Source: Ischnura elegans (Eukaryota > Arthropoda > Insecta > Odonata > Coenagrionidae). From it: a DNA stretch of 64,000 nt. Both the position numbers and the translations under genes were made by a program. Below, in pieces: positions 1 to 64,000 of this stretch (position 1 is the stretch's first letter; every line of letters begins with the position of its first letter). The stretch lies in assembly GCF_921293095.1 (NCBI RefSeq), contig NW_025791713.1:1-64000 (forward strand), written 5' to 3'. Below the pieces are notes generated by a model that saw only the letters and a list, made by a program, of their open reading frames with translations, was not told the DNA's origin and did not search any database.

Positions 1-2762
1 AATATTCCTTTTTTCAATATTTCCTTTTGTCCATATTTCCTTTTCTCAATATTTCCTTTTTTCAATATTTCCTTTTGTCAATATTTCCTTTTGTCAATAC
101 TTCCTTTTTTCAATATTTACTTTTTTCAATATTTCCTTTTGTCAATATTTCCTTTTGTCAATATTTCCTTTTTTCAATATTTCCGTTTTTGAAATAACCT
201 CTTTTCTATACTTTCTTTTGTCAATATTTCCTTTTTTGAATATTTCCTCTTTTCTATACTTCGTTTTGTCAATTTTTCCTTTTGTCAATATTTCCTTTTG
301 TCAATATTTCCTTTTTTCAATATTTTCCTTTTGTCAATATTTCCTTTTGTCAATATTTCCTTTTTTCAATATTTTCTTTTGTAAATATTTCCTTTTTCAA
401 TGTTTCCTTTTCTCAATATTTCCTTTTGTCAATATTTCCTTTTTTCAATATTTCCTTTTTTGAATATTTCCTCTTTTCTTTACTTCCTTTTGTCAATATT
501 TCCTTTTTTGAATATTTCCTCTTTTTTATACTTTCTCTTGTCAATATTTCCTTTTTTCGACATTTCTTTCTTTCAAAATTTCCTTTTGTCAATTTTTCCA
601 ATTTTCTATACTTCCTTTTTACAATATTTCCTTTTGTCAATATTTCCTTTTTTCAATATTTCCTTTTTTCAATATTTTCTTTTCTCAATATTTCCTTTTT
701 TCACTATTTCCTTCTTTCTATACTTCCTTTTTTGAATATTTCCTTTTGGCAATATTTCCTTTTGTCAATATTTCCTTTTTTCAATTTTTCCTTTTGTCAA
801 TATTTCCTTCTTTCTATACTTCCTTTTTTCCATATTTCCTTTTTTCTATACTTCCTTCTTGCAATATTTCCTTTTGTCAATATTTCCTTTTGTCAATATG
901 TCCTTTTTTCAATATTTCCTTTTCTCAATATTTCCTTTTCTTAATATTTCCTTCATTCTATACTTCCTTTTTTCAATATTTCCTTTTTTCAATATTTTCT
1001 TTTTTCTATACTACTTTCTTGCAATATTTCCTTTTGTCAATATTTCCTTTTGTAAATATTTCCTTTTTTCAATATTTCCTTTTCTCAATATTTCCTTTTT
1101 TTAATATTTCCTTCATTCTATACTTCCTTTTTTCAATATTTCCTTTTTTCAATATTTCCTTTTTTCTATACTATTTTCTTCCAATATTTACTTTTGTCAA
1201 TATTTCTTTTTTTCTATACTTCCTTTTTTCAATATTTCCTTTTGTCAATACTTCCTTTTTTCTATACTTCCTTTTTTCAATATTTCCTTTTGTGAATATT
1301 TCCTTTTAAGAATATTTCCTTTTTTCAATATTTTCTTTTTTCAATATTTCTTTTTTTTCAATATCTCCTTTTTTCTATACTTCCTTTTTGCAATATTTCC
1401 TTTTTGCAATATTTCCTTTTGTCAATATTTCCTTTTTTCAATATTTCCTTTTGTCAATATTTCCTTCTTTCTATACTTCCTTTTTTCAATATGTCCTTTT
1501 TTCTATACTTCCTTTTTGCAATATTTCCTTTTGTCATTATTTTTTTTATTTATACATCCTTTTTTCAATATTTCCTTTTGTCAATATTTCCTTTTGTCAA
1601 TATTTCCTTATTTCAATATTTTCTTTTCTCAATATTTCCTTTTTTCAATATTTCCTTCTTTCTATACTTCCTTTTTTGAATATTTCCTTTTGGCAATATT
1701 TCCTTTTGTCAATATTTCCTTTTTTTCAATTTTTCCTTTTGTCAATATTTCCTTCTTTCTTTACCTCCTTTTTTCCATATTTCCTTTTTTCTATACTTCC
1801 TTCTAGCAATATTTCCTTTTGTCAATATTTCCTTTTGTCAATATTTCCTTTTTTCAATATTTCCTTTTCTCAATATTTCCTTTTTTTAATATTTCCTTCA
1901 TTCTATACTTCCTTTTTTCAATATTTCCTTTTTTCAATATTTCCTTTTTTCTATACTACTTTCTTGCAATATTTACTTTTGTCAACATTTCTTTTTTTCT
2001 ATACTTCTTTTTTCAATATTTCCTTTTGTCAATACTTCCTTTTTTCTATACTTCCTTTTTTCAATATTTCCTTTTGTGAATGTTTCCTTTTGTAAATATT
2101 TCCTTTTCAATATTTCCTTTTTTCAATATTTCTTTTTTTTTCAATATCTCCTTTTTTCTATACTTCCTTTTTGCAATATTTCCTTTTTGCAATATTTCCT
2201 TTTGTCAATATTTCCTTTTTTCAATATTTCCTCTTTTCAATATTCCCTTTTTTCTATACTTCCTTTTTGCAATATTTCTTTTTGTCATTATTTATTTTAA
2301 CTATACTTCCTTTTTTCAATATTTCCTTTTGTGAATATTTCCTTTTTTCTATACTCCCTTTTTTCAATATTTCCTTAAGTGAATATTAGATGTTGTCAAT
2401 ATTTCCTTTTTTTTAATATTTCTTTTTTCAATATTTCCTTTTTTCAATATTTCCCTTTTTCTATACTTCCTTTTTTCAATATTTCCTTTTGTCAATATTT
2501 CCTTTTTTCAATATATCCTTTTTTCTATACTTCCTTTTTTCAATATTTCCTTTTGTAATATTTCCTTTTTTCAATATTTCCTTTTTCAATATTTCCTTTT
2601 TTCTATACTTCCTTTTTTCTATACTTCCTTTTTTCTATACTTCCTTTTTTCAAAATTACCTTTTTTCAATATTTCCTTTTTTGAATATTTCCTTTTTTTA
2701 TGCTTCCTTTTGTCAATATTTCCTTTTGTTAATATTTTCTTTTTTTAATATTTCCTTTTGTC
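1..2762. repeat. Higher-order satellite block I
   Basis: The block opens with a marker monomer that lacks one T (AATATTCC), followed by a TTTTGTCCATA variant. Further diagnostic variants are TTTTTGAAATAACC at about 187 and TTAAGTGAATATTAGATG near 2376. The second marker sits 382 bp before the block end, as in blocks II and III. The block is nearly identical to block III with a shift of 5683 bp, which drops to about 5604 bp after a deletion of about 79 bp. Confidence 0.85.
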
Positions 2763-5683
2763 AATATTCCTTTTTTCAATATTTCCTTTTGTCCATATTT
2801 CCTTTTCTCAATATTTACTTTTTTCAATATTTCCTTTTGTCAATATTTCCTTTTGTCAATATTTCCTTTTGTCAATATTTCCTTTTTTCAATATTTCCTT
2901 TTTTTGAATATTTCCTCTTTTCTATACTTTCTTTTGTCAATATTTCCTTTTTTGAATATTTCCTCTTTTCTATACTTCCTTTTGTCAATATTTCCTTTTT
3001 CAGTATTTCCTTTTTTCAATATTTCCTTTTGTCAATATTTCCTTTTGTCAATATTTCCTTTTTTCAATATTTTCTTTTGTAAATATTTCCTTTTTTCAAT
3101 GTTTCCTTTTCTCAATATTTCCTTTTGTCAATATTTCCTTTTGTCAATATTTCCTTTTGTCAATATTTCCTTTTTTCAATATTTCCTTTTTTGAATATTT
3201 CCTCTTTTCTATACTTTCTTTTGTCAATATTTCCTTTTTTGAATATTTCCTCTTTTCTATACTTCCTTTTGTCAATATTTCCTTTTTCAGTATTTCCTTT
3301 TTTCAATATTTCCTTTTGTCAATATTTCCTTTTGTCAATATTTCCTTTTTTCAATATTTTCTTTTGTAAATATTTCCTTTTGTCAATATTTCCTTTTGTC
3401 AATATTTCCTTTTTTCAATATTTTCTTTTGTAAATATTTCCTTTTTTCAATGTTTCCTTTTCTCAATATTTCCTTTTGTAAATATTTCCTTTTTTCAATA
3501 TTTTCTTTTTTGAATATTTCCTCTTTTCTTTACTTCCTTTTGTCAATATTTCCTTTTTTGAATATTTCCTTTTTTCTATACTTTCTCTTGTCAATATTTC
3601 CTTTTTTCAACATTTCTTTCTTTCAAAATTTCCTTTTGTCAATATTTCCTATTTTCTATACTTCCTTTTTACAATATTTCCTTTTGTCAATATTTCCTTT
3701 TGTCAATATTTCCTTATTTCAATATTTTCTTTTCTCAATATTTCCTTTTTTCAATATTTCCTTCTTTCTATACTTCTTTTTTTGAATATTTCCTTTTGGC
3801 AATATTTCCTTTTGTCAATATTTCCTTTTTTCAATTTTTCCTTTTGTCAATATTTCCTTCTTTCTTTACTTACTTTTTTCAATATTTCCTTTTTTCTATA
3901 CTTCCTTCTAGCAATATTTCCTTTTGTCAATATTTCCTTTTGTAAATATTTCCTTTTTTCAATATTTCCTTTTCTCAATATTTCCTTTTTTTAATATTTC
4001 CTTCATTCTATACTTCCTTTTTTCAATATTTCCTTTTTTCAATATTTCCTTTTTTCTATACTATTTTCTTCCAATATTTACTTTTGTCAATATTTCTTTT
4101 TTTCTATACTTCCTTTTTTCAATATTTCCTTTTGTCAATACTTCCTTTTTTCTATACTTCCTTTTTTCAATATTTCCTTTTGTGAATATTTCCTTTTAAG
4201 AATATTTCCTTTTTTCAATATTTTCTTTTTTCAATATTTCTTTTTTTTTCAATATCTCCTTTTTTCTATACTTCCTTTTTGCAATATTTCCTTTTTGCAA
4301 TATTTCCTTTTGTCAATATTTCCTTTTTTAATATTTCCTTTTGTCAATATTTCCTTCTTTCTATACTTCCTTTTTTCAATATTTCCTTTTTTCTATACTT
4401 CCTTTTTGCAATATTTCCTTTTGTCATTATTTTTTTTATTTATACATCCTTTTTTCAATATTTCCTTTTGTCAATATTTCCTTTTGTCAATATTTCCTTA
4501 TTTCAATATTTTCTTTTCTCAATATTTCCTTTTTTCAATATTTCCTTCTTTCTATACTTCCTTTTTTGAATATTTCCTTTTGGCAATATTTCCTTTTGTC
4601 AATATTTCCTTTTTTCAATTTTTCCTTTTGTCAATATTTCCTTCTTTCTTTACCTCCTTTTTTCCATATTTCCTTTTTTCTATACTTCCTTCTAGCAATA
4701 TTTCCTTTTGTCAATATTTCCTTTTGTCAATATTTCCTTTTTTCAATATTTCCTTTACTCAATATTTCCTTTTTTTAATATTTCCTTTATTTTATACTTC
4801 CTTTTTTCAATATTTCCTTTTTTCAATATTTCCTTTTTTCTATACTACTTTCTTGCAATATTTACTTTTGTCAACATTTCTTTTTTTCTATACTTCTTTT
4901 TTCAATATTTCCTTTTGTCAATACTTCCTTTTTTCTATACTTCCTTTTTTCAATATTTCCTTTTGTGAATGTTTCCTTTTGTAAATATTTCCTTTTCAAT
5001 ATTTCCTTTTTTCAATATTTCTTTTTTTTTCAATATCTCCTTTTTTCTATACTTCCTTTTTGCAATATTTCCTTTTTGCAATATTTCCTTTTGTCAATAT
5101 TTCCTTTTTTCAATATTTCCTTTTGTCAATATTTCCTTCTTTCTATACTTCCTCTTTTCAATATTCCCTTTTTTCTATACTTCCTTTTTGCAATATTTCT
5201 TTTTGTCATTATTTATTTTAACTATACTTCCTTTTTTCAATATTTCCTTTTGTGAATATTTCCTTTTTTCTATACTCCCTTTTTTCAATATTTCCTTAAG
5301 TGAATATTAGATGTTGTCAATATTTCCTTTTTTTTAATATTTCTTTTTTCAATATTTCCTTTTTTCAATATTTCCCTTTTTCTATACTTCCTTTTTTCAA
5401 TATTTCCTTTTGTCAATATTTCCTTTTGTCAATATATCCTTTTTTCTAAACTTCCTTTTTCCAATATTTCCTTTTGTAATATTTCCTTTTTTCAATATTT
5501 CCTTTTTCAATATTTCCTTTTTTCTATACTTCCTTTTTTCTATACTTCCTTTTTTCTATACTTCCTTTTTTCAAAATTACCTTTTTTCAATATTTCCTTT
5601 TTTGAATATTTCCTTTTTTTATGCTTCCTTTTGTCAATATTTCCTTTTGTTAATATTTTCTTTTTTTAATATTTCCTTTTGTC
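2763..5683. repeat. Higher-order satellite block II
   Basis: Starts at the next AATATTCC marker and is 2921 bp long. The GAATATTAGATG marker is at 5302, again 382 bp before the block end. An internal local duplication near 2850-3400 repeats a stretch of TTTTTTGAATATTTCC-type monomers, so this is the longest block. Confidence 0.8.
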
Positions 5684-8366
5684 AATATTCCTTTTTTCAA
5701 TATTTCCTTTTGTCCATATTTCCTTTTCTCAATATTTCCTTTTTTCAATATTTCCTTTTGTCAATATTTCCTTTTGTCAATACTTCCTTTTTTCAATATT
5801 TACTTTTTTCAATATTTCCTTTTGTCAATATTTCCTTTTGTCAATATTTCCTTTTTTCAATATTTCCGTTTTTGAAATAACCTCTTTTCTATACTTTCTT
5901 TTGTCAATATTTCCTTTTTTGAATATTTCCTCTTTTCTATACTTCGTTTTGTCAATTTTTCCTTTTGTCAATATTTCCTTTTGTCAATATTTCCTTTTTT
6001 CAATATTTTCCTTTTGTCAATATTTCCTTTTGTCAATATTTCCTTTTTTCAATATTTTCTTTTGTAAATATTTCCTTTTTTCAATGTTTCCTTTTCTCAA
6101 TATTTCCTTTTGTCAATATTTCCTTTTTTCAATATTTCCTTTTTTGAATATTTCCTCTTTTCTTTACTTCCTTTTGTCAATATTTCCTTTTTTGAATATT
6201 TCCTCTTTTTTATACTTCCTTTTTACAATATTTCCTTTTGTCAATATTTCCTTTTTTCAATATTTCCTTTTTTCAATATTTTCTTTTCTCAATATTTCCT
6301 TTTTTCACTATTTCCTTCTTTCTATACTTCCTTTTTTGAATATTTCCTTTTGGCAATATTTCCTTTTGTCAATATTTCCTTTTTTCAATTTTTCCTTTTG
6401 TCAATATTTCCTTCTTTCTATACTTCCTTTTTTCCATATTTCCTTTTTTCTATACTTCCTTCTTGCAATATTTCCTTTTGTCAATATTTCCTTTTGTCAA
6501 TATGTCCTTTTTTCAATATTTCCTTTTCTCAATATTTCCTTTTCTTAATATTTCCTTCATTCTATACTTCCTTTTTTCAATATTTCCTTTTTTCAATATT
6601 TTCTTTTTTCTATACTACTTTCTTGCAATATTTCCTTTTGTCAATATTTCCTTTTGTAAATATTTCCTTTTTTCAATATTTCCTTTTCTCAATATTTCCT
6701 TTTTTTAATATTTCCTTCATTCTATACTTCCTTTTTTCAATATTTCCTTTTTTCAATATTTCCTTTTTTCTATACTATTTTCTTCCAATATTTACTTTTG
6801 TCAATATTTCTTTTTTTCTATACTTCCTTTTTTCAATATTTCCTTTTGTCAATACTTCCTTTTTTCTATACTTCCTTTTTTCAATATTTCCTTTTGTGAA
6901 TATTTCCTTTTAAGAATATTTCCTTTTTTCAATATTTTCTTTTTTCAATATTTCTTTTTTTTTCAATATCTCCTTTTTTCTATACTTCCTTTTTGCAATA
7001 TTTCCTTTTTGCAATATTTCCTTTTGTCAATATTTCCTTTTTTCAATATTTCCTTTTGTCAATATTTCCTTCTTTCTATACTTCCTTTTTTCAATATTTC
7101 CTTTTTTCTATACTTCCTTTTTGCAATATTTCCTTTTGTCATTATTTTTTTTATTTATACATCCTTTTTTCAATATTTCCTTTTGTCAATATTTCTTTTT
7201 GTCAATATTTCCTTATTTCAATATTTTCTTTTCTCAATATTTCCTTTTTTCAATATTTCCTTCTTTCTATACTTCCTTTTTTGAATATTTCCTTTTGGCA
7301 ATATTTCCTTTTGTCAATATTTCCTTTTTTCAATTTTTCCTTTTGTCAATATTTCCTTCTTTCTTTACCTCCTTTTTTCCATATTTCCTTTTTTCTATAC
7401 TTCCTTCTAGCAATATTTCCTTTTGTCAATATTTCCTTTTGTCAATATTTCCTTTTTTCAATATTTCCTTTTCCCAATATTTCCTTTTTTTAATATTTCC
7501 TTCATTCTATACTTCCTTTTTTCAATATTTCCTTTTTTCAATATTTCCTTTTTTCTATACTACTTTCTTGCAATATTTACTTTTGTCAACATTTCTTTTT
7601 TTCTATACTTCTTTTTTCAATATTTCCTTTTGTCAATACTTCCTTTTTTCTATACTTCCTTTTTTCAATATTTCCTTTTGTGAATGTTTCCTTTTGTAAA
7701 TATTTCCTTTTCAATATTTCCTTTTTTCAATATTTCTTTTTTTTTCAATATCTCCTTTTTTCTATACTTCCTTTTTGCAATATTTCCTTTTTGCAATATT
7801 TCCTTTTGTCAATATTTCCTTTTTTCAATATTTCCTCTTTTCAATATTCCCTTTTTTCTATACTTCCTTTTTGCAATATTTCTTTTTGTCATTATTTATT
7901 TTAACTATACTTCCTTTTTTCAATATTTCCTTTTGTGAATATTTCCTTTTTTCTATACTCCCTTTTTTCAATATTTCCTTAAGTGAATATTAGATGTTGT
8001 CAATATTTCCTTTTTTTTAATATTTCTTTTTTCAATATTTCCTTTTTTCAATATTTCCCTTTTTCTATACTTCCTTTTTTCAATATTTCCTTTTGTCAAT
8101 ATTTCCTTTTGTCAATATATCCTTTTTTCTATACTTCCTTTTTTCAATATTTCCTTTTGTAATATTTCCTTTTTTCAATATTTCCTTTTTCAATATTTCC
8201 TTTTTTCTATACTTCCTTTTTTCTATACTTCCTTTTTTCTATACTTCCTTTTTTCAAAATTACCTTTTTTCAATATTTCCTTTTTTGAATATTTCCTTTT
8301 TTTATGCTTCCTTTTGTCAATATTTCCTTTTGTTAATATTTTCTTTTTTTAATATTTCCTTTTGTC
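5684..8366. repeat. Higher-order satellite block III
   Basis: A 2683-bp block bounded by AATATTCC markers. The TTTTTGAAATAACC variant is at about 5870 and the GAATATTAGATG marker at 7985. It is nearly identical to block I apart from the ~79-bp deletion near 6210, which implies recent segmental amplification. Confidence 0.85.
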
Positions 8367-9595
8367 AATATTCCTTTTTTCAATATTTCCTTTTGTCCAT
8401 ATTTCCTTTTCTCAATATTTCCTTTTTTCAATATTTCCTTTTGTCAATATTTCCTTTTGTCAATATTTCCTTTTTTCAATATTTACTTTTTTCAATATTT
8501 CCTTTTGTCAATATTTCCTTTTGTCAATATTTCCTTTTTTCAATATTTCCGTTTTTGAAATAACCTCTTTTCTATACTTTCTTTTGTCAATATTTCCTTT
8601 TTTGAATATTTCCTCTTTTCTATACTTCGTTTTGTCAATTTTTCCTTTTGTCAATATTTCCTTTTGTCAATATTTCCTTTTTTCAATATTTTCCTTTTGT
8701 CAATATTTCCTTTTTTCAATATTTTCTTTTGTAAATATTTCCTTTTTTCAATGTTTCCTTTTCTCAATATTTCCTTTTGTCAATATTTCCTTTTTTCAAT
8801 ATTTCCTTTTTTGAATATTTCCTCTTTTCTTTACTTCCTTTTGTCAATATTTCCTTTTTTGAATATTTCCTCTTTTTTATACTTTCTCTTGTCAATATTT
8901 CCTTTTTTCGACATTTCTTTCTTTCAAAATTTCCTTTTGTCAATTTTTCCAATTTTCTATACTTCCTTTTTACAATATTTCCTTTTGTCAATATTTCCTT
9001 TTTTCAATATTTCCTTTTTTCAATATTTTCTTTTCTCAATATTTCCTTTTTTCACTATTTCCTTCTTTCTATACTTCCTTTTTTGAATATTTCCTTTTGG
9101 CAATATTTCCTTTTGTCAATATTTCCTTTTTTCAATTTTTCCTTTTGTCAATATTTCCTTCTTTCTATACTTCCTTTTTTCCATATTTCCTTTTTTCTAT
9201 ACTTCCTTCTTGCAATATTTCCTTTTGTCTATATTTCCTTTTGTCAATATTTCCTTTTTTCAATATTTCCTTTTCTCAATATTTCCTTTTTTTAATATTT
9301 CCTTCATTCTATACTTCCTTTTTTCAATATTTCCTTTTTTCAATATTTTCTTTTTTCTATACTACTTTCTTGCAATATTTACTTTTGTCAATATTTCATT
9401 TTTTCAATACTTCCTTTTTTCAATATTTCCTTTTTTCTATACTTCCTTTTTTCTATACTTCCTTTTTTCTATACTTCCTTTTTTCAAAATTACCTTTTTT
9501 CAATATTTCCTTTTTTGAATATTTCTTTTTTTATGCTTCCTTTTGTCAATATTTCCTTTTGTTAATATTTTCTTTTTTTAATATTTCCTTTTGTC
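8367..9595. repeat. Higher-order satellite block IV (short)
   Basis: Only 1229 bp between two AATATTCC markers. It carries the TTTTTGAAATAACC variant at about 8553 but has lost the GAATATTAGATG marker, so it is an internally deleted copy of the longer block. Confidence 0.8.
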
Positions 9596-11830
9596 AATAT
9601 TCCTTTTTTCAATATTTCCTTTTGTCCATATTTCCTTTTCTCAATATTTCCTTTTTTCAATATTTCCTTTTGTCAATATTTCCTTTTGTCAATATTTCCT
9701 TTTTTCAATATTTACTTTTTTCAATATTTCCTTTTGTCAATATTTCCTTTTGTCAATATTTCCTTTTTTCAATATTTCCGTTTTTGAAATAACCTCTTTT
9801 CTATACTTTCTTTTGTCAATATTTCCTTTTTTGAATATTTCCTCTTTTCTATACTTCGTTTTGTCAATTTTTCCTTTTGTCAATATTTCCTTTTGTCAAT
9901 ATTTCCTTTTTTCAATATTTTCCTTTTGTCAATATTTCCTTTTGTCAATATTTCCTTTTTTCAATATTTTCTTTTGTAAATATTTCCTTTTTTCAATGTT
10001 TCCTTTTCTCAATATTTCCTTTTATCAATATTTCCTTTTTTCAATATTTCCTTTTTTGAATATTTCCTCTTTTCTTTACTTCCTTTTGTCAATATTTCCT
10101 TTTTTGAATATTTCCTCTTTTTTATACTTTCTCTTGTCAATATTTCCTTTTTTCGACATTTCTTTCTTTCAAAATTTCCTTTTGTCAATTTTTCCAATTT
10201 TCTATACTTCCTTTTTACAATATTTCCTTTTGTCAATATTTCCTTTTTTCAATATTTCCTTTTTTCAATATTTTCTTTTCTCAATATTTCCTTTTTTCAC
10301 TATTTCCTTCTTTCTATACTTCCTTTTTTGAATATTTCCTTTTGGCAATATTTCCTTTTGTCAATATTTCCTTTTTTCAATTTTTCCTTTCGTCAATATT
10401 TCCTTCTTTCTATACTTCCTTTTTTCCATATTTCCTTTTTTCTATACTTCCTTCTTGCAATATTTCCTTTTGTCAATATTTCCTTTTGTCAATATTTCCT
10501 TTTTTCAATATTTCCTTTTCTCAATATTTCCTTTTTTTAATATTTCCTTCATTCTATACTTCCTTTTTTCAATATTTCCTTTTTTCAATATTTTCTTTTT
10601 TCTATACTACTTTCTTGCAATATTTACTTTTGTCAATATTTCATTTTTTCAATACTTCCTTTTTTCAATATTTCCTTTTGTCAATACTTCCTTTTTCCTA
10701 TACTTCCTTTTTTCAATATTTCCTTTTGTGAATATTTCCTTTTGTCAATATTTCCTTTTTTCAATAATTCCTTTTTTCAATATTTCTTTTTTTTTCAATA
10801 TCTCCTTTTTTCTATACTTCCTTTTTGCAATATTTCCTTTTTGCAATATTTCCTTTTGTCAATATTTCCTTTTTTCAATATTTCCTTTTGTCAATTTTTC
10901 CTTCTTTCTATACTTCCTTTCTTCAATATTTCCTTTTTTCTATACTTCCTTTTTGCAATATTTCCTTTTGTCATTATTTTTTTTATCTATATTTCCTTTT
11001 TTCAATATTTCCCTTTGGCAATACTTCCTTTTTTCTATACTTCCTTTTTTCAATATTTCCTTTTGTGAATATTTCCTTTTGTAAATATTTCCTTTTCAAT
11101 ATTTCCTTTTTTCAATATTTCTTTTTTTTCAATATCTCCTTTTTTCTATACTTCCTTTTTGCAATATTTCCTTTTTTCCAATATTTCCTTTTGTCAATAT
11201 TTCCTTTTTTCAATATTTCCTTTTGTCAATATTTCCTTCTTTCTATACTTCCTCTTTTCAATATTTCCTTTTTTCTATACTTCCTTTTTGCAATATTTCT
11301 TTTTGTCATTATTTATTTTAACTATACTTCCTTTTTTCAATATTTCCTTTTGTGAATATTTCCTTTTTTCTATACTCCCTTTTTTCAATATTTCCTTAAG
11401 TGAATATTAGATGTTGTCAATATTTCCTTTTTTTTAATATTTCTTTTTTCAATATTTCCTTTTTTCAATATTTCCCTTTTTCTATACTTCCTTTTTTCAA
11501 TATTTCCTTTTGTCAATATTTCTTTTTTCTATCCTTCCTTTTTTCAATATTTCCTTTTGTCAATATTTCCTTTTGTCAATATATCCTTTTTTCTATACTT
11601 CCTTTTTTCAATATTTCCTTTTGTAATATTTCCTTTTTTCAATATTTCCTTTTTCAATATTTCCTTTTTTCTATACTTCCTTTTTTCTATACTTCCCTTT
11701 TTCTATACTTCCTTTTTTCAAAATTTCCTTTTTTCAATATTTCCTTTTTTGAATATTTCCTTTTTTTATGCTTCCTTTTGTCAATATTTCCTTTTGTTAA
11801 TACTTTCTTTTTTTAATATTTCCTTTTGTC
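9596..11830. repeat. Higher-order satellite block V
   Basis: A 2235-bp block. It keeps both diagnostic variants (about 9782 and 11402), but the second lies 429 bp before the block end rather than 382, because about three extra monomers (47 bp) are inserted around 11520. Confidence 0.8.
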
Positions 11831-14800
11831 AATATTCCTTTTTTCAATATTTCCTTTTGTCCATATTTCCTTTTCTCAATATTTCCCTTGTTCAATATTT
11901 CCTTTTGTCAATATTTCCTTTTGTCAATATTTCCTTTTTTCAATATTTACTTTTTTCAATATTTCCTTTTGTCAATATTTTCTTTTGTCAATATTTCCTT
12001 TTTTCAATATTTCCTTTTTTGAAATAACCTCTTTTCTATACTTTCTTTTGTCAATATTTCCTTTTTTGAATATTTCCTCTTTTCTATACTTTCTTTTGTC
12101 AATTTTTCCTTTTGTCAATATTTCCATTTGTCAATATTTCCTTTTTTCAATATTTTCCTTTTGTCAATATTTCCTTTTGTCAATATTATCTTTTTTCAAT
12201 ATTTTCTTTTGTAAATATTTCCTTTTTTCAATGTTTCCTTTTGTCAATATTTCCTTTTGTCAATATTTCCTTTTTTCAATATTTCCTTTTTTGAATATTT
12301 CCTCTTTTCTTTACTTCCTTTTGTCAATATTTCCTTTTTTGAATATTTCCTCTTTTCTATACTTTCTCCTGTCAATATTTCCTTTTTTCGACATTTCTTT
12401 CTTTCAAAATTTCCTTTTGTCAATATTTCCAATTTTCTATACTTCCTTTTTACAATATTTCCTTTTGTCAATATTTCCTTTTTTCAATATTTCCTTTTTT
12501 CAATATTTTCTTTTCTCAATATTTCCTTTTTTCAATATTTCCTTCTTTCTATACTTCCTTTTTTGAATATTTCCTTTTGGCAATATTTCCTTTTGTCAAT
12601 ATTTCCTTTTTTCAATTTTTCCTTTTGTCAATATTTCCTTCTTTCTATACTTCCTTTTTTCCATATTTCCTTTTTTCTATACTTCCTTCTTGCAATCTTT
12701 TGTCAATATTTCCTTTTGTCAATATTTCCTTTTTTCAATATTTCCCTTTGTCAATATTTCCTTTTGTCAATATTTCCTTTTTTCAATATTTCCTTTTGTA
12801 AATATTTTTTTTTTCAAAATTTCCTTTTTTCAATATTTCCTTTTGTCAATATTTCCTTTTTTCAATATTTCCTTTTTTCAATATTTTCCCTTTTCTTTAC
12901 TTCCTTTATCAATATTTTTTTTTTTTAATATTTCCTCTTTTCTATACTTTCTCTTGACAATATTTCCCTTTTTCAACCTTTCCTTCTTTCAATATTTCCT
13001 TTTGTCAATATTTTCTCTTTTCTTTACTTCCTTTTTTCAATATTCCGTTTTTTCAATATTTCCTTTTTTGAATATTTTCTTTTTTTTATACTTCCTTTTG
13101 TCATTATTTCCTTTTTTCAATATTTCTTTTTGTTAATATTTCCTTTTGTCAATATTTCCTTTTGTCAATATTACCTTTTTTCATTATTTGCTTTTTTCAA
13201 TATTTCCTTTTGTCAATATTTCCTTTTGTCAATATTTTCTTTTTTCAACATTTCCTTCTTTCAATATTTCCTTTTGTCAATATTTCCTCTTTTCTTTACT
13301 TCCTTTTTTCAATATTTCGTTTTTTCAATATTTCCTTTTTTGAATATTTCCTTTTTTCTATATTTCCTTTTGTCAATATTTCCTTTTGTCAATATTTCCT
13401 TTTTTCAATATTTCCTTTTGTTAATATTTCCATTTGTCAATATTTCCTTTTTTCAATATTTCCTTTTTTCAATATTTGCTTTTTTCAATATTCCCTTTTG
13501 TCAATATTTCCTTTTGTCAATATTTCCTTTTTTTAATATTTTCTTTTTTGAATATTTCCTCTTTTCTATACTTCCTTTTTTCAATACTTCCTTTTTTGAA
13601 TATTTCCTCTTTTCTATACTTACTTTTTTCAATGTTTCCTTTTGTCAATATTTCCTTTTTTCAATATTTCCTTTTTTGAATATTTCCTCTTTTCTATTCT
13701 TCCTTTTGTCAATATTTCCTCTTGTCAATATTTCCTTTTGTCAATATTTCCTTTTTTCAATATTTCCTTTTTTGAATATTTCCTTTTCTATTCTTCCTTT
13801 TGTCAATATTTCCTTTTGTCAATATTTCCTTTTTTCAATATTTCCTTTTGTCAATATTTCCTTTCGTCAATATTTCCTTTTGTCAACATTTCCTTTTTTC
13901 TTTACTTCCGTTTTTCAATACTTCCCTTTTTCAATATTTCCTTCTTTTAATACTTCCTTTTTTTAATATTTCCTTTTTTCAATATTTCCTTTTTTCAATA
14001 TTTTTTTTTTCAATATTTTCTTTTTTCCATATTTCCATTTGTCAATATTTCCTTTTTTCAATATTTCCTTTTTTCAATATTTCCTTTTGTCAATATTTCC
14101 TTTTGTCAATATTTCCTTTTTTCAATATTTCCTTTTCTCAATATTTCCATTTGTCAATATTTCCTTTTTTCAATTATTCCTATTTTGAATATTTCCTCTT
14201 TTCTATACTTCCTTTTGTCATTATTTCCTTTTTTGAATATTTATTCTTTTCTATACTTCCTTTTGTCAATATTTTCTTTTTTCAATATTTCCCTTTGTCA
14301 AAATTTCCTCTTTTCTATACTTCCTTTATTCAATATTTCCTTTTGTCAATATTTCCTTTTTTCAATATTTCCTTTTTTGAATATTTCCTCTTTTCTATTC
14401 TTCCTTTTGTCAATATTTCCTTTTGTCAATATTTCCTTTTGTCAATAATTCCTTTTTTCAATATTTCCTTTTTTGAATATTTCCTCTTTTCTATTCTTCC
14501 TTTTGTCAATTTTTCCTATTGTCAATATTTCCTTTTTTCAATATTTCCTTTTGTCAATATTTCCTTTTGTCAATATTTCCTTTTGTCAATATTTCCTTTT
14601 GCCAACATTTCCTTTTTTCTATACTTCCGTTTTTCAATATTTCCTTTTTTCAGTATTTCCTTCTTTATATACTTCGTTTTTTCAACATTTCCTTTTTTCA
14701 ATATTTCCTTTTTTCAATATTTATTTTTTTCAATATTTTCTTTTTTCCATATTTCCTTTTGTCAATATTTCATTTTTTCAATCTTTCCTTTTTTCAATAT

Positions 14801-14909
14801 TTCCTTTTTTCAATATTCCCTTTTGTCAATATTTCCTTTTTTCAATATTTCCTTTTCTCAATATTTCCTCTTGTCAATATTTCCTTTTTTCAATTATTCC
14901 TTTTGTGAA
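11831..14909. repeat. Satellite block VI and irregular 720-bp period zone
   Basis: Block VI begins with the same AATATTCC marker and follows the higher-order pattern until about 12690, where it breaks in a truncated monomer (CTTGCAATCTTTTGTC). From about 13400 the array has a local 720-bp period: 14101-14189 aligns without gaps to 14821-14909 with about four mismatches. This local repeat matters because its earlier copy preserves the unoccupied version of the insertion site that is interrupted after 14909. Confidence 0.8.
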
Positions 14910-15180
14910 TCTATAATATATACAACCCGATGTGTGACAGATAGCACACTCACTGATTCACTCACTCATTCACGTATACAAATTCCCGACCACTTCCGGA
15001 CGTGCTGGGAAGGCGAAATTTTTACGGGTCGTGAAGAAAAAATATTCATCGGGGGGAAAAGTCCGAAAACTCGAAAAAGTCGATCGGTTTTCGAGATATA
15101 TCGATCCGAATTAACATTGGAGCCTTATGGGACTAAAACATATTCCATTTTTTGCCTACATTAAAATGTCACGGGATCAT
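14910..15180 (+). other. 5' terminal region of the giant Helitron-like element
   Basis: Starts TCTATAATATATACAACCC, followed by a short CACTCACTGATTCACTCACT run (about 14946-14966) and a GC-richer stretch with CCCGACCACTTCCGGACG. The satellite reading frame runs through this junction to 15164 and gives a chimeric open frame. No conserved protein is recognisable in the non-satellite part. Confidence 0.55.
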
Positions 15181-15198
15181 GAAATGTCACTGACGGAA

Positions 15199-15560
15199 AC
15201 TAGATTTTTTGGCCGATTTTTTTATGTGAAACATTTTGCCATATTTTGTTTATAAGTATTTTTTATAATTTTTTTAAATTTCCAATGCTTTTCTTATGGG
15301 CCTATCTTTGGATTTTTTTAAAACCAACTTATAATCGTTGTAGGAATAAGTCCTTAACTTATGAGATACTAGATTTTTTGGTTGATTTTTTGGTGTGGTT
15401 GCCTTTGCAATTTTTTGTTTAAAAGTATTTTTTTTAACAATTTAAAATTTCCAATGCTTTTCTTATGGGCTCACTTTGGGAATTTTTTTGACCAATTTGC
15501 AATAATCGTAGGACCAATTCAATTTCATGCAAGATACTAGATTTTTTTCTTAATTTTTTG
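15199..15560. repeat. Tandem ~168-bp repeat, two copies plus a partial third
   Basis: Each copy opens with ACTAGATTTTTTGG (about 15200, 15369 and a partial at 15537) and contains CCAATGCTTTTCTTATGGGC (about 15283 and 15450). The copies are clearly diverged. No coding potential is seen. Confidence 0.75.
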
Positions 15561-15724
15561 GCTATCCTTTCATATCCACATGTTAATCGAACTTCGAGTA
15601 ATTAACGATTATGTATTTTCATTGAATTTGCGACTCCTACAACGTTTGGTAACTTACAACACATCCGCCGTGAAGTTTGCATTCCCTCAACACACGATTT
15701 TAAATTTTTCGGAATTTTTTTTTA

Positions 15725-16400
15725 CCACTTCCCGACGTGGTACGGACACCAAATTCAGGTGATTGACGTCTTTCTCGTGCCCCTACGCGCCGCTACCAGG
15801 AGAACGCAGAATAATTAATTTTAACGGGTGACACCGTCGAAAAAGCATGCTTACACTACAGCTACAGAGCCGAAATTTTTATCCAAGGTAAACGATGCCG
15901 CGTTATACAGAACAAGCACTTTAGGTCCCCCGAAAACCCCCTGTGAACCCCCCAAAAAAATAAAAATTACTTAATAAGTCGTATATTTCGTGTACCATTC
16001 ATCCCAGTTGTATCGTTTTTATTGATTCCGAATGGGAATTGTGTCGGCTAAATTCACCCGTCATGTTCAATTATCCTGCCCCAATTACACACCCGCAATA
16101 AAACTTCAAATTTTTAAATGTACATTTCTTAACAAAATAGTAGAGTAAAAAAGGGGTTCCAGGACAAGGACACCTAAAACCGATTTCTTTAAAACACTTC
16201 CCCATAAGGTACGGCTACGAAATTCACAATAGTGATGCCTTATTACAGCGCCTATGCACCGCTATGTGGAGAACACGGAATTGGTAATCTAAATGTGAGT
16301 AATACGGGAGAATTCATTGTTCCCCTACAGTAAGTTCGCTGGAATTTTTACTGTAGGTAGACAAAGACATTTTATGCAAGAAAACCCCTCGATGTTTCAC
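15725..16400. repeat. Diverged direct repeat, ~465-bp spacing
   Basis: Two old copies begin at about 15735 (GACGTGGTACGGACACCAAATTC) and about 16200 (TAAGGTACGGCTACGAAATTC). Each is followed by a CGCC/GCTA..GGAGAAC motif and later by a GAATTTTTA stretch. Identity is low and there is no gene. The related CCGACCACTTCCGGACG stretch at 14990 may be a third piece. Confidence 0.5.
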
Positions 16401-17434
16401 GTGGCTTCCAAGAAGACCAGGGAAAAAATTATTTTTTTTCTGTGAATAGCATGTTCTTCGGTGTTTTCGCATATTTTAGCAGTAATTCCCTTCTCCTATG
16501 ACTCATCGCTAAGGAATTTATTTGGATGATTGTGACCGTTGCCAGTACACTCATAAAAATCCCATTGCATTGCGAATTTCGTTCTGTAAAATGTATTTAG
16601 CCAAGCAATGTGTGTGCAATCTAAATATATTTTTTTTAATTGATATAGGTTAATAAATTGGCAGTATTAAAGTTATTTTTTGACTAAAATTAATACAATA
16701 TTATTCGAAAAATTATTTAAAAATTAAGTCATACGTTTACCATTCTGTCGTATTCTGCGTACTAACAAGCATATAATCAATCTTACACATTTAATTGTTG
16801 TTACGAAACAAAAATTTGCTGCCACAAACTTCCCCTCGCAAAGTTTAAGCCATTTAATTAAGATAATCACATGGCCACGCGCCGGGTTCCATAGTCTGTA
16901 CTCTACACGCTCATTATGTTTCAATTAAAAACATGAATATTTTTATACGAATGTGTTTAGTTATGAAATTGAACTAAGAGTATTTATTTTCAAGTTTCAA
17001 AAATTGTTTATACGTTTTGTTATTAACTATTCAAATTTTGAATGGGCCATTAAAAGACGTTTTAAATTTCACTTGTAATTTCAACACTTTCCATGTATAT
17101 ATTTCGACGAATCCGATAATCTTCCGGTGAAAAGTACAATATGTAGTTCGATATGTTTCATGAGGAATGTGGGCTTGGTTTGGAGACGTTTGCGTGGAAG
17201 AGTCCTATTGGTTTACAGCGCGTTGAATCGGCTGTTTGGTTTACGGAGGAGTCGGTTGATAGTGTGCTGGGACGTGGAGGGTGCACCACGCACCCTTTTC
17301 TCAAGTTGGTTATTGGCTCACGTCCGTGATTTACAATGTTTCTTCCTTCACTGTACAAACGACACGTTGTATCTTTCTATTGTGTTTAATGCTTCCAACC
17401 GTGAGGCGGATCGGGGGATGCCATACTAGACTAG
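16401..17434. other. Non-coding spacer with a dispersed-repeat piece
   Basis: Bases 16418-16570 resemble 21966-22120 (shared CCAGGGAAAAA, TTTTCGCATA and CATCGCT-AGGAAT motifs), a diverged dispersed repeat. From 16570 to about 17110 the sequence is AT-rich without recognisable coding. A more GC-rich patch, 17120-17420, precedes the transposase relic, and I recognise nothing in it. Confidence 0.4.
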
Positions 17435-17960
17435 TACGTATTTAGTAGGCTTCGATGCTTTGAATGTTTCATACATCTGTCCAACAGACTGCACATAAAA
17501 AGTTGGCAAGTCCGAGAGCCTGGTTTAAAAGCAGCAATGGAGATTAGGAAGAAATCTATTCAGGAGGAATTAAGGTCTCACCTAGGCCTCATTGTTGAGA
17601 GACCAAAGCAAAGTTTCGAGAGTAGCAGTGACGGAAACACAGCTCGTCGTTTCTTTGAAAATAGCAGCGTTTCTGCGTCCATTACTGACTTGGACTTAAA
17701 TTTGATTAAACTTATGCATACCATTTTGTAAGTAATATCCTGCGGCCACCAAATACATGTCGACATATTTGAAGAGTATGCAATTGAAACTGCCCGTTTA
17801 TTCGTGCGCTAATATCCCTGGCTCAACATGCCAACAACGGTGCATAAACTACTTGAACATTGAAAGGAATTAATTAATAGAAGTTCCATATTGCCCATTG
17901 GACGGATGTCAGAAGAAGCCCAGGAGGCGTGCAACCCTTTCATTGACATTTATAAAGTGT
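17435..17960 (+). pseudogene. Transib/RAG1-like transposase relic (C-terminal part)
   Basis: A single + frame (in phase with the ATG at 17537) reads as a transposase fragment of about 175 residues interrupted only by stops at 17729, 17810 and 17861. Recognisable landmarks are a W-Q-V-R motif near 17504, DGNTARRFF at 17630, YPW before MPTTVHKLL at 17828, and LPIGRMSEEAQEACN around 17894-17935. From memory of the family, the spacing matches the C-terminal catalytic region of Transib/RAG1-like DDE recombinases: the NGNFARK-like block, the TVHK/FHKTL helix and the S-E-x-x-x-E region that carries the last acidic catalytic residue. The absence of frameshifts suggests relatively recent death. After about 17960 the sequence switches to unrelated repeat DNA. 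The N-terminal half and the first two acidic residues are missing. The family assignment is by eye. Confidence 0.6.
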
Positions 17961-18090
17961 TCAAAGTTCGGACTTTACTCTCCGGCTGTGGCGCCGTGCG
18001 CACGATTTGGACTGCTCGTCGCATAATATGCTCAGCAGTCCATACCACCTTTTCCGGTATAGTCCACAAATTTCCACAGGGAAGAATGAC
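17961..18090. repeat. Short repeat segment with 8-bp inverted repeat
   Basis: Contains GGACTGCT and AGCAGTCC as a perfect 8-bp inverted repeat at about 18009-18041, immediately upstream of the tRNA-like sequence. It may be part of the same short interspersed element. Confidence 0.35.
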
Positions 18091-18163
18091 GCCTCGGTAG
18101 CTTAACTGGCTAAAGCACTCGGCCGGAAATCGAGGGATCCGGGTTCGAATCCCGGTCAAGGCG
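18091..18163 (+). tRNA. tRNA-like sequence, probably SINE head or pseudo-tRNA
   Basis: Folds as a cloverleaf. The acceptor stem 18091-18097/18156-18162 has one mismatch and one G-U pair. The D stem GCTT/AAGC has a 9-nt loop, the anticodon stem CTCGG/TCGAG has loop CCGGAAA, and the T stem CCGGG/CCCGG is perfect with loop TTCGAAT. The Pol III B box GGTTCGAATCC is consensus and the A box TAGCTTAACTGG is near consensus. A T6 run at 18169-18174 could terminate Pol III. The anticodon would be GGA (Ser), but the long serine variable arm is absent and position 33 is C rather than U. It is therefore probably a tRNA-derived repeat, not a working tRNA. Confidence 0.6.
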
Positions 18164-18174
18164 AATGATTTTTT

Positions 18175-18615
18175 CTCTGTGGATTTTTCGCACAAATTTT
18201 TTATTCATCTATGTTATTCCAATATTCACTCATATTTTTGTAAACTTAAAACTACTTACTTTGCCTATATTTATTCTGCCTTATTTATTCTGAACTTCTT
18301 TTAATTTATATATCATAATTCATCTTTCACCATGCTTTTTTTAAATTATGACTTCAGAATCGCACTCAGCAACCTCAAAAACATATAAAACGTCATCTTT
18401 CAGATTTCGCCCACTGTGCGGCGTGCTGGTGAAATGAAACCTGTGAAGTTTAAACTTAGGCGCCTGATGTCAATTCCTTGCGCAGCAGCTTACTTCTATC
18501 GGAGTCGCAGACGCCTAAATGAACGATCGATTTTGAATTATGATTACAGTACACTGGGCGCTTCCATTTTATTTTACTTGAATTTGAATAAATTGGAATA
18601 AGTGTTGAAAATATA
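18175..18615. other. AT-rich spacer, no gene seen
   Basis: AT-rich sequence after the tRNA-like element. A 61-codon open frame (18416-18601) shows no recognisable domain and I do not support it as a gene. Confidence 0.4.
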
Positions 18616-19243
18616 AATATGGTTTCACTATACGTATTTCGGATAACGTAGCCATGGAGAAATGAATTATCTGGAATGGAATGTCGTTCAATTTTCGCTG
18701 TTAAAAGTTTTATTAATTAAGAATTTTGATATCATTGTAACACTGAGCTGCTTTCATGTGCTTCTCAGTTGAACGAATTTTGATCAAAATAATTTAATCT
18801 AATAATACCATATCATGCCAATAAATTGCAGTTTCACTAAAAAAAGGCAATGACTGCTTAGTATTTGCAGTGGGGGGGGGTAATATTTTAAGCGATATTA
18901 CATTATGTGTATGGATCTCAATTTTAATATGGTTTCACTATACGTATTTCGGATAAAGTGGTCATGGAGAAATGAATTATCTTGAATGGAATGTCGTTTA
19001 ATTTTCGCTGTTAAAAGTTTTATTAATTAAGAATTTTGATATCATTGTAACACTGAGCTGCTTTCATGTGCTTCTCAGTTGAACGAATTTTGATCAAAAT
19101 AATCTAATGTAATAATACCATATCATGCCAATAAATTGCGGTTTCACTAAAAAAAGGCAATGACTGCTTAGTATTTGCAGTGGAGGGGGGGGGGGGAATA
19201 TTTTAAGCGATATTATATTACGTGTATGGATCTCAATTTTAAT
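18616..19243. repeat. 310-bp tandem duplication
   Basis: Two head-to-tail copies, 18616-18925 and 18926-19243, beginning ATATGGTTTCACTATACG and ending near ATGGATCTCAATTTTAA. They are nearly identical except for the length of a G run (10 and 11 G, the second after GTGGA). Fragments of the same family occur at 32430-32560, 36360-36432 and 37278-37440, so this is a dispersed repeat that has also duplicated locally. Confidence 0.85.
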
Positions 19244-19730
19244 GTCGTTATTTCCTGAAAAACATTGCAAAGCTTTAAGGAAATCAATTCATAATTGCAT
19301 TATTCCTTTTAAATAAATATCATCATTTTGTATCCATCCCTCCTTTCACAACAGTCGTAGGCAATTACAATAACATCGTCTCCGAAGTTTTAGGGGACAC
19401 TTCAAGCAAATTATTAAATTATTGCGCTTTTATATTTCTTTAAAACGGAAGTTAATATTTAGAAATTGATTGGAAGTTTCGGAAATTCTTAAAGTATCCA
19501 TCAACTGTTAATTTATCATTAGTGTAACGGAAATGGAAAGGTTGGGCAAAAAATGTGCATGCTTTCTTCCATTTACATAAACGGTTGAAAATTATTCTAT
19601 ACACTTCCTTTCCACCGTGTGATGAGCATGTACGAATCCAATTGCGTGCTGTATATTCGTGATTTATTAACCCCTGCCAAACATACCAGAGGTGGCTCAT
19701 ACTGCAGCTGTTCGGTGGTTGTCAGCCGCC
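19244..19730. other. Dispersed-repeat tail and spacer
   Basis: Bases 19244-19420 continue the dispersed family seen at 32460 and 37325 (shared TTATTTCCTGAAAAACATTG). From 19420 to 19730 I see no gene. This stretch is immediately upstream of the SGNH gene and may hold its promoter, but no TATA box or initiator is convincing. Confidence 0.4.
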
Positions 19731-19856
19731 ATGACTCCTCCCACGGAAGGCGGGGTTTACGTGGTGGGAGCTACGTCACACGTCCGTCCGGCGTATAGTG
19801 GGAAGGTTTGAAGGTTTAGGAGTGGGGGAAGCGGCGGAGAAGGGGTGCTACGTAGC

Positions 19857-20856
19857 ATGCGAACGTCATCTGCATCTCAGCAAGGACGTTGGAAGGATAT
19901 CGTGCGCTCCTGTAGAAACCCTGCCGAAGTCCATTACCCGTTGCCGACGATGGAAGGGCCAGTTATGTACGGACATCAGCTCCTGGGCGACTCCCATATG
20001 GTGCGCCTGGGTGCGTATTTGGGGTGGCGGATGGAGGGAGGTAAGTACATACTTATACTATGATGAAGTACCTTTTCCAATAACTTCTCTTCCTGCTTAT
20101 CCCCTGTGATTTCTCACAACAGTTCGCCCTGCCCGCATCGGGTTATGTGTATCGGGGCAGACAGTCCTCCAATTGAGGAGACTCGTGGATGACCACGGTT
20201 ATTTTGCGAAGCCTGTGATCGTCCTTATCGGGTCGAACGACCTCCGTAATGTAAGTGTTCCTATTTCCACTTTTCCGTGAAAGAGAGCGTCAGCGGATTC
20301 CAACTCCTCTCTCGCGGAGAATAACGTATTATTTCTCCCCTTTCATCCAGGATTGCGTATATCGAACGTTGAGGGCCGATATACATCGATTAATAATGAA
20401 GCTGCGGGTGTTGGCCCCTGCAGTTACCTTCCTGACAATACCTCCAGCGCCAGCTATGTGGCGTAATGTCATATACAGGAGACACGTACTGGCGCTGGGA
20501 CGGTGGCTACACCGGTATTACAGATGTAAGATATTACACAGTATTCGCACTCACGTATGCCGGATGACGTTAACCGTTCCTCTCATAACTGACTTCCTTT
20601 ACAGGGGGGATCCGGGTCGTAGACATCACAACTCCTTTTCTTGTCCATCACGGTGGGGTAGACGACACATTTTTTGAGAGGTTAGTATTTCATTCTCATA
20701 TGCTTTTCCAATGCCCAATGAAGGTTGTTTTCATTTCCTTTCCTTCTTCCGTACAGGTATATGGGTAAAGGTAATCGTCGCCGTCCCGACGGTGTCCACC
20801 TTAATCAGAGGGGGATGGAGGTGGTGATGGAATGCTTGGAGAGGAGTGTATGGTAG
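19857..20856 (+). CDS. SGNH/GDSL-type hydrolase, five exons, apparently intact
   Basis: Exons 19857-20040, 20123-20250, 20351-20525, 20605-20680 and 20757-20856 join through four GT-AG introns (82, 100, 79 and 76 bp; phases 1, 0, 1, 2) into 220 codons and a TAG stop without interruption. The four SGNH signature positions are present: GDSH with nucleophile Ser46, Gly73 in V-S-G-Q-T, Asn100 in IGSND, and Asp199/His202 in DGVHLNQRG. SGNH enzymes are serine esterases or acyl hydrolases; the substrate here is unknown. There is no signal peptide or membrane segment. At 220 aa it is a compact single-domain member. An internal ATG at 19950 would give 189 aa and still include Ser46. SGNH domains are known in some retroelements (Ngaro/DIRS, LINE ORF1), but those are usually unspliced. 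Its place 4.9 kb from the 5' end of the island suggests cargo or an accessory gene. No polyadenylation signal is obvious. Confidence 0.82.
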
Positions 20857-20936
20857 AGAGTGCTTGCACGTGTGAATGTGATGCGTGAATGGCTGTGTGT
20901 GTCTTTGTGTTTGTCGGTTACAAGTAGGCCTATGTG

Positions 20937-21008
20937 CCAGTTGAAAAATATTGTCTTCACGTTCGCTGTGCTCTCTCGGCCGGTAAACTTGGGGATATTT
21001 TCAACTGG
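20937..21008. other. Inverted repeat downstream of the SGNH gene
   Basis: CCAGTTGAAAA at about 20937 is the exact complement of TTTTCAACTGG at about 20998, an 11-bp stem with a loop of about 50 bp. A second, shorter pair TCCCTTTT/AAAAGGGA follows at about 21019-21053. These could act in 3' end formation or be a relic of a repeat; the sequence does not decide. Confidence 0.4.
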
Positions 21009-21135
21009 GGCGTGGGGATCCCTTTTCCGTTACGTCTACGTATAAAAAAGGGAAACGCGCCTTGCCAGTTACCTCTCGGGTGGCGTGGAAAAACTGGTAT
21101 AAACTCATTGAAACTTCAAATGGATGACTTTTAAC

Positions 21136-21425
21136 TTTATCAAAAACATTCTACCCCTGATATTACAAGCACAAATAGGCCCAGTGCAGAAAAGGTGGTA
21201 ACAATTATTAAATATGAAGTAAGTTGTGTATTAACACTTTCATAGGTCGCAAATTACGTACATGATTTCAAAATTTAAACAAAACTGTATTAAAACTATG
21301 AATTGCAGCTTCACTGGAATTAGGCACTGATTGCTTAATGTCAGAAGTGAAGAGGGCGGAATATTTTAAACGATAGGGGAGACTGGGGCACAGTGGGACA
21401 GTTTTAGCATTTTATTTTAAATTTT
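21136..21425. repeat. Dispersed repeat shared with 32137-32420
   Basis: Contains CCCCTGATATTACAAGCAC, CCAGTGCAGAAAAGGTGG and GGGGCACAGTGGGACAG, all repeated in the same order at 32137-32420. The two copies are close to identical. No coding is recognised. Confidence 0.8.
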
Positions 21426-22502
21426 CCTCAGATTAATTGGTAAACGAAAAATTTTGGTCTCACTGCTTGGAGAATATATTCTAAAACTTATAAAAAAAAC
21501 CGCAAGTAATACATTTCACTCAAAACAGTTGAAATAGTTACGTTTCTTCTTCGATGAAAAATGTCCCACTCTGCCCCAGGCAGGGACAGGCTTGCGTTGG
21601 TAAACAAAATACAAATTTTAAATTAATTGAGGGCAAAAAATGAATTTATTTACATTAATAGGTTAAATATATATGCAAGCGTGCTTATTTATCAATGAAA
21701 TTATTATTCAAGATACATGCGCGGATGAAAAATATTAAGTCATGTTATTATCAATTTTAAATCACTGCTTGCAATTATTTCCATCAAAATATCATTATTT
21801 TAATGGCTTAAGTCCTTTGAACTGTGCTTAATGCTCAATTTAGTGACTTTATTCTAAAATTAATGCCTTTTCTTCCATTTCCAATCCCCTTTCGTAGGCC
21901 TTTCATATAAAAATCTTAAATTTTCTTGACATTTTAACCACAAATTTCACGAACCTTTCCGTAACACCAGGGAAAAATATTTCTTTTCTGTAAATACCTT
22001 GCTTTTCTGTCGCTTTCGCATAATGTAGTACTAATTCCGTAACCCTTTGCATCATCGCTGAGGAATTCCTTTGGACGATAGTGACCAATAACGATGGGGG
22101 ACAGCTGTCAGTATGCATTTCTTGGTGAGGAGTGACAATCCTGGCACGAAAGCCGCCCTTTATTACAGCGTCGTTGCACCCGTACTTTGCAGTCATGCAT
22201 CCAGCCACAAGTTAACCGTTTACTTCATTATCATTTCACAGAATTTACTAGTTATGGCGTACTTTATTAAGGAATTTCCCAGGAAATTAATGAAGACATG
22301 ATGCATTGCTGTTAGTTGGAAAAATTGCCCCTGACGCTCATCTATTGGCTCCTCGGTATGTGACGTCATTCTGGTCTATCTCATCAGCGTGCAAGGTTTT
22401 TATCGTGTTATGATCGTGTTTATGATTCAATAAACTACGTGTGCATTGGAAAAAGTTGGTGGATCTGATCTGTGTAAAGGGAAATACGTTTAAGTGCTTA
22501 TC
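21426..22502. other. AT-rich spacer with diverged repeat piece
   Basis: Bases 21426-21965 are AT-rich with nothing recognisable. Bases 21966-22120 resemble 16418-16570. Bases 22310-22340 (GTTGGAAAAATTGCCCC) resemble the 180-bp duplicated segment at 32.7 and 33.3 kb. No gene is supported. Confidence 0.4.
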
Positions 22503-22739
22503 ATGGAATCAGGTTTCGTGAGGGTTTCTTCAAATAATATCCCGAAGGTGGATTCTTCAATGATTGACCGCGCTGATTTTGTTGGACTATACCTACATGC
22601 CTCGGCACGAAGTTTTAATGTTGAACTGGAGCTTTTTTGTTGTCTTGTCTCATTCATAATAAAGAGAAATGGACGGGAAACCTCATCGGAAATTAGGTCT
22701 AACATAAGTGAATTAAGTAAGATTGTTTACAGTACGTAA
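22503..22739 (+). CDS. Possible 5' coding exon of unknown protein
   Basis: A 78-codon open frame from ATG 22503. The first 24 or so residues (ESGFVRVSS, then PKVDSSMI) remind me of the N-terminus of a widespread uncharacterised arthropod protein family often linked to transposon-associated nucleases; this is a weak recollection. A donor-like AAGTAAGATT at about 22713 could splice the frame, in which case the last codons are intronic. I cannot find downstream exons. It may be an orphan fragment or chance. Confidence 0.25.
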   Translation: MESGFVRVSSNNIPKVDSSMIDRADFVGLYLHASARSFNVELELFCCLVSFIIKRNGRETSSEIRSNISELSKIVYST

Positions 22740-24242
22740 TTGGCCAAAAGTTTGTTAGCACGATACGAAGGTTTACGGAAGTAAAAGTGCCGGTAGGTAG
22801 ATAACTATCGATATTTGTATTATTGTCATTTCAAATACCGATCATAATTTAATTTATCTATTTAACTATTTTCTATTCTATTATTATTTAACCTACTGAC
22901 TCGCGAAAAATAAATTTTCATATTCAGTTATGGCCCGTGGTGACTGGATGAATATCCATGGTTAATTATTAAATTGCCGTTACTGAGCTGAGTTCTTCTT
23001 CTTCTGGGCTATTTAAGGTTTTAAGCGTAAGCACAAATAACTAAAGTTACATTTTGGTCCAGTTTAAGCAGTAATCTGATCTTCATTTCTTAAAAAAACG
23101 CACTTTACTCGACGTATTTGTTCTTTCGTAGAATTAATGTATTCAAAAGCGGAGTTCTGATTATCTCAATGTTTCTACAAGTTATTTTCAGATCGCTAAC
23201 ATAGATATGTCAGTCAGATGTACATTTCCTTGGTTGAGGTTTATGAATAGCATTTGTGAGGTATATCTAAAAATTGGTTATTGAAAACTTGGTCCCGATG
23301 AATGACGGAAATCTCTCGGGCTGGAAATCAAATGTTTGATAGTTAGATCAGACGATTACTTTTCATTCATTCGGTTTCAATATGCTTCTCGAAGCATTTG
23401 TTAGCACAATTTAATAATTGGTTCATTTTATATTTCTTCACAGCATAAGTTTATTGGTTTTCAAGGTACAAGTGTCTTGTTATGACCGGTTATGACTATC
23501 CATTAATCGAGGAATCCCTCCGCGCGGTGCATTTCCAAAAAGTAGTCCCGACTTGTGATACGTAATAATGACCTTATTTCACATCCGATTTGGAAAATTT
23601 TAGCATCACCGTGTTTGGAATTAAATTACAAACATTTTGAATATCCAAACTATCCCTTTTTATCGAAAATTAATTTTCCGTTTTTCAGTTAGTAGTACGG
23701 GTACAGTTACGAAGTTAGTTACTAATTAGTGACTTAGTTTTCACGAATTAAGTCGTACTATTTTCAAGGATCATCACTGTTTAAGTGTCTCTTAATTTTA
23801 ATGTCACTATAAATCTGCAAACGGACGCAAATGCGAGAACCGAGGAGTAAGAAATACGATTAGGTAGTTCGAGGTAGAAAAGTTGATAGAGTCTTGTCGT
23901 CAGCGTAACCGAGAAACAAATGAATTAAAAGATGTAGATGATGGCATGTACACACTTTAAATGTAGTTCATAAGGCATTCCATGGCTTCTTTCCAAACTC
24001 AGTATACGCTGTAGAGGGGCTCACCCTAAAGAACAAGGAATGCCTGAGAACACGTCGAACAAAATGACGTCACAGCCTTGAGAATATGGCCGACTGGTGT
24101 TTCAGCGCATCATTAATTTTGCAAATTTTAATAATTAATATCTCGCTTAAAAAGTACCTCTCTATTCTCAGACTCGGAATTTAGCCTAATTGAGGTGTAA
24201 ATTCTTTTTTAAGATCACTTCCCAAAAATGTGCACATATTCT
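22740..24242. other. AT-rich spacer, no gene seen
   Basis: About 1.5 kb of AT-rich sequence with many stops on both strands. No domain, repeat pair or structured RNA could be supported by eye. Confidence 0.4.
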
Positions 24243-26716
24243 ATTCGAAGGGTGAAATTCCGCATATTTTCAGTTTACACATACACATTTAAAATTCCAC
24301 GTGGCGGTAACCCATTTTTCGTCGCAAGCGAAAGGGGTTTTCCCTTTCCGGGGGCTCAAAGTCAACAAAGAGCCGATGGAGTGTTCAATGACCTTGCCGG
24401 CGCGGCGCGGATTAGGGGTGTCCGTTGGGTCGGGGCGGCCGCCCGCCATTGCGAAATCCCTAACCCGGCGTAGACTGGGGTTTTCCAAGTTTTTGAATGG
24501 GGAGGAGGGGTGGTGGGAGATGCTTTCTCTGAGGCGGGTACACCTGCATAGGGAGATATGCCCTAAACATGAAACACATTGCCGACAAACACATTCCCCA
24601 ATACTATGTAACCTACTTAATGCATTTACAATATTTATTCACCAACGACATAGCAGCGTAGAGTTATTAATGTCATTCACAGTAACTCAGCAGTAGAACA
24701 TATTAGCAAACAGTAACTCTTGAAATCCGCCAGTAATTAAAAATGGGACTTGTAGCTGGAATTAATTTTTCCTCGTCATAAATCGAATGCGTGGAAAGGA
24801 ATACTTCTTCGCCCATGGACGGACGACCGAGAACCGTTGTTACTTACGCAAGGATTTATGCCAGTGGCGCCGACTCCATGGGGCCTGAGGGGGCCCGAGC
24901 CCCCTCAAAGATTCGTTGGGGGGGGGCGGAGTCCCCTCAATATTTCTAGAAAATAATTAAGTTATATTATGCTTTGTGAAATCACAAAAATATATTGGTA
25001 ATTTTTATTTCCCATTTTTGACGATAGTTACCTTTTAAAATAAATTCAACAATGTGTTAAAACAAATAATTATAAGGTGAAGCAGGTTGACTGAATCAGG
25101 TGGTGTGAATCATGATAGTGTTTCGGTGCTGCGACACACTTTGAATTTAACCTCTTCCCGGGGCAAGACCTCGGATATGGGCCCCCCCAATATTTTTTAT
25201 AAGTCGGCGCCCCTGATTTATGCTGATCAGATTATCTAATTAATATTTACGTGTTTCCTCAGATATGTATATGATGACACAATGAATTTGCTAACTCTGT
25301 ATTTTGTATTTGCAATTTTTTTTATTGAATTGCATCTTCGTTGAAATGTCTCCTTCCCTCCGGGCCTCCTCTGTTTACGTGAAACATCAAAGTGGATAAT
25401 TGTTCATTGAACCTAAATTTTAATCTTGAAATTGCGTTCCTCCATTCATCATGAGAAATCTCAATTTTTAAACGAAGTTATTACGTCAATATCAGCCCAA
25501 GTAAGCGTCAAAATTACTCACGTTGACATAAGGACGGAAATTTCTAAAAACGTTATAATTGATCGCAGAACTTCGTTCAAAAATTGTTATCGCTGCTCTG
25601 AAGACGAACGATACCATTCTTGTTTCACATTTCTCGAGAAACGAACACAACTTTATTTCGCTAAAGGGATGAATAAACAATAACTGACCGCCGACCCAAC
25701 CCACACTGCTCGTGTGGTCGTTCACAGTCCCCGTTGACTGGAAGGGCCCGGGGCGATTACTTCCCAAGAGGGAGTAATCCCCGTCCTTAAGGGCCTTCTT
25801 TCTTTATGTGAAATAGCTATGTGGCTAATTGTTGTTTGAACTTTAATTTCATTCTTGGAATTGAATTCCTCCATTCATCATGACAAATCTCAAATTTTGA
25901 ACGAAGTTCTACCGACAATATTAGCGACAGTAAGCAGCAAATTTATTCATGTTGACTTCAGGGCGGAAATGGGTAAAATCGTTGAAATTGATCGCAGAAC
26001 TTCGTTTAAAAATTGTTATGGCTGCTTTGAAGATGAACAATGGCATTCATGATTAACATTTTTCGAGAAACGAACAATAATTTATCTCGCAAAACTACTG
26101 CATAAACAATTCGTCACGGTCGGCCCACGAGCCTCTGGGGTTCCTTCACAGACCTGCGATACAGGTACCTGCTCAGCCCTCGGGCGATTCCACCGTAATA
26201 CATCCGCTACGCTCCTGCGTTATGGCCTGCTTACCTTATATCAAATATCTATGTGGATATTTATCCAGTAAACGTAAATTGCAGACTTGCAATCGAAGTC
26301 CTCGTTTCATTATGAGAATTTCGAAACTTTGTACGACGTTCTAACGTCAATTTCAACCTATGTATGCAAGAACATTTTCCTTATTGACGCTCCGGCGGAA
26401 CACCATACAAAGGTTGATAGTTACATTAGAATTTTTTTAGTGTAAGCGCTACTCTTAACACGAACAATTCCATCCTTGAGTTATCTTTTTCTAGAAGGAA
26501 ACGTGAAAATATTTCGCAAAACTCCTAGATTGACAATTTATGAGCGCGGACGCTTTTCGCTTTGAGAGTCGTTGGGAGACAGGGGTTACGACTTACTTTC
26601 TAACCTTTTCCATGTTTATTTTATCTATATAATTATTTCGCTACGATTTCCTATAAATACATATCTTTGGTAATGCTCTTCCTATGTCATGTATTTCTTC
26701 TTATCGTCTGTATTTC
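24243..26716. repeat. 2.53-kb composite repeat, copy 1 (D-A-B-C)
   Basis: Repeated at 26773-29250 with an offset of 2530-2532 bp and high identity. It has a GC-rich leader D (24243-25356), which includes a G-run/C-run segment around 24883-24940, and three related subunits of about 430-490 bp: A (25357-25791), B (25792-26224) and C (26225-26716). The subunits share a TATGTGG-type opening, a CGTT/CCTC..CATTCATCAT core and an AACGAAGTT motif, so they descend from one ancestral tandem monomer. Short open frames inside are by-products of the repeat. Confidence 0.85.
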
Positions 26717-26772
26717 ATCTTCAAATTATTTGGGGACACTTCATGCCAATTTTTAAAAAAACCCTGACAAGA

Positions 26773-29250
26773 ATTCGAAGGGTGATATTCCGCATATTTT
26801 CAGTTTACACATACACATTTAAAATTCCACGTGGCGGTAACCCATTTTTCGTCGCAAGCGAAAGGGGTTTTTCCTTTCCGAGGGCTCAAAGTCAACAAAG
26901 AGCCGATGCAGTGTTCAATGACCTTGCCGGCGCGGCGCAGCTGCAGGGGTTTCCGTTGGGCCGAGGCGGCCGCCCGCCATTGCGAAATCTCTAACCCGGC
27001 GTAGACTGGGGTTTTCCAAGTTTTTGAATGGGGAGGAGGGGTGGTGGGAGATGCTTTCTCTGAGGCGGGTACACCTGCATAGGGAGGTATGCCCTAAACA
27101 TGAAACACATTGCCGACAAACACATTCCCCAATACTATGTAACCTACTTAATGCAATTACAATGTTTAATCACCAACGACATAGCAGCGTAGAGTAATTA
27201 ATGTCATTCACAGTAACTCAGCAGTAGAACATATTAGCAAACAGTAACTCTTGAAATCCGCCAATAATTAAAAATGGTACTTGTTGCTGGAATTAATTTT
27301 TCCTCGTCATAATTCGAATGCGTGGAAAGGAATACTTCTTCGCCCATGGACGGACGACCGAGAACCGTTGTTACTTACGCAAGGATTTATGCCAGTGGCG
27401 CCGACTCCATGGGGCCTGAGGGGGCCCGAGCCCCCTCAAAGATTCGTTGGGGGGGGGGCGGAGTCCCCTCAATATTTCAAGAAAATAATTAAGTTATATT
27501 ATGCTTTGTGAAATCACAGAAATATATTGGTAATTTTTATTTCCCATTTTTGACGATAGTTACCTTTTAAAATAAATTCAACAATGTGTTAAAACAAATA
27601 ATTATAAGGTGAAGCAGGTTGACTGAATCAGGTGGTGTGAATCATGATAGTGTTTCGGTGCTGCGACACACTTTGAATTTAACCTCTTCCCGGGGCAAGA
27701 CCTCGGATATGGGCCCCCCCAATATTTTTTATAAGTCGGCGCCCCTGATTTATGCTGATCAGATTATCTAATTAATATTTACGTGTTTCCTCAGATATGT
27801 ATATGATGACACAATGAATTTGCTAACTCTGTATTTTGTATTTGCAATTACTTTTATTGAATTGCATCTTCGTGGAAATGTCTCCTTCCCCCCGGGCCTC
27901 CTCTGTTTACGTGAAACAGCTAAGTGGATAATTGTTCATTGAACCTAAATTTTCATCTTGAAATGACGTTCCTCCATTCATCATGAGAAATCTTAAATTT
28001 TAAACGAAGTTATAACGTCGACATCAGCCCAAGTAAGCGTCAAAATTACTCACGTTGACATAAGGGCGGAAATTTCTAAAAACGTTATAATTGATCGCAG
28101 AACTTCGTTCAAAAATTGTTATCGCTGCTCTGAAGACGAACGATACCATTCTTGTTTCACATTTCTCGAGAAACTAACACAACCGTATTTCGCTGAAGGG
28201 ATGAATAAACAATAACTGACCGCCGACCCAACCCACACGGCCCGTGTGGTCGTTCACAGACCCCGTTGACTGGAAGGGCCCGGGGCGATTACTTCCCAAG
28301 AGGGAGAAATCTCCGTCCTTAAGGGCCTTCTTTCTTTATGTGAAAACGCTATGTGGCTAATTGTTGATTGAACTTTAATTTCATTCTTGGAATTGAATTC
28401 CTCGATTCATCATAAGATATCTCAAATTTTGAACGAAGTTCTACCGACAATATTAGCGACAGTTAGCAGTAAATTTATTCATGTTGACTTCAGGGCGGAA
28501 ATGGGTAAAATCGTTGAAATTGATCGCAGAACTCCGTTTAAAAATTGATATGGCTGCTTTGAAGATGAACAATGGCATTCATGATTTACATTTTTCGAGA
28601 AACGAACTATAATTTATCTCGCAAAAGTACTGCATAAACAATTCGCCACGGCCGGCCCACGAGCCTCTGGGGTTCGTTCACAGACCAGCGATACAGGTAC
28701 CTGCTCAGCCCTCGGGCGATTCCACCGTAATACATCCGTTACGCTCCTGCGTTATGGCCTGCTTACCTTATATCAAATATCTATGTGGATATTTGTCCAG
28801 TAAACGTAAATTGCAGACTTGCAATCGAATTCCTCGTTTCATTATGAGAATTTCGAAACTTTGAACGAAGTTCTAACGTCAATTTCAACCTATATAAGCA
28901 AGAACATTTTCCATATTGATGCTCCGGCGGAACACCACAACAAGATTGATAGTTACATAAGAATTATTTTTAGTGCAAGCGCTACTCTTAACACGAACAA
29001 TTACATCCTTGAGTTATATTTTTCTAGAAGGGAACATGAAAATATTTCGGTAAACTCTTGGAGTGACAATTTATGAGCGCGGACGCTTACCGCTTTCAGA
29101 GTCGTTGGGAGACAGGGGTAACGAATTACTTTCTAACCTTTTCGATGTTTATTTTAAATATATAATTATTTCGCTACGGATTTCCTTTAAATACATATCT
29201 TTGTGCATGCTTTTCCAATGTCATGTGTTTCTTCTTATCGTCTGTATTTC
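26773..29250. repeat. 2.53-kb composite repeat, copy 2 (D-A-B-C)
   Basis: Second copy, beginning GAATTCGAAGGGTGATATTCC (about 26771). D spans 26773-27890 and A, B, C follow to 29250 in the same order as copy 1. The 56 bp between copies are not repeated. A more diverged D-like copy, split by other repeats, is at 35493-35826 and 36736-37195. Confidence 0.85.
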
Positions 29251-30258
29251 CCTCCGGGCCTCCTCTGTTTACGTGAAACAGCTATGTGTATAATTGTTCA
29301 TTGAACCTAAATTTTAATCTTGAAATTGCGTTCCTCCATTCATCATGAGAAATCTTAAATTTTAAACGAAGTTATAACGTCAATATCAGCCCAAGTAAGC
29401 GTCAAAGTTACTCACGTTGACGAAAGGGCGGAAATTTCTAAAAACGTTATAATTGATCGCAGAACTTCGTTCAAAAATTGTTATCGCTGCTCTGAAGACG
29501 AACGATACCATTCTTGTTTCACATTTCTCGAGAAACGAACACAACCGTATTTCGCTGAAGGGATGAATAAACAATAACTGACCGCCGACCCAACCCACAC
29601 GGCCCGTGTGGTCGTTCACAGACCCCGTTGACTGGAAGGCCCCGGGGCGATTACTTCCCAAGAGGGAGTAATCCCCGTCCTTAACGGCCTTCTTTCTTTA
29701 TTTGAAATAGCTATGTGGCTAATTGTTGATTGAACTTTAATTTCATTCTTGGAATTGAATTCCTCGATTCATCATAAGATATCTCAAATTTTGAACGAAG
29801 TTCTACCGACAATATTAGCGACAGTAAGCAGTAAATTTATTCATGTTGACTTCAGGGCGGAAATGGGTAAAATCGTTGAAATTGATCGCAGAACTCCGTT
29901 TAAAAATTGATATGGCTGCTTTGAAGATGAACAATGGCATTCATGATTTACATTTTTCGAGAAACGAACTATAATTTATCTCGCAAAAGTACTGCATAAA
30001 CAATTCGCCACGGCCGGCCCACGAGCCTCTGGGGTTCGTTCACAGACCTGCGATACAGGTACCTGCTCAGCCCTCGGGCGATTCCACCGTAATACATCCG
30101 TTACGCTCCTGCGTTATGGCCTGCTTACCTTATATCAAATATCTATGTGGATAATTGTCCAGTAAACGTACATTGCAGACTTGCAATCGAAGTCCTCGTT
30201 TCATTATGAGAATTTCGAAACTTTGAACGACGTTCTAACGTCAATTTCAGCCTGTATA
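29251..30258. repeat. Partial third A-B-C unit
   Basis: A third run of subunits (A 29251-29690, B 29691-30118, C 30119-30258) without the D leader. C stops abruptly at 30258, where a Transib-like sequence begins, so the subunit array was broken by, or recombined with, that element. Confidence 0.8.
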
Positions 30259-31953
30259 AGTGACAGAAAATAATCAACAGAAAGTAAAATTTATAAATAT
30301 TGCTACGAATGACTCTCATTATGCAATCGCTGAGCACTGCAAGAGGTGCACTGAAAGGTTTCTTTCTTTGAGTGCATTCCATGGAGAATGGACTTAAATC
30401 GCGTGCTTAAAGTGGGGAAACGGACTCTTTTACTAACTAACAAGCTCTATTTCTAAGCAAGAGCCCTCGATGATCCATGGCCTCCACTTCCTAACCTGCC
30501 AAACATATTTAAAGGCATTCTGATAACGGTCGTTTTATAGTATTGTTGTAGTGCCGAGCCCTTCGAAGTTCATTTGGTTTGAACTCCTGCTACCTTTAAA
30601 AGTTTCGGAAGGCATATTACTCACATCAAATAATGTATTCTTTCTAAGAAGTACAGTTCATTTTAATCTATGCCTTTTGCTCAATTTAAAGTATTGATTT
30701 AAATCTCTTACCTATAGATCAACGTCATTATTCTTAATAAACTGCCCTTCTGACAAAGTGGTTATTTTTCAGAAATATTTTACCATACAAACATAGCATA
30801 AACAAAAGCAACACAATTTACGCTTTTCCCAACTAACATACTGCAATTAGCACTGTCAGCAATAAAAGGGCACTGTTTTTCATTCACTATCTGACGAGTT
30901 CTTATCACTTTCACTGTCTGAGATAAAGCATTGTTTTCCTTTCTCAAAAAGAAATGCATTACATTTTTCGGCAAACTGTATGTTTCCTCCGGTTTAATTG
31001 GTGTAATTTTTTTAATTATCAGTTACGACATTAGGAGGTGTCTAAGGAATAAATCCTGATTTGTGGCCACTCGTGCTATTTCTGTAGCCAACCCTTCACG
31101 GATCTTTCTCAAGTCCTAATACCGTGCCTATATTGCCTCATCTGTAAGTTGTCGCAATCAAGAAAGGACTCTTTTGCAATGTCAGCTCCTTGACTGAAGA
31201 CCTTATGTACGGTTGGTGGCATACCATAATTGTATTTAAAGCGTCAGTGAGGGAGAGAGAAAATTAAATTATTTGGAGAGGAAATCTAGATTAATTGTGA
31301 TTCCTTTTGAATACTCGTACCTGTTTCATGCTTCTCCTAACGAACAGCATTTTTTACCTAAACAAGAAGGCACAAAGGTGCTCACGAGCAATAATTCATG
31401 AGACATAGGCCCACGTTCCCACCTGCGATTATATTGCGCATGTCCTAACTGCTGTCAAAGCCGTGTTTGCAAATTAAAGTGCACTTTATATGCGACGTGA
31501 AACTTGGATCTGTGGAAATGCACGTTAACATTCGAGTCGCAGTAATAAGCAAAACCATTTTTGAAAACTTCTTATATAACCTCTGCTACCTTAATTTCAC
31601 TCGGGTAAATGAAATCATATGCTCGCGTCACTCTCTCATCGCTGGGGTTAATATTATATCCCTGACATTTCAGATTTTCGAAGACCCTTGCACCGATTTT
31701 TTGTGAGCTGCATGGACACAATTACTTAGTGAGAGGGCCTCTTAATCTGACATAACATAATACTCGGGGTTGCATTTTATCCACTTGGCAAGAGTTCTTC
31801 TTGCCTCCGAGGATGGTCACTGTATCTTCCTTTTGCATTCGTTTTCCTACTATTCGTTCCCTTGATACAACCCTGAAAACATGAATTGACGTCCATCTGC
31901 ACTGGCTAAACTAGAGCAATATGTAAATTGTGCTGCATAAGGAATAGTTATTA
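30259..31953 (-). mobile_element. Truncated Transib/RAG1-like element copy
   Basis: Direct homologue of 50900-52593 (offset 20641), sharing for example GTGACAGAAAATAATC and CTCTTGCAGTGC-type segments. It lacks the outermost ~640 bp of the left terminal repeat and all of the right one, so it cannot be mobilised as an intact element. The transposase relic reads on the minus strand. Confidence 0.65.
30780..31235 (-). pseudogene. Transib/RAG1-like transposase relic
   Basis: On the minus strand near 31230-31140 the sequence reads GMPPTVHKVFSQGAD and continues, with stops and frameshifts, through ARVATNQDLF (about 31080-31050) to a basic tail ending at 30780 (LPKNVMHFFLRKENNALSQT). TVHK and R-x-A-T-N-x-D-L-F are also seen in the relics at 17.4 and 51.5 kb. 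It is too broken for function. Assignment is by eye and shared motifs. Confidence 0.5.
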
Positions 31954-32640
31954 ACGGCGGGGTCAGTTCGTCACTGTAATGGAATTGTCAACGAAGGTTA
32001 TGGCGTTCATACAAACGGATGTAATTTCAACCATGAACGATGCATGGTGTTCATTTTTTGAGCATGCAATTACACGTAAATGAAAGTGAATATGATGCAG
32101 TTAATGAATGTTATTATGAATTTTCTGTTTATCAAAAAAATTCTTCCCCTGATATTACAAGCACAAATAGGCCCAGTGCAGAAAAGGTGGTAACTATTAT
32201 TAAATATGAAGTAAGTTGTGTATTAACACTTTCATAAGTCGCTAATTAAGTACATGATTTCAAAATGTAAATGAAACTGTATAAAAATTATGAATTGCAG
32301 CTTCACTGGAATTAGGCACTGATTGCTTAATGTCAGCAGTGAAGAGGGCGGAATATTTTAAACGATAGGGGAGACTGGGGCACAGTGGGACAGTTTTAGC
32401 ATTTTATTTTTATTTTCCTCAGAAAAATTGGTATATTATATTACGTGTATGGATCTCAATTTTAATATTGTTATTTCCTGAAAAACATTGCAAAGCTTTT
32501 AGGCAATCAATTCATAATTGCATTAATTCTTTTAAATAAATATCATCACTTTTGTATCCATTCAAAATTCATATCAGTAACAGCGTTTGTTTATGAAGGA
32601 ATTTCTAAGGAAATCCAAGAGGTGCTCTTAATTAATTACA
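31954..32640. repeat. Mosaic of dispersed repeats
   Basis: Bases 31954-32137 recur at 33825-34008. Bases 32137-32420 recur at 21136-21425. Bases 32430-32560 belong to the 310-bp family tail. No gene is present; the blocks are joined end to end. Confidence 0.7.
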
Positions 32641-32820
32641 TTTTGTGCTGTAATTGCTGTGTACATTATTGTCAGTGTCGGCGTCTTCAGAAGTGGTGAA
32701 TTGCCAAAAGGCGCGAGAGAATGCATTGCTCTGAGTTGGAAAAATAGCCCCTGCTGCGATCGCATGCTCCGTAGGGAATTACAATGCTTACATGCGGAAC
32801 GATATTTACCGTGTAAAACG
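32641..32820. repeat. 180-bp direct repeat, copy 1
   Basis: TTTTGTGCTGTAATTGCTG through CGATATTTACCGTGTAAAAC is repeated at about 33279-33460 with few differences. The open frames on both strands simply follow the repeat. Confidence 0.85.
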
Positions 32821-33278
32821 GCCTTCGTCCATGCGCGAAAAGGCGATGTAGTAATTATCAACGCTTACGTCATATTTGCGTAGTAATCAAGACATTGGCT
32901 CAAATGCGAGCGATAACTTCATGGGTAATTCAAATCAAGGGATACCAAAAAATATCATGTACGGCAGAGGTGAATTATCAAATACATGTTACCCAAAAAT
33001 TAATGAATGTGAGTATTTTCTTCCATGTCGGCATCTCGGCGACTCTGATGATGGTCGCGTATTGCAATCTCGTCAGTTTCACGTCCTAAGTTTTATCATT
33101 GGTTTTCAACTGTCACTAACGTATACATTACATTAAAAGCTATACCATTTTCAGTTTCGCATTAGCAACTAGCTACCGCCAATCGTAATGCCGTATATGT
33201 TATACACTTTCTTCAATTTTTTTAAATAATACCAGCGAGAAAATTACTTTCTTCATGAAATACTCTTAATTAATGATA
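32821..33278. other. Spacer between the 180-bp repeats
   Basis: No domain or repeat partner is recognised. Short open frames near 32876-33136 show no protein-like conservation that I can judge. Confidence 0.4.
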
Positions 33279-33460
33279 TTTTGTGCTGTAAGTGCTGTGT
33301 ACATTGCTGTCAGTGTCGGCGTCTTGAGAAGTGGTGAATTGCCAAAAGGCGCGAGAGAATGCATTGCTCTGAGTTGGAAAAATAGCCCCTGCTGCGATCG
33401 CATGCTCCGTAGGGAATTACAATGCTTACATGCGGAACGATATTTACCGTGTAAAACGGG
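33279..33460. repeat. 180-bp direct repeat, copy 2
   Basis: Near-identical to 32641-32820. Its right edge abuts a Transib-like fragment at about 33464. Confidence 0.85.
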
Positions 33461-33463
33461 AAA

Positions 33464-34008
33464 TATTTTACCATACAAACATAGCATAAACAAAAGCAAC
33501 ACAATTTACACTTTTCCCAACTAACATACTGCAATTAGCACTGTCAACAATAAAAGGTTACTGTTTTTCATTCACTATCTGACGACTTTCTATCACTTTC
33601 ACTGTCTGAGCTGAAGCATTGTTTTCCTTTTTCAAAGACAGATCCATTACATTTTTCGGCAAGCTGTATGTTTCCTCCAGTTTAATTGGTGTAATTTTAG
33701 TAATTATCTGTTATGACTTTAAGAGGTGACTAGATACAACTCTGACAACATGAATTGACTTACATTTGCACCGGCTAAACTAGAGCAACATGTAAATTTT
33801 GCAGCATAAGGAATAGTCATTAACGGCGCGGTCAGTTTGTGACTGGAATGGAAATGTCAACGAAGGTTATTGCGTTCATACAAACGGATGTAATTTCAGC
33901 CATGAACGATTTATGGTGTTCATTTTTTGAACTTGAAATTACACGTAAATGAAAGTGAATAGGATGCAGTTAATGAATGTTATTATGAATTTTCTGTCAC
34001 ACAGTATA
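33464..34008 (-). mobile_element. Deletion derivative of the Transib-like element
   Basis: Bases 33464-33735 match 30774-31045 (TACCATACAAACATAGCATA), and the next part, 33736-34008, matches 31861-32137. The roughly 815 bp between these segments in the longer copy is missing, so this is an internal-deletion product. Confidence 0.65.
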
Positions 34009-34424
34009 GTTATATTACAGTGGCAGAATTTTCCTTCGGGAATGAAAATGTCCGAGCGGACTCCGAATCAAATATCCCTCTTGGCCTTTACTCTATTAAA
34101 CCTATCCATCATTTAGTGTAACGTTCATTACTCAGAAAAACGGAAAACATTGACACCAACTGTCATCATTTCACTGTCCAAAAAAGCGTTTAACGGTACA
34201 TTGACGTATATATTCACCGTTTTCATGTTCAACACAAGTCCCTCGCTCTTTCTGCATGTCTGTGACTTATTTACCACGACCCTTTCCGCCTTCCTACGCT
34301 TAAGGCGCGCTTACCATACTCAATTGAAAGACATTCCCTTTATTGTATGATTACATCTTACAACAATAACTCTGAGAATTACTCTGCTCCTCCGTCTTCA
34401 ACTTACATCGTAATCATTATTTTA
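34009..34424. other. Spacer, no gene seen
   Basis: Unique-looking AT-rich sequence. A 66-codon open frame at 34150 has no recognisable features. Confidence 0.35.
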
Positions 34425-35110
34425 CGTAGTTTGACGTAGCGATGCTATTTACCGCTACTTGCGGGAGAACTTTCTTCTTTTTCATTACCTTCGATTATAA
34501 TGAGTTGACGACCAAACTTGGGTTGTTCTATCCAATCAAATGCACAACGACCCACTTCACGTGCATACCATACTGATGACTAGGAACACAGAGATTATGG
34601 TAATAGTCGTTTTTGCATGGCAGAAAAGTGTTTGATATAAATAACTGATTTAATTCAATACCACAGTGAGTTCGGTAACTTTAATCGAAGTTATGATTCC
34701 TTTTACGAAGGTGATTGCTGGTTTGGTTATTTTTTTCAAACTTTGTATTGTTATGGATACATTCATGGTTTGGTTTGATGGTATTCACAGCTTCGTAACT
34801 TATCAAACGGTTTGTCGTCCCTCTTTCCTTTATACCAAATCAGATTTGCATTTGAAAGATTCTTAAATAAGTCTTACCTTAAATATATGTTAGTAAAAAT
34901 GATTATGTTTTCATTATCTTGGATGGCGATAACGTTTTCATTTTGTTCACGTTGTTTTTTTTTCTATTTGCAATGTTACCGTGGAGCGACAATGAGTCAC
35001 ACACGGTGACATCCGATGACCTCGCTTCAAACATTCCCTTAAGGGTTACAGGAAAGTTTGAAAATATAATTCTTCATTTAAATCGTATCTTCTTATACCT
35101 GTAAGAAAAT
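34425..35110. repeat. Dispersed repeat Z, copy 1
   Basis: Shares GATGCTA..CGC/TACTTGCG, AATGAGTTGACGAC and later GGTAACTTT-ATCGAAGTTA and TTTCATTAT-TTGG blocks, in the same order, with 37915-39060. Copy 2 has about 450 extra bp in the middle. No protein is recognised on either strand. Confidence 0.7.
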
Positions 35111-35172
35111 TTTCCGTCACTGGTCATTTACGAAACTGAAAAGGGAAAACTTTATCTGAAGAACTGTACTGG

Positions 35173-35935
35173 AAAGATAAACTTGGTAGGAAATGGCGTC
35201 AAGTTGATGACAAATTGTCAGCATACTACATACACGGACAGCATATTCGCCTCAAAGTATCTTTCATAATTTTATTTTTAACCACCTAAAATCGATCTAT
35301 TTAAGAAATTACGTACATAGAGCCTTAGGATGAAATAAAAATTATCGATTTTCATTTTTCTTCATTTTTCCATTAACCTCATGCACTGTCTTCATTTTTT
35401 CCCACATATCCAGCAATTTAAGTTAATCATGCCATGGATCGGTTATCGTCTTCATGTGTAACGTCTTCAATGCGGCACGCAGGATGTACGAGACGGGGGA
35501 AAAAACCTTGACAAGACATCGAAGGAGGAAAATCCGCATATTTTCGGTTTTCACATACACATTTCAAATTCCACGTGCCGGCATCCCCTTTCAGTCGCAA
35601 GTGAGGGTTTTTCCTTTCCGAAGGCTCACCGTCAACAAAGAGGCTATGTTGTGCTCAGTGACCTGGGCGGCGCGGCGCCGGGGTGACGTTGGGTGGGGTT
35701 GGGTGGCCGTTGCGGCCGTTGGGGTCCCCTTGCAAAATCCCTAACCGTGCGTACACTGGGGTTTTCCAAGTTTTTGAATGGGTGGGGGGTGGTGGGAGAC
35801 TCATTGTCTTAGTCGGGTACACCACTTGGTAGGAAATGGCGTCAAGTTGATGCCAAATAGTCAGCATACTACATACACGGACAGCATATTCGCCTCAAAA
35901 TATCTTGCATAATTTTCTTTTTAATCAGCTAAAAT
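35173..35935. repeat. Direct repeat pair flanking a diverged D-type repeat
   Basis: ACTTGGTAGGAAATGGCGTC and about 100 following bp occur at 35180-35280 and again at 35824-35930. Between them lies 35493-35826, a diverged copy of the D leader found at 24.2 and 26.8 kb (TCCGCATATTTTC, CAAGTTTTTGAATGGG). The arrangement looks like an insertion with duplicated flank or an unequal exchange. Confidence 0.65.
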
Positions 35936-36074
35936 TGATCTATTTAAGAAATTACGTATATAGAACCTTGGATTAAGTTCTCATCACAAAGGGTAATAAT
36001 TATGAGGAGTTACGGACCTGAAGAGGAAAACCTACTGCACTTGTAATTACATTCACCAGTGATTCTAATTGGAG

Positions 36075-36345
36075 TACCTCCAAGGAAACGCAATGATTCG
36101 TCCTACCGCGCTAACCACGCGGGATTCCCGTCGCACGATCACTTACATTTCAAATTGTTGCAAAAAAGGCTCAAATTTAACAGCTGGTAACCTCTTAACA
36201 CATAAATTTAAATAAATAAAAAATATTAAAGTAGAATACGGCTGTGCGGAGGATAAAAGAAACCTTCGGACAGTGGAGGGACTTGAACACGGGACCCCCG
36301 CAGAGCCAGCCACGTACTCTTCCACTGTGCTACTTCTCCCTCAAC
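36075..36345 (-). repeat. tRNA-derived SINE-like sequence
   Basis: On the minus strand, TAGCACAGTGG (about 36322-36332) resembles a Pol III A box, and TGTTCAAGTCC (36279-36289) a B box at the expected distance. A second A-box-like TTAGCGCGGTAGG lies further downstream at about 36096-36112. The arms are too degenerate for a tRNA gene, so this is most simply a SINE or a pair of SINE fragments. Confidence 0.45.
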
Positions 36346-37440
36346 GTCTGACGGCGATAATTAAGAATTTCCATATCATTGTAACACTGAGCTGCTTTCA
36401 TGTGCTTCTCAGTTGAACGAATGTTGATGAAAATAATCACTTGCTCGGTATCTTAGTCTTTTATTCCTTCACATGATTATAACTTGATCACGGAGGCGTT
36501 CGCATACTTTATATGTCGGCTGGTTAGTGAACACAATAGGAATATTATGATGTTGTCGCCTGCGACTTATCTATGGTATCGTCCTGATAAGTTATTATTA
36601 TCTAATTATTATTATGTTTCTAACTCGGTCTTTGTATTTCTAATCAGGCATTCCAAACACAAATTCAGTTAGGATTTCCTTACTTCCTACTTATTCGGCT
36701 TCAAAGGTTTTATGAAATGAGCTGCAGTTCCATTGATGCCCTAAACGTAAAACAATTTGCCAACAAACAAATTCCCCAATACAATGTAACCTACTTAATG
36801 CAAGTACAATATTTAATTAATTATGCTAAGTATCCCACATTATCCCGAACTCATCAGTGTACATGCAAATGATTGCAGCTTAATACGGTAACTTAATCAT
36901 CAAGGACATAGCAGCGTAGAGTTATTAATCTCATTCACACTAACTCAGCAGTAGAAAATATTATCAAACAATACCTGTTGAAATCCGACAATCATAAAAA
37001 ATTGGACTTTTCACTGGATTTAAGTTTCCCTTGTCATACTTCGAATACGTTGAAAGGAATACATCTTTACCGATTGACGGACGTCCGAGAACACTAGGGT
37101 TGTTGGTACTTACGCAAGGATTAATGCTGATCAGATTAACTAATTCATATTTACGTGTTTGCTTAGAAATGTATATGAAGAAACAATGGAAACATCAAAG
37201 GTGCCTCGTATCTTATATCGTACATGTTGTATTAAAACATCGACCCGAGTCGATTGATGTACACATACGTATACGGCGGAGTATTTTAAGCGATATTATA
37301 TTACGTGTATGGATCTCTTTTTTAATATTGTTATTTCCTGAAAAACATTGCAAACCTTTAAGGCAATCAATTCATAATTGCATTAATTCTTTTAAATAAA
37401 TAACATCATTTTGTATCCATTCCTCGTTTTAAAACATTCG
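36346..37440. repeat. Mosaic of dispersed-repeat fragments
   Basis: Bases 36360-36432 and 37278-37440 belong to the 310-bp family. Bases 36736-37195 are the diverged second half of a D-type repeat (CCTACTTAATGCAAGTACAA, ATTTACGTGTTT). No gene is seen. Confidence 0.6.
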
Positions 37441-37914
37441 TAGACAATTACATTACCACAATGTCACATTCAAAGACAGCGAACGATGTCGCGTTGGCTA
37501 GGATTGGTTGGCTGTAGCGAGGTAGGGCGTGGAATGGGTGCTTTTCAACTCGCATGGGGGGGGAAGGTGTTGAGGGTGGCACGTCAGAGCAGGGCGTCAC
37601 TTCCAAATCAGTACTCGAGAGAAACGCATCCTTTGTGCCAGTGTCCTCTCATTTGCATTGAGTGAAGTGAACTTATCTGTGGGGTAAATACCTGCAGTTG
37701 CCTTTTCCAGGAACATCCAGCAGATTCTTCCGTGTGAGGAGGGACGTGTCTTGGGGCTGTAAATCACCGCACTGATTTCTGGTTAGTACAACGATTTCTC
37801 TCTTCTTTGTTATTGCTGTGGATGCCACGTTACGTTTGGGGAAGAAATTATATTTCCTCCGATGTCGCCCGCGATTCCGAGATATGTACTTAACTGTAGA
37901 AATTCTTTTCAACT
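37441..37914. other. Spacer, no gene supported
   Basis: A locally GC-richer stretch around 37490-37600. A 119-codon minus-strand frame (37673-38032) is basic and lysine-rich but overlaps repeat Z and has no motif I recognise. A short stretch near 37705-37750 resembles 43070-43110. Confidence 0.35.
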
Positions 37915-39060
37915 TCATGTAGTTCGACGTTGCGATGCTACTTTTTGCCGCTTGCGCGAGAAATTTCTTCGCTTTCATAATTTTCCATTTCAATGAGTTG
38001 ACGACAGAACTTAGGTAGTTCCATTCAATCAAATGTACGACGAGCTACTTTACGTGATAACCATACTTATGACTACCGATAAAGAGATGATGATAATAGC
38101 AGTTTTTCGTGGCTAAATTGCGTTTTGCAGTCACTGGTAACGAAGCGGATTGCCTTACAATGCAATGAGTCCATAAACATCAAATACAACAGCTGTGAGC
38201 TCGTCCCAATGAAATTAATCGATTCAAACGCAGTACTCCTGTAATCCTGGAACAAATACCATTCAACTGCGTTCGGGTTGTAGATCGTTGTGACGATAAA
38301 TCAGTAGCAGTTGGGGAAATAAAAAAAATTGGTCAATATTGTAACGCGTTCGCTTAACTCCTTCATCTATGCATGTAAATACGATGGTGAAGCGAAGTTC
38401 ACCAGGTCATCTGGTTTTAAATAAATAAAAGATGGTATCAGTTTTCCACAATTTTAACTGCGTACTAACTGTTTCGGCTATATGACCCATTATCTGGTAT
38501 GAGGCACTGCAGAGTCGAGGCAATGGGAAAAGTTACTGGTAGGCACGGTAAAAAATTTGATTGAAACTATGAAACAGTTGTGGTGGGAGTATTTTTCTTA
38601 AATATTCCTATACTTTGATGTATATTATTCAGCACTTCATTTACTTTACCAACCTACTTGATATATATTTCCTCAAATATTTTCATCTTTCATGACATGG
38701 TCATTTTTACGAAAGAGTTTGGTAAAAAAAATTAATCCATTCCATATGATTGTGTGTTCGGTAACTTTCATCGAAGTTACCATTCCTTTTACGAATGTGA
38801 TTCCTTGTTTGTTTGGTTTTTATTATAAAACTCTATATTGTAATGGTTAAATATGGTTTGATGGCATTTACAGCTTCGTAACTTACCGAACGGTCAGTCG
38901 TTCCTATTTCCTTTGTAACAATACAGATTTACAGTGAAAAGATTCTTAAACAGGTCTTATATGAAAGATAGATTGCTATACATTATTTTGTTTTCATTAT
39001 TTGGGATGGCAACAACGTCTTCATTTTCTTTACGTTCATTTTTCTGTTTATTTCCTCTTC
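37915..39060. repeat. Dispersed repeat Z, copy 2
   Basis: Homologous in order to 34425-35110, with extra sequence at about 38100-38750. Both ends are clear by eye; the middle is unique. Confidence 0.65.
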
Positions 39061-40942
39061 AAACTCCAATGTCATCATAAGCTGGTGCATCAAAGACAAT
39101 CATTAAATACCGCATAATCGTGGGTAACACAGCTGTAAGAAGATGTTTGTGTATTTCGGCACGTTAAAACTTTAATAGGAGGTAATCCTGAGGTATAATC
39201 ATTCACAATCCTGTTTCCTAACATGTCATAAAAGTCGTCATACTTTACCCAATCCATGCCAAGAATATCACAAAGTTCCATGCTAAGAATAACTGGATGT
39301 TCAATTCATCTCTGTCTATGAGAAATAGGCTAAAAAGAAAGTAATCTTGCACTTTCTTAATTTACACTTGATATTCATGAGGAGTAACTACGTAATGCAA
39401 TTGCGTGCATCAATTATTCCTCTTAAGGTTACAAAGGGAAACTTTAGGTAAGAACTTTGAAAACTATTGCATAAATAGTGATTAATAACTGCCTATGAAA
39501 GGCAACGGGTAGGCCTTCGTCAGTAAACAAAGTTAGTGGGCGGAAAGACGCAGCCGTAGAAATGGCAGATATACATTTCGTCATTAAGAGTAAAAATACT
39601 GCAAAACAATAGCTAAAAATGCATTTCACCTAAAGAACAATGCCTCTGAGATACGACATGCCATAAAAATTTCATACCGTTCATTGTTCATGCGTGTTAA
39701 AAGGCAGCGCTGCATTCCACTGGCGATTCGCCGGCTCTTTAGTTTACGGCAAAATCCCGCAGTCCAGCGAATCGCCGTCTCTTTCAGCCAAACGGTTAAT
39801 GTCCTGCGACTTCAAAACGCAAACGTTCGACGTCATTTCGTGTTGCACTTTGCCCTTGAAGATTATTCAGCATAACTGAGAAATAAACTTGGACTGTGGG
39901 ATTTAAAGTTTTCTCCCTAATATGAAAGCTGTGTGCAGGTGATATTTCGTGGAAAATTAGCTGCTTATTATTTCAGTCATAGGTTTCGAAAAACATCACT
40001 CTGTTGCTGCTATAACCACGGGCTAACTCTATGTACAACGGGTACACATTTTATTACTCAACTTGTTTCCATACAAATGTTCGTTTGCGATTACTTGCGT
40101 TACATCCATTGCAGTCCGATGGAGGCAGCGTACATTTTATTTCACGACTTAAAATGAAACATTACACCCTTTCCATCATATCAGCACACGGGTATTATGA
40201 CTGCTAATTGGATTTTTATTACCCGGCATGTACACATAACGTTATTTAATGCATGTTAAGTAGGAAGTATTATTCCTGAAGTAATAAATTTGGAAAGCGA
40301 ACATCAATCACTTTTGTCGGATGTAGAATAAACTGTCTACGAGGTAGATGTGGTGAAGAGTGCCCCCATATATTTTGTAAAATAATGAATACACTTGCAG
40401 TAAAGCACAAGCTAGGTGTTTCCCCAAAGTTCAAGGCCTCAACAATAGCAATTACCTCCAATAAGTATTGAAATGCGCTTTTTCGTATTTTAACCATATC
40501 TCCCATTTCTCATAACGTTTTCTTGATTTCAATCGTTATACAGTATAACGACCTATTATTCCATTTCTTTTCAAATTTATGTGTTCGAAAACGAATTAAT
40601 GAAGTAGGTTTTAAATATTCAAAATTAATGTAAAAACGTAAGGTTACAACAGACACGCCCAAAAATTATGTTTTGAGCCATACATTGCCATGTATACCTA
40701 ATTTTTCCATATCTTTAACATTGGTGAAACATGATCAACAATAGGAGTAATTGCTATGCGCCATTTACATTTATGCATTCCACGAGGTATTGTATTTCCA
40801 CGATGAAATCGATGAGTGATTATTGACCCGTTTCCAATATCATTCATTGACTATAAATACTAACAACAACAATGTCCATCACACTCAAAATGACAGTAGT
40901 TAATTCTCATAACCGTTTTCTTTATTTCGTCAACCTTTGAGG
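39061..40942. other. Spacer, no gene seen
   Basis: AT-rich. One feature stands out: GGCGATTCGC at about 39720 and its exact complement GCGAATCGCC at about 39766, a 10-bp inverted repeat in a locally GC-rich patch, possibly a MITE fragment. No supported coding. Confidence 0.4.
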
Positions 40943-41130
40943 CATACAAGGTCTGTCGCAAAAGTATTTTCTCATATCTGATGACTAGAATGATTAATTG
41001 GTGATAGTTGGTGCATTGTCTTCTTTAAGTCTTCCTGACCTTGCATTGAGGCCGTTTATATAGGTCACATCATAGCGTAGGTTATCAATAAAAACTTTCG
41101 TTGAAATTGTGAGAATCACAATTTGGGAAT
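40943..41130. mobile_element. Possible mariner-like 5' terminus
   Basis: TACAAGGTCTGTCGCAAAAG at about 40945 resembles the terminal sequence of some mariner elements next to a TA dinucleotide. I found no matching inverted end and no transposase in the following kilobase, so at best this is a fragment. Confidence 0.25.
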
Positions 41131-43600
41131 AGAGCACGGGATATTTTGTGATCTCCCATCCTTGCATTCTAGCAACTCACCGCTTTACACGACAAAAATT
41201 TCACTGCACTTTCGTACGCTTGTCACATCGCGCAATTTCGTTCCCTCAGTCACACTGGTATACTCATTTACGTCAAAAAATATCATTAACCTAAACGGCG
41301 TCATTTACTTTTTAAAACTTCTTTCATCAAACTCAGCTGAATTTTTGTCCCGTTACATCCTCGCAGTGACCGGCACACTATTAAAAACTTGTCAATAGTT
41401 AGTCCTTGCTTTCCATATCCAGATGAAAGTCCTCATGGAATACATATATGCAAATGGCGCAAACAGTTACCCCTGCTTTTAAACGTGTTCAACCTATTTT
41501 AATGATAAGGAAAAATTAGGAATATATAACTAATTACAGGTCACCACGTACATTTTTTTCGGCGTGTTCGGCATATAGATTTCAAAATCGATAAAAATTA
41601 TTTATGGAAATGAAATATATGGACATTTAAAAAACTATAAATCGTGTTGCAATATTTTTTGGCGAGCACATACTCTTTCATGCGCTCTATGTGTACATTT
41701 TCTACTCAAATATCATAGCGCAATTTTCCCCACCTTATCCTGCTACACACTTTCACAGTCTCGTTTCATTTGCGTTCATTTCTCCCCCTCCACGTTATTG
41801 TTAACGTTATGTGAAAACATATACTTCCTGGAAATTTTATAATGCCTAATTAAAAGTATAAGCTTTAATACTTACATGTCATATAATAAAATTATACCTC
41901 AAAGTTGAATATTAAAACGTTATCGAATCTTCCCGAAGTACGTCGTTTCCCACAGCTGGTAATCTGACTCATTTAAGTGCAATTACCGACCCCTTCATCT
42001 TCCAGATGCAAATCCTTCGCGTGTTATCATTTACATGCAAGAGAATGGGTTCATCAACATATTCTCGGGTGAGCACGTCTGTTTTCCATCTCCATGTGAT
42101 TTATACGATCATCTTAAAACATCATTCGCAGCAATTCCTTTCCCTTTGCCAATATCAGCTACAAATTATATTCTGCAGAAAGCATTGGAAATGCCATTCG
42201 ATGAAGCAGAGAATTTGAATGGGGGATAGGAATTTCCTTAGTCAACATGAATTGGTGTGAGCTACCACCCCTTCTTTGGCCTACCGCTGACCACCACATT
42301 CGTTACTCCATTGTCTTCCTGTCGCCAACCGTCCCTCATTGCGCCCGGAATATATATATATATATATATATATGAAACTTACCTGTTTAGTACTAAGCTA
42401 CTCTCGTTATTCACACTCATTTACCAATAACTTAGAAATAAATTGGCAGTGCATCCATGTGGATATGGATATTTTAACGTAATCGATCGTCGTTTTTGAT
42501 ATCATTTCGGATATCCATTACGTTTTACAGCGAATTCCTCTTCACATTATGAGGTCTCTTCAGTTAAAGAGGTACTGCAGAAGGAGATAACATCCGGATT
42601 ACGTACATCACTTTTCTCCTTGCGAAAGTACATTCTTATTCATTCAACTAACTTGGTTTGAGGTAAATTTATTAATACATTCAATTACTGCATCCCAATT
42701 ACTTTCATCGAATTCGATATTCATCGAAATTGACTATTGGCGATTGATATCGCTAACTGCCATCCTTCGTATTTACGCTCAAACTTCATTTGATATTTTA
42801 CTCCTCTCCTGTCCTGACTGCCTAAGTTACGAGGGTAACCGAAAGAGGGCCACTTCCGACGGTGGACGGGGTGCAGTGGTGGGCTGCTGAGCTCTGCAGC
42901 GTGGAGAGGGATGTTTTGAGCACATGCGGTGGGACTACTGGTTTTGGAGCCAAGTAAGCTGGAAACCTAGCGTACAAGTCTGTAATATACCAAAACGCAT
43001 TCTCCGTGTCAATCTTCTACGATTCGTTTGACAACTTGTGAGGCGATATATGCGGTTGACCTATGCAGGAACATGAAGCAGCATCTTCCCTACGAGGAGG
43101 GAAGTACATAGATGCAAATGGTGGAAAGCAGTGATTCGTCTTTTTCACAGTGTCCCACCAATGTTAAAAATCTGAAAGAATTAGGAATATACTTTGACGA
43201 AGGGATAAAAACATCTATTTTTTCGGCGTGACTACTGCTTCCTCAATTTCTTAATTTCATTTGCAATATTTCAAAGGCACGTAAAAGTTTACTTTTCGAT
43301 CTAAAATTTTTCAAAAAATCACGACGGTACAACGTAATTGTATTTACATTTTAAAATCAAGATAACGATTTCACAAAAATAAAAACTGGGGATATACTCA
43401 AGACACTAAAAATCGTGTTTCAATTTTTTCTTTATTATCCATTGTTAAGGCCTGAAACTTTGGGGGAAACACATAATTTTTGATGCAATTCAAGTGCATA
43501 TTTTTCATTTTTCAAAACATCGGGGGGCACTTCTCACCCTCTTAACCGGCTACACCCCTTGGCCTTACTTGCTCTACGTACACCTTCCACCAAAAGAAGG
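41131..43600. other. Spacer with (AT)n microsatellite, no gene seen
   Basis: AT-rich sequence with an (AT)n run at about 42350-42374. A faint, diverged resemblance between 41430-41660 and 43130-43430 (TTAGGAATATA, TTTTTTCGGCGTG, AAATCGTGTT) suggests old repeats. No protein motif seen. Confidence 0.4.
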
Positions 43601-43800
43601 GTGGGGTGGAAAGGATGAAAAGGGAGTGGGAGAGACAGTATCACTGAAAACGTGGGTAATACGTAAGGTATTTGAAGGAGAGGGGACGAGGGATTACGTA
43701 AAGGCCATTACTCTTCCCCCCTCCTTCACAGACCTTAGGTATTACCCAGCTTTTTAATCACACTGTCTCCCCCCTCCCTTTTCATCCATTCCACCCAACA
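43601..43800. mobile_element. Foldback MITE, ~200 bp
   Basis: The left half, with GTGGGGTGGAAAGGATGAAAAGGGAG and GGGTAATACGTAAGG, is complementary to the right half, with CTCCCTTTTCATCC and CCTTAGGTATTACCC. Almost the whole 200 bp can fold into one hairpin. No coding capacity, as expected for a MITE. Confidence 0.75.
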
Positions 43801-44286
43801 CTTCTCTTGCTGGACGGCGTATGTGTAGAACGAGGAAGGCCAATTTCCCATCGTCATAATGAGAGTACATGTCCAAACCGGGTCGGTACTTATGTAAATA
43901 TAATTGTGTGGAAGTTTAATATTTTAGTATATTCTCATCAATATCCGTTTGTATATTTCCCTCTCTCCACAACAACGTTTACGGCGATCAATCGATATTC
44001 ATGTTTAAAACGGAAACTTCATACCGAATATCTTTCGAATGCAATTCTCATGTCATCCATCCGTTACTCTTGCAGTGTTACGAATGTTCACTCCCCGTAC
44101 CGTTTTCAGAATTTGCACCTCGCGCAATGAATTCGTTAATACGTATCGGCGTCGCAACCCGAATGCATAACCTACTACATGAAGCATTACTCAAAATCAT
44201 CCTGAACGTTACTCCTGTGTGTAGAATGAGTATATGAAGAAAATTACTTCATTCCCCATACAGGCCAGGATAGAAAGCTCAAAATG
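43801..44286. other. Spacer, no gene seen
   Basis: Short overlapping open frames with no recognisable features, immediately left of the hAT-like element. Confidence 0.35.
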
Positions 44287-44380
44287 TGCAAAACTAGGGG
44301 TGAGTCGATTCCAAATGTCGAATCTCGATTCCACCGATTCTCTGGCATGGAATCGGAATCGAGAATCGATTGCCGTCCGT

Positions 44381-46381
44381 CGTCCGTCGTAATGCAATCC
44401 ACCCCCAGGGCGCTAACCCGCACCGCGGCGCCGATGAGGTACGGCCCGCACCACTTACTAGAGACTTCCCCTCCACCCCTCCCTTCCGTCGGCAAAGAAT
44501 TTGCTCCTGCTGGCAAGATTTATATGCTAGTGGTACAGAACTGAAAAGGATGTTACCCTTGTGTCATGATAAATGTTTTTTAAGCCTACAATGTCAATCT
44601 TAACCCTTCAACGCCGTCCTATGTACTGTGCGCCGACCCCACATTGTTGCCACCATACGACCGCGCACCATTGCCGCATGATTTGTTCAAAACTGCTCTT
44701 TATGTACAACATTTTATAAGTATTTCATACAATTGCGTTTGTCTGAAGGATTGAAGAAAATGAGCAGGGCTTCCAGGGCCATAACAGTTGATAGAAATAT
44801 TCAAGGAATAAGAAACGAGGCAATCTGTTCACATTTGTAGATCAATGTGGAGAGATAGTTATTTCTTATGTATAGCGCGCAAAGGATAGGAAGTGCTAAG
44901 TTTTTTTGGATTTACGGAGAAAAGCGGTGAAAAAACTAGTTTATCATGAATACACGAGACGTTCATTTTATGAATAGGCTAACAAGAAAAAGTATGAAAT
45001 CAAGACTAAATTCAGGCACTGAACTGGTTGGAAAAGAAAGTGAAGAAATACTTGGCTTTAAGTTACCTGCAGTGAGAGAAGTACTGTGTGTTCTTTATAT
45101 AACATAATGGGTTTGTAATGTATAAACTTGGTGCGAGGAAAACAGTAAGAAATGCGTTTCATCCATGGACCAAAACGAGAATTCCTGTTATTACGGAATA
45201 TAAGGCGTTCGGAAAGTTAAAAAATTACACAACGAAGGGATGAACTTGCGACGACATAAAGAGAGAATTGAATCTACCGTAGAGATTTAGAGAAGAGAAT
45301 CTTTCACAACAAAACTTAATGATTTGTTTGACATTGCAAGGGGCGGTGCCATTGAATTTTTGACGCACGCAGTTTATCTCTCGGATAAATGTGCGTGGGA
45401 TGACGAAGTAAAATTCTTATGCAATTGAATAGGAGCACGAAATTCAGTTATTGGTGGAATATATTTTAATATGCTCAAGAAGAAAGAAAAAGTTGTGGTT
45501 CTCCGCTCCTTGTGCTGTATCTGCTCCCAACAGTGACTTTCAGATCGTAACATTACGAAAGTGTTAACCTGTACATAGCGAAAGGAGTACAAAAGAGGTT
45601 TTCAAACCACTTGTGGTACCTGAATGAGGAGTTGGTAGGCCTGTCATTCTTTGGCGGATCTTTTTCTGGGTGTGAATACGAAAACGTGATACGCAATATA
45701 AGGACACGTGAGGAAAAAATATGATCTACCATAGATGGCATTCTATAAGCGTAGAGACCTGACCACGGTATGTATATCAAATGTTGTCACTACTAATTCA
45801 AGAAAGCTATGTAATGCATTGGAAAAATGACCTGTATTCTTTGATTTGCCCACGCAAGAATGGTATAAACATCATGATTACAAGAAGGATTTGCAAATTA
45901 TTCGGGGTCTTCAAGCTATAGGTGATTGTGCAGAGAGAGGCGTGAAACTAATACAAGATTTTAAGTCAACCACGTAAAAGGAAGAGAGCTTTTAAAATTA
46001 ATTACTAACAATAAGTGTGAATTTTCATCGTAGCACAACCCCTAACGTCCGCAAATACACTGTAAATGCCAAATATGACGTGTCAGTAAAAAATTACAAA
46101 TACGAAAATGTATTTTGTTTTGGTTAATATGAACTGAAATTCATGGACAAGTGAAATTACGAGTAAATTGATCACTTTGATTGGAAGCATTTCATGGCAA
46201 TTAAATTCTTTCTAACGTAAGCACATTTCTTCCAAGACTACATCTTACTAGCAGGAGCAAAGTCTTCGCCGATAGAGGGGAGGGGGTGAAGGGGAAGTCT
46301 CTAGTAAGTGGTGCGGGCCGTACCTCATCGGCGCCGCGGTGCGGGGTAGCGCCCTGGGGGTCGATTGCATTACGACGGACG
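44381..46381. mobile_element. Nested 2-kb inverted-repeat element
   Basis: Bases 44381-44515 are inverted at about 46250-46381, about 130 bp per arm, beginning CGTCCGTCGTAATGCAATC and including a GC-rich core around CACCGCGGCGCCGATGAGG. No convincing target duplication was found. The interior holds a decayed coding sequence on the + strand. The class is unknown. Confidence 0.65.
44756..45977 (+). pseudogene. Relic of an uncharacterised repeat-family protein
   Basis: Scattered + strand fragments in three frames read as one protein family in N-to-C order: KTRIPV (45172), LNDLFDIA (45315), NHLWYLNEELVGLSFF (about 45605-45652) and DLQIIRGLQAIGDCAERG with VKLIQDF (about 45888-45962), then a stop. 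I recognise this order from a multi-copy family of uncharacterised arthropod proteins that is probably transposon-derived; the recollection is not verified. In that family the segment between LFDIA and HLWYL is much longer than the roughly 270 bp here, so the putative core has been deleted, and frameshifts and stops are added. No function remains. Confidence 0.5.
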
Positions 46382-46803
46382 ATATCTCGTAAACGCTTAC
46401 AGATAGGTAAAAACAAAAAGAAAATCGGCCCTGAGGGCTTTACTTTTACGTTTCACATGGAAATGGCACTTAATCGACCCAAAAAATCTCAATTGAGGGT
46501 CCTCAGTGCTTAGGGCCCTTGGGGCACGGGTTGCCGTTATTTTAAAGTAACCAAATTTTAACACGTGAATATAAATCACATTTCGACCATTTTGAGACTA
46601 GAAAAACATAACTTTTCTCAATTCTGAAAAATAAGGAGCAACTCTCAGAGAGAAAAAATTGGAAACCACGGGATCGTGAAGCAATGCATGTGTTTTCCTT
46701 TCTTTTATTAACAGCTGGTCACGGCAAATGAAATTATTGCGATTGTGAATCACATTCCAAGAATTCGTCTGGACCACCAATTTTAAAGTAAAATAGATGG
46801 AAA

Positions 46804-47690
46804 TTAGAGATGGATCGAATCGCAGATTTCATGAACTCGAATATCGATTTCGAATATTAAATCATTGCTTGAATATTCGAATATAGTTGGATCCGGATTT
46901 AACGTCTTCGCTTTCAACGTTTTTCCGCATTTAGCGTTCATTTTTTTCGGTCCCGATTCATTCCCTATTACGACATTGTAAAAATTATCCGTATTTAGTG
47001 TTTCCGCATTTTGCGTTTTTCCGCATTTATGGCCGTAAAAATATTTCCCCCACAAGATCTTTTTGCCCGATTTCACGTTATTTCCTGACGGCTCGTGCAA
47101 ATTATTATCCAAATCTTCCAATTTATGCTCATCAACAAGATCAGTCTCATGAAAGTTTACCAAGAGTCGATAGAATCTACCGGGGAACGATTCTTGAACT
47201 GCTTTCTTCCGCGACTGCAGCGCGTGGACCTTCAACTCGAAAGCTGGGTGATTTGTCTTCTCGTTATGTATCGCTTCCCTTCCGATCCAAACACCAGACA
47301 CTTTTTGTATCAAATCCGCTCTAATGGAGCTAAGTCATTCCTTGATAACCTCTAACTACCTTATCCTTCACTTCGTGAACTTCAATGATACGTGACGACT
47401 GATGACACGAGTTATCCTCGGAGGGCCGCTACAATGACGGTTTCCTCGTAATGTTTTGAACTGACGGCTTATGCCCCTGTCAACTCTACTCCCTACGGGT
47501 AGTCCATTGTTAGCCCAATATTTTTCCAGTCGGCTACTTACTCTTTTCAAAAGAGGCCCAATATCATTTGCGCAGTTCTCTACAGGATTCTTTCTGTAAT
47601 CCATTCCAAGGACAGTTTCCACGGAGGAACATCGAAAGAACCGAGGAAGTGTTTCCCCTGTCATGATCATGAGTGAAAGCATTCTATCCT
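46804..47690 (-). other. Unrecognised minus-strand open frames
   Basis: Two open frames in tandem, 47682-47368 (104 codons) and 47313-46804 (169 codons). Part of the second follows a degenerate repeat (KCGKTxxAxTLN, from TTTCCGCATTT-type DNA repeats near 46920-47030), so that portion is not protein-like. The first has ordinary composition but no motif that I know. They may be remnants of the hAT-like element's gene or chance. Confidence 0.25.
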
Positions 47691-49290
47691 AACGGAACAA
47701 CATTATTTTGCATCGTAATCGAGATATCCCGGAGCCCATACACCGACATGCGGCTGGATGATTTCACTGTCCATTCATAGATATTTATCTGGTGCTATTT
47801 TATGTCATAGTGGAATGACAATCGCAGTTTCCACAATGAGCCTCCTGTGCGCACATTTTGGATTACGAGGTCATCCGAAAAAAGGAGAATATTTTTTCTA
47901 GTATGCGTACAAGTCGATGGTGATTCAACTACATGATAACACCAGATTCGTTGTCATATATCCGCGGCCTCACGCAGGTAGAATGGAGCCCCTAGAAGTT
48001 GCTTACGCGGCGCGCTGATCACCTTCACTCCGACTCAACATGTTACTCGGCCGTCCTCGCCATGTCCATGACTAAATAAATCCCTCATGCTAGAAAAAAA
48101 TCACCGCATAATCACGGTTAAATAGATGAGAGCGGAAATGTACGAAAATCAAGCAGGAATCCCTTGGTGCTTGACTTCGACGTCATAACTCGGACGAAAT
48201 TTTCAAACTCCAGAGGCACTGACAATTTTTCAGATGAAATCCAGTTCTATGGAAGATTAAACCTTTTCACTTAACAAAGTTTAGCAAATCGTTATTCAAG
48301 GTCCAACCGTATTTCATTAAAACCTGACGGACTGCCACCTCCCCGAAATATAAAAAACAATTACCGTCCTTCACGAAAGAAATCAAAATATTGAAAATTC
48401 AGGAATTTACAAAATTTTTCTTTGATAATGTTAGTTATTTTCCATTACAAAAAGTGTTAACATTAGTTTAAAACCCATTATTCAGTGCCCGGTATTTCAT
48501 GCAATTCCCCCCCCCCCTGGTTTTCAGCTCCCCCTGCACGAAATTCCTGCCTACGCCACTGCACCTTCCCCTCCACCTCTCCCTTTTCGCGCTTCTGCTG
48601 CCCACCCCTTCCTCATGCTGAGCGGTTCAGCACCTCGTCGCACGTGACGTTACTGCTGTTTTAAATACTGTTAATTGTGTTCCTGATTGCGGAGTTGCAA
48701 TTTAATTTAATGATACACCCATTAAATAGGCTGTCATTGCGTATAAACTAATTTCACCACCCTTCATAATGGAAAATACTTCATTTTTCAATTATTCATT
48801 TACTTCATTTTCGTTAATTCATGATTTTTAAATACTTTGTTTCCTTTTGTGAAGGAAAGTTATTGTGTTCATATATTTTGGGGGGTTCTCTCGCTATGCC
48901 ACTGCTCAGTGGTTCATCCTCAGATATTTCCTATTTTTATTTCCAAACCAAAGTGTAACAGTTTACGTTCTGAGCATGTAAAGATGTTTTTATAAAACAA
49001 CTTTATAGGCTATAACAATGACTTTTGATTTATAAAAATATTAATATGTGTACGAAAATCTAAAAAGCATTCCATTATTTGCATGTACCCACAATAACCT
49101 TGAATAATGACTTTGTTCAATGGTAGGAATTTGAAAATGCCTTTGAAATCTAGAATATGAGAATCGAAGTATCAGGCTCCAAATATCCTGGATCCGTCCA
49201 TCCGTAGTTATTTCATTCCATTCCACTTCCACATTTTCATTACAGCAATGCTACAGATAAATCAAAATCCAACCTGTACGTGGAATTACA
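47691..49290. other. Interior of hAT-like element, no gene seen
   Basis: No recognisable coding. A C-run at about 48507-48518 followed by GCCTACGCCACTGCACC (about 48551) resembles the terminal motif of common insect interspersed repeats, suggesting a further small insertion. Confidence 0.35.
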
Positions 49291-49390
49291 ATCGATGGAA
49301 TCGGAATCGATAATCGGGAAACGATTTTAAGGAATCGGAAGTGGAATCGGAATCGAAAATAAGTGGAATCGACTCATGCCTATGCTAAAC

Positions 49391-50252
49391 CTAGCAATTT
49401 CTGAAGTTGTAGTGCACTCCGACAATGGGTGGAAACCACCCCCTGGGTAAAACCGCCCGTAGAAATGATACAAATTTCAGTCCTTGGTCTGCTCCCTACC
49501 TGCTGTTAACATTTCCAGTAAATCCATTCAGTTTGAAGAAATTGCTAGCCAAACACCTTCCTACATTTCCAGGACTAGAACGTCGAAAACCAACACTGCC
49601 GTTTCATCCTCTCCAAAATGGCACATTACGATGCCTCTGTCAGGGGTACCTTCCCTTCCTCGTAAAACAACTGTCATTACTATCACCCTCTTCCATCGAA
49701 TTTGCAATGACTTCATATTCAGTTGATTATTTCAGTTGAACGGAAGTCATTGACGCCGACTGCATTTCCTTAGATGTATGCTTGCGGCGTAATGACCACT
49801 TTACCTTTCACACTTCTTTCATGTAACTTGTGCTTTTTGTTACTGCAGTCGACAGACATTTGACATTCATTTAAATGCAATTTCAATGACATCTTATACA
49901 TCGTTACACATCTTTGTATCCCCTTCTTCACGTCCTACAAAAGCCGAATCCTTGACGTTCATCCGTCTCACATAACCATCACGCCCCTTATCCCCATTTT
50001 TACGGTGCCCTACACACACTCAAAACTGGGATATTCCTTCCCATGTCTTCTCATATTGTATTAAACAGACGTTCGCGTTCCTCTCTACAACTTTCGTCGT
50101 ACTGATGAAGCACTTGCGTTATGCTGGTGACGAACACCAGAGAAATATTGCTTGAAATATTGATCACCGGCTGCTTTCTTACTCCGTTACCTTCCTTTCC
50201 CCCTTTCTCCGTGTAAGTGGCCTTTTTCCTACGGAATGTCGTTCATTCTCCA
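49391..50252. other. Pyrimidine-rich spacer between hAT-like and Transib-like elements
   Basis: C/T-rich. Overlapping open frames at 49425-49739 and 49484-49726 are Ser/Thr/Pro-rich in one frame and could be an exon, but no splice partner or domain is evident. No gene is claimed. Confidence 0.35.
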
Positions 50253-50257
50253 GGGCG

Positions 50258-51076
50258 CACAGTGGGCTAGAATCGAAATAAGCTGGCTAAAACCTCAAAA
50301 TCGATTTTTTTGAGATAGGAAGTTGAAACTTCGCATACACATTCTCAAATAAATTGTGCATAACTCTTCAGATTATTTTGGTCCTGTGTTTTCACTTTAA
50401 CAATATATGTGAGGTCAAAGTTGAGCAAATTTAGCGAAAAACGACCACCCTCGTTTTTTTCTGAAAACTGCCGACTTTATCCTCGTGCAGTGGTTTTATA
50501 AATAGTTTTATCGACAAAGCTGTTATACCATCTTAATTGACACTTTTTATTATTTCATTTGAAGGGTTTTTAAAGATTTTGTTTCATCAATAACCATAGA
50601 TACATAACAAAATGGCGGAGCCTGTTTTCAACCCATTTCTTGACATAAACGTAGAAAAAAAGGTGACATTATCAACGGCTTACACTAAGTAACTTATATC
50701 ATGTCGTTCTTAGAAGCTTCTTTATTGTGAATCTAAAGTAAAACCTTGCACCAATTTGAAACCCCGAATTTTAAATCGTTTCCTCGAACGCAAGGACGAC
50801 TCCGGTTCTGGCCGGCGGCGGCGGAGAGTACGGCGACGCGGCAAGCGGGTGGATGCAATATGGTCTCATTCACTTTTGTGAGTGGATAACAGATATATTA
50901 GTGACAGAAAATAATCACCAGAAAGTAAAATTAATGAATATTGCTACGAATGACTCTCATTATGCATTCGCTGGGCACTGCAAGAGGTGCACTGATAGGT
51001 TTCTTTCTTTGAGTGCATTCCATGGATAATGGACTTTAATCGCGTGATTAAAGTGGGGAAACGGACTCTTTAATTA
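50258..51076 (+). repeat. Left terminal inverted repeat of Transib-like element
   Basis: Complementary to 52771-53590 over its whole length. The arm includes a GC-rich patch (GGCCGGCGGCGGCGG, about 50809) conserved in both arms. Heptamer CACAGTG is 50258-50264, followed after 21 bp by GCTAAAACC. Confidence 0.85.
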
Positions 51077-51474
51077 ACAAACAAGCTCTATTTCAAGGCA
51101 AGAGCCCTGGATGATCCATGCCCTCCACTTCCTAATCTGCCATACATATTTAAAGGCCTTCTGACAACGGTCGTTTTATAGTATTGTTGTAGTGCCGAGC
51201 CCATCGAACTTGTTTTTGGTTGAACTCCTGCTACCTTTAAAAGTTTCGGAAGGCATATTACTCACATCGAATAACGTATTCTTTCTAAGAAATACAGTTC
51301 ATTTTCATCTATGCCTTGTGCTCAATTATAACTATTTATTTAAATCTCTTACCTATATATCAACGTCATTATTCTTAATAAACTGCGCTGCTGACAAAAT
51401 GGTTATTTTTCAGAAAAATTTAACCATACAAACATAACATAAAGAAAAGCAACACAATTTACACTTTTCCCAAC

Positions 51475-51875
51475 TTACATACTGCAATAAGCACTGTCAG
51501 TAATAAAAGGTTCCTGTTTTTCATTCACTATCAGACGAGTTTTTATCACTTTCACTGTCTGAGCTAAAGCATTGTTTTCCTTTTTCAAAAACAGATCCAT
51601 TACATTTTTCGGCAAGCTGTGTCTTTCCTCCAGTTTAATTGGCGTAATTTTTGTCATTATCAGTTATGACATTAAGAGTTGTCTTCGGAATAAATCACTA
51701 TTTGTGGCCACTCGTGCCATTTTTCTTGTCAACCGATCACGGAACTTTCTCACGTCTTATACCGTGCCTGTATTGCTTCCCCAGACAGTTGTCGCAATTA
51801 AGAATGGACTCTTGCAAACTCAGCTCCTTGAATGATTACCTTATTAACGGTTGGTGGCATACCATAATTGCATTT
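51475..51875 (-). pseudogene. Transib/RAG1-like transposase relic inside the element
   Basis: Minus-strand fragments in changing frames read GMPPTVNKVIIQGAEF (about 51864-51817), LSGEAIQARYK (51788-51757), KFRDRLTRKMARVATNSDLF (about 51749-51689) and a basic C-terminal tail to 51475. LSGEAIQARYK aligns with the MSEEAQEACN block of the relic at 17.9 kb and, from memory, with the region of RAG1 holding the last catalytic glutamate; the following R-K-x-x-R-x-A-T block fits the same region. Frameshifts separate the blocks, so it is not functional. Confidence 0.55.
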
Positions 51876-52770
51876 AAAGCGTCAGTGAGAGAGAGAGAGA
51901 AAATTAAATTATTTGGAGAGGAAATCTAGAATATTTGTGATGACTTTTGAATATCCGTGCCTGTTTCATGCTTCGGCTAACGAACAGCATTTTTTACCTA
52001 AACAAGAAGGCACAAAGGTGCTCACGAGTAATAATTCTTGAGACATAGGCCCTCGTTCCCACGTGCGATTATATTGCGCATGTCCTAACTGCTGTCAAAG
52101 CCGTGTTTGCAAATTAAAGTGCACTTTATATGCGACGCGAAACTTGGATCTGTGGAAATGCACGTTAAGATTCGAGTCGCAGTAAGATGCAGAACCAATT
52201 TCGGAAACTTCTTATGTAACCTCTGCTACAATAATTTCACTCGGGTAAATGAAATCATGTGCTCGCGTCACTCTCTCATTGCCTGGGTTAATATTATATC
52301 CCTGGCATTTCAGATTTTCGAAGACCCATGCACTGAAATTTTGTGAGCTGCATGGACACAATTACTTAGTGAGAGGGCCTCTTAATCTGACATAACATAA
52401 TACTCGGGGTTGCATTTTATCCACTTGGCAAGTGTTCTTCTTGCCTCCGAGGATGGTCACTGTATCTTCCTTTTGCATTCGTTTTCCACCTATTCCTTCT
52501 CTAGATATAACCCTGAAAACATGAATTGACGTCTATCTGCACTGGCTAAACAAGAGCCACATGGAAACTGTTCTGCATAAGGAATAGTTATTAGTAGCTT
52601 TAAATCGAGAATATAAACTAAATAACCTTACTGGATACGAATAATGAACTCTTCAAGCACCAAGACAGTACTTGATTTGACACAATTCGGCAAAATCAAG
52701 TACTGTATTGAGCCATTTCCCATCACGTTTAAGGAATATATTAATTGTTATTGTTAAACAGTTTATTGCT

Positions 52771-53590
52771 TAGTAAAAGAGTCCGTTTTCCCACTTTAAG
52801 CACGCGATTTAAGTCAATTCTCCATGGAATGCACTCAAAGAAAGAAACCTTTCAGTGCACCTCTTGCAGTGCCCAGCGATTGCATAATGAGAGTCATTCG
52901 TAGTAATATTAATTAATTTTACTTTCTGGTGATTATTTTCTGTCACTTATATATCTGTTATCCACTCACAAAAGTGAATGAGACCATATTGCATCCACCC
53001 GCTTGCCGCGTCGCCGTACTCTCCGCCGCCGCCGGCCAGAACCGGAGTCGTCCTTGCGCTCGAAAAATCGATTTAAAAATCGGGGTTTCAAATTGGTGCA
53101 AGGTTTTACTTTAGATTCACAATAAAGAAGCTTCTAAGAACGACATGATATAAGTTACTTAGTGTAAGCCGGTGAAAATGTCAACTTTCTTTCTACGTTT
53201 ATGTCAAGAAATGGGTTGAAAACAGGCTCCGCCATTTTGTTATGTATCTATGATTATTGATGAAACAAAATCTTTAAAAACCCTTCAAATGAAATAATAA
53301 AAAGTGTCAATTAAGATGGTATAACAGGTTTGTCGATAAAACTATTTATAAAACCACTGCACGAGGATAAAGTCGGCAATTTTCAGAAAAAAACGAGGGT
53401 GGTAGTTTTTCGCTAAATTTCCTCAACTTTGACCTCACATACATTGTTAAAGTGAAAACACAGGGCCGAAATAATGTGAGTAGTTATGCAAAATTTATTT
53501 GAGAATGTGTATGCGAAGTTTCAACTTTCTATCTCAAAAAAATCGATTTTGAGCTTTTAGCCACCTTTTTTCGATTCCAGGCCCACTGTG
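52771..53590 (-). repeat. Right terminal inverted repeat of Transib-like element
   Basis: Inverted copy of 50258-51076, ending GCCCACTGTG at 53590 directly before the GGGCG duplication. The spacer between the heptamer and GCTAAAAGC is 22 bp here. Confidence 0.85.
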
Positions 53591-53595
53591 GGGCG

Positions 53596-54239
53596 TTCCG
53601 CTCGCATTCCCGTTAATTCCCTACGCTCTGACTATGGGGACGATTATCTTTCTACGTAGACTCTATTGTTTCATTTTTCGCGTTCCCTTACACTCGCAAT
53701 CCTTCATTCATTACGTAGCTTACCCCTACTCCTTCACTGACGTATCAATGTCGTCACACTCACTTACCTTCGTCGTGTACAAAAGTTTTCTGTTAAAACT
53801 GTCACATTTACATAATTACATCCGTCAACAGCATTCACAAAAGATAACATGCTTCATTACCTACTTCCATCGACATACGCCACAAGGTCTTCATGCATGC
53901 ACTTCATATGTTCCTATTTCTTTTCCATGTTCTTGTATTAAAGTTTATTCCAGCTAATAATTACACTTCACCTATGCCCACTAAAATACATTACATCATT
54001 CTTACGATATTAAATATTGCCGTGATTACCTACCGCCGATCGGATTTTTGCAATACTTTTAACGAACTCACTTCGTATGCAGCACTTCAACACTTCTTCC
54101 ATTCTGACATTGCAATTCTCATTTGCAGGTTACACCGAGGACTCCCTCACCTGGTGTTCGACATTCCCTACATTTCCTTGTCTCTTCCAATAAGTAAGTA
54201 TTAACACATTCTGCCTCTGATACTTTTCCGCCTTCCGCG
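53596..54239 (+). other. Upstream region of RepHel
   Basis: Pyrimidine-rich with no recognisable domain. A donor-like TAAGTAAGTATT at about 54190 and an acceptor-like TACGCGCACTAG ending at 54256 could define a 65-bp intron. The frame V-T-P-R-T-P would then run into the protease domain after residue R6. The promoter is probably here, but no clear core element is visible. Confidence 0.35.
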
Positions 54240-57200
54240 ATGCATACGCGCACTAGGGGGTTCTCCTGCGTTGCTGCGGGGTCTTTCCATCAGGGCAACT
54301 ACGACCTTTTCGGTTGGAGTGCAGGTTCACAATGTGTAGTGAACTCCTCCTGCGCGGCAGTTTGGGGCTTCATCGACGGAAAATTCAATACGGACGTAAT
54401 AAATTCACTCCTTTTCTGCGGAAACAGGATATATAGAACTTTGCGTGATGATTCTAAAAAGGGCATAGAACGTTACCTTTACCCGGAAGAATTACCCGGG
54501 TCCTTAGAAGTTATGGGAAACGTAGTCAACATGGACGCATCAGACGTGCACTACGGCATATATCCACTCAATGTCTCAGATGTCGAGGGATATGTCATGT
54601 CACTATCACATGTCCTTGAGAACCTCCTATCACAAACCCAAAATGACATTGCATTCCTTTTCACCGGTCGTCTCCGTTCAGTTACCTTTTGGCGCCGATG
54701 TGGCAACATTTACTTATTCGACTCTCACGCTGTGGACTACGACTACCGAACCTGTGTCGACGGTAGGGCCAGCTTGTTTAAATGCGAAACGTACGCATCT
54801 CTGGCCTCTATGCTTCTTTCATTCAACAACTACAGCCCTGATGATAACCAATACACCATTACACGGCTCATTTTCACACGCCCAGCGGACGTTTCTTCTT
54901 CTGCAGCATGTAGCCAAAGGACGATCGGCGCTACGGAAATTACAGGTATTCGTTCACGGAGCAGCGTCACTCAGGATCCCAAACTGCTTCACATGAAACC
55001 TGTTGTCTTATTATTTAGGTTAGATAACCCACTCACTGCTCCTCCCATGACCGGAAAAAGAATGGGTCGTCCCAAGAAGGTCAAACGCGGAAGACCGAAG
55101 GTACTGGATACCACGAGAGACGAGCAGTTAGCGGCCGCAAAAAAAAAATATGCAACAAAGAGACCAGACGTTAACCTGCGCTCAGTTCGTCGCTACAGCC
55201 AAGACAATCCAGAAGTGAATAGGGGAGCCGTGAGGAGGTACGCCGCCGATCACCCGGAGGTTAACAGGGAAGCCGTGAGAAGGTACGTCGCCGAGCACCC
55301 GGAGGTTAACAGGGAAGCCGTGAGAAGGTACGTCGCCGAGCACCCGGAGGTTCACAGGGAAGCCGTGAGAAGGTACGTCGCCGAGCACCCGGAGGTTAAC
55401 AGGGAAGCCGTGAGAAGGTACGTCGCCGAGCACCCGGAGGTTAACAAGGAAGCCGTAAGGAAGTACGCCACTACGCATCCGAGGGTTCACACGAGTGCTA
55501 TCAGTCGATTGCAGGAGATCAATCCAGAGTCATCGCGGCAGACGTCGGTGAGGTACAGGTTGCGTAATCCGGATTTACAGACCATGAGGCACATTCCCGC
55601 TGCTCTCGGAAAAAAGATAGTTAGCAATGGCCCCATGGCCTATTGGAATACAGCGGCACTGGACGACGTCGCGCCTTTCAAGTTGAAGAGGGTGTCTCTT
55701 TGGGAAGAGGGCGTGCATCGATGCTCTCACTGTGGCGCTAGGCTTTTCGACGAGGAGAAAGAACGTAGAAAGTGGTGCTGCGGGGAGGGATCGTTTAATG
55801 TGCAGCGGCTGCCTTCCCTAGACGCACCGTTTTATTCGAATAGAACATTCTTGGGTAGATCGCGAGCGTACAACGACCTGTTCGCCTTCTGCGCGCTAGA
55901 GGTCAGTGGTGGGTACAGGCACCCAAGTGGGCTGTCTTTCTTCAAGATAGAAGGTAGGATGTACCATCATGTGCACGCTCTGGAAGCTCGAGGACAAAGG
56001 TTCACCACGAGAGGAGGTAACACTCAGTTCGTGAACCGCTGCCGCCTTTACATAGACGACGGCGAAGAACGAAGAAACATAGCGCTGGGAAGAACGCTCA
56101 GCACGGACGTCATTGAAGACATTGAGTGTTACATCACAAGTGTGAATCCGTTCATCGAGGAATTCCGTCGCCTGAGTGCGGAGCCATCAATCGACGCGCA
56201 CCTCACTTTCGAAGTGACGAGTAGATCCACTCACGGTCCGAGACTTGGAGATAGACAAACTGGTATCGAGGTGCACGCCGCCATGAGCACGGAGGACGCA
56301 GCATACGATCCTAGAAAATTGACAATATGGAAGAGGAGTGACCGAAGACCGTCCTCAATAGACCTATTGAGTCCTCTTATGGAGCCGTTCCAATATCCGT
56401 TGCTCTACCCCCACGGTAATTTGGGTTGGCACGTGGGAATGAAGGATAACCAAGGAAGAAAACTCACGCAGTTCAACTACGCAAGATGCCTACTGCTGTC
56501 AGAATGCCGATTTTCCCACTTGGGGCGTTTGTCGCAGGCGTGGCAAGTAGAAATGTTCGCCCGGTACGAAGAAGAGCGCCTACGTTTCATCCGCTATTCT
56601 CAGATGCGATCCTCCTCCGCAACCGCCACGCGGATCGCACCTCTCGACGAACTCATAGACGTAGGAAGGCAGGAACAAGGACAGGTTCGACGAGATATCG
56701 AGGGTGACGAAACAGTTCAAGGAGAAGGTGGCGTGCGTCCGGGGAAAGTATACCTTCCGAGCACGTTCACCGGAGGACCCCGGTACATGAAGGTCCACTA
56801 CGAGAACGCCATGGCTCTAGTATCGCGGTTGGGAGCGCCGACTTACTTTCTCACGTTTACCTATAGCGCTCACTGGGAGGAAAATAGAAAGGCGTGCCCC
56901 CACGGAAGCAAGCGCAGTGATCCTTCCACAGCCTGCAGGATATTTAGCATAAAGCTCGGGGAATTGATAAGAGACTTGCGTAGTGGAGCATTTTTTGGGC
57001 GCCCCGCCTACTTCGTCTACGTCATCGAAATGCAAATGCGGGGTTTGCCTCACGCGCACATAGTTTTCAAGGTACACGGAGGGGAACCGGTACAAGCGGC
57101 AGAAATCGACGAGGTAATTCGCGCAGACATTCCATCCGAAGACGAGGCCGGTGGACGACTTAGAAAGTTAGTTTTGCAACACATGATCCACGGCCCATGC

Positions 57201-59810
57201 GGTACCGACTACCGCACCGACTTTCCATGTTGGGATGACGCGAAAGGTTGTTGCGGTAAATTCTATCCCAAACCCTCTTGCGAAACAACCCACGTGGACG
57301 AAAGAGGTTTCGTTCAGTATAGGCGCAATTATTCTAATCAGGGGATTATCACCACGCGACGCAGGGAAATTACAGTGCACGACGGATGGGTGGTCCCGTA
57401 CAACGCCGCGCTGATGTTGAAGTACGAGGCACACATAAATTTAGAACTTGCATCCACTCGCCGCGTAGTTAAATATTTGTTTAAATACCTCATGAAGGGT
57501 GGCTCACTGCAAAACGTCACCGTGACCCCGATAGGATTGCAAGAGAACGAGGTCGAGCAGTATGCCACAAAGCGCATGATCGGCGCCAGCGACGCCTGCT
57601 GGCGTCTGCTTGAGTTCCCCATTTCTAAATTGGAGCCCACCGTGGAATGCCTTCCCGTCCACTTGGAAGGGAAACAACAAGTCATATACAGGCCTCGCGA
57701 AAGTAATTTGACAGACATCGCGTCTTCCGCCTCTTCCAAATTAATGATTTACTTCGACCGTCCGCGAGACCCCATTTTCGACGACTTGACGTACCAGAGT
57801 TTCTACGAGACGTGCATAGTCCACTCCCGTCCTCCGCGCACTGAGGTCTATTTCGAGCACCCCGACGGCGTGCATTACGTTACCGCTCGCCAGCGCGGGG
57901 AAAAAGTCTGTAGGTTGCTTTGGATTTCACCTAACCGAGGCGAACAGTATTACTTAAGGATCCTTCTCATGACCACTCCTTGCCGTGGTTACGCCGACCT
58001 TTTGTCCCGCGGGGTAGGTCATTGCCGCACGTTTCAGGAAGTCGCGCGTACTTTAGGCTTGATCGAGGACGAGGAGGAATTCAGCGATGCCATGAAAGAG
58101 GCCTCGGCGTTCATGCTTGCAAATGCATTGCGGTCATTCTTCGTTCTTCTCTGCAATGTAGGCGCACCAGCGGCCATCCTTTGGGAGAAATTTAAGGATG
58201 CCCTGAGTGAGGATCATTTAGACCGGCATCCCGAAAACCCCGAGGTAGCGTACCGATTAACTCTTTTAGCTATCGATAGGAGCCTCAGGCGTCAGGGTTC
58301 TTGTCTCACCGATCACGGGCTTCCGCACGTCGACGACGACACTACCGAATTGAGTAGAGAGCAGGTTCGTTACGGCAGGGAACAGTTGAGGTCTTTCGTG
58401 GAGGAGTGGGAGCCAAGGCTTTCCGAGGACCAGAAACGTGTTTTCTCCCACGTCAAAACCCTCATCCAGGATGAAAAAAGAGGGGATAGAATATTGTTCC
58501 TCGACGGGCCGGGCGGCTATGGAAAAACCGCACTCATCAGCGTCATTCTAGCGTACGCGCGCGGACACGGATTTGTTGCTTTGGCAGTTGCAAGCTCGGG
58601 GATCGCGGCGTCCAACATGGAAGGAGGGACTACGGCCCACAGCATGTTCCGCCTCCCCCTCGATTTAGGGGACGGAACTGGATATTGGAACGTGAGCAAC
58701 GGTTCGCAGCGGGCTCAACTCGTGAGAGAAGCAAAAATCATTATCTTCGACGAGGCACCGATGGCTCACCACTTTTTGTTTCAAATTATAGATAGGTCAC
58801 TTAGGGATCTTATGGATAATGATTTGCCGTTCGGAGGAAAGATATTCGTCTGTTCCGGTGACTTTAGGCAAATCCCACCCGTCGTGGAAAAAGCGCGCAC
58901 CCCCGCAGATGTAGCGCGTGTTTCCCTGCGGTCGTCACCGATGTGGAGGATCTTCAAGGTATTTTCCTTGACAACGCCACAACGAACGAGTAACTGCAAG
59001 GATTACTCCGACTTCCTCCTCCAGGTTGGCAACGGCACCATCGACTCCATCCCCTTCGGCGAGGGACGGCTACAAGAGACGCTGATACCACTTCGAGGAC
59101 TAAGGGCTGTGACATCTCTGCGGCAACTTATCGACGAGGTCTTTCCACCCTGCGTTCTGAGCCAACCCGAGCTCTGCGCAAAGAGAGCGATTCTTTCCAC
59201 GTTGAATGTAAACGTCAAGGAAATAAATGAGTTAGTTCTCGACTCTTACGAAGGATGCCTGCATGAGCTGCGGAGCGCCGACAGCGTCTACAAAGAAGAC
59301 GACGAGGGACTCGATGTGGACATCCAACTGTTGAACAAGGCATCCGGAAAAGGCATTCCGGACCACGTTTTGCGCCTCAAGGTCGGATCGGTATGCCTAA
59401 TCATCAGGAATTTGAATATTGCAGACGGACTGGTGAATGGGACCAAAGTCATCGTGACCGCTATTACACGCCGCCTCGTCACGGTCCGAATTCCCGGGAA
59501 GACACACCTCATCGGCATACCCCGGATCAGTTTCATATTCCCATTCACCGAAGGTTCTCCGCTTAAAATACTCCGCCGCCAGTTCCCCTTGGCCTTAGCA
59601 TACTCCATGACAGGACATAAGAGCCAGGGCCAGACGATAGAGTACGTCGGAGTGGACCTCAGAACCGACTGTTTCACTCACGGTCTACTCTACGTGTTAT
59701 TGAGCCGCGTGAGAAGGCCGGAAGACATAATCGTACTCGTTCCGCCGAAGAAACTCATCGATGGGATACCTTACGCCAAAAACGTCGTTTTCCCAGAGCT
59801 TTTACTATGA
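54240..59810 (+). CDS. Helitron Rep-helicase (RepHel), intact, with N-terminal protease-like domain
   Basis: An unbroken 1856-codon frame. Residues 1-200 resemble a papain-fold cysteine protease of the herpesvirus-deubiquitinase-like kind: SFHQGN before GSQC with Cys32, and FDSH with Asp161/His163. An AT-hook-like GRPKK/RGRPK follows at 275-290, then nine 15-residue repeats (310-444) and a Cys cluster (C495, C498, C513, C514). The Rep domain has a FLTFTYS motif near 870, the HUH motif PHAHIV (His938, His940) and the two catalytic tyrosines in KYLFKYLMKG (Tyr1079, Tyr1083), so it can cleave and rejoin single strands in rolling-circle transposition. The C-terminal PIF1-type helicase has Walker A GPGGYGKT (1423-1430), DEAP (1504), GDFRQIPP and TGHKSQGQT (1791). 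There is no C-terminal endonuclease, unlike Helentrons. The start ATG could be replaced by an upstream spliced exon. Confidence 0.93.
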   Translation: MHTRTRGFSCVAAGSFHQGNYDLFGWSAGSQCVVNSSCAAVWGFIDGKFNTDVINSLLFCGNRIYRTLRDDSKKGIERYLYPEELPGSLEVMGNVVNMDASDVHYGIYPLNVSDVEGYVMSLSHVLENLLSQTQNDIAFLFTGRLRSVTFWRRCGNIYLFDSHAVDYDYRTCVDGRASLFKCETYASLASMLLSFNNYSPDDNQYTITRLIFTRPADVSSSAACSQRTIGATEITGIRSRSSVTQDPKLLHMKPVVLLFRLDNPLTAPPMTGKRMGRPKKVKRGRPKVLDTTRDEQLAAAKKKYATKRPDVNLRSVRRYSQDNPEVNRGAVRRYAADHPEVNREAVRRYVAEHPEVNREAVRRYVAEHPEVHREAVRRYVAEHPEVNREAVRRYVAEHPEVNKEAVRKYATTHPRVHTSAISRLQEINPESSRQTSVRYRLRNPDLQTMRHIPAALGKKIVSNGPMAYWNTAALDDVAPFKLKRVSLWEEGVHRCSHCGARLFDEEKERRKWCCGEGSFNVQRLPSLDAPFYSNRTFLGRSRAYNDLFAFCALEVSGGYRHPSGLSFFKIEGRMYHHVHALEARGQRFTTRGGNTQFVNRCRLYIDDGEERRNIALGRTLSTDVIEDIECYITSVNPFIEEFRRLSAEPSIDAHLTFEVTSRSTHGPRLGDRQTGIEVHAAMSTEDAAYDPRKLTIWKRSDRRPSSIDLLSPLMEPFQYPLLYPHGNLGWHVGMKDNQGRKLTQFNYARCLLLSECRFSHLGRLSQAWQVEMFARYEEERLRFIRYSQMRSSSATATRIAPLDELIDVGRQEQGQVRRDIEGDETVQGEGGVRPGKVYLPSTFTGGPRYMKVHYENAMALVSRLGAPTYFLTFTYSAHWEENRKACPHGSKRSDPSTACRIFSIKLGELIRDLRSGAFFGRPAYFVYVIEMQMRGLPHAHIVFKVHGGEPVQAAEIDEVIRADIPSEDEAGGRLRKLVLQHMIHGPCGTDYRTDFPCWDDAKGCCGKFYPKPSCETTHVDERGFVQYRRNYSNQGIITTRRREITVHDGWVVPYNAALMLKYEAHINLELASTRRVVKYLFKYLMKGGSLQNVTVTPIGLQENEVEQYATKRMIGASDACWRLLEFPISKLEPTVECLPVHLEGKQQVIYRPRESNLTDIASSASSKLMIYFDRPRDPIFDDLTYQSFYETCIVHSRPPRTEVYFEHPDGVHYVTARQRGEKVCRLLWISPNRGEQYYLRILLMTTPCRGYADLLSRGVGHCRTFQEVARTLGLIEDEEEFSDAMKEASAFMLANALRSFFVLLCNVGAPAAILWEKFKDALSEDHLDRHPENPEVAYRLTLLAIDRSLRRQGSCLTDHGLPHVDDDTTELSREQVRYGREQLRSFVEEWEPRLSEDQKRVFSHVKTLIQDEKRGDRILFLDGPGGYGKTALISVILAYARGHGFVALAVASSGIAASNMEGGTTAHSMFRLPLDLGDGTGYWNVSNGSQRAQLVREAKIIIFDEAPMAHHFLFQIIDRSLRDLMDNDLPFGGKIFVCSGDFRQIPPVVEKARTPADVARVSLRSSPMWRIFKVFSLTTPQRTSNCKDYSDFLLQVGNGTIDSIPFGEGRLQETLIPLRGLRAVTSLRQLIDEVFPPCVLSQPELCAKRAILSTLNVNVKEINELVLDSYEGCLHELRSADSVYKEDDEGLDVDIQLLNKASGKGIPDHVLRLKVGSVCLIIRNLNIADGLVNGTKVIVTAITRRLVTVRIPGKTHLIGIPRISFIFPFTEGSPLKILRRQFPLALAYSMTGHKSQGQTIEYVGVDLRTDCFTHGLLYVLLSRVRRPEDIIVLVPPKKLIDGIPYAKNVVFPELLL
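55167..55571 (+). repeat. 45-bp coding minisatellite in RepHel
   Basis: Nine 45-bp units encode a 15-residue basic repeat (VNREAVRRYVAEHPE). The central four units (about 55257-55436) are almost identical at the DNA level; the outer ones are diverged. Length changes by whole units keep the frame. The repeats follow the AT-hook-like segment and look suited to DNA or RNA binding, which is inference from charge only. Confidence 0.9.
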
Positions 59811-60520
59811 GGAATTGTTCATGGATTTCACACATCTCTTTGCGATGACCCCAAGCGTGCCTTGCATCGTCAGCGGTATATACCATTAGGGAGACTAGGT
59901 GCCGTGTCTACAGGCCGGTCTCCGGATTTGTAGAGTAGGGAGAAGGCTACCTTGGGTGTTTCCACCGCGTGGAGAGTACATTTCCGCAAAGACATACAAT
60001 CGCCTGCTTAATGGGAAGTCACCGAATCCGATATCGTCGCTGGATTAAATATCACTAACGATTACGCAAACGAGTGCCTACATCGCCTACTATCTCGTAT
60101 GACTACAGTGGAGTGGTGTGAGTGTGACGACCCTCGCCGGCCTTCCATCGCCATCGGTATATATCGTAGGGAGACCCGTGCCGTTTCTACAGGCCGGTCT
60201 CCGGGATCGAGGAGTAGGGAGAAGGCCACATAGGGTTTCCCCACTACACGCACAGTCCATTTCTACGAAGAATATTTCTCCACCGATTCCAAGATCGTCG
60301 CTGGATTGCATTTAATTTACGAGGATGCAAAAAATTATCTCCATACTCCGTCATTTCCGTGATTTCAGTGGAGAAGGGTGGCAAAAGAACCTGGCTTGCC
60401 TTCCATCGTCATCGGTATATACCATCACCAAGACCAAGCGCCGTAACCACAGGCCGGTCTCCGGATTATTCGAGTAGGGACAAGGTCACCAGGGACGTTT
60501 GCGAGGAAATAACTCATGGA
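59811..60520 (+). repeat. Three ~270-bp tandem repeats after RepHel
   Basis: Units begin near 59859, 60140 and 60398 (spacing 281 and 258 bp) with GCCTTCCATCG-like and CGGTATATA motifs. All share ACAGGCCGGTCTCCGG about 50 bp further on, then GAGTAGGGA(G/C)AAGG. The conserved core suggests a structural or regulatory 3' element of the Helitron, though local duplication alone could explain it. Confidence 0.8.
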
Positions 60521-61990
60521 AAATGGGCCTAAAAATTAACTTCTTATAGCCCTTCACCTACACGCTGCGTTACAATGTCACCGTCATAGGTGCACACTTA
60601 CAATAACTTACCGAAAATTAGAAAATGCAAAAAAATGAACCCATAAAAACTATGACCATCCAACCTATGCATGTTACCTTTTCAGTTTGGAAATATAGCA
60701 TTAAGAAGTACGCATGAACAAGAGAAAATATACAAAAATTAACCATTATTAGTTCCATTAACATTGAACTGTAATATAGTTGTTTCTTTCTCCCTTCTTG
60801 TACCACATTTTCTGCATTTAATATATACTTCATTTTAAAGGAACTGCTATGATATCTTTTGTGATATATGTTCACCGTGTTATGCCTATATTTAAATATT
60901 TCTCAGTGTTATGCTACTCAACATTCCCACACCATATCACCGCATTCCAACTGTTTACAACCTTGTAAATCACAATCTGCATGCGTATCAATTTATCAAC
61001 TTGGAGCCGTCTTACTACCGTACATAAATTGTTGCAATTAAGTTACGAAATACGACTAATGTTCTCTCTATCTCAGCATTGCTTGAAATTCCTGTCACAG
61101 GATCTCAGCTACTCCTGCCACACCGACGAGAATGTATATGTACCTAAACTTGATTTGCATGATCACTGACGCCTTGTATTTATTTCTACGTTCTCTATTA
61201 CGAGTAATACGTGTGCGTCATTCAATATCAGAGACATCTGTCTGTGTACATTTAGCTAATACTTAGTAGTAGTTGTAGTGCATGCCCCTCTCAAATCCTA
61301 ACTGCAGCCTCAACGTGGCGAGGGGGTGGCAACAATCGAAAGCCATTTCACGGACTTTTCAATTAGTGCTACGTCTTTACGACGCAAGCATAACCAATTC
61401 CGATTCCGTATTCATTTCGCAGGTGAACACTGCATAAAATTACTTAAGGCAGACTTTGCGTTCCTCTCCACGAACGATTTCTCGTGGATTCCAATGTCTT
61501 TCTTCACCGTATTTGGCTTCCGATTGGCAAATGCAGTGGGTGATAACATCTGTACGCTCGATAGAAAGAGAAAAAGATTGCTTACTTTGAGCGAAAATTT
61601 CTTCTTCGTACTTCTTTGCCGCGGTAAAACTTACGATGCAAACCGGACAACGGGATATATCACGTGAATCCCAACCATTATCCTTATTGTCAACGTACGT
61701 GCACAATGCACCAGTTTCCATCTCCGAAATCTTTCCCGAAAAGTATTATCGCAGTGAGAGATCGCCAGGAGATATAGGCGGGGGAGGAAAACGGTGCTTC
61801 TTCGCCACAGGGGCGATTTCAACGATCGACAAGGGGAACGCAACCCTCGCAGATAGAAAATTTCTAACATATATTTTAGAGCACTGCAGAACGAGGTACG
61901 GGCTTCAAACTCACCTGGTCGATGCCTTTCCCCTCGGAGTACTTACCCATTGATGCATGACGCGATATTGTTCACACCGGGGGACATGCC
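60521..61990. other. Spacer between RepHel repeats and 3' terminus
   Basis: AT-rich with short unsupported open frames on both strands (longest about 113 codons). No domain or nested element is recognised. Confidence 0.4.
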
Positions 61991-61994
61991 GTCG

Positions 61995-62105
61995 CCCGAC
62001 GAAGTCGGGGAATGGCGAAGCCGTCCAGGGAAGCGGCCGGCGCCGCCGGCCGCGGGGGGGTTCTAGGGGGCGTAGCCCCCTAGCGAGCGCGCGCAGCGCG
62101 GCGAG
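61995..62105 (+). other. 3' terminal hairpin cluster of the Helitron-like element
   Basis: Four perfect hairpins in 110 bp: CCCGAC/GTCGGG (61995-62009, loop GAA), GCGGCCGGC/GCCGGCCGC (62033-62053, loop GCC), CTAGGGGG/CCCCCTAG (62063-62083, loop CGTAG) and CGCGC/GCGCG (62088-62100, loop GCA). The last stem ends 5 nt before the junction. Helitrons normally have one short hairpin near a CTRR end that acts as transposition terminator. Here the end is CGAG and there are several hairpins. Confidence 0.75.
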
Positions 62106-64000
62106 TATTTCGTCTTTTCTATACTACCTTCTGTCATTTTTTCCTTTTTTGAATATTTCCTCTTTTCTATACTTCCTTTTGTCAATGTTTCCTCTTTTCT
62201 ATACTTCCTTTATTCAATATTTCCTTTTGTCAATATTTCCTTTTTTCAATATTTCCTTTTTTGAATATTTCCTCTTTCCTTTACTTCCTTTCGTCAATAT
62301 TTCCTTTTGTCAATATTTGCTTTTTTCAATATTTCCTTTTGTCAATATTTCCTTTTGTTAATATTCCCTTTTTTCAATATTTCCTTTTGAAAATATATTT
62401 TTTTTCCAAAATTTCCTTTTCTCAATATTTTCTTTTGTCAATATTTCCTTTTTTCAATATTTCCTTTTTTGAATATTTACTCTTTTCTTTACTTCCTTTT
62501 GTCAATATTTCCTTTTTTGAATATTTCCTCTTTTCTATACTTTCTCTTGTCAATATTTCCTTTTTTTCAACATTTCCTTCTTTCAATATTTCCTTTTGTC
62601 AATATTTCCTCTTTTCTTTACTTCCTTTTTTCAATATTTCGTTTTTTCAATATTTCCTTTTTTGAATATTTCCTTTTTTCTATACTTCCTTTTGTCAATA
62701 TTTCCTTTTTTCAATATTTCCTTTTGTTAATATTTCCTTTTGTCAATATTTCCTTTTGTCAATATTTCCTTTTTTCAATATTTGCGTTTCTCAATATTTC
62801 TTTTGTCAATATTTCCTTTTTTCAATATTTCTTTTTTTTAATATCTTCTTTTTTGAATATTTCCTCTTTTCAATATTTCCTTTTTTGAATATTTCCTCTT
62901 TTCTATACTTCCTTTTGTCAATATTTCCTTTTGTAAATATTTTCTTTTTTCAATATTTCCTCTTGTCAATATTTGCTTTTGTCAATATTTCCTTTTTTCA
63001 ATATTTCCTTTTGTAAATATTTTTTTTTTCAAAATTTCCTTTTCTCAATATTTCCTTTTGTCATAATTTCCTTTTTTCATTATTTCCTTTTTTGAATATT
63101 TTCTCTATTCTTTACTTCCTTTTGTCAATTTTCCCTTTTTTGAATATTTTCTCTTTTCTATACTTTCTCTTGTCAATATTTCCTTTTTTCAACATTTCCT
63201 TCTTTCAATATTTCCTCTTTTCTTTACTTCATTTTTTCAATATTTCGTTTTTTCAATATTTCCTTTTTTGAATATTTCCTTTTTTCTATACTTCCTTTTG
63301 TCAAAATTTCCTTTTGTCATAATTTCCTTTTTTCGATATTTCCTTTTGTTAATATTTCCTTTTGTCAATATTTCCTTTTGTCAATATTTCCTTTTTTCAA
63401 TATTTGCTTTTTTCAATATTTCCTTTTGTCAATATTTCCTTTTTTTAATATTTTCTTTTTTTAATATTTCCTCTTTTCAAAATTTCCTTTTTTGAATATT
63501 TCCTGTTTTCTATACTTCCTTTTTTGAATATTTCCTCTTTTCTATTCTTCCTTTTGTCAATATTTCCTCTTGTCAATATTTCCTTTTGTCAATATTTCCT
63601 TTTTTCAATATTTCCTTTTTTGAATATTTCCTTTTCTATTCTTCCTTTTGTCAATATTTCCTTTTGTCAATATTTCCTTTTTTCAATACTTCCTTTTGTC
63701 AATATTTCCTTTCGTCAATATTTCCTTTTGTCAACATTTCCTTTTTTCTTTACTTCCGTTTTTCAATACTTCCCTTTTTCAATATTTCCTTCTTTTAATA
63801 CTTCCTTTTTTTAATATTTCCTTTTTTCAATATTTCCTTTTTTCAATATTTCCTTTTTTCAATATTTTCTTTTATCCATATTTCCATTTGTCAATATTTC
63901 CTTTTTTCAATATTTCCTTTTTTCAATATTTCCTTTTGTCAATATTTCCTTTTGTCAATATTTCCTTTTTTCAATATTTCCTTTTCTCAATATTTCCATT
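62106..64000. repeat. Satellite array, 16-bp monomer (right flank)
   Basis: Continues the same monomer in the same orientation as 1-14909, about 118 copies to the window edge. The first 54 bp match 14190-14243 with about five mismatches, the expected continuation of the interrupted unit. Bases 63520-63980 are close to 13675-14130, so both flanks belong to one array. Confidence 0.95.

Follow-up and report, generated by a model that had tools for sequence, protein, structure and literature searches.

The window, meaning the whole stretch of 64,000 nucleotides that was analysed, corresponds to positions 1 to 64,000 of the forward strand of contig NW_025791713.1 from the Ischnura elegans assembly GCF_921293095.1. 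Satellite DNA of 16-bp units occupies positions 1-14909 (Tandem Repeats Finder, 1-14904), and the same 16-bp family resumes at 62106 and runs to 64000 (Tandem Repeats Finder, 62106-63997), both on the forward strand. Between A 14909 and T 62106 this array is interrupted by an island of 47,196 bp (14910-62105, forward strand), starting with TC and ending in CGAG. Features within the island are on the forward strand, except for a nested transposon to which no strand was assigned.

A RepHel open frame of 1,870 codons, counted from stop to stop, was found at 54198-59807 by Pfam searches, a match to Helraiser and sequence motifs; its first shared Met is at 54240. Pfam domains comprised a Herpes_teg_N-like protease, an HUH/Y2 Rep domain and a PIF1-type helicase, while the OTU protease and AP endonuclease that mark Helentron/Helitron2 elements were absent among the 10 Pfam families retrieved at E 0.001. 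Residues 508-1848 matched Helraiser (7lcc) with E 9.3e-157 and 526.6 bits, and the motifs HAH (952), YLFKY (1093) and GPGGYGKT (Walker A, 1437) were present. IMG/VR was searched with RepHel and with exact pieces of both element ends, giving no match. The frame was open in all four full copies (window, C16, C15 and C14). Compared with the C14 copy, substitutions fell 28/30/94 over the three codon positions, and dN/dS was 0.225 (Sd 87.3, Nd 63.7). Codon-position counts were made for 124 ORFs between the same two copies and those of at least 75 aa were inspected; a clear third-position excess was obtained for RepHel only. The C14 frame starts two codons after that of the window and stays open over 1,853 codons; opposite the window frame, a stop was read at one C14 codon, which was taken to be the upstream limit of the C14 frame. 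Three further RepHel loci were read in part and two had a broken frame, with longest open stretches of 1,547 codons (C15:4.74 Mb) and 874 codons (C13:5.08 Mb).

Upstream of RepHel, a spliced SGNH/OSK-type hydrolase gene was located at 19857-20856. Its five exons (19857-20040, 20123-20250, 20351-20525, 20605-20680 and 20757-20856) are separated by four GT-AG introns and form a 220-codon frame, with the ATG of codon 32 as an alternative start. The spliced product matched OSK (1.9e-15) and Lipase_GDSL_2 (7.4e-11) in Pfam, confirming the spliced hydrolase proposed earlier from the letters; unspliced, an OSK match of 4.3e-6 was obtained in ORF 20110-20277. Protein searches returned two I. elegans paralogues, 68% and 90% identical and in agreement with the exon joins, and no other matches. 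The exons are the same in the C16 and C15 copies, leaving the gene intact in all three near-identical copies, and it is intact in three of five further relatives compared. Of 13 closely related RepHel loci, some of which are not independent, 10 have the hydrolase upstream of and co-oriented with RepHel. Over 40 RepHel rows, it was found within 50 kb at 15, at distances of 1.3-48 kb, with both genes on the same strand in 21 of 21 pairs. Evidence for selection on the hydrolase is mixed, and the comparisons that carry its dN/dS all include damaged copies.

The remaining cargo was characterized as follows. A tRNA-Ser(GGA)-like gene or tRNA-derived sequence is present at 18090-18164 (ARAGORN; Rfam RF00005, 55 bits). 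Self-comparison delimited tandemly repeated cargo at 24243-30253, with a 2.5-kb unit and subrepeats of approximately 430 bp, differing in copy number in the C14 element. A nested transposon with inverted repeats of approximately 820 bp and ends CACAGTGGG occupies 50258-53590 and is bordered on both sides by GGGCG, a 5-bp duplication; from its end motif and duplication length, it may be Transib-like. Nested DNA transposons had been claimed, of which this one was borne out. Outside RepHel, 450 stop-to-stop ORFs (first the 150 longest, followed by 300 of the 354 that measure 40-61 aa) were searched against Pfam at E 0.01; the first, second and third lots gave one, two and eight families, respectively, and no transposase domain. 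Besides OSK, the best matches were CC4_RECK (0.0011), SF3A3 (0.0013), DcpS_C (0.0024) and GalP_UDP_tr_C (0.0039), which were treated as chance. The base composition of the island shifts at approximately 54 kb.

Both ends of the island were defined to the base. In three genomic copies, sequence sharing stops exactly at TC (14910) and at CGAG (62105). Using the first 201 bases as query, 40 of 40 scored genomic matches began at query base 1; using the last 220 bases, 40 of 40 extended to query base 220. A 30-base pattern of the 5′ end occurred 383 times in the genome, against none for a reversed control. The list of family ends was made with patterns requiring TC or CGAG, so that neither its TC starts nor its 20 CGAG ends are independent evidence. 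The region 14910-16563 is common to short family members and is 92-98% identical to elements on C2, C5, C11, C13 and C14. In the cluster on C13, 5′ ends were not found among the matches scored or listed, and a pattern specific to the variant had a single site on C13. The 3′ tetranucleotide of the three copies is CGAG instead of the canonical CTRR, a CTAG being present 22 nt inside the end (62080-62083); by its CGAG end, the element is a variant of the Helitron superfamily, not a canonical member.

Three hairpins were predicted by folding at the 3′ end. Over 13 distinct ends, pairing was kept in 78.6% of cells for hairpin 1 (62033-62053), 99.1% for hairpin 2 (62063-62083; CTAGGGGGC-GTA-GCCCCCTAG), where two pairs were changed on both sides, and 97.8% for hairpin 3 (62084-62105), which includes the terminal CGAG, its end base being the same in three copies. 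The fold of the 3′ segment was barely better than that of shuffled sequences (z -1.69; 15 of 200 shuffles as good). The TC start, the hairpin-rich 3′ end, seen in the fold and in the pairing kept across ends, and the orientation of RepHel all agree with Helitron polarity, as the preliminary description had stated.

That description had also reconstructed an empty target site in the satellite. The alignment itself is real: 14821-14909 matches 14101-14189 without gaps (85/89 identical), the right flank from 62106 matches the sequence from 14190 onward (80/89), and position 14189 scores highest as a joint site within the left array (76/80 + 74/80). As evidence it is weaker than that description took it to be, given that 15 of 1,799 other right-flank start offsets in a shift control reached a joint score of at least 150 (best 153); shifted offsets score equally well because the 16-bp monomers are alike. 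By itself, the satellite empty-site test has a false-match rate of approximately 0.8%, and the flank match backs the insertion claim without proving it alone. Monomer order was counted as well. The TCTTTTCT variant follows GAA-ending monomers in 22 of 54 cases and CAA monomers in 1 of 426 in the left array; in the right array the counts are 4 of 10 and 2 of 50. These counts agree with one monomer broken by the insertion. At the right junction, the base after TATTTC is G, where the TCTTTTCT variant has C. Entry between A (14909) and T (62106) with no duplication was verified, with an ambiguity of one T (14910 or 62106). At non-tandem junctions, left flanks end in A in three of three cases (window, C16 and the first unit at C14) and right flanks start with T in three of three (window, C14 and a short element beside C13a). 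Tandem Helitron copies join at G|T instead.

Two further full-length copies have the same end bases as the window and different flanks: C16:568352-615756 (plus strand, 47,405 bp) and C15:1226194-1179000 (minus strand, 47,195 bp). Compared with the window, mismatches number 20 of 47,195 and 73 of 47,192 positions, a divergence of 0.04-0.16%. An older relative on C14 (48,580 bp) has most of the interior and the same module layout, with an empty site in place of the nested transposon. The copies on C16, C15 and C14 abut further Helitrons on at least one side; two plain flanks were present only at the window copy. Divergence between the window and C14 is uneven (cargo 1.0-1.7%, 5′ end 6.6%, RepHel dS 6.8%), and the copies therefore probably swapped parts. 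Among the 40 candidates scored out of 50, only the four giant copies contained the probe 39600-40200 at full length, whereas 46850-47450 is part of a dispersed family (40 of 1,165 candidates scored); exclusiveness of the cargo thus rests on one probe, against one dispersed probe. The termini also occur on short elements of approximately 3.0-4.4 kb, as would be seen if the two ends belonged to different, shorter elements, but the full 47-kb unit with both ends recurs on C16 and C15.

From this recurrence, which supports the initial reading of a 47-kb Helitron-like insertion, the island very probably constitutes a single unit of transposition, a giant rolling-circle element of the Helitron superfamily that may be autonomous. 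Transposition of the unit is deduced from comparison of its copies. The near-identical copies at other sites suggest that this element of unusual size was recently mobile.

A history in two elements is possible, if somewhat doubtful. The 5′ end would come from a short non-autonomous Helitron, which the similarity of 14910-16563 to short elements favors, and the 3′ end from a RepHel Helitron, consistent with the compositional change near 54 kb; a failed first 3′ stop would have fused both and the fusion would have multiplied. Such end bypass is documented for Helraiser (PMC4778049). This bears on the origin of the element and not on the present unit. When the island was compared with itself by BLAST (E 1e-8, matches over 60 bp), no second 5′ end was seen upstream of RepHel. 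The modules of the C14 element are laid out alike, and rearranged pieces of the window cargo occur at the C15:4.74 Mb RepHel locus; any fusion is therefore older than the separation of these lineages. That the 47-kb copies arose by segmental duplication or through an assembly error is very improbable. The very low divergence, the small contig (109,894 bp) and the satellite at both window ends would fit it, but a duplication would bring flank along, whereas in three copies, each with different flanks, similarity breaks off at one and the same pair of bases, and these bases are those of the family (383 pattern sites against 0). Most improbable of all is an ordinary 6-10 kb Helitron enlarged by other transposons after landing in the satellite: the nested transposon with its 5-bp duplication and the dispersed segment 46850-47450 do recall such growth, but the same nested material lies at the same places in the C16 and C15 copies (99.8-99.95%, BLAST) and was therefore aboard before those copies moved, which contradicts such growth over all of the aligned sequence.

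For the single giant unit, the following mechanism is proposed. RepHel would nick at the TC end, and helicase-driven displacement would proceed rightward across the entire 47 kb until halted by the 3′ hairpins, where CGAG would be cut. A circle would then insert at A|T, or at a G|T junction beside another Helitron; the latter would yield head-to-tail runs. The head-to-tail junctions observed are compatible with a circle intermediate and do not prove one. The size of the element may reflect a lineage retaining its interior (hydrolase gene, tandem repeats and nested transposons) rather than one recent capture.

Helraiser, for comparison, measures approximately 5-6 kb. The damselfly element is 47-48 kb long, with a CGAG end where Helraiser (Helibat1) has CTAG (PMC4778049); it further differs in having several hairpins, the N-terminal Herpes_teg_N-like domain and the extra spliced gene. 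Maize Helitrons that capture genes likewise combine rolling-circle transposition with a large interior load. They are up to 39 kb long and carry gene fragments, as quoted in PMC6431247, whereas the damselfly unit is larger than that figure, RepHel is open in its giant copies and the extra gene of the window lineage is intact. The closest precedent comes from fish, the Texim-Helitron association, in which a multi-intron SGNH hydrolase lies 5′ of the Helitron coding region; according to the same source, this association was not found in Oikopleura, amphioxus or sea urchins (PMC4021074). The present case concerns an insect, the hydrolase lies 1.3-48 kb from RepHel and, in the window, inside a unit with mapped ends; the two are likened by gene layout only. 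A literature search covering few subscription papers and no preprints gave no paper on an I. elegans Helitron and, judged by title and start of abstract, none on a Helitron of such size.

Rather than passing cargo, the hydrolase may be a standing second transposon gene, selected for spread or transmission of the element, in which case Helitrons of fish and insects would share, by descent or repeated recruitment, a two-gene design tied to giant size. Because the dN/dS comparisons all involve damaged copies, we regard this reading as tentative, at a little below an even balance. As an insect case of a Helitron travelling with an intact SGNH hydrolase gene, the element makes it testable by fish-insect comparison whether such hydrolases serve the transposon. 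The damselfly unit bears on the question of how large a eukaryotic element can be and still move by rolling-circle transposition. It lies above the maize figure: 47-48 kb of DNA recur at several sites in an animal genome, with ends defined to the base and few differences between copies. These near-identical copies offer an easy population test of recent activity.

The 1.72-Gb assembly (110 contigs; window at C71:1-64000) was searched with the first 201 and the last 220 bases of the island, yielding 1,462 and 857 candidate places, respectively, of which 40 were scored for each end. Among these scored matches, three pairs of ends lay ∼47 kb apart: the window copy (14910-62105, forward strand, 47,196 bp), a copy on contig C16 (C16:568352-615756, forward strand, 47,405 bp) and a copy on contig C15 (C15:1226194-1179000, reverse strand, 47,195 bp). 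All three start with TCTATAATATATACAACCCG and end with GCGCGGCGAG, and the flanks outside these ends differ. The window copy is flanked by satellite. To the left of the C16 copy is a plain flank whose last bases are AA, and to its right a further Helitron; the C15 copy has Helitron neighbours on both sides. The two right-hand Helitron neighbours have related starts. Mismatches numbered 20 in 47,195 bases (window and C15), 73 in 47,192 (window and C16) and 77 in 47,192 (C16 and C15), with 8, 65 and 12 substitutions private to the window, C16 and C15 copies, respectively; the C16 copy also carries a 208-bp insertion. Shared ends, different flanks and few mismatches are the traces that transposition of a 47-kb unit would be expected to leave. 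Recurrence of the complete unit at both loci thus bears out the preliminary description, which had proposed one Helitron-like insertion of 47 kb.

Both window flanks are made up of a single 16-bp satellite. The left flank (14821-14909) shares 85 of 89 positions with 14101-14189, and the right flank, which starts at 62106, shares 80 of 89 with the sequence from 14190 onward. Because satellite monomers are alike, it was determined how often a wrong right-flank start scores equally well: at 15 of 1,799 offsets tried, the joint score reached or exceeded the observed 150/160 (top score 153). The six top joint sites are those common to the top-20 lists of the left and right flanks. Given these equally good offsets, the flank alignment is good, yet inconclusive, evidence for the empty target site previously claimed in the array, and is not proof by itself. 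In the left array, the TCTTTTCT variant follows a GAA monomer in 22 of 54 cases and a CAA monomer in 1 of 426; judged by monomer type, the break is consistent with the splitting of a single monomer.

Pattern listing gave 20 distinct 3′ ends, as well as 5′ ends. As the patterns themselves require CGAG and TC, the listed ends are no test of these letters, for which the end-probe genome searches and the comparison of copy junctions provide independent support. At non-tandem junctions, the left flank ends in A (3/3) and the right flank begins with T (3/3). Many family members follow each other head to tail, a 3′ CGAG leading directly into the 5′ TC of the next member. The region 14910-16563 is common to short members of 3.0-4.4 kb. 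Short members (loci L034, L035 and L036; contigs C2, C11 and C5) occur in precise head-to-tail arrays, with periods of 3,030 and 3,201 bp on C2 and C11.

Hairpins were compared in 15 chosen 3′ ends, 13 of them distinct. Pairing was seen in 99.1% of cells for hairpin 2 (two of its pairs being altered on both sides), 97.8% for hairpin 3 and 78.6% for hairpin 1. Percentage paired, covariation score and cells altered on both sides (14 vs. 4.7) exceeded all 500 shuffles, which ignore relatedness; the four pairs altered on both sides were equalled by 125 of the 500, and the six further pair types lay below the shuffles' 8.8. Folded as one strand, the terminal 130 bases had only a slight advantage over shuffled sequences, of which 15 in 200 did as well. 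The giant element ends in CGAG and not in the 3′ CTRR of Helitrons, and is for this reason filed as a variant within the Helitron superfamily.

An older giant of 48,580 bp lies on contig C14 (C14:13073124-13024545, reverse strand), its RepHel resembling the I. elegans protein P0001, encoded on C14. This giant is largely collinear with window 24243-50257 and 53591-62105, contains some internal insertions and extra copies of the 24-30 kb repeat, and has mostly different sequence in place of 16.6-24.2 kb. Absent from it is the nested element at 50258-53590 (unstranded; 820-bp inverted arms, CACAGTGGG ends, GGGCG on each side). On its left, a short family member starts after ...GTGTA, and the right flank is TATGTATT; giant and short member together represent a double insertion between A and T. 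Divergence from the window is 1.0-1.7% over 29.2-44.4 kb, 3.1% over 44.4-48.8 kb, 8.3% over 48.7-50.3 kb and 6.6% at the 5′ end, and RepHel dS is 6.8%. From this unevenness, we infer that lineages have exchanged parts. The RepHel stretch 57910-59910 is 99.6-99.8% identical to C14 amid surroundings of 94-98%, resembling a gene-conversion tract. Upstream of the RepHel locus at C15:4.74 Mb lie rearranged pieces of the same cargo.

Probe 39600-40200 was full length in the four giants only (40 scored of 50 candidates); most other matches were to a dispersed repeat that makes up the first 200 bp of the probe, and no donor locus for this stretch was found among the same scored matches in the genome. 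Probe 46850-47450 represents a dispersed family (1,165 candidates, 40 scored). As the former is element-specific and the latter dispersed, the interior appears to be mixed, part element-specific and part common genomic repeats.

The RepHel frame (54198-59807, forward strand, 1,870 codons) matched the Pfam domains Herpes_teg_N-like, Helitron_like_N and PIF1, carries HAH, YLFKY and Walker A motifs, and aligns with Helraiser over residues 508-1848 (E 9.3e-157). The frame is open in the C16, C15 and C14 copies, the first two differing from the window by 5 and 1 amino acids. Of three other loci, each examined in part, C13:16.19 Mb was open throughout that part (1,857 codons) and C15:4.74 Mb and C13:5.08 Mb were broken. 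Between window and C14, dN/dS is 0.225, with 28/30/94 changes by codon position. The database protein most similar to RepHel is from Ischnura elegans. Relatives occur in leafhoppers, psyllids and others, with up to ∼73% identity (searched region), and many share the protease-like domain. In the comparison with P0005-P0017 (relatives from leafhoppers and psyllids), an identity of up to ∼73% between damselfly and leafhoppers in the Rep region seems high for distant insect orders and is a hint of horizontal transfer. The Herpes_teg_N-like (herpesvirus tegument protein N-terminal) domain, at 54282-54737 (residues 29-180), scored 20.6 bits (E 0.00038), under the Pfam cut-off of 25, and is annotated too in leafhopper and psyllid relatives; one full-text literature search combining Helitron and peptidase C76 yielded no paper. 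In-frame 45-bp repeats at 55164-55523 (e.g., EAVRRYVAEHPEVNR) vary in number among RepHel copies. Just 3′ of the gene (59855-60489), a ∼275-bp unit bearing GGTATATACC and CCGGTCTCCGG motifs is present three times, the copies having diverged.

Pfam analysis of 450 interior ORFs gave few matches, among them one exon resembling OSK (4.3e-6), through which the complete SGNH/OSK-type hydrolase gene was found at 19857-20856 (forward strand; five exons, four GT-AG introns, 220 codons). Its product matched OSK (1.9e-15) and Lipase_GDSL_2 (7.4e-11), and two I. elegans paralogues, with identities of 68% and 90%, fit its exon joins; in the former, by our reading, the catalytic motifs are changed (GDAYMV, DGINLN). 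The C16 and C15 copies contain the gene with the same exon identities, and the C14 giant yielded no match. Genome-wide, 171 exon matches were obtained; those listed, excluding additional exons of loci that were already represented, collapsed to at least 86 loci, 66 of these 86 not near a listed RepHel. A hydrolase lay within 50 kb upstream of 15 of 40 RepHel matches (0.0025 per RepHel expected by chance), upstream pairs always being on the same strand (21/21), and within 50 kb downstream of 5 of 40, three of them in a C13 cluster. Among near-full RepHel matches of at least 95% identity, 10 of 13 had an upstream hydrolase and C14, C15:4.74 Mb and C3:117.86 Mb did not; as three of the ten are the near-identical copies and four belong to the C13 cluster, independent cases number fewer than 10. 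In this cluster (C13:4.91-5.11 Mb), two hydrolase loci lie upstream of each of four RepHel loci, at constant distances of ∼18.65 and 26.13 kb. The arrangement suggests that giant elements lie here in tandem.

Four of the six hydrolase genes compared, the window's and five relatives, are intact. In C1:21.53 Mb, a stop precedes the second Met and exon 1 contains a 10-base gap; C13:3.96 Mb shares this stop and has another one. dN/dS was below 1 in all 14 pairs for which non-zero changes allowed a ratio; in the nine pairs with at least 15 synonymous changes, each of which includes a damaged copy, it was 0.25-0.38. C13:3.96 Mb against the intact genes gave dN 0.07-0.08, not below the intron/flank divergence of 0.05-0.06, and dS 0.26, far above it; among intact copies only, Sd was 1.0-5.5, too small to judge dN/dS. 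Because damaged copies carry the low ratios and intact-only counts are small, it is suggested, not proven, that the hydrolase frame was kept over a long time.

Helitrons typically measure 6-7 kb, reaching 14 kb in fungi and 39 kb in maize according to the available text of PMC6431247, compared with 47,195-48,580 bp for the damselfly giants. The hairpin is described as a terminator whose failure results in read-through (PMC4778049, in part), and insect Helitron features include a CTRR end (PMC6544945, in part), unlike the CGAG end here. Giant size with mapped ends and copies, a CGAG end and insect hydrolase-Helitron linkage do not appear in the portions available of these three papers and PMC4021074. 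According to the accessible part of the latter, fish Helitrons have SGNH hydrolase genes on their 5′ side, and no such association was seen in three other named animal groups; the giant element likewise carries its hydrolase 5′, here in an insect host.
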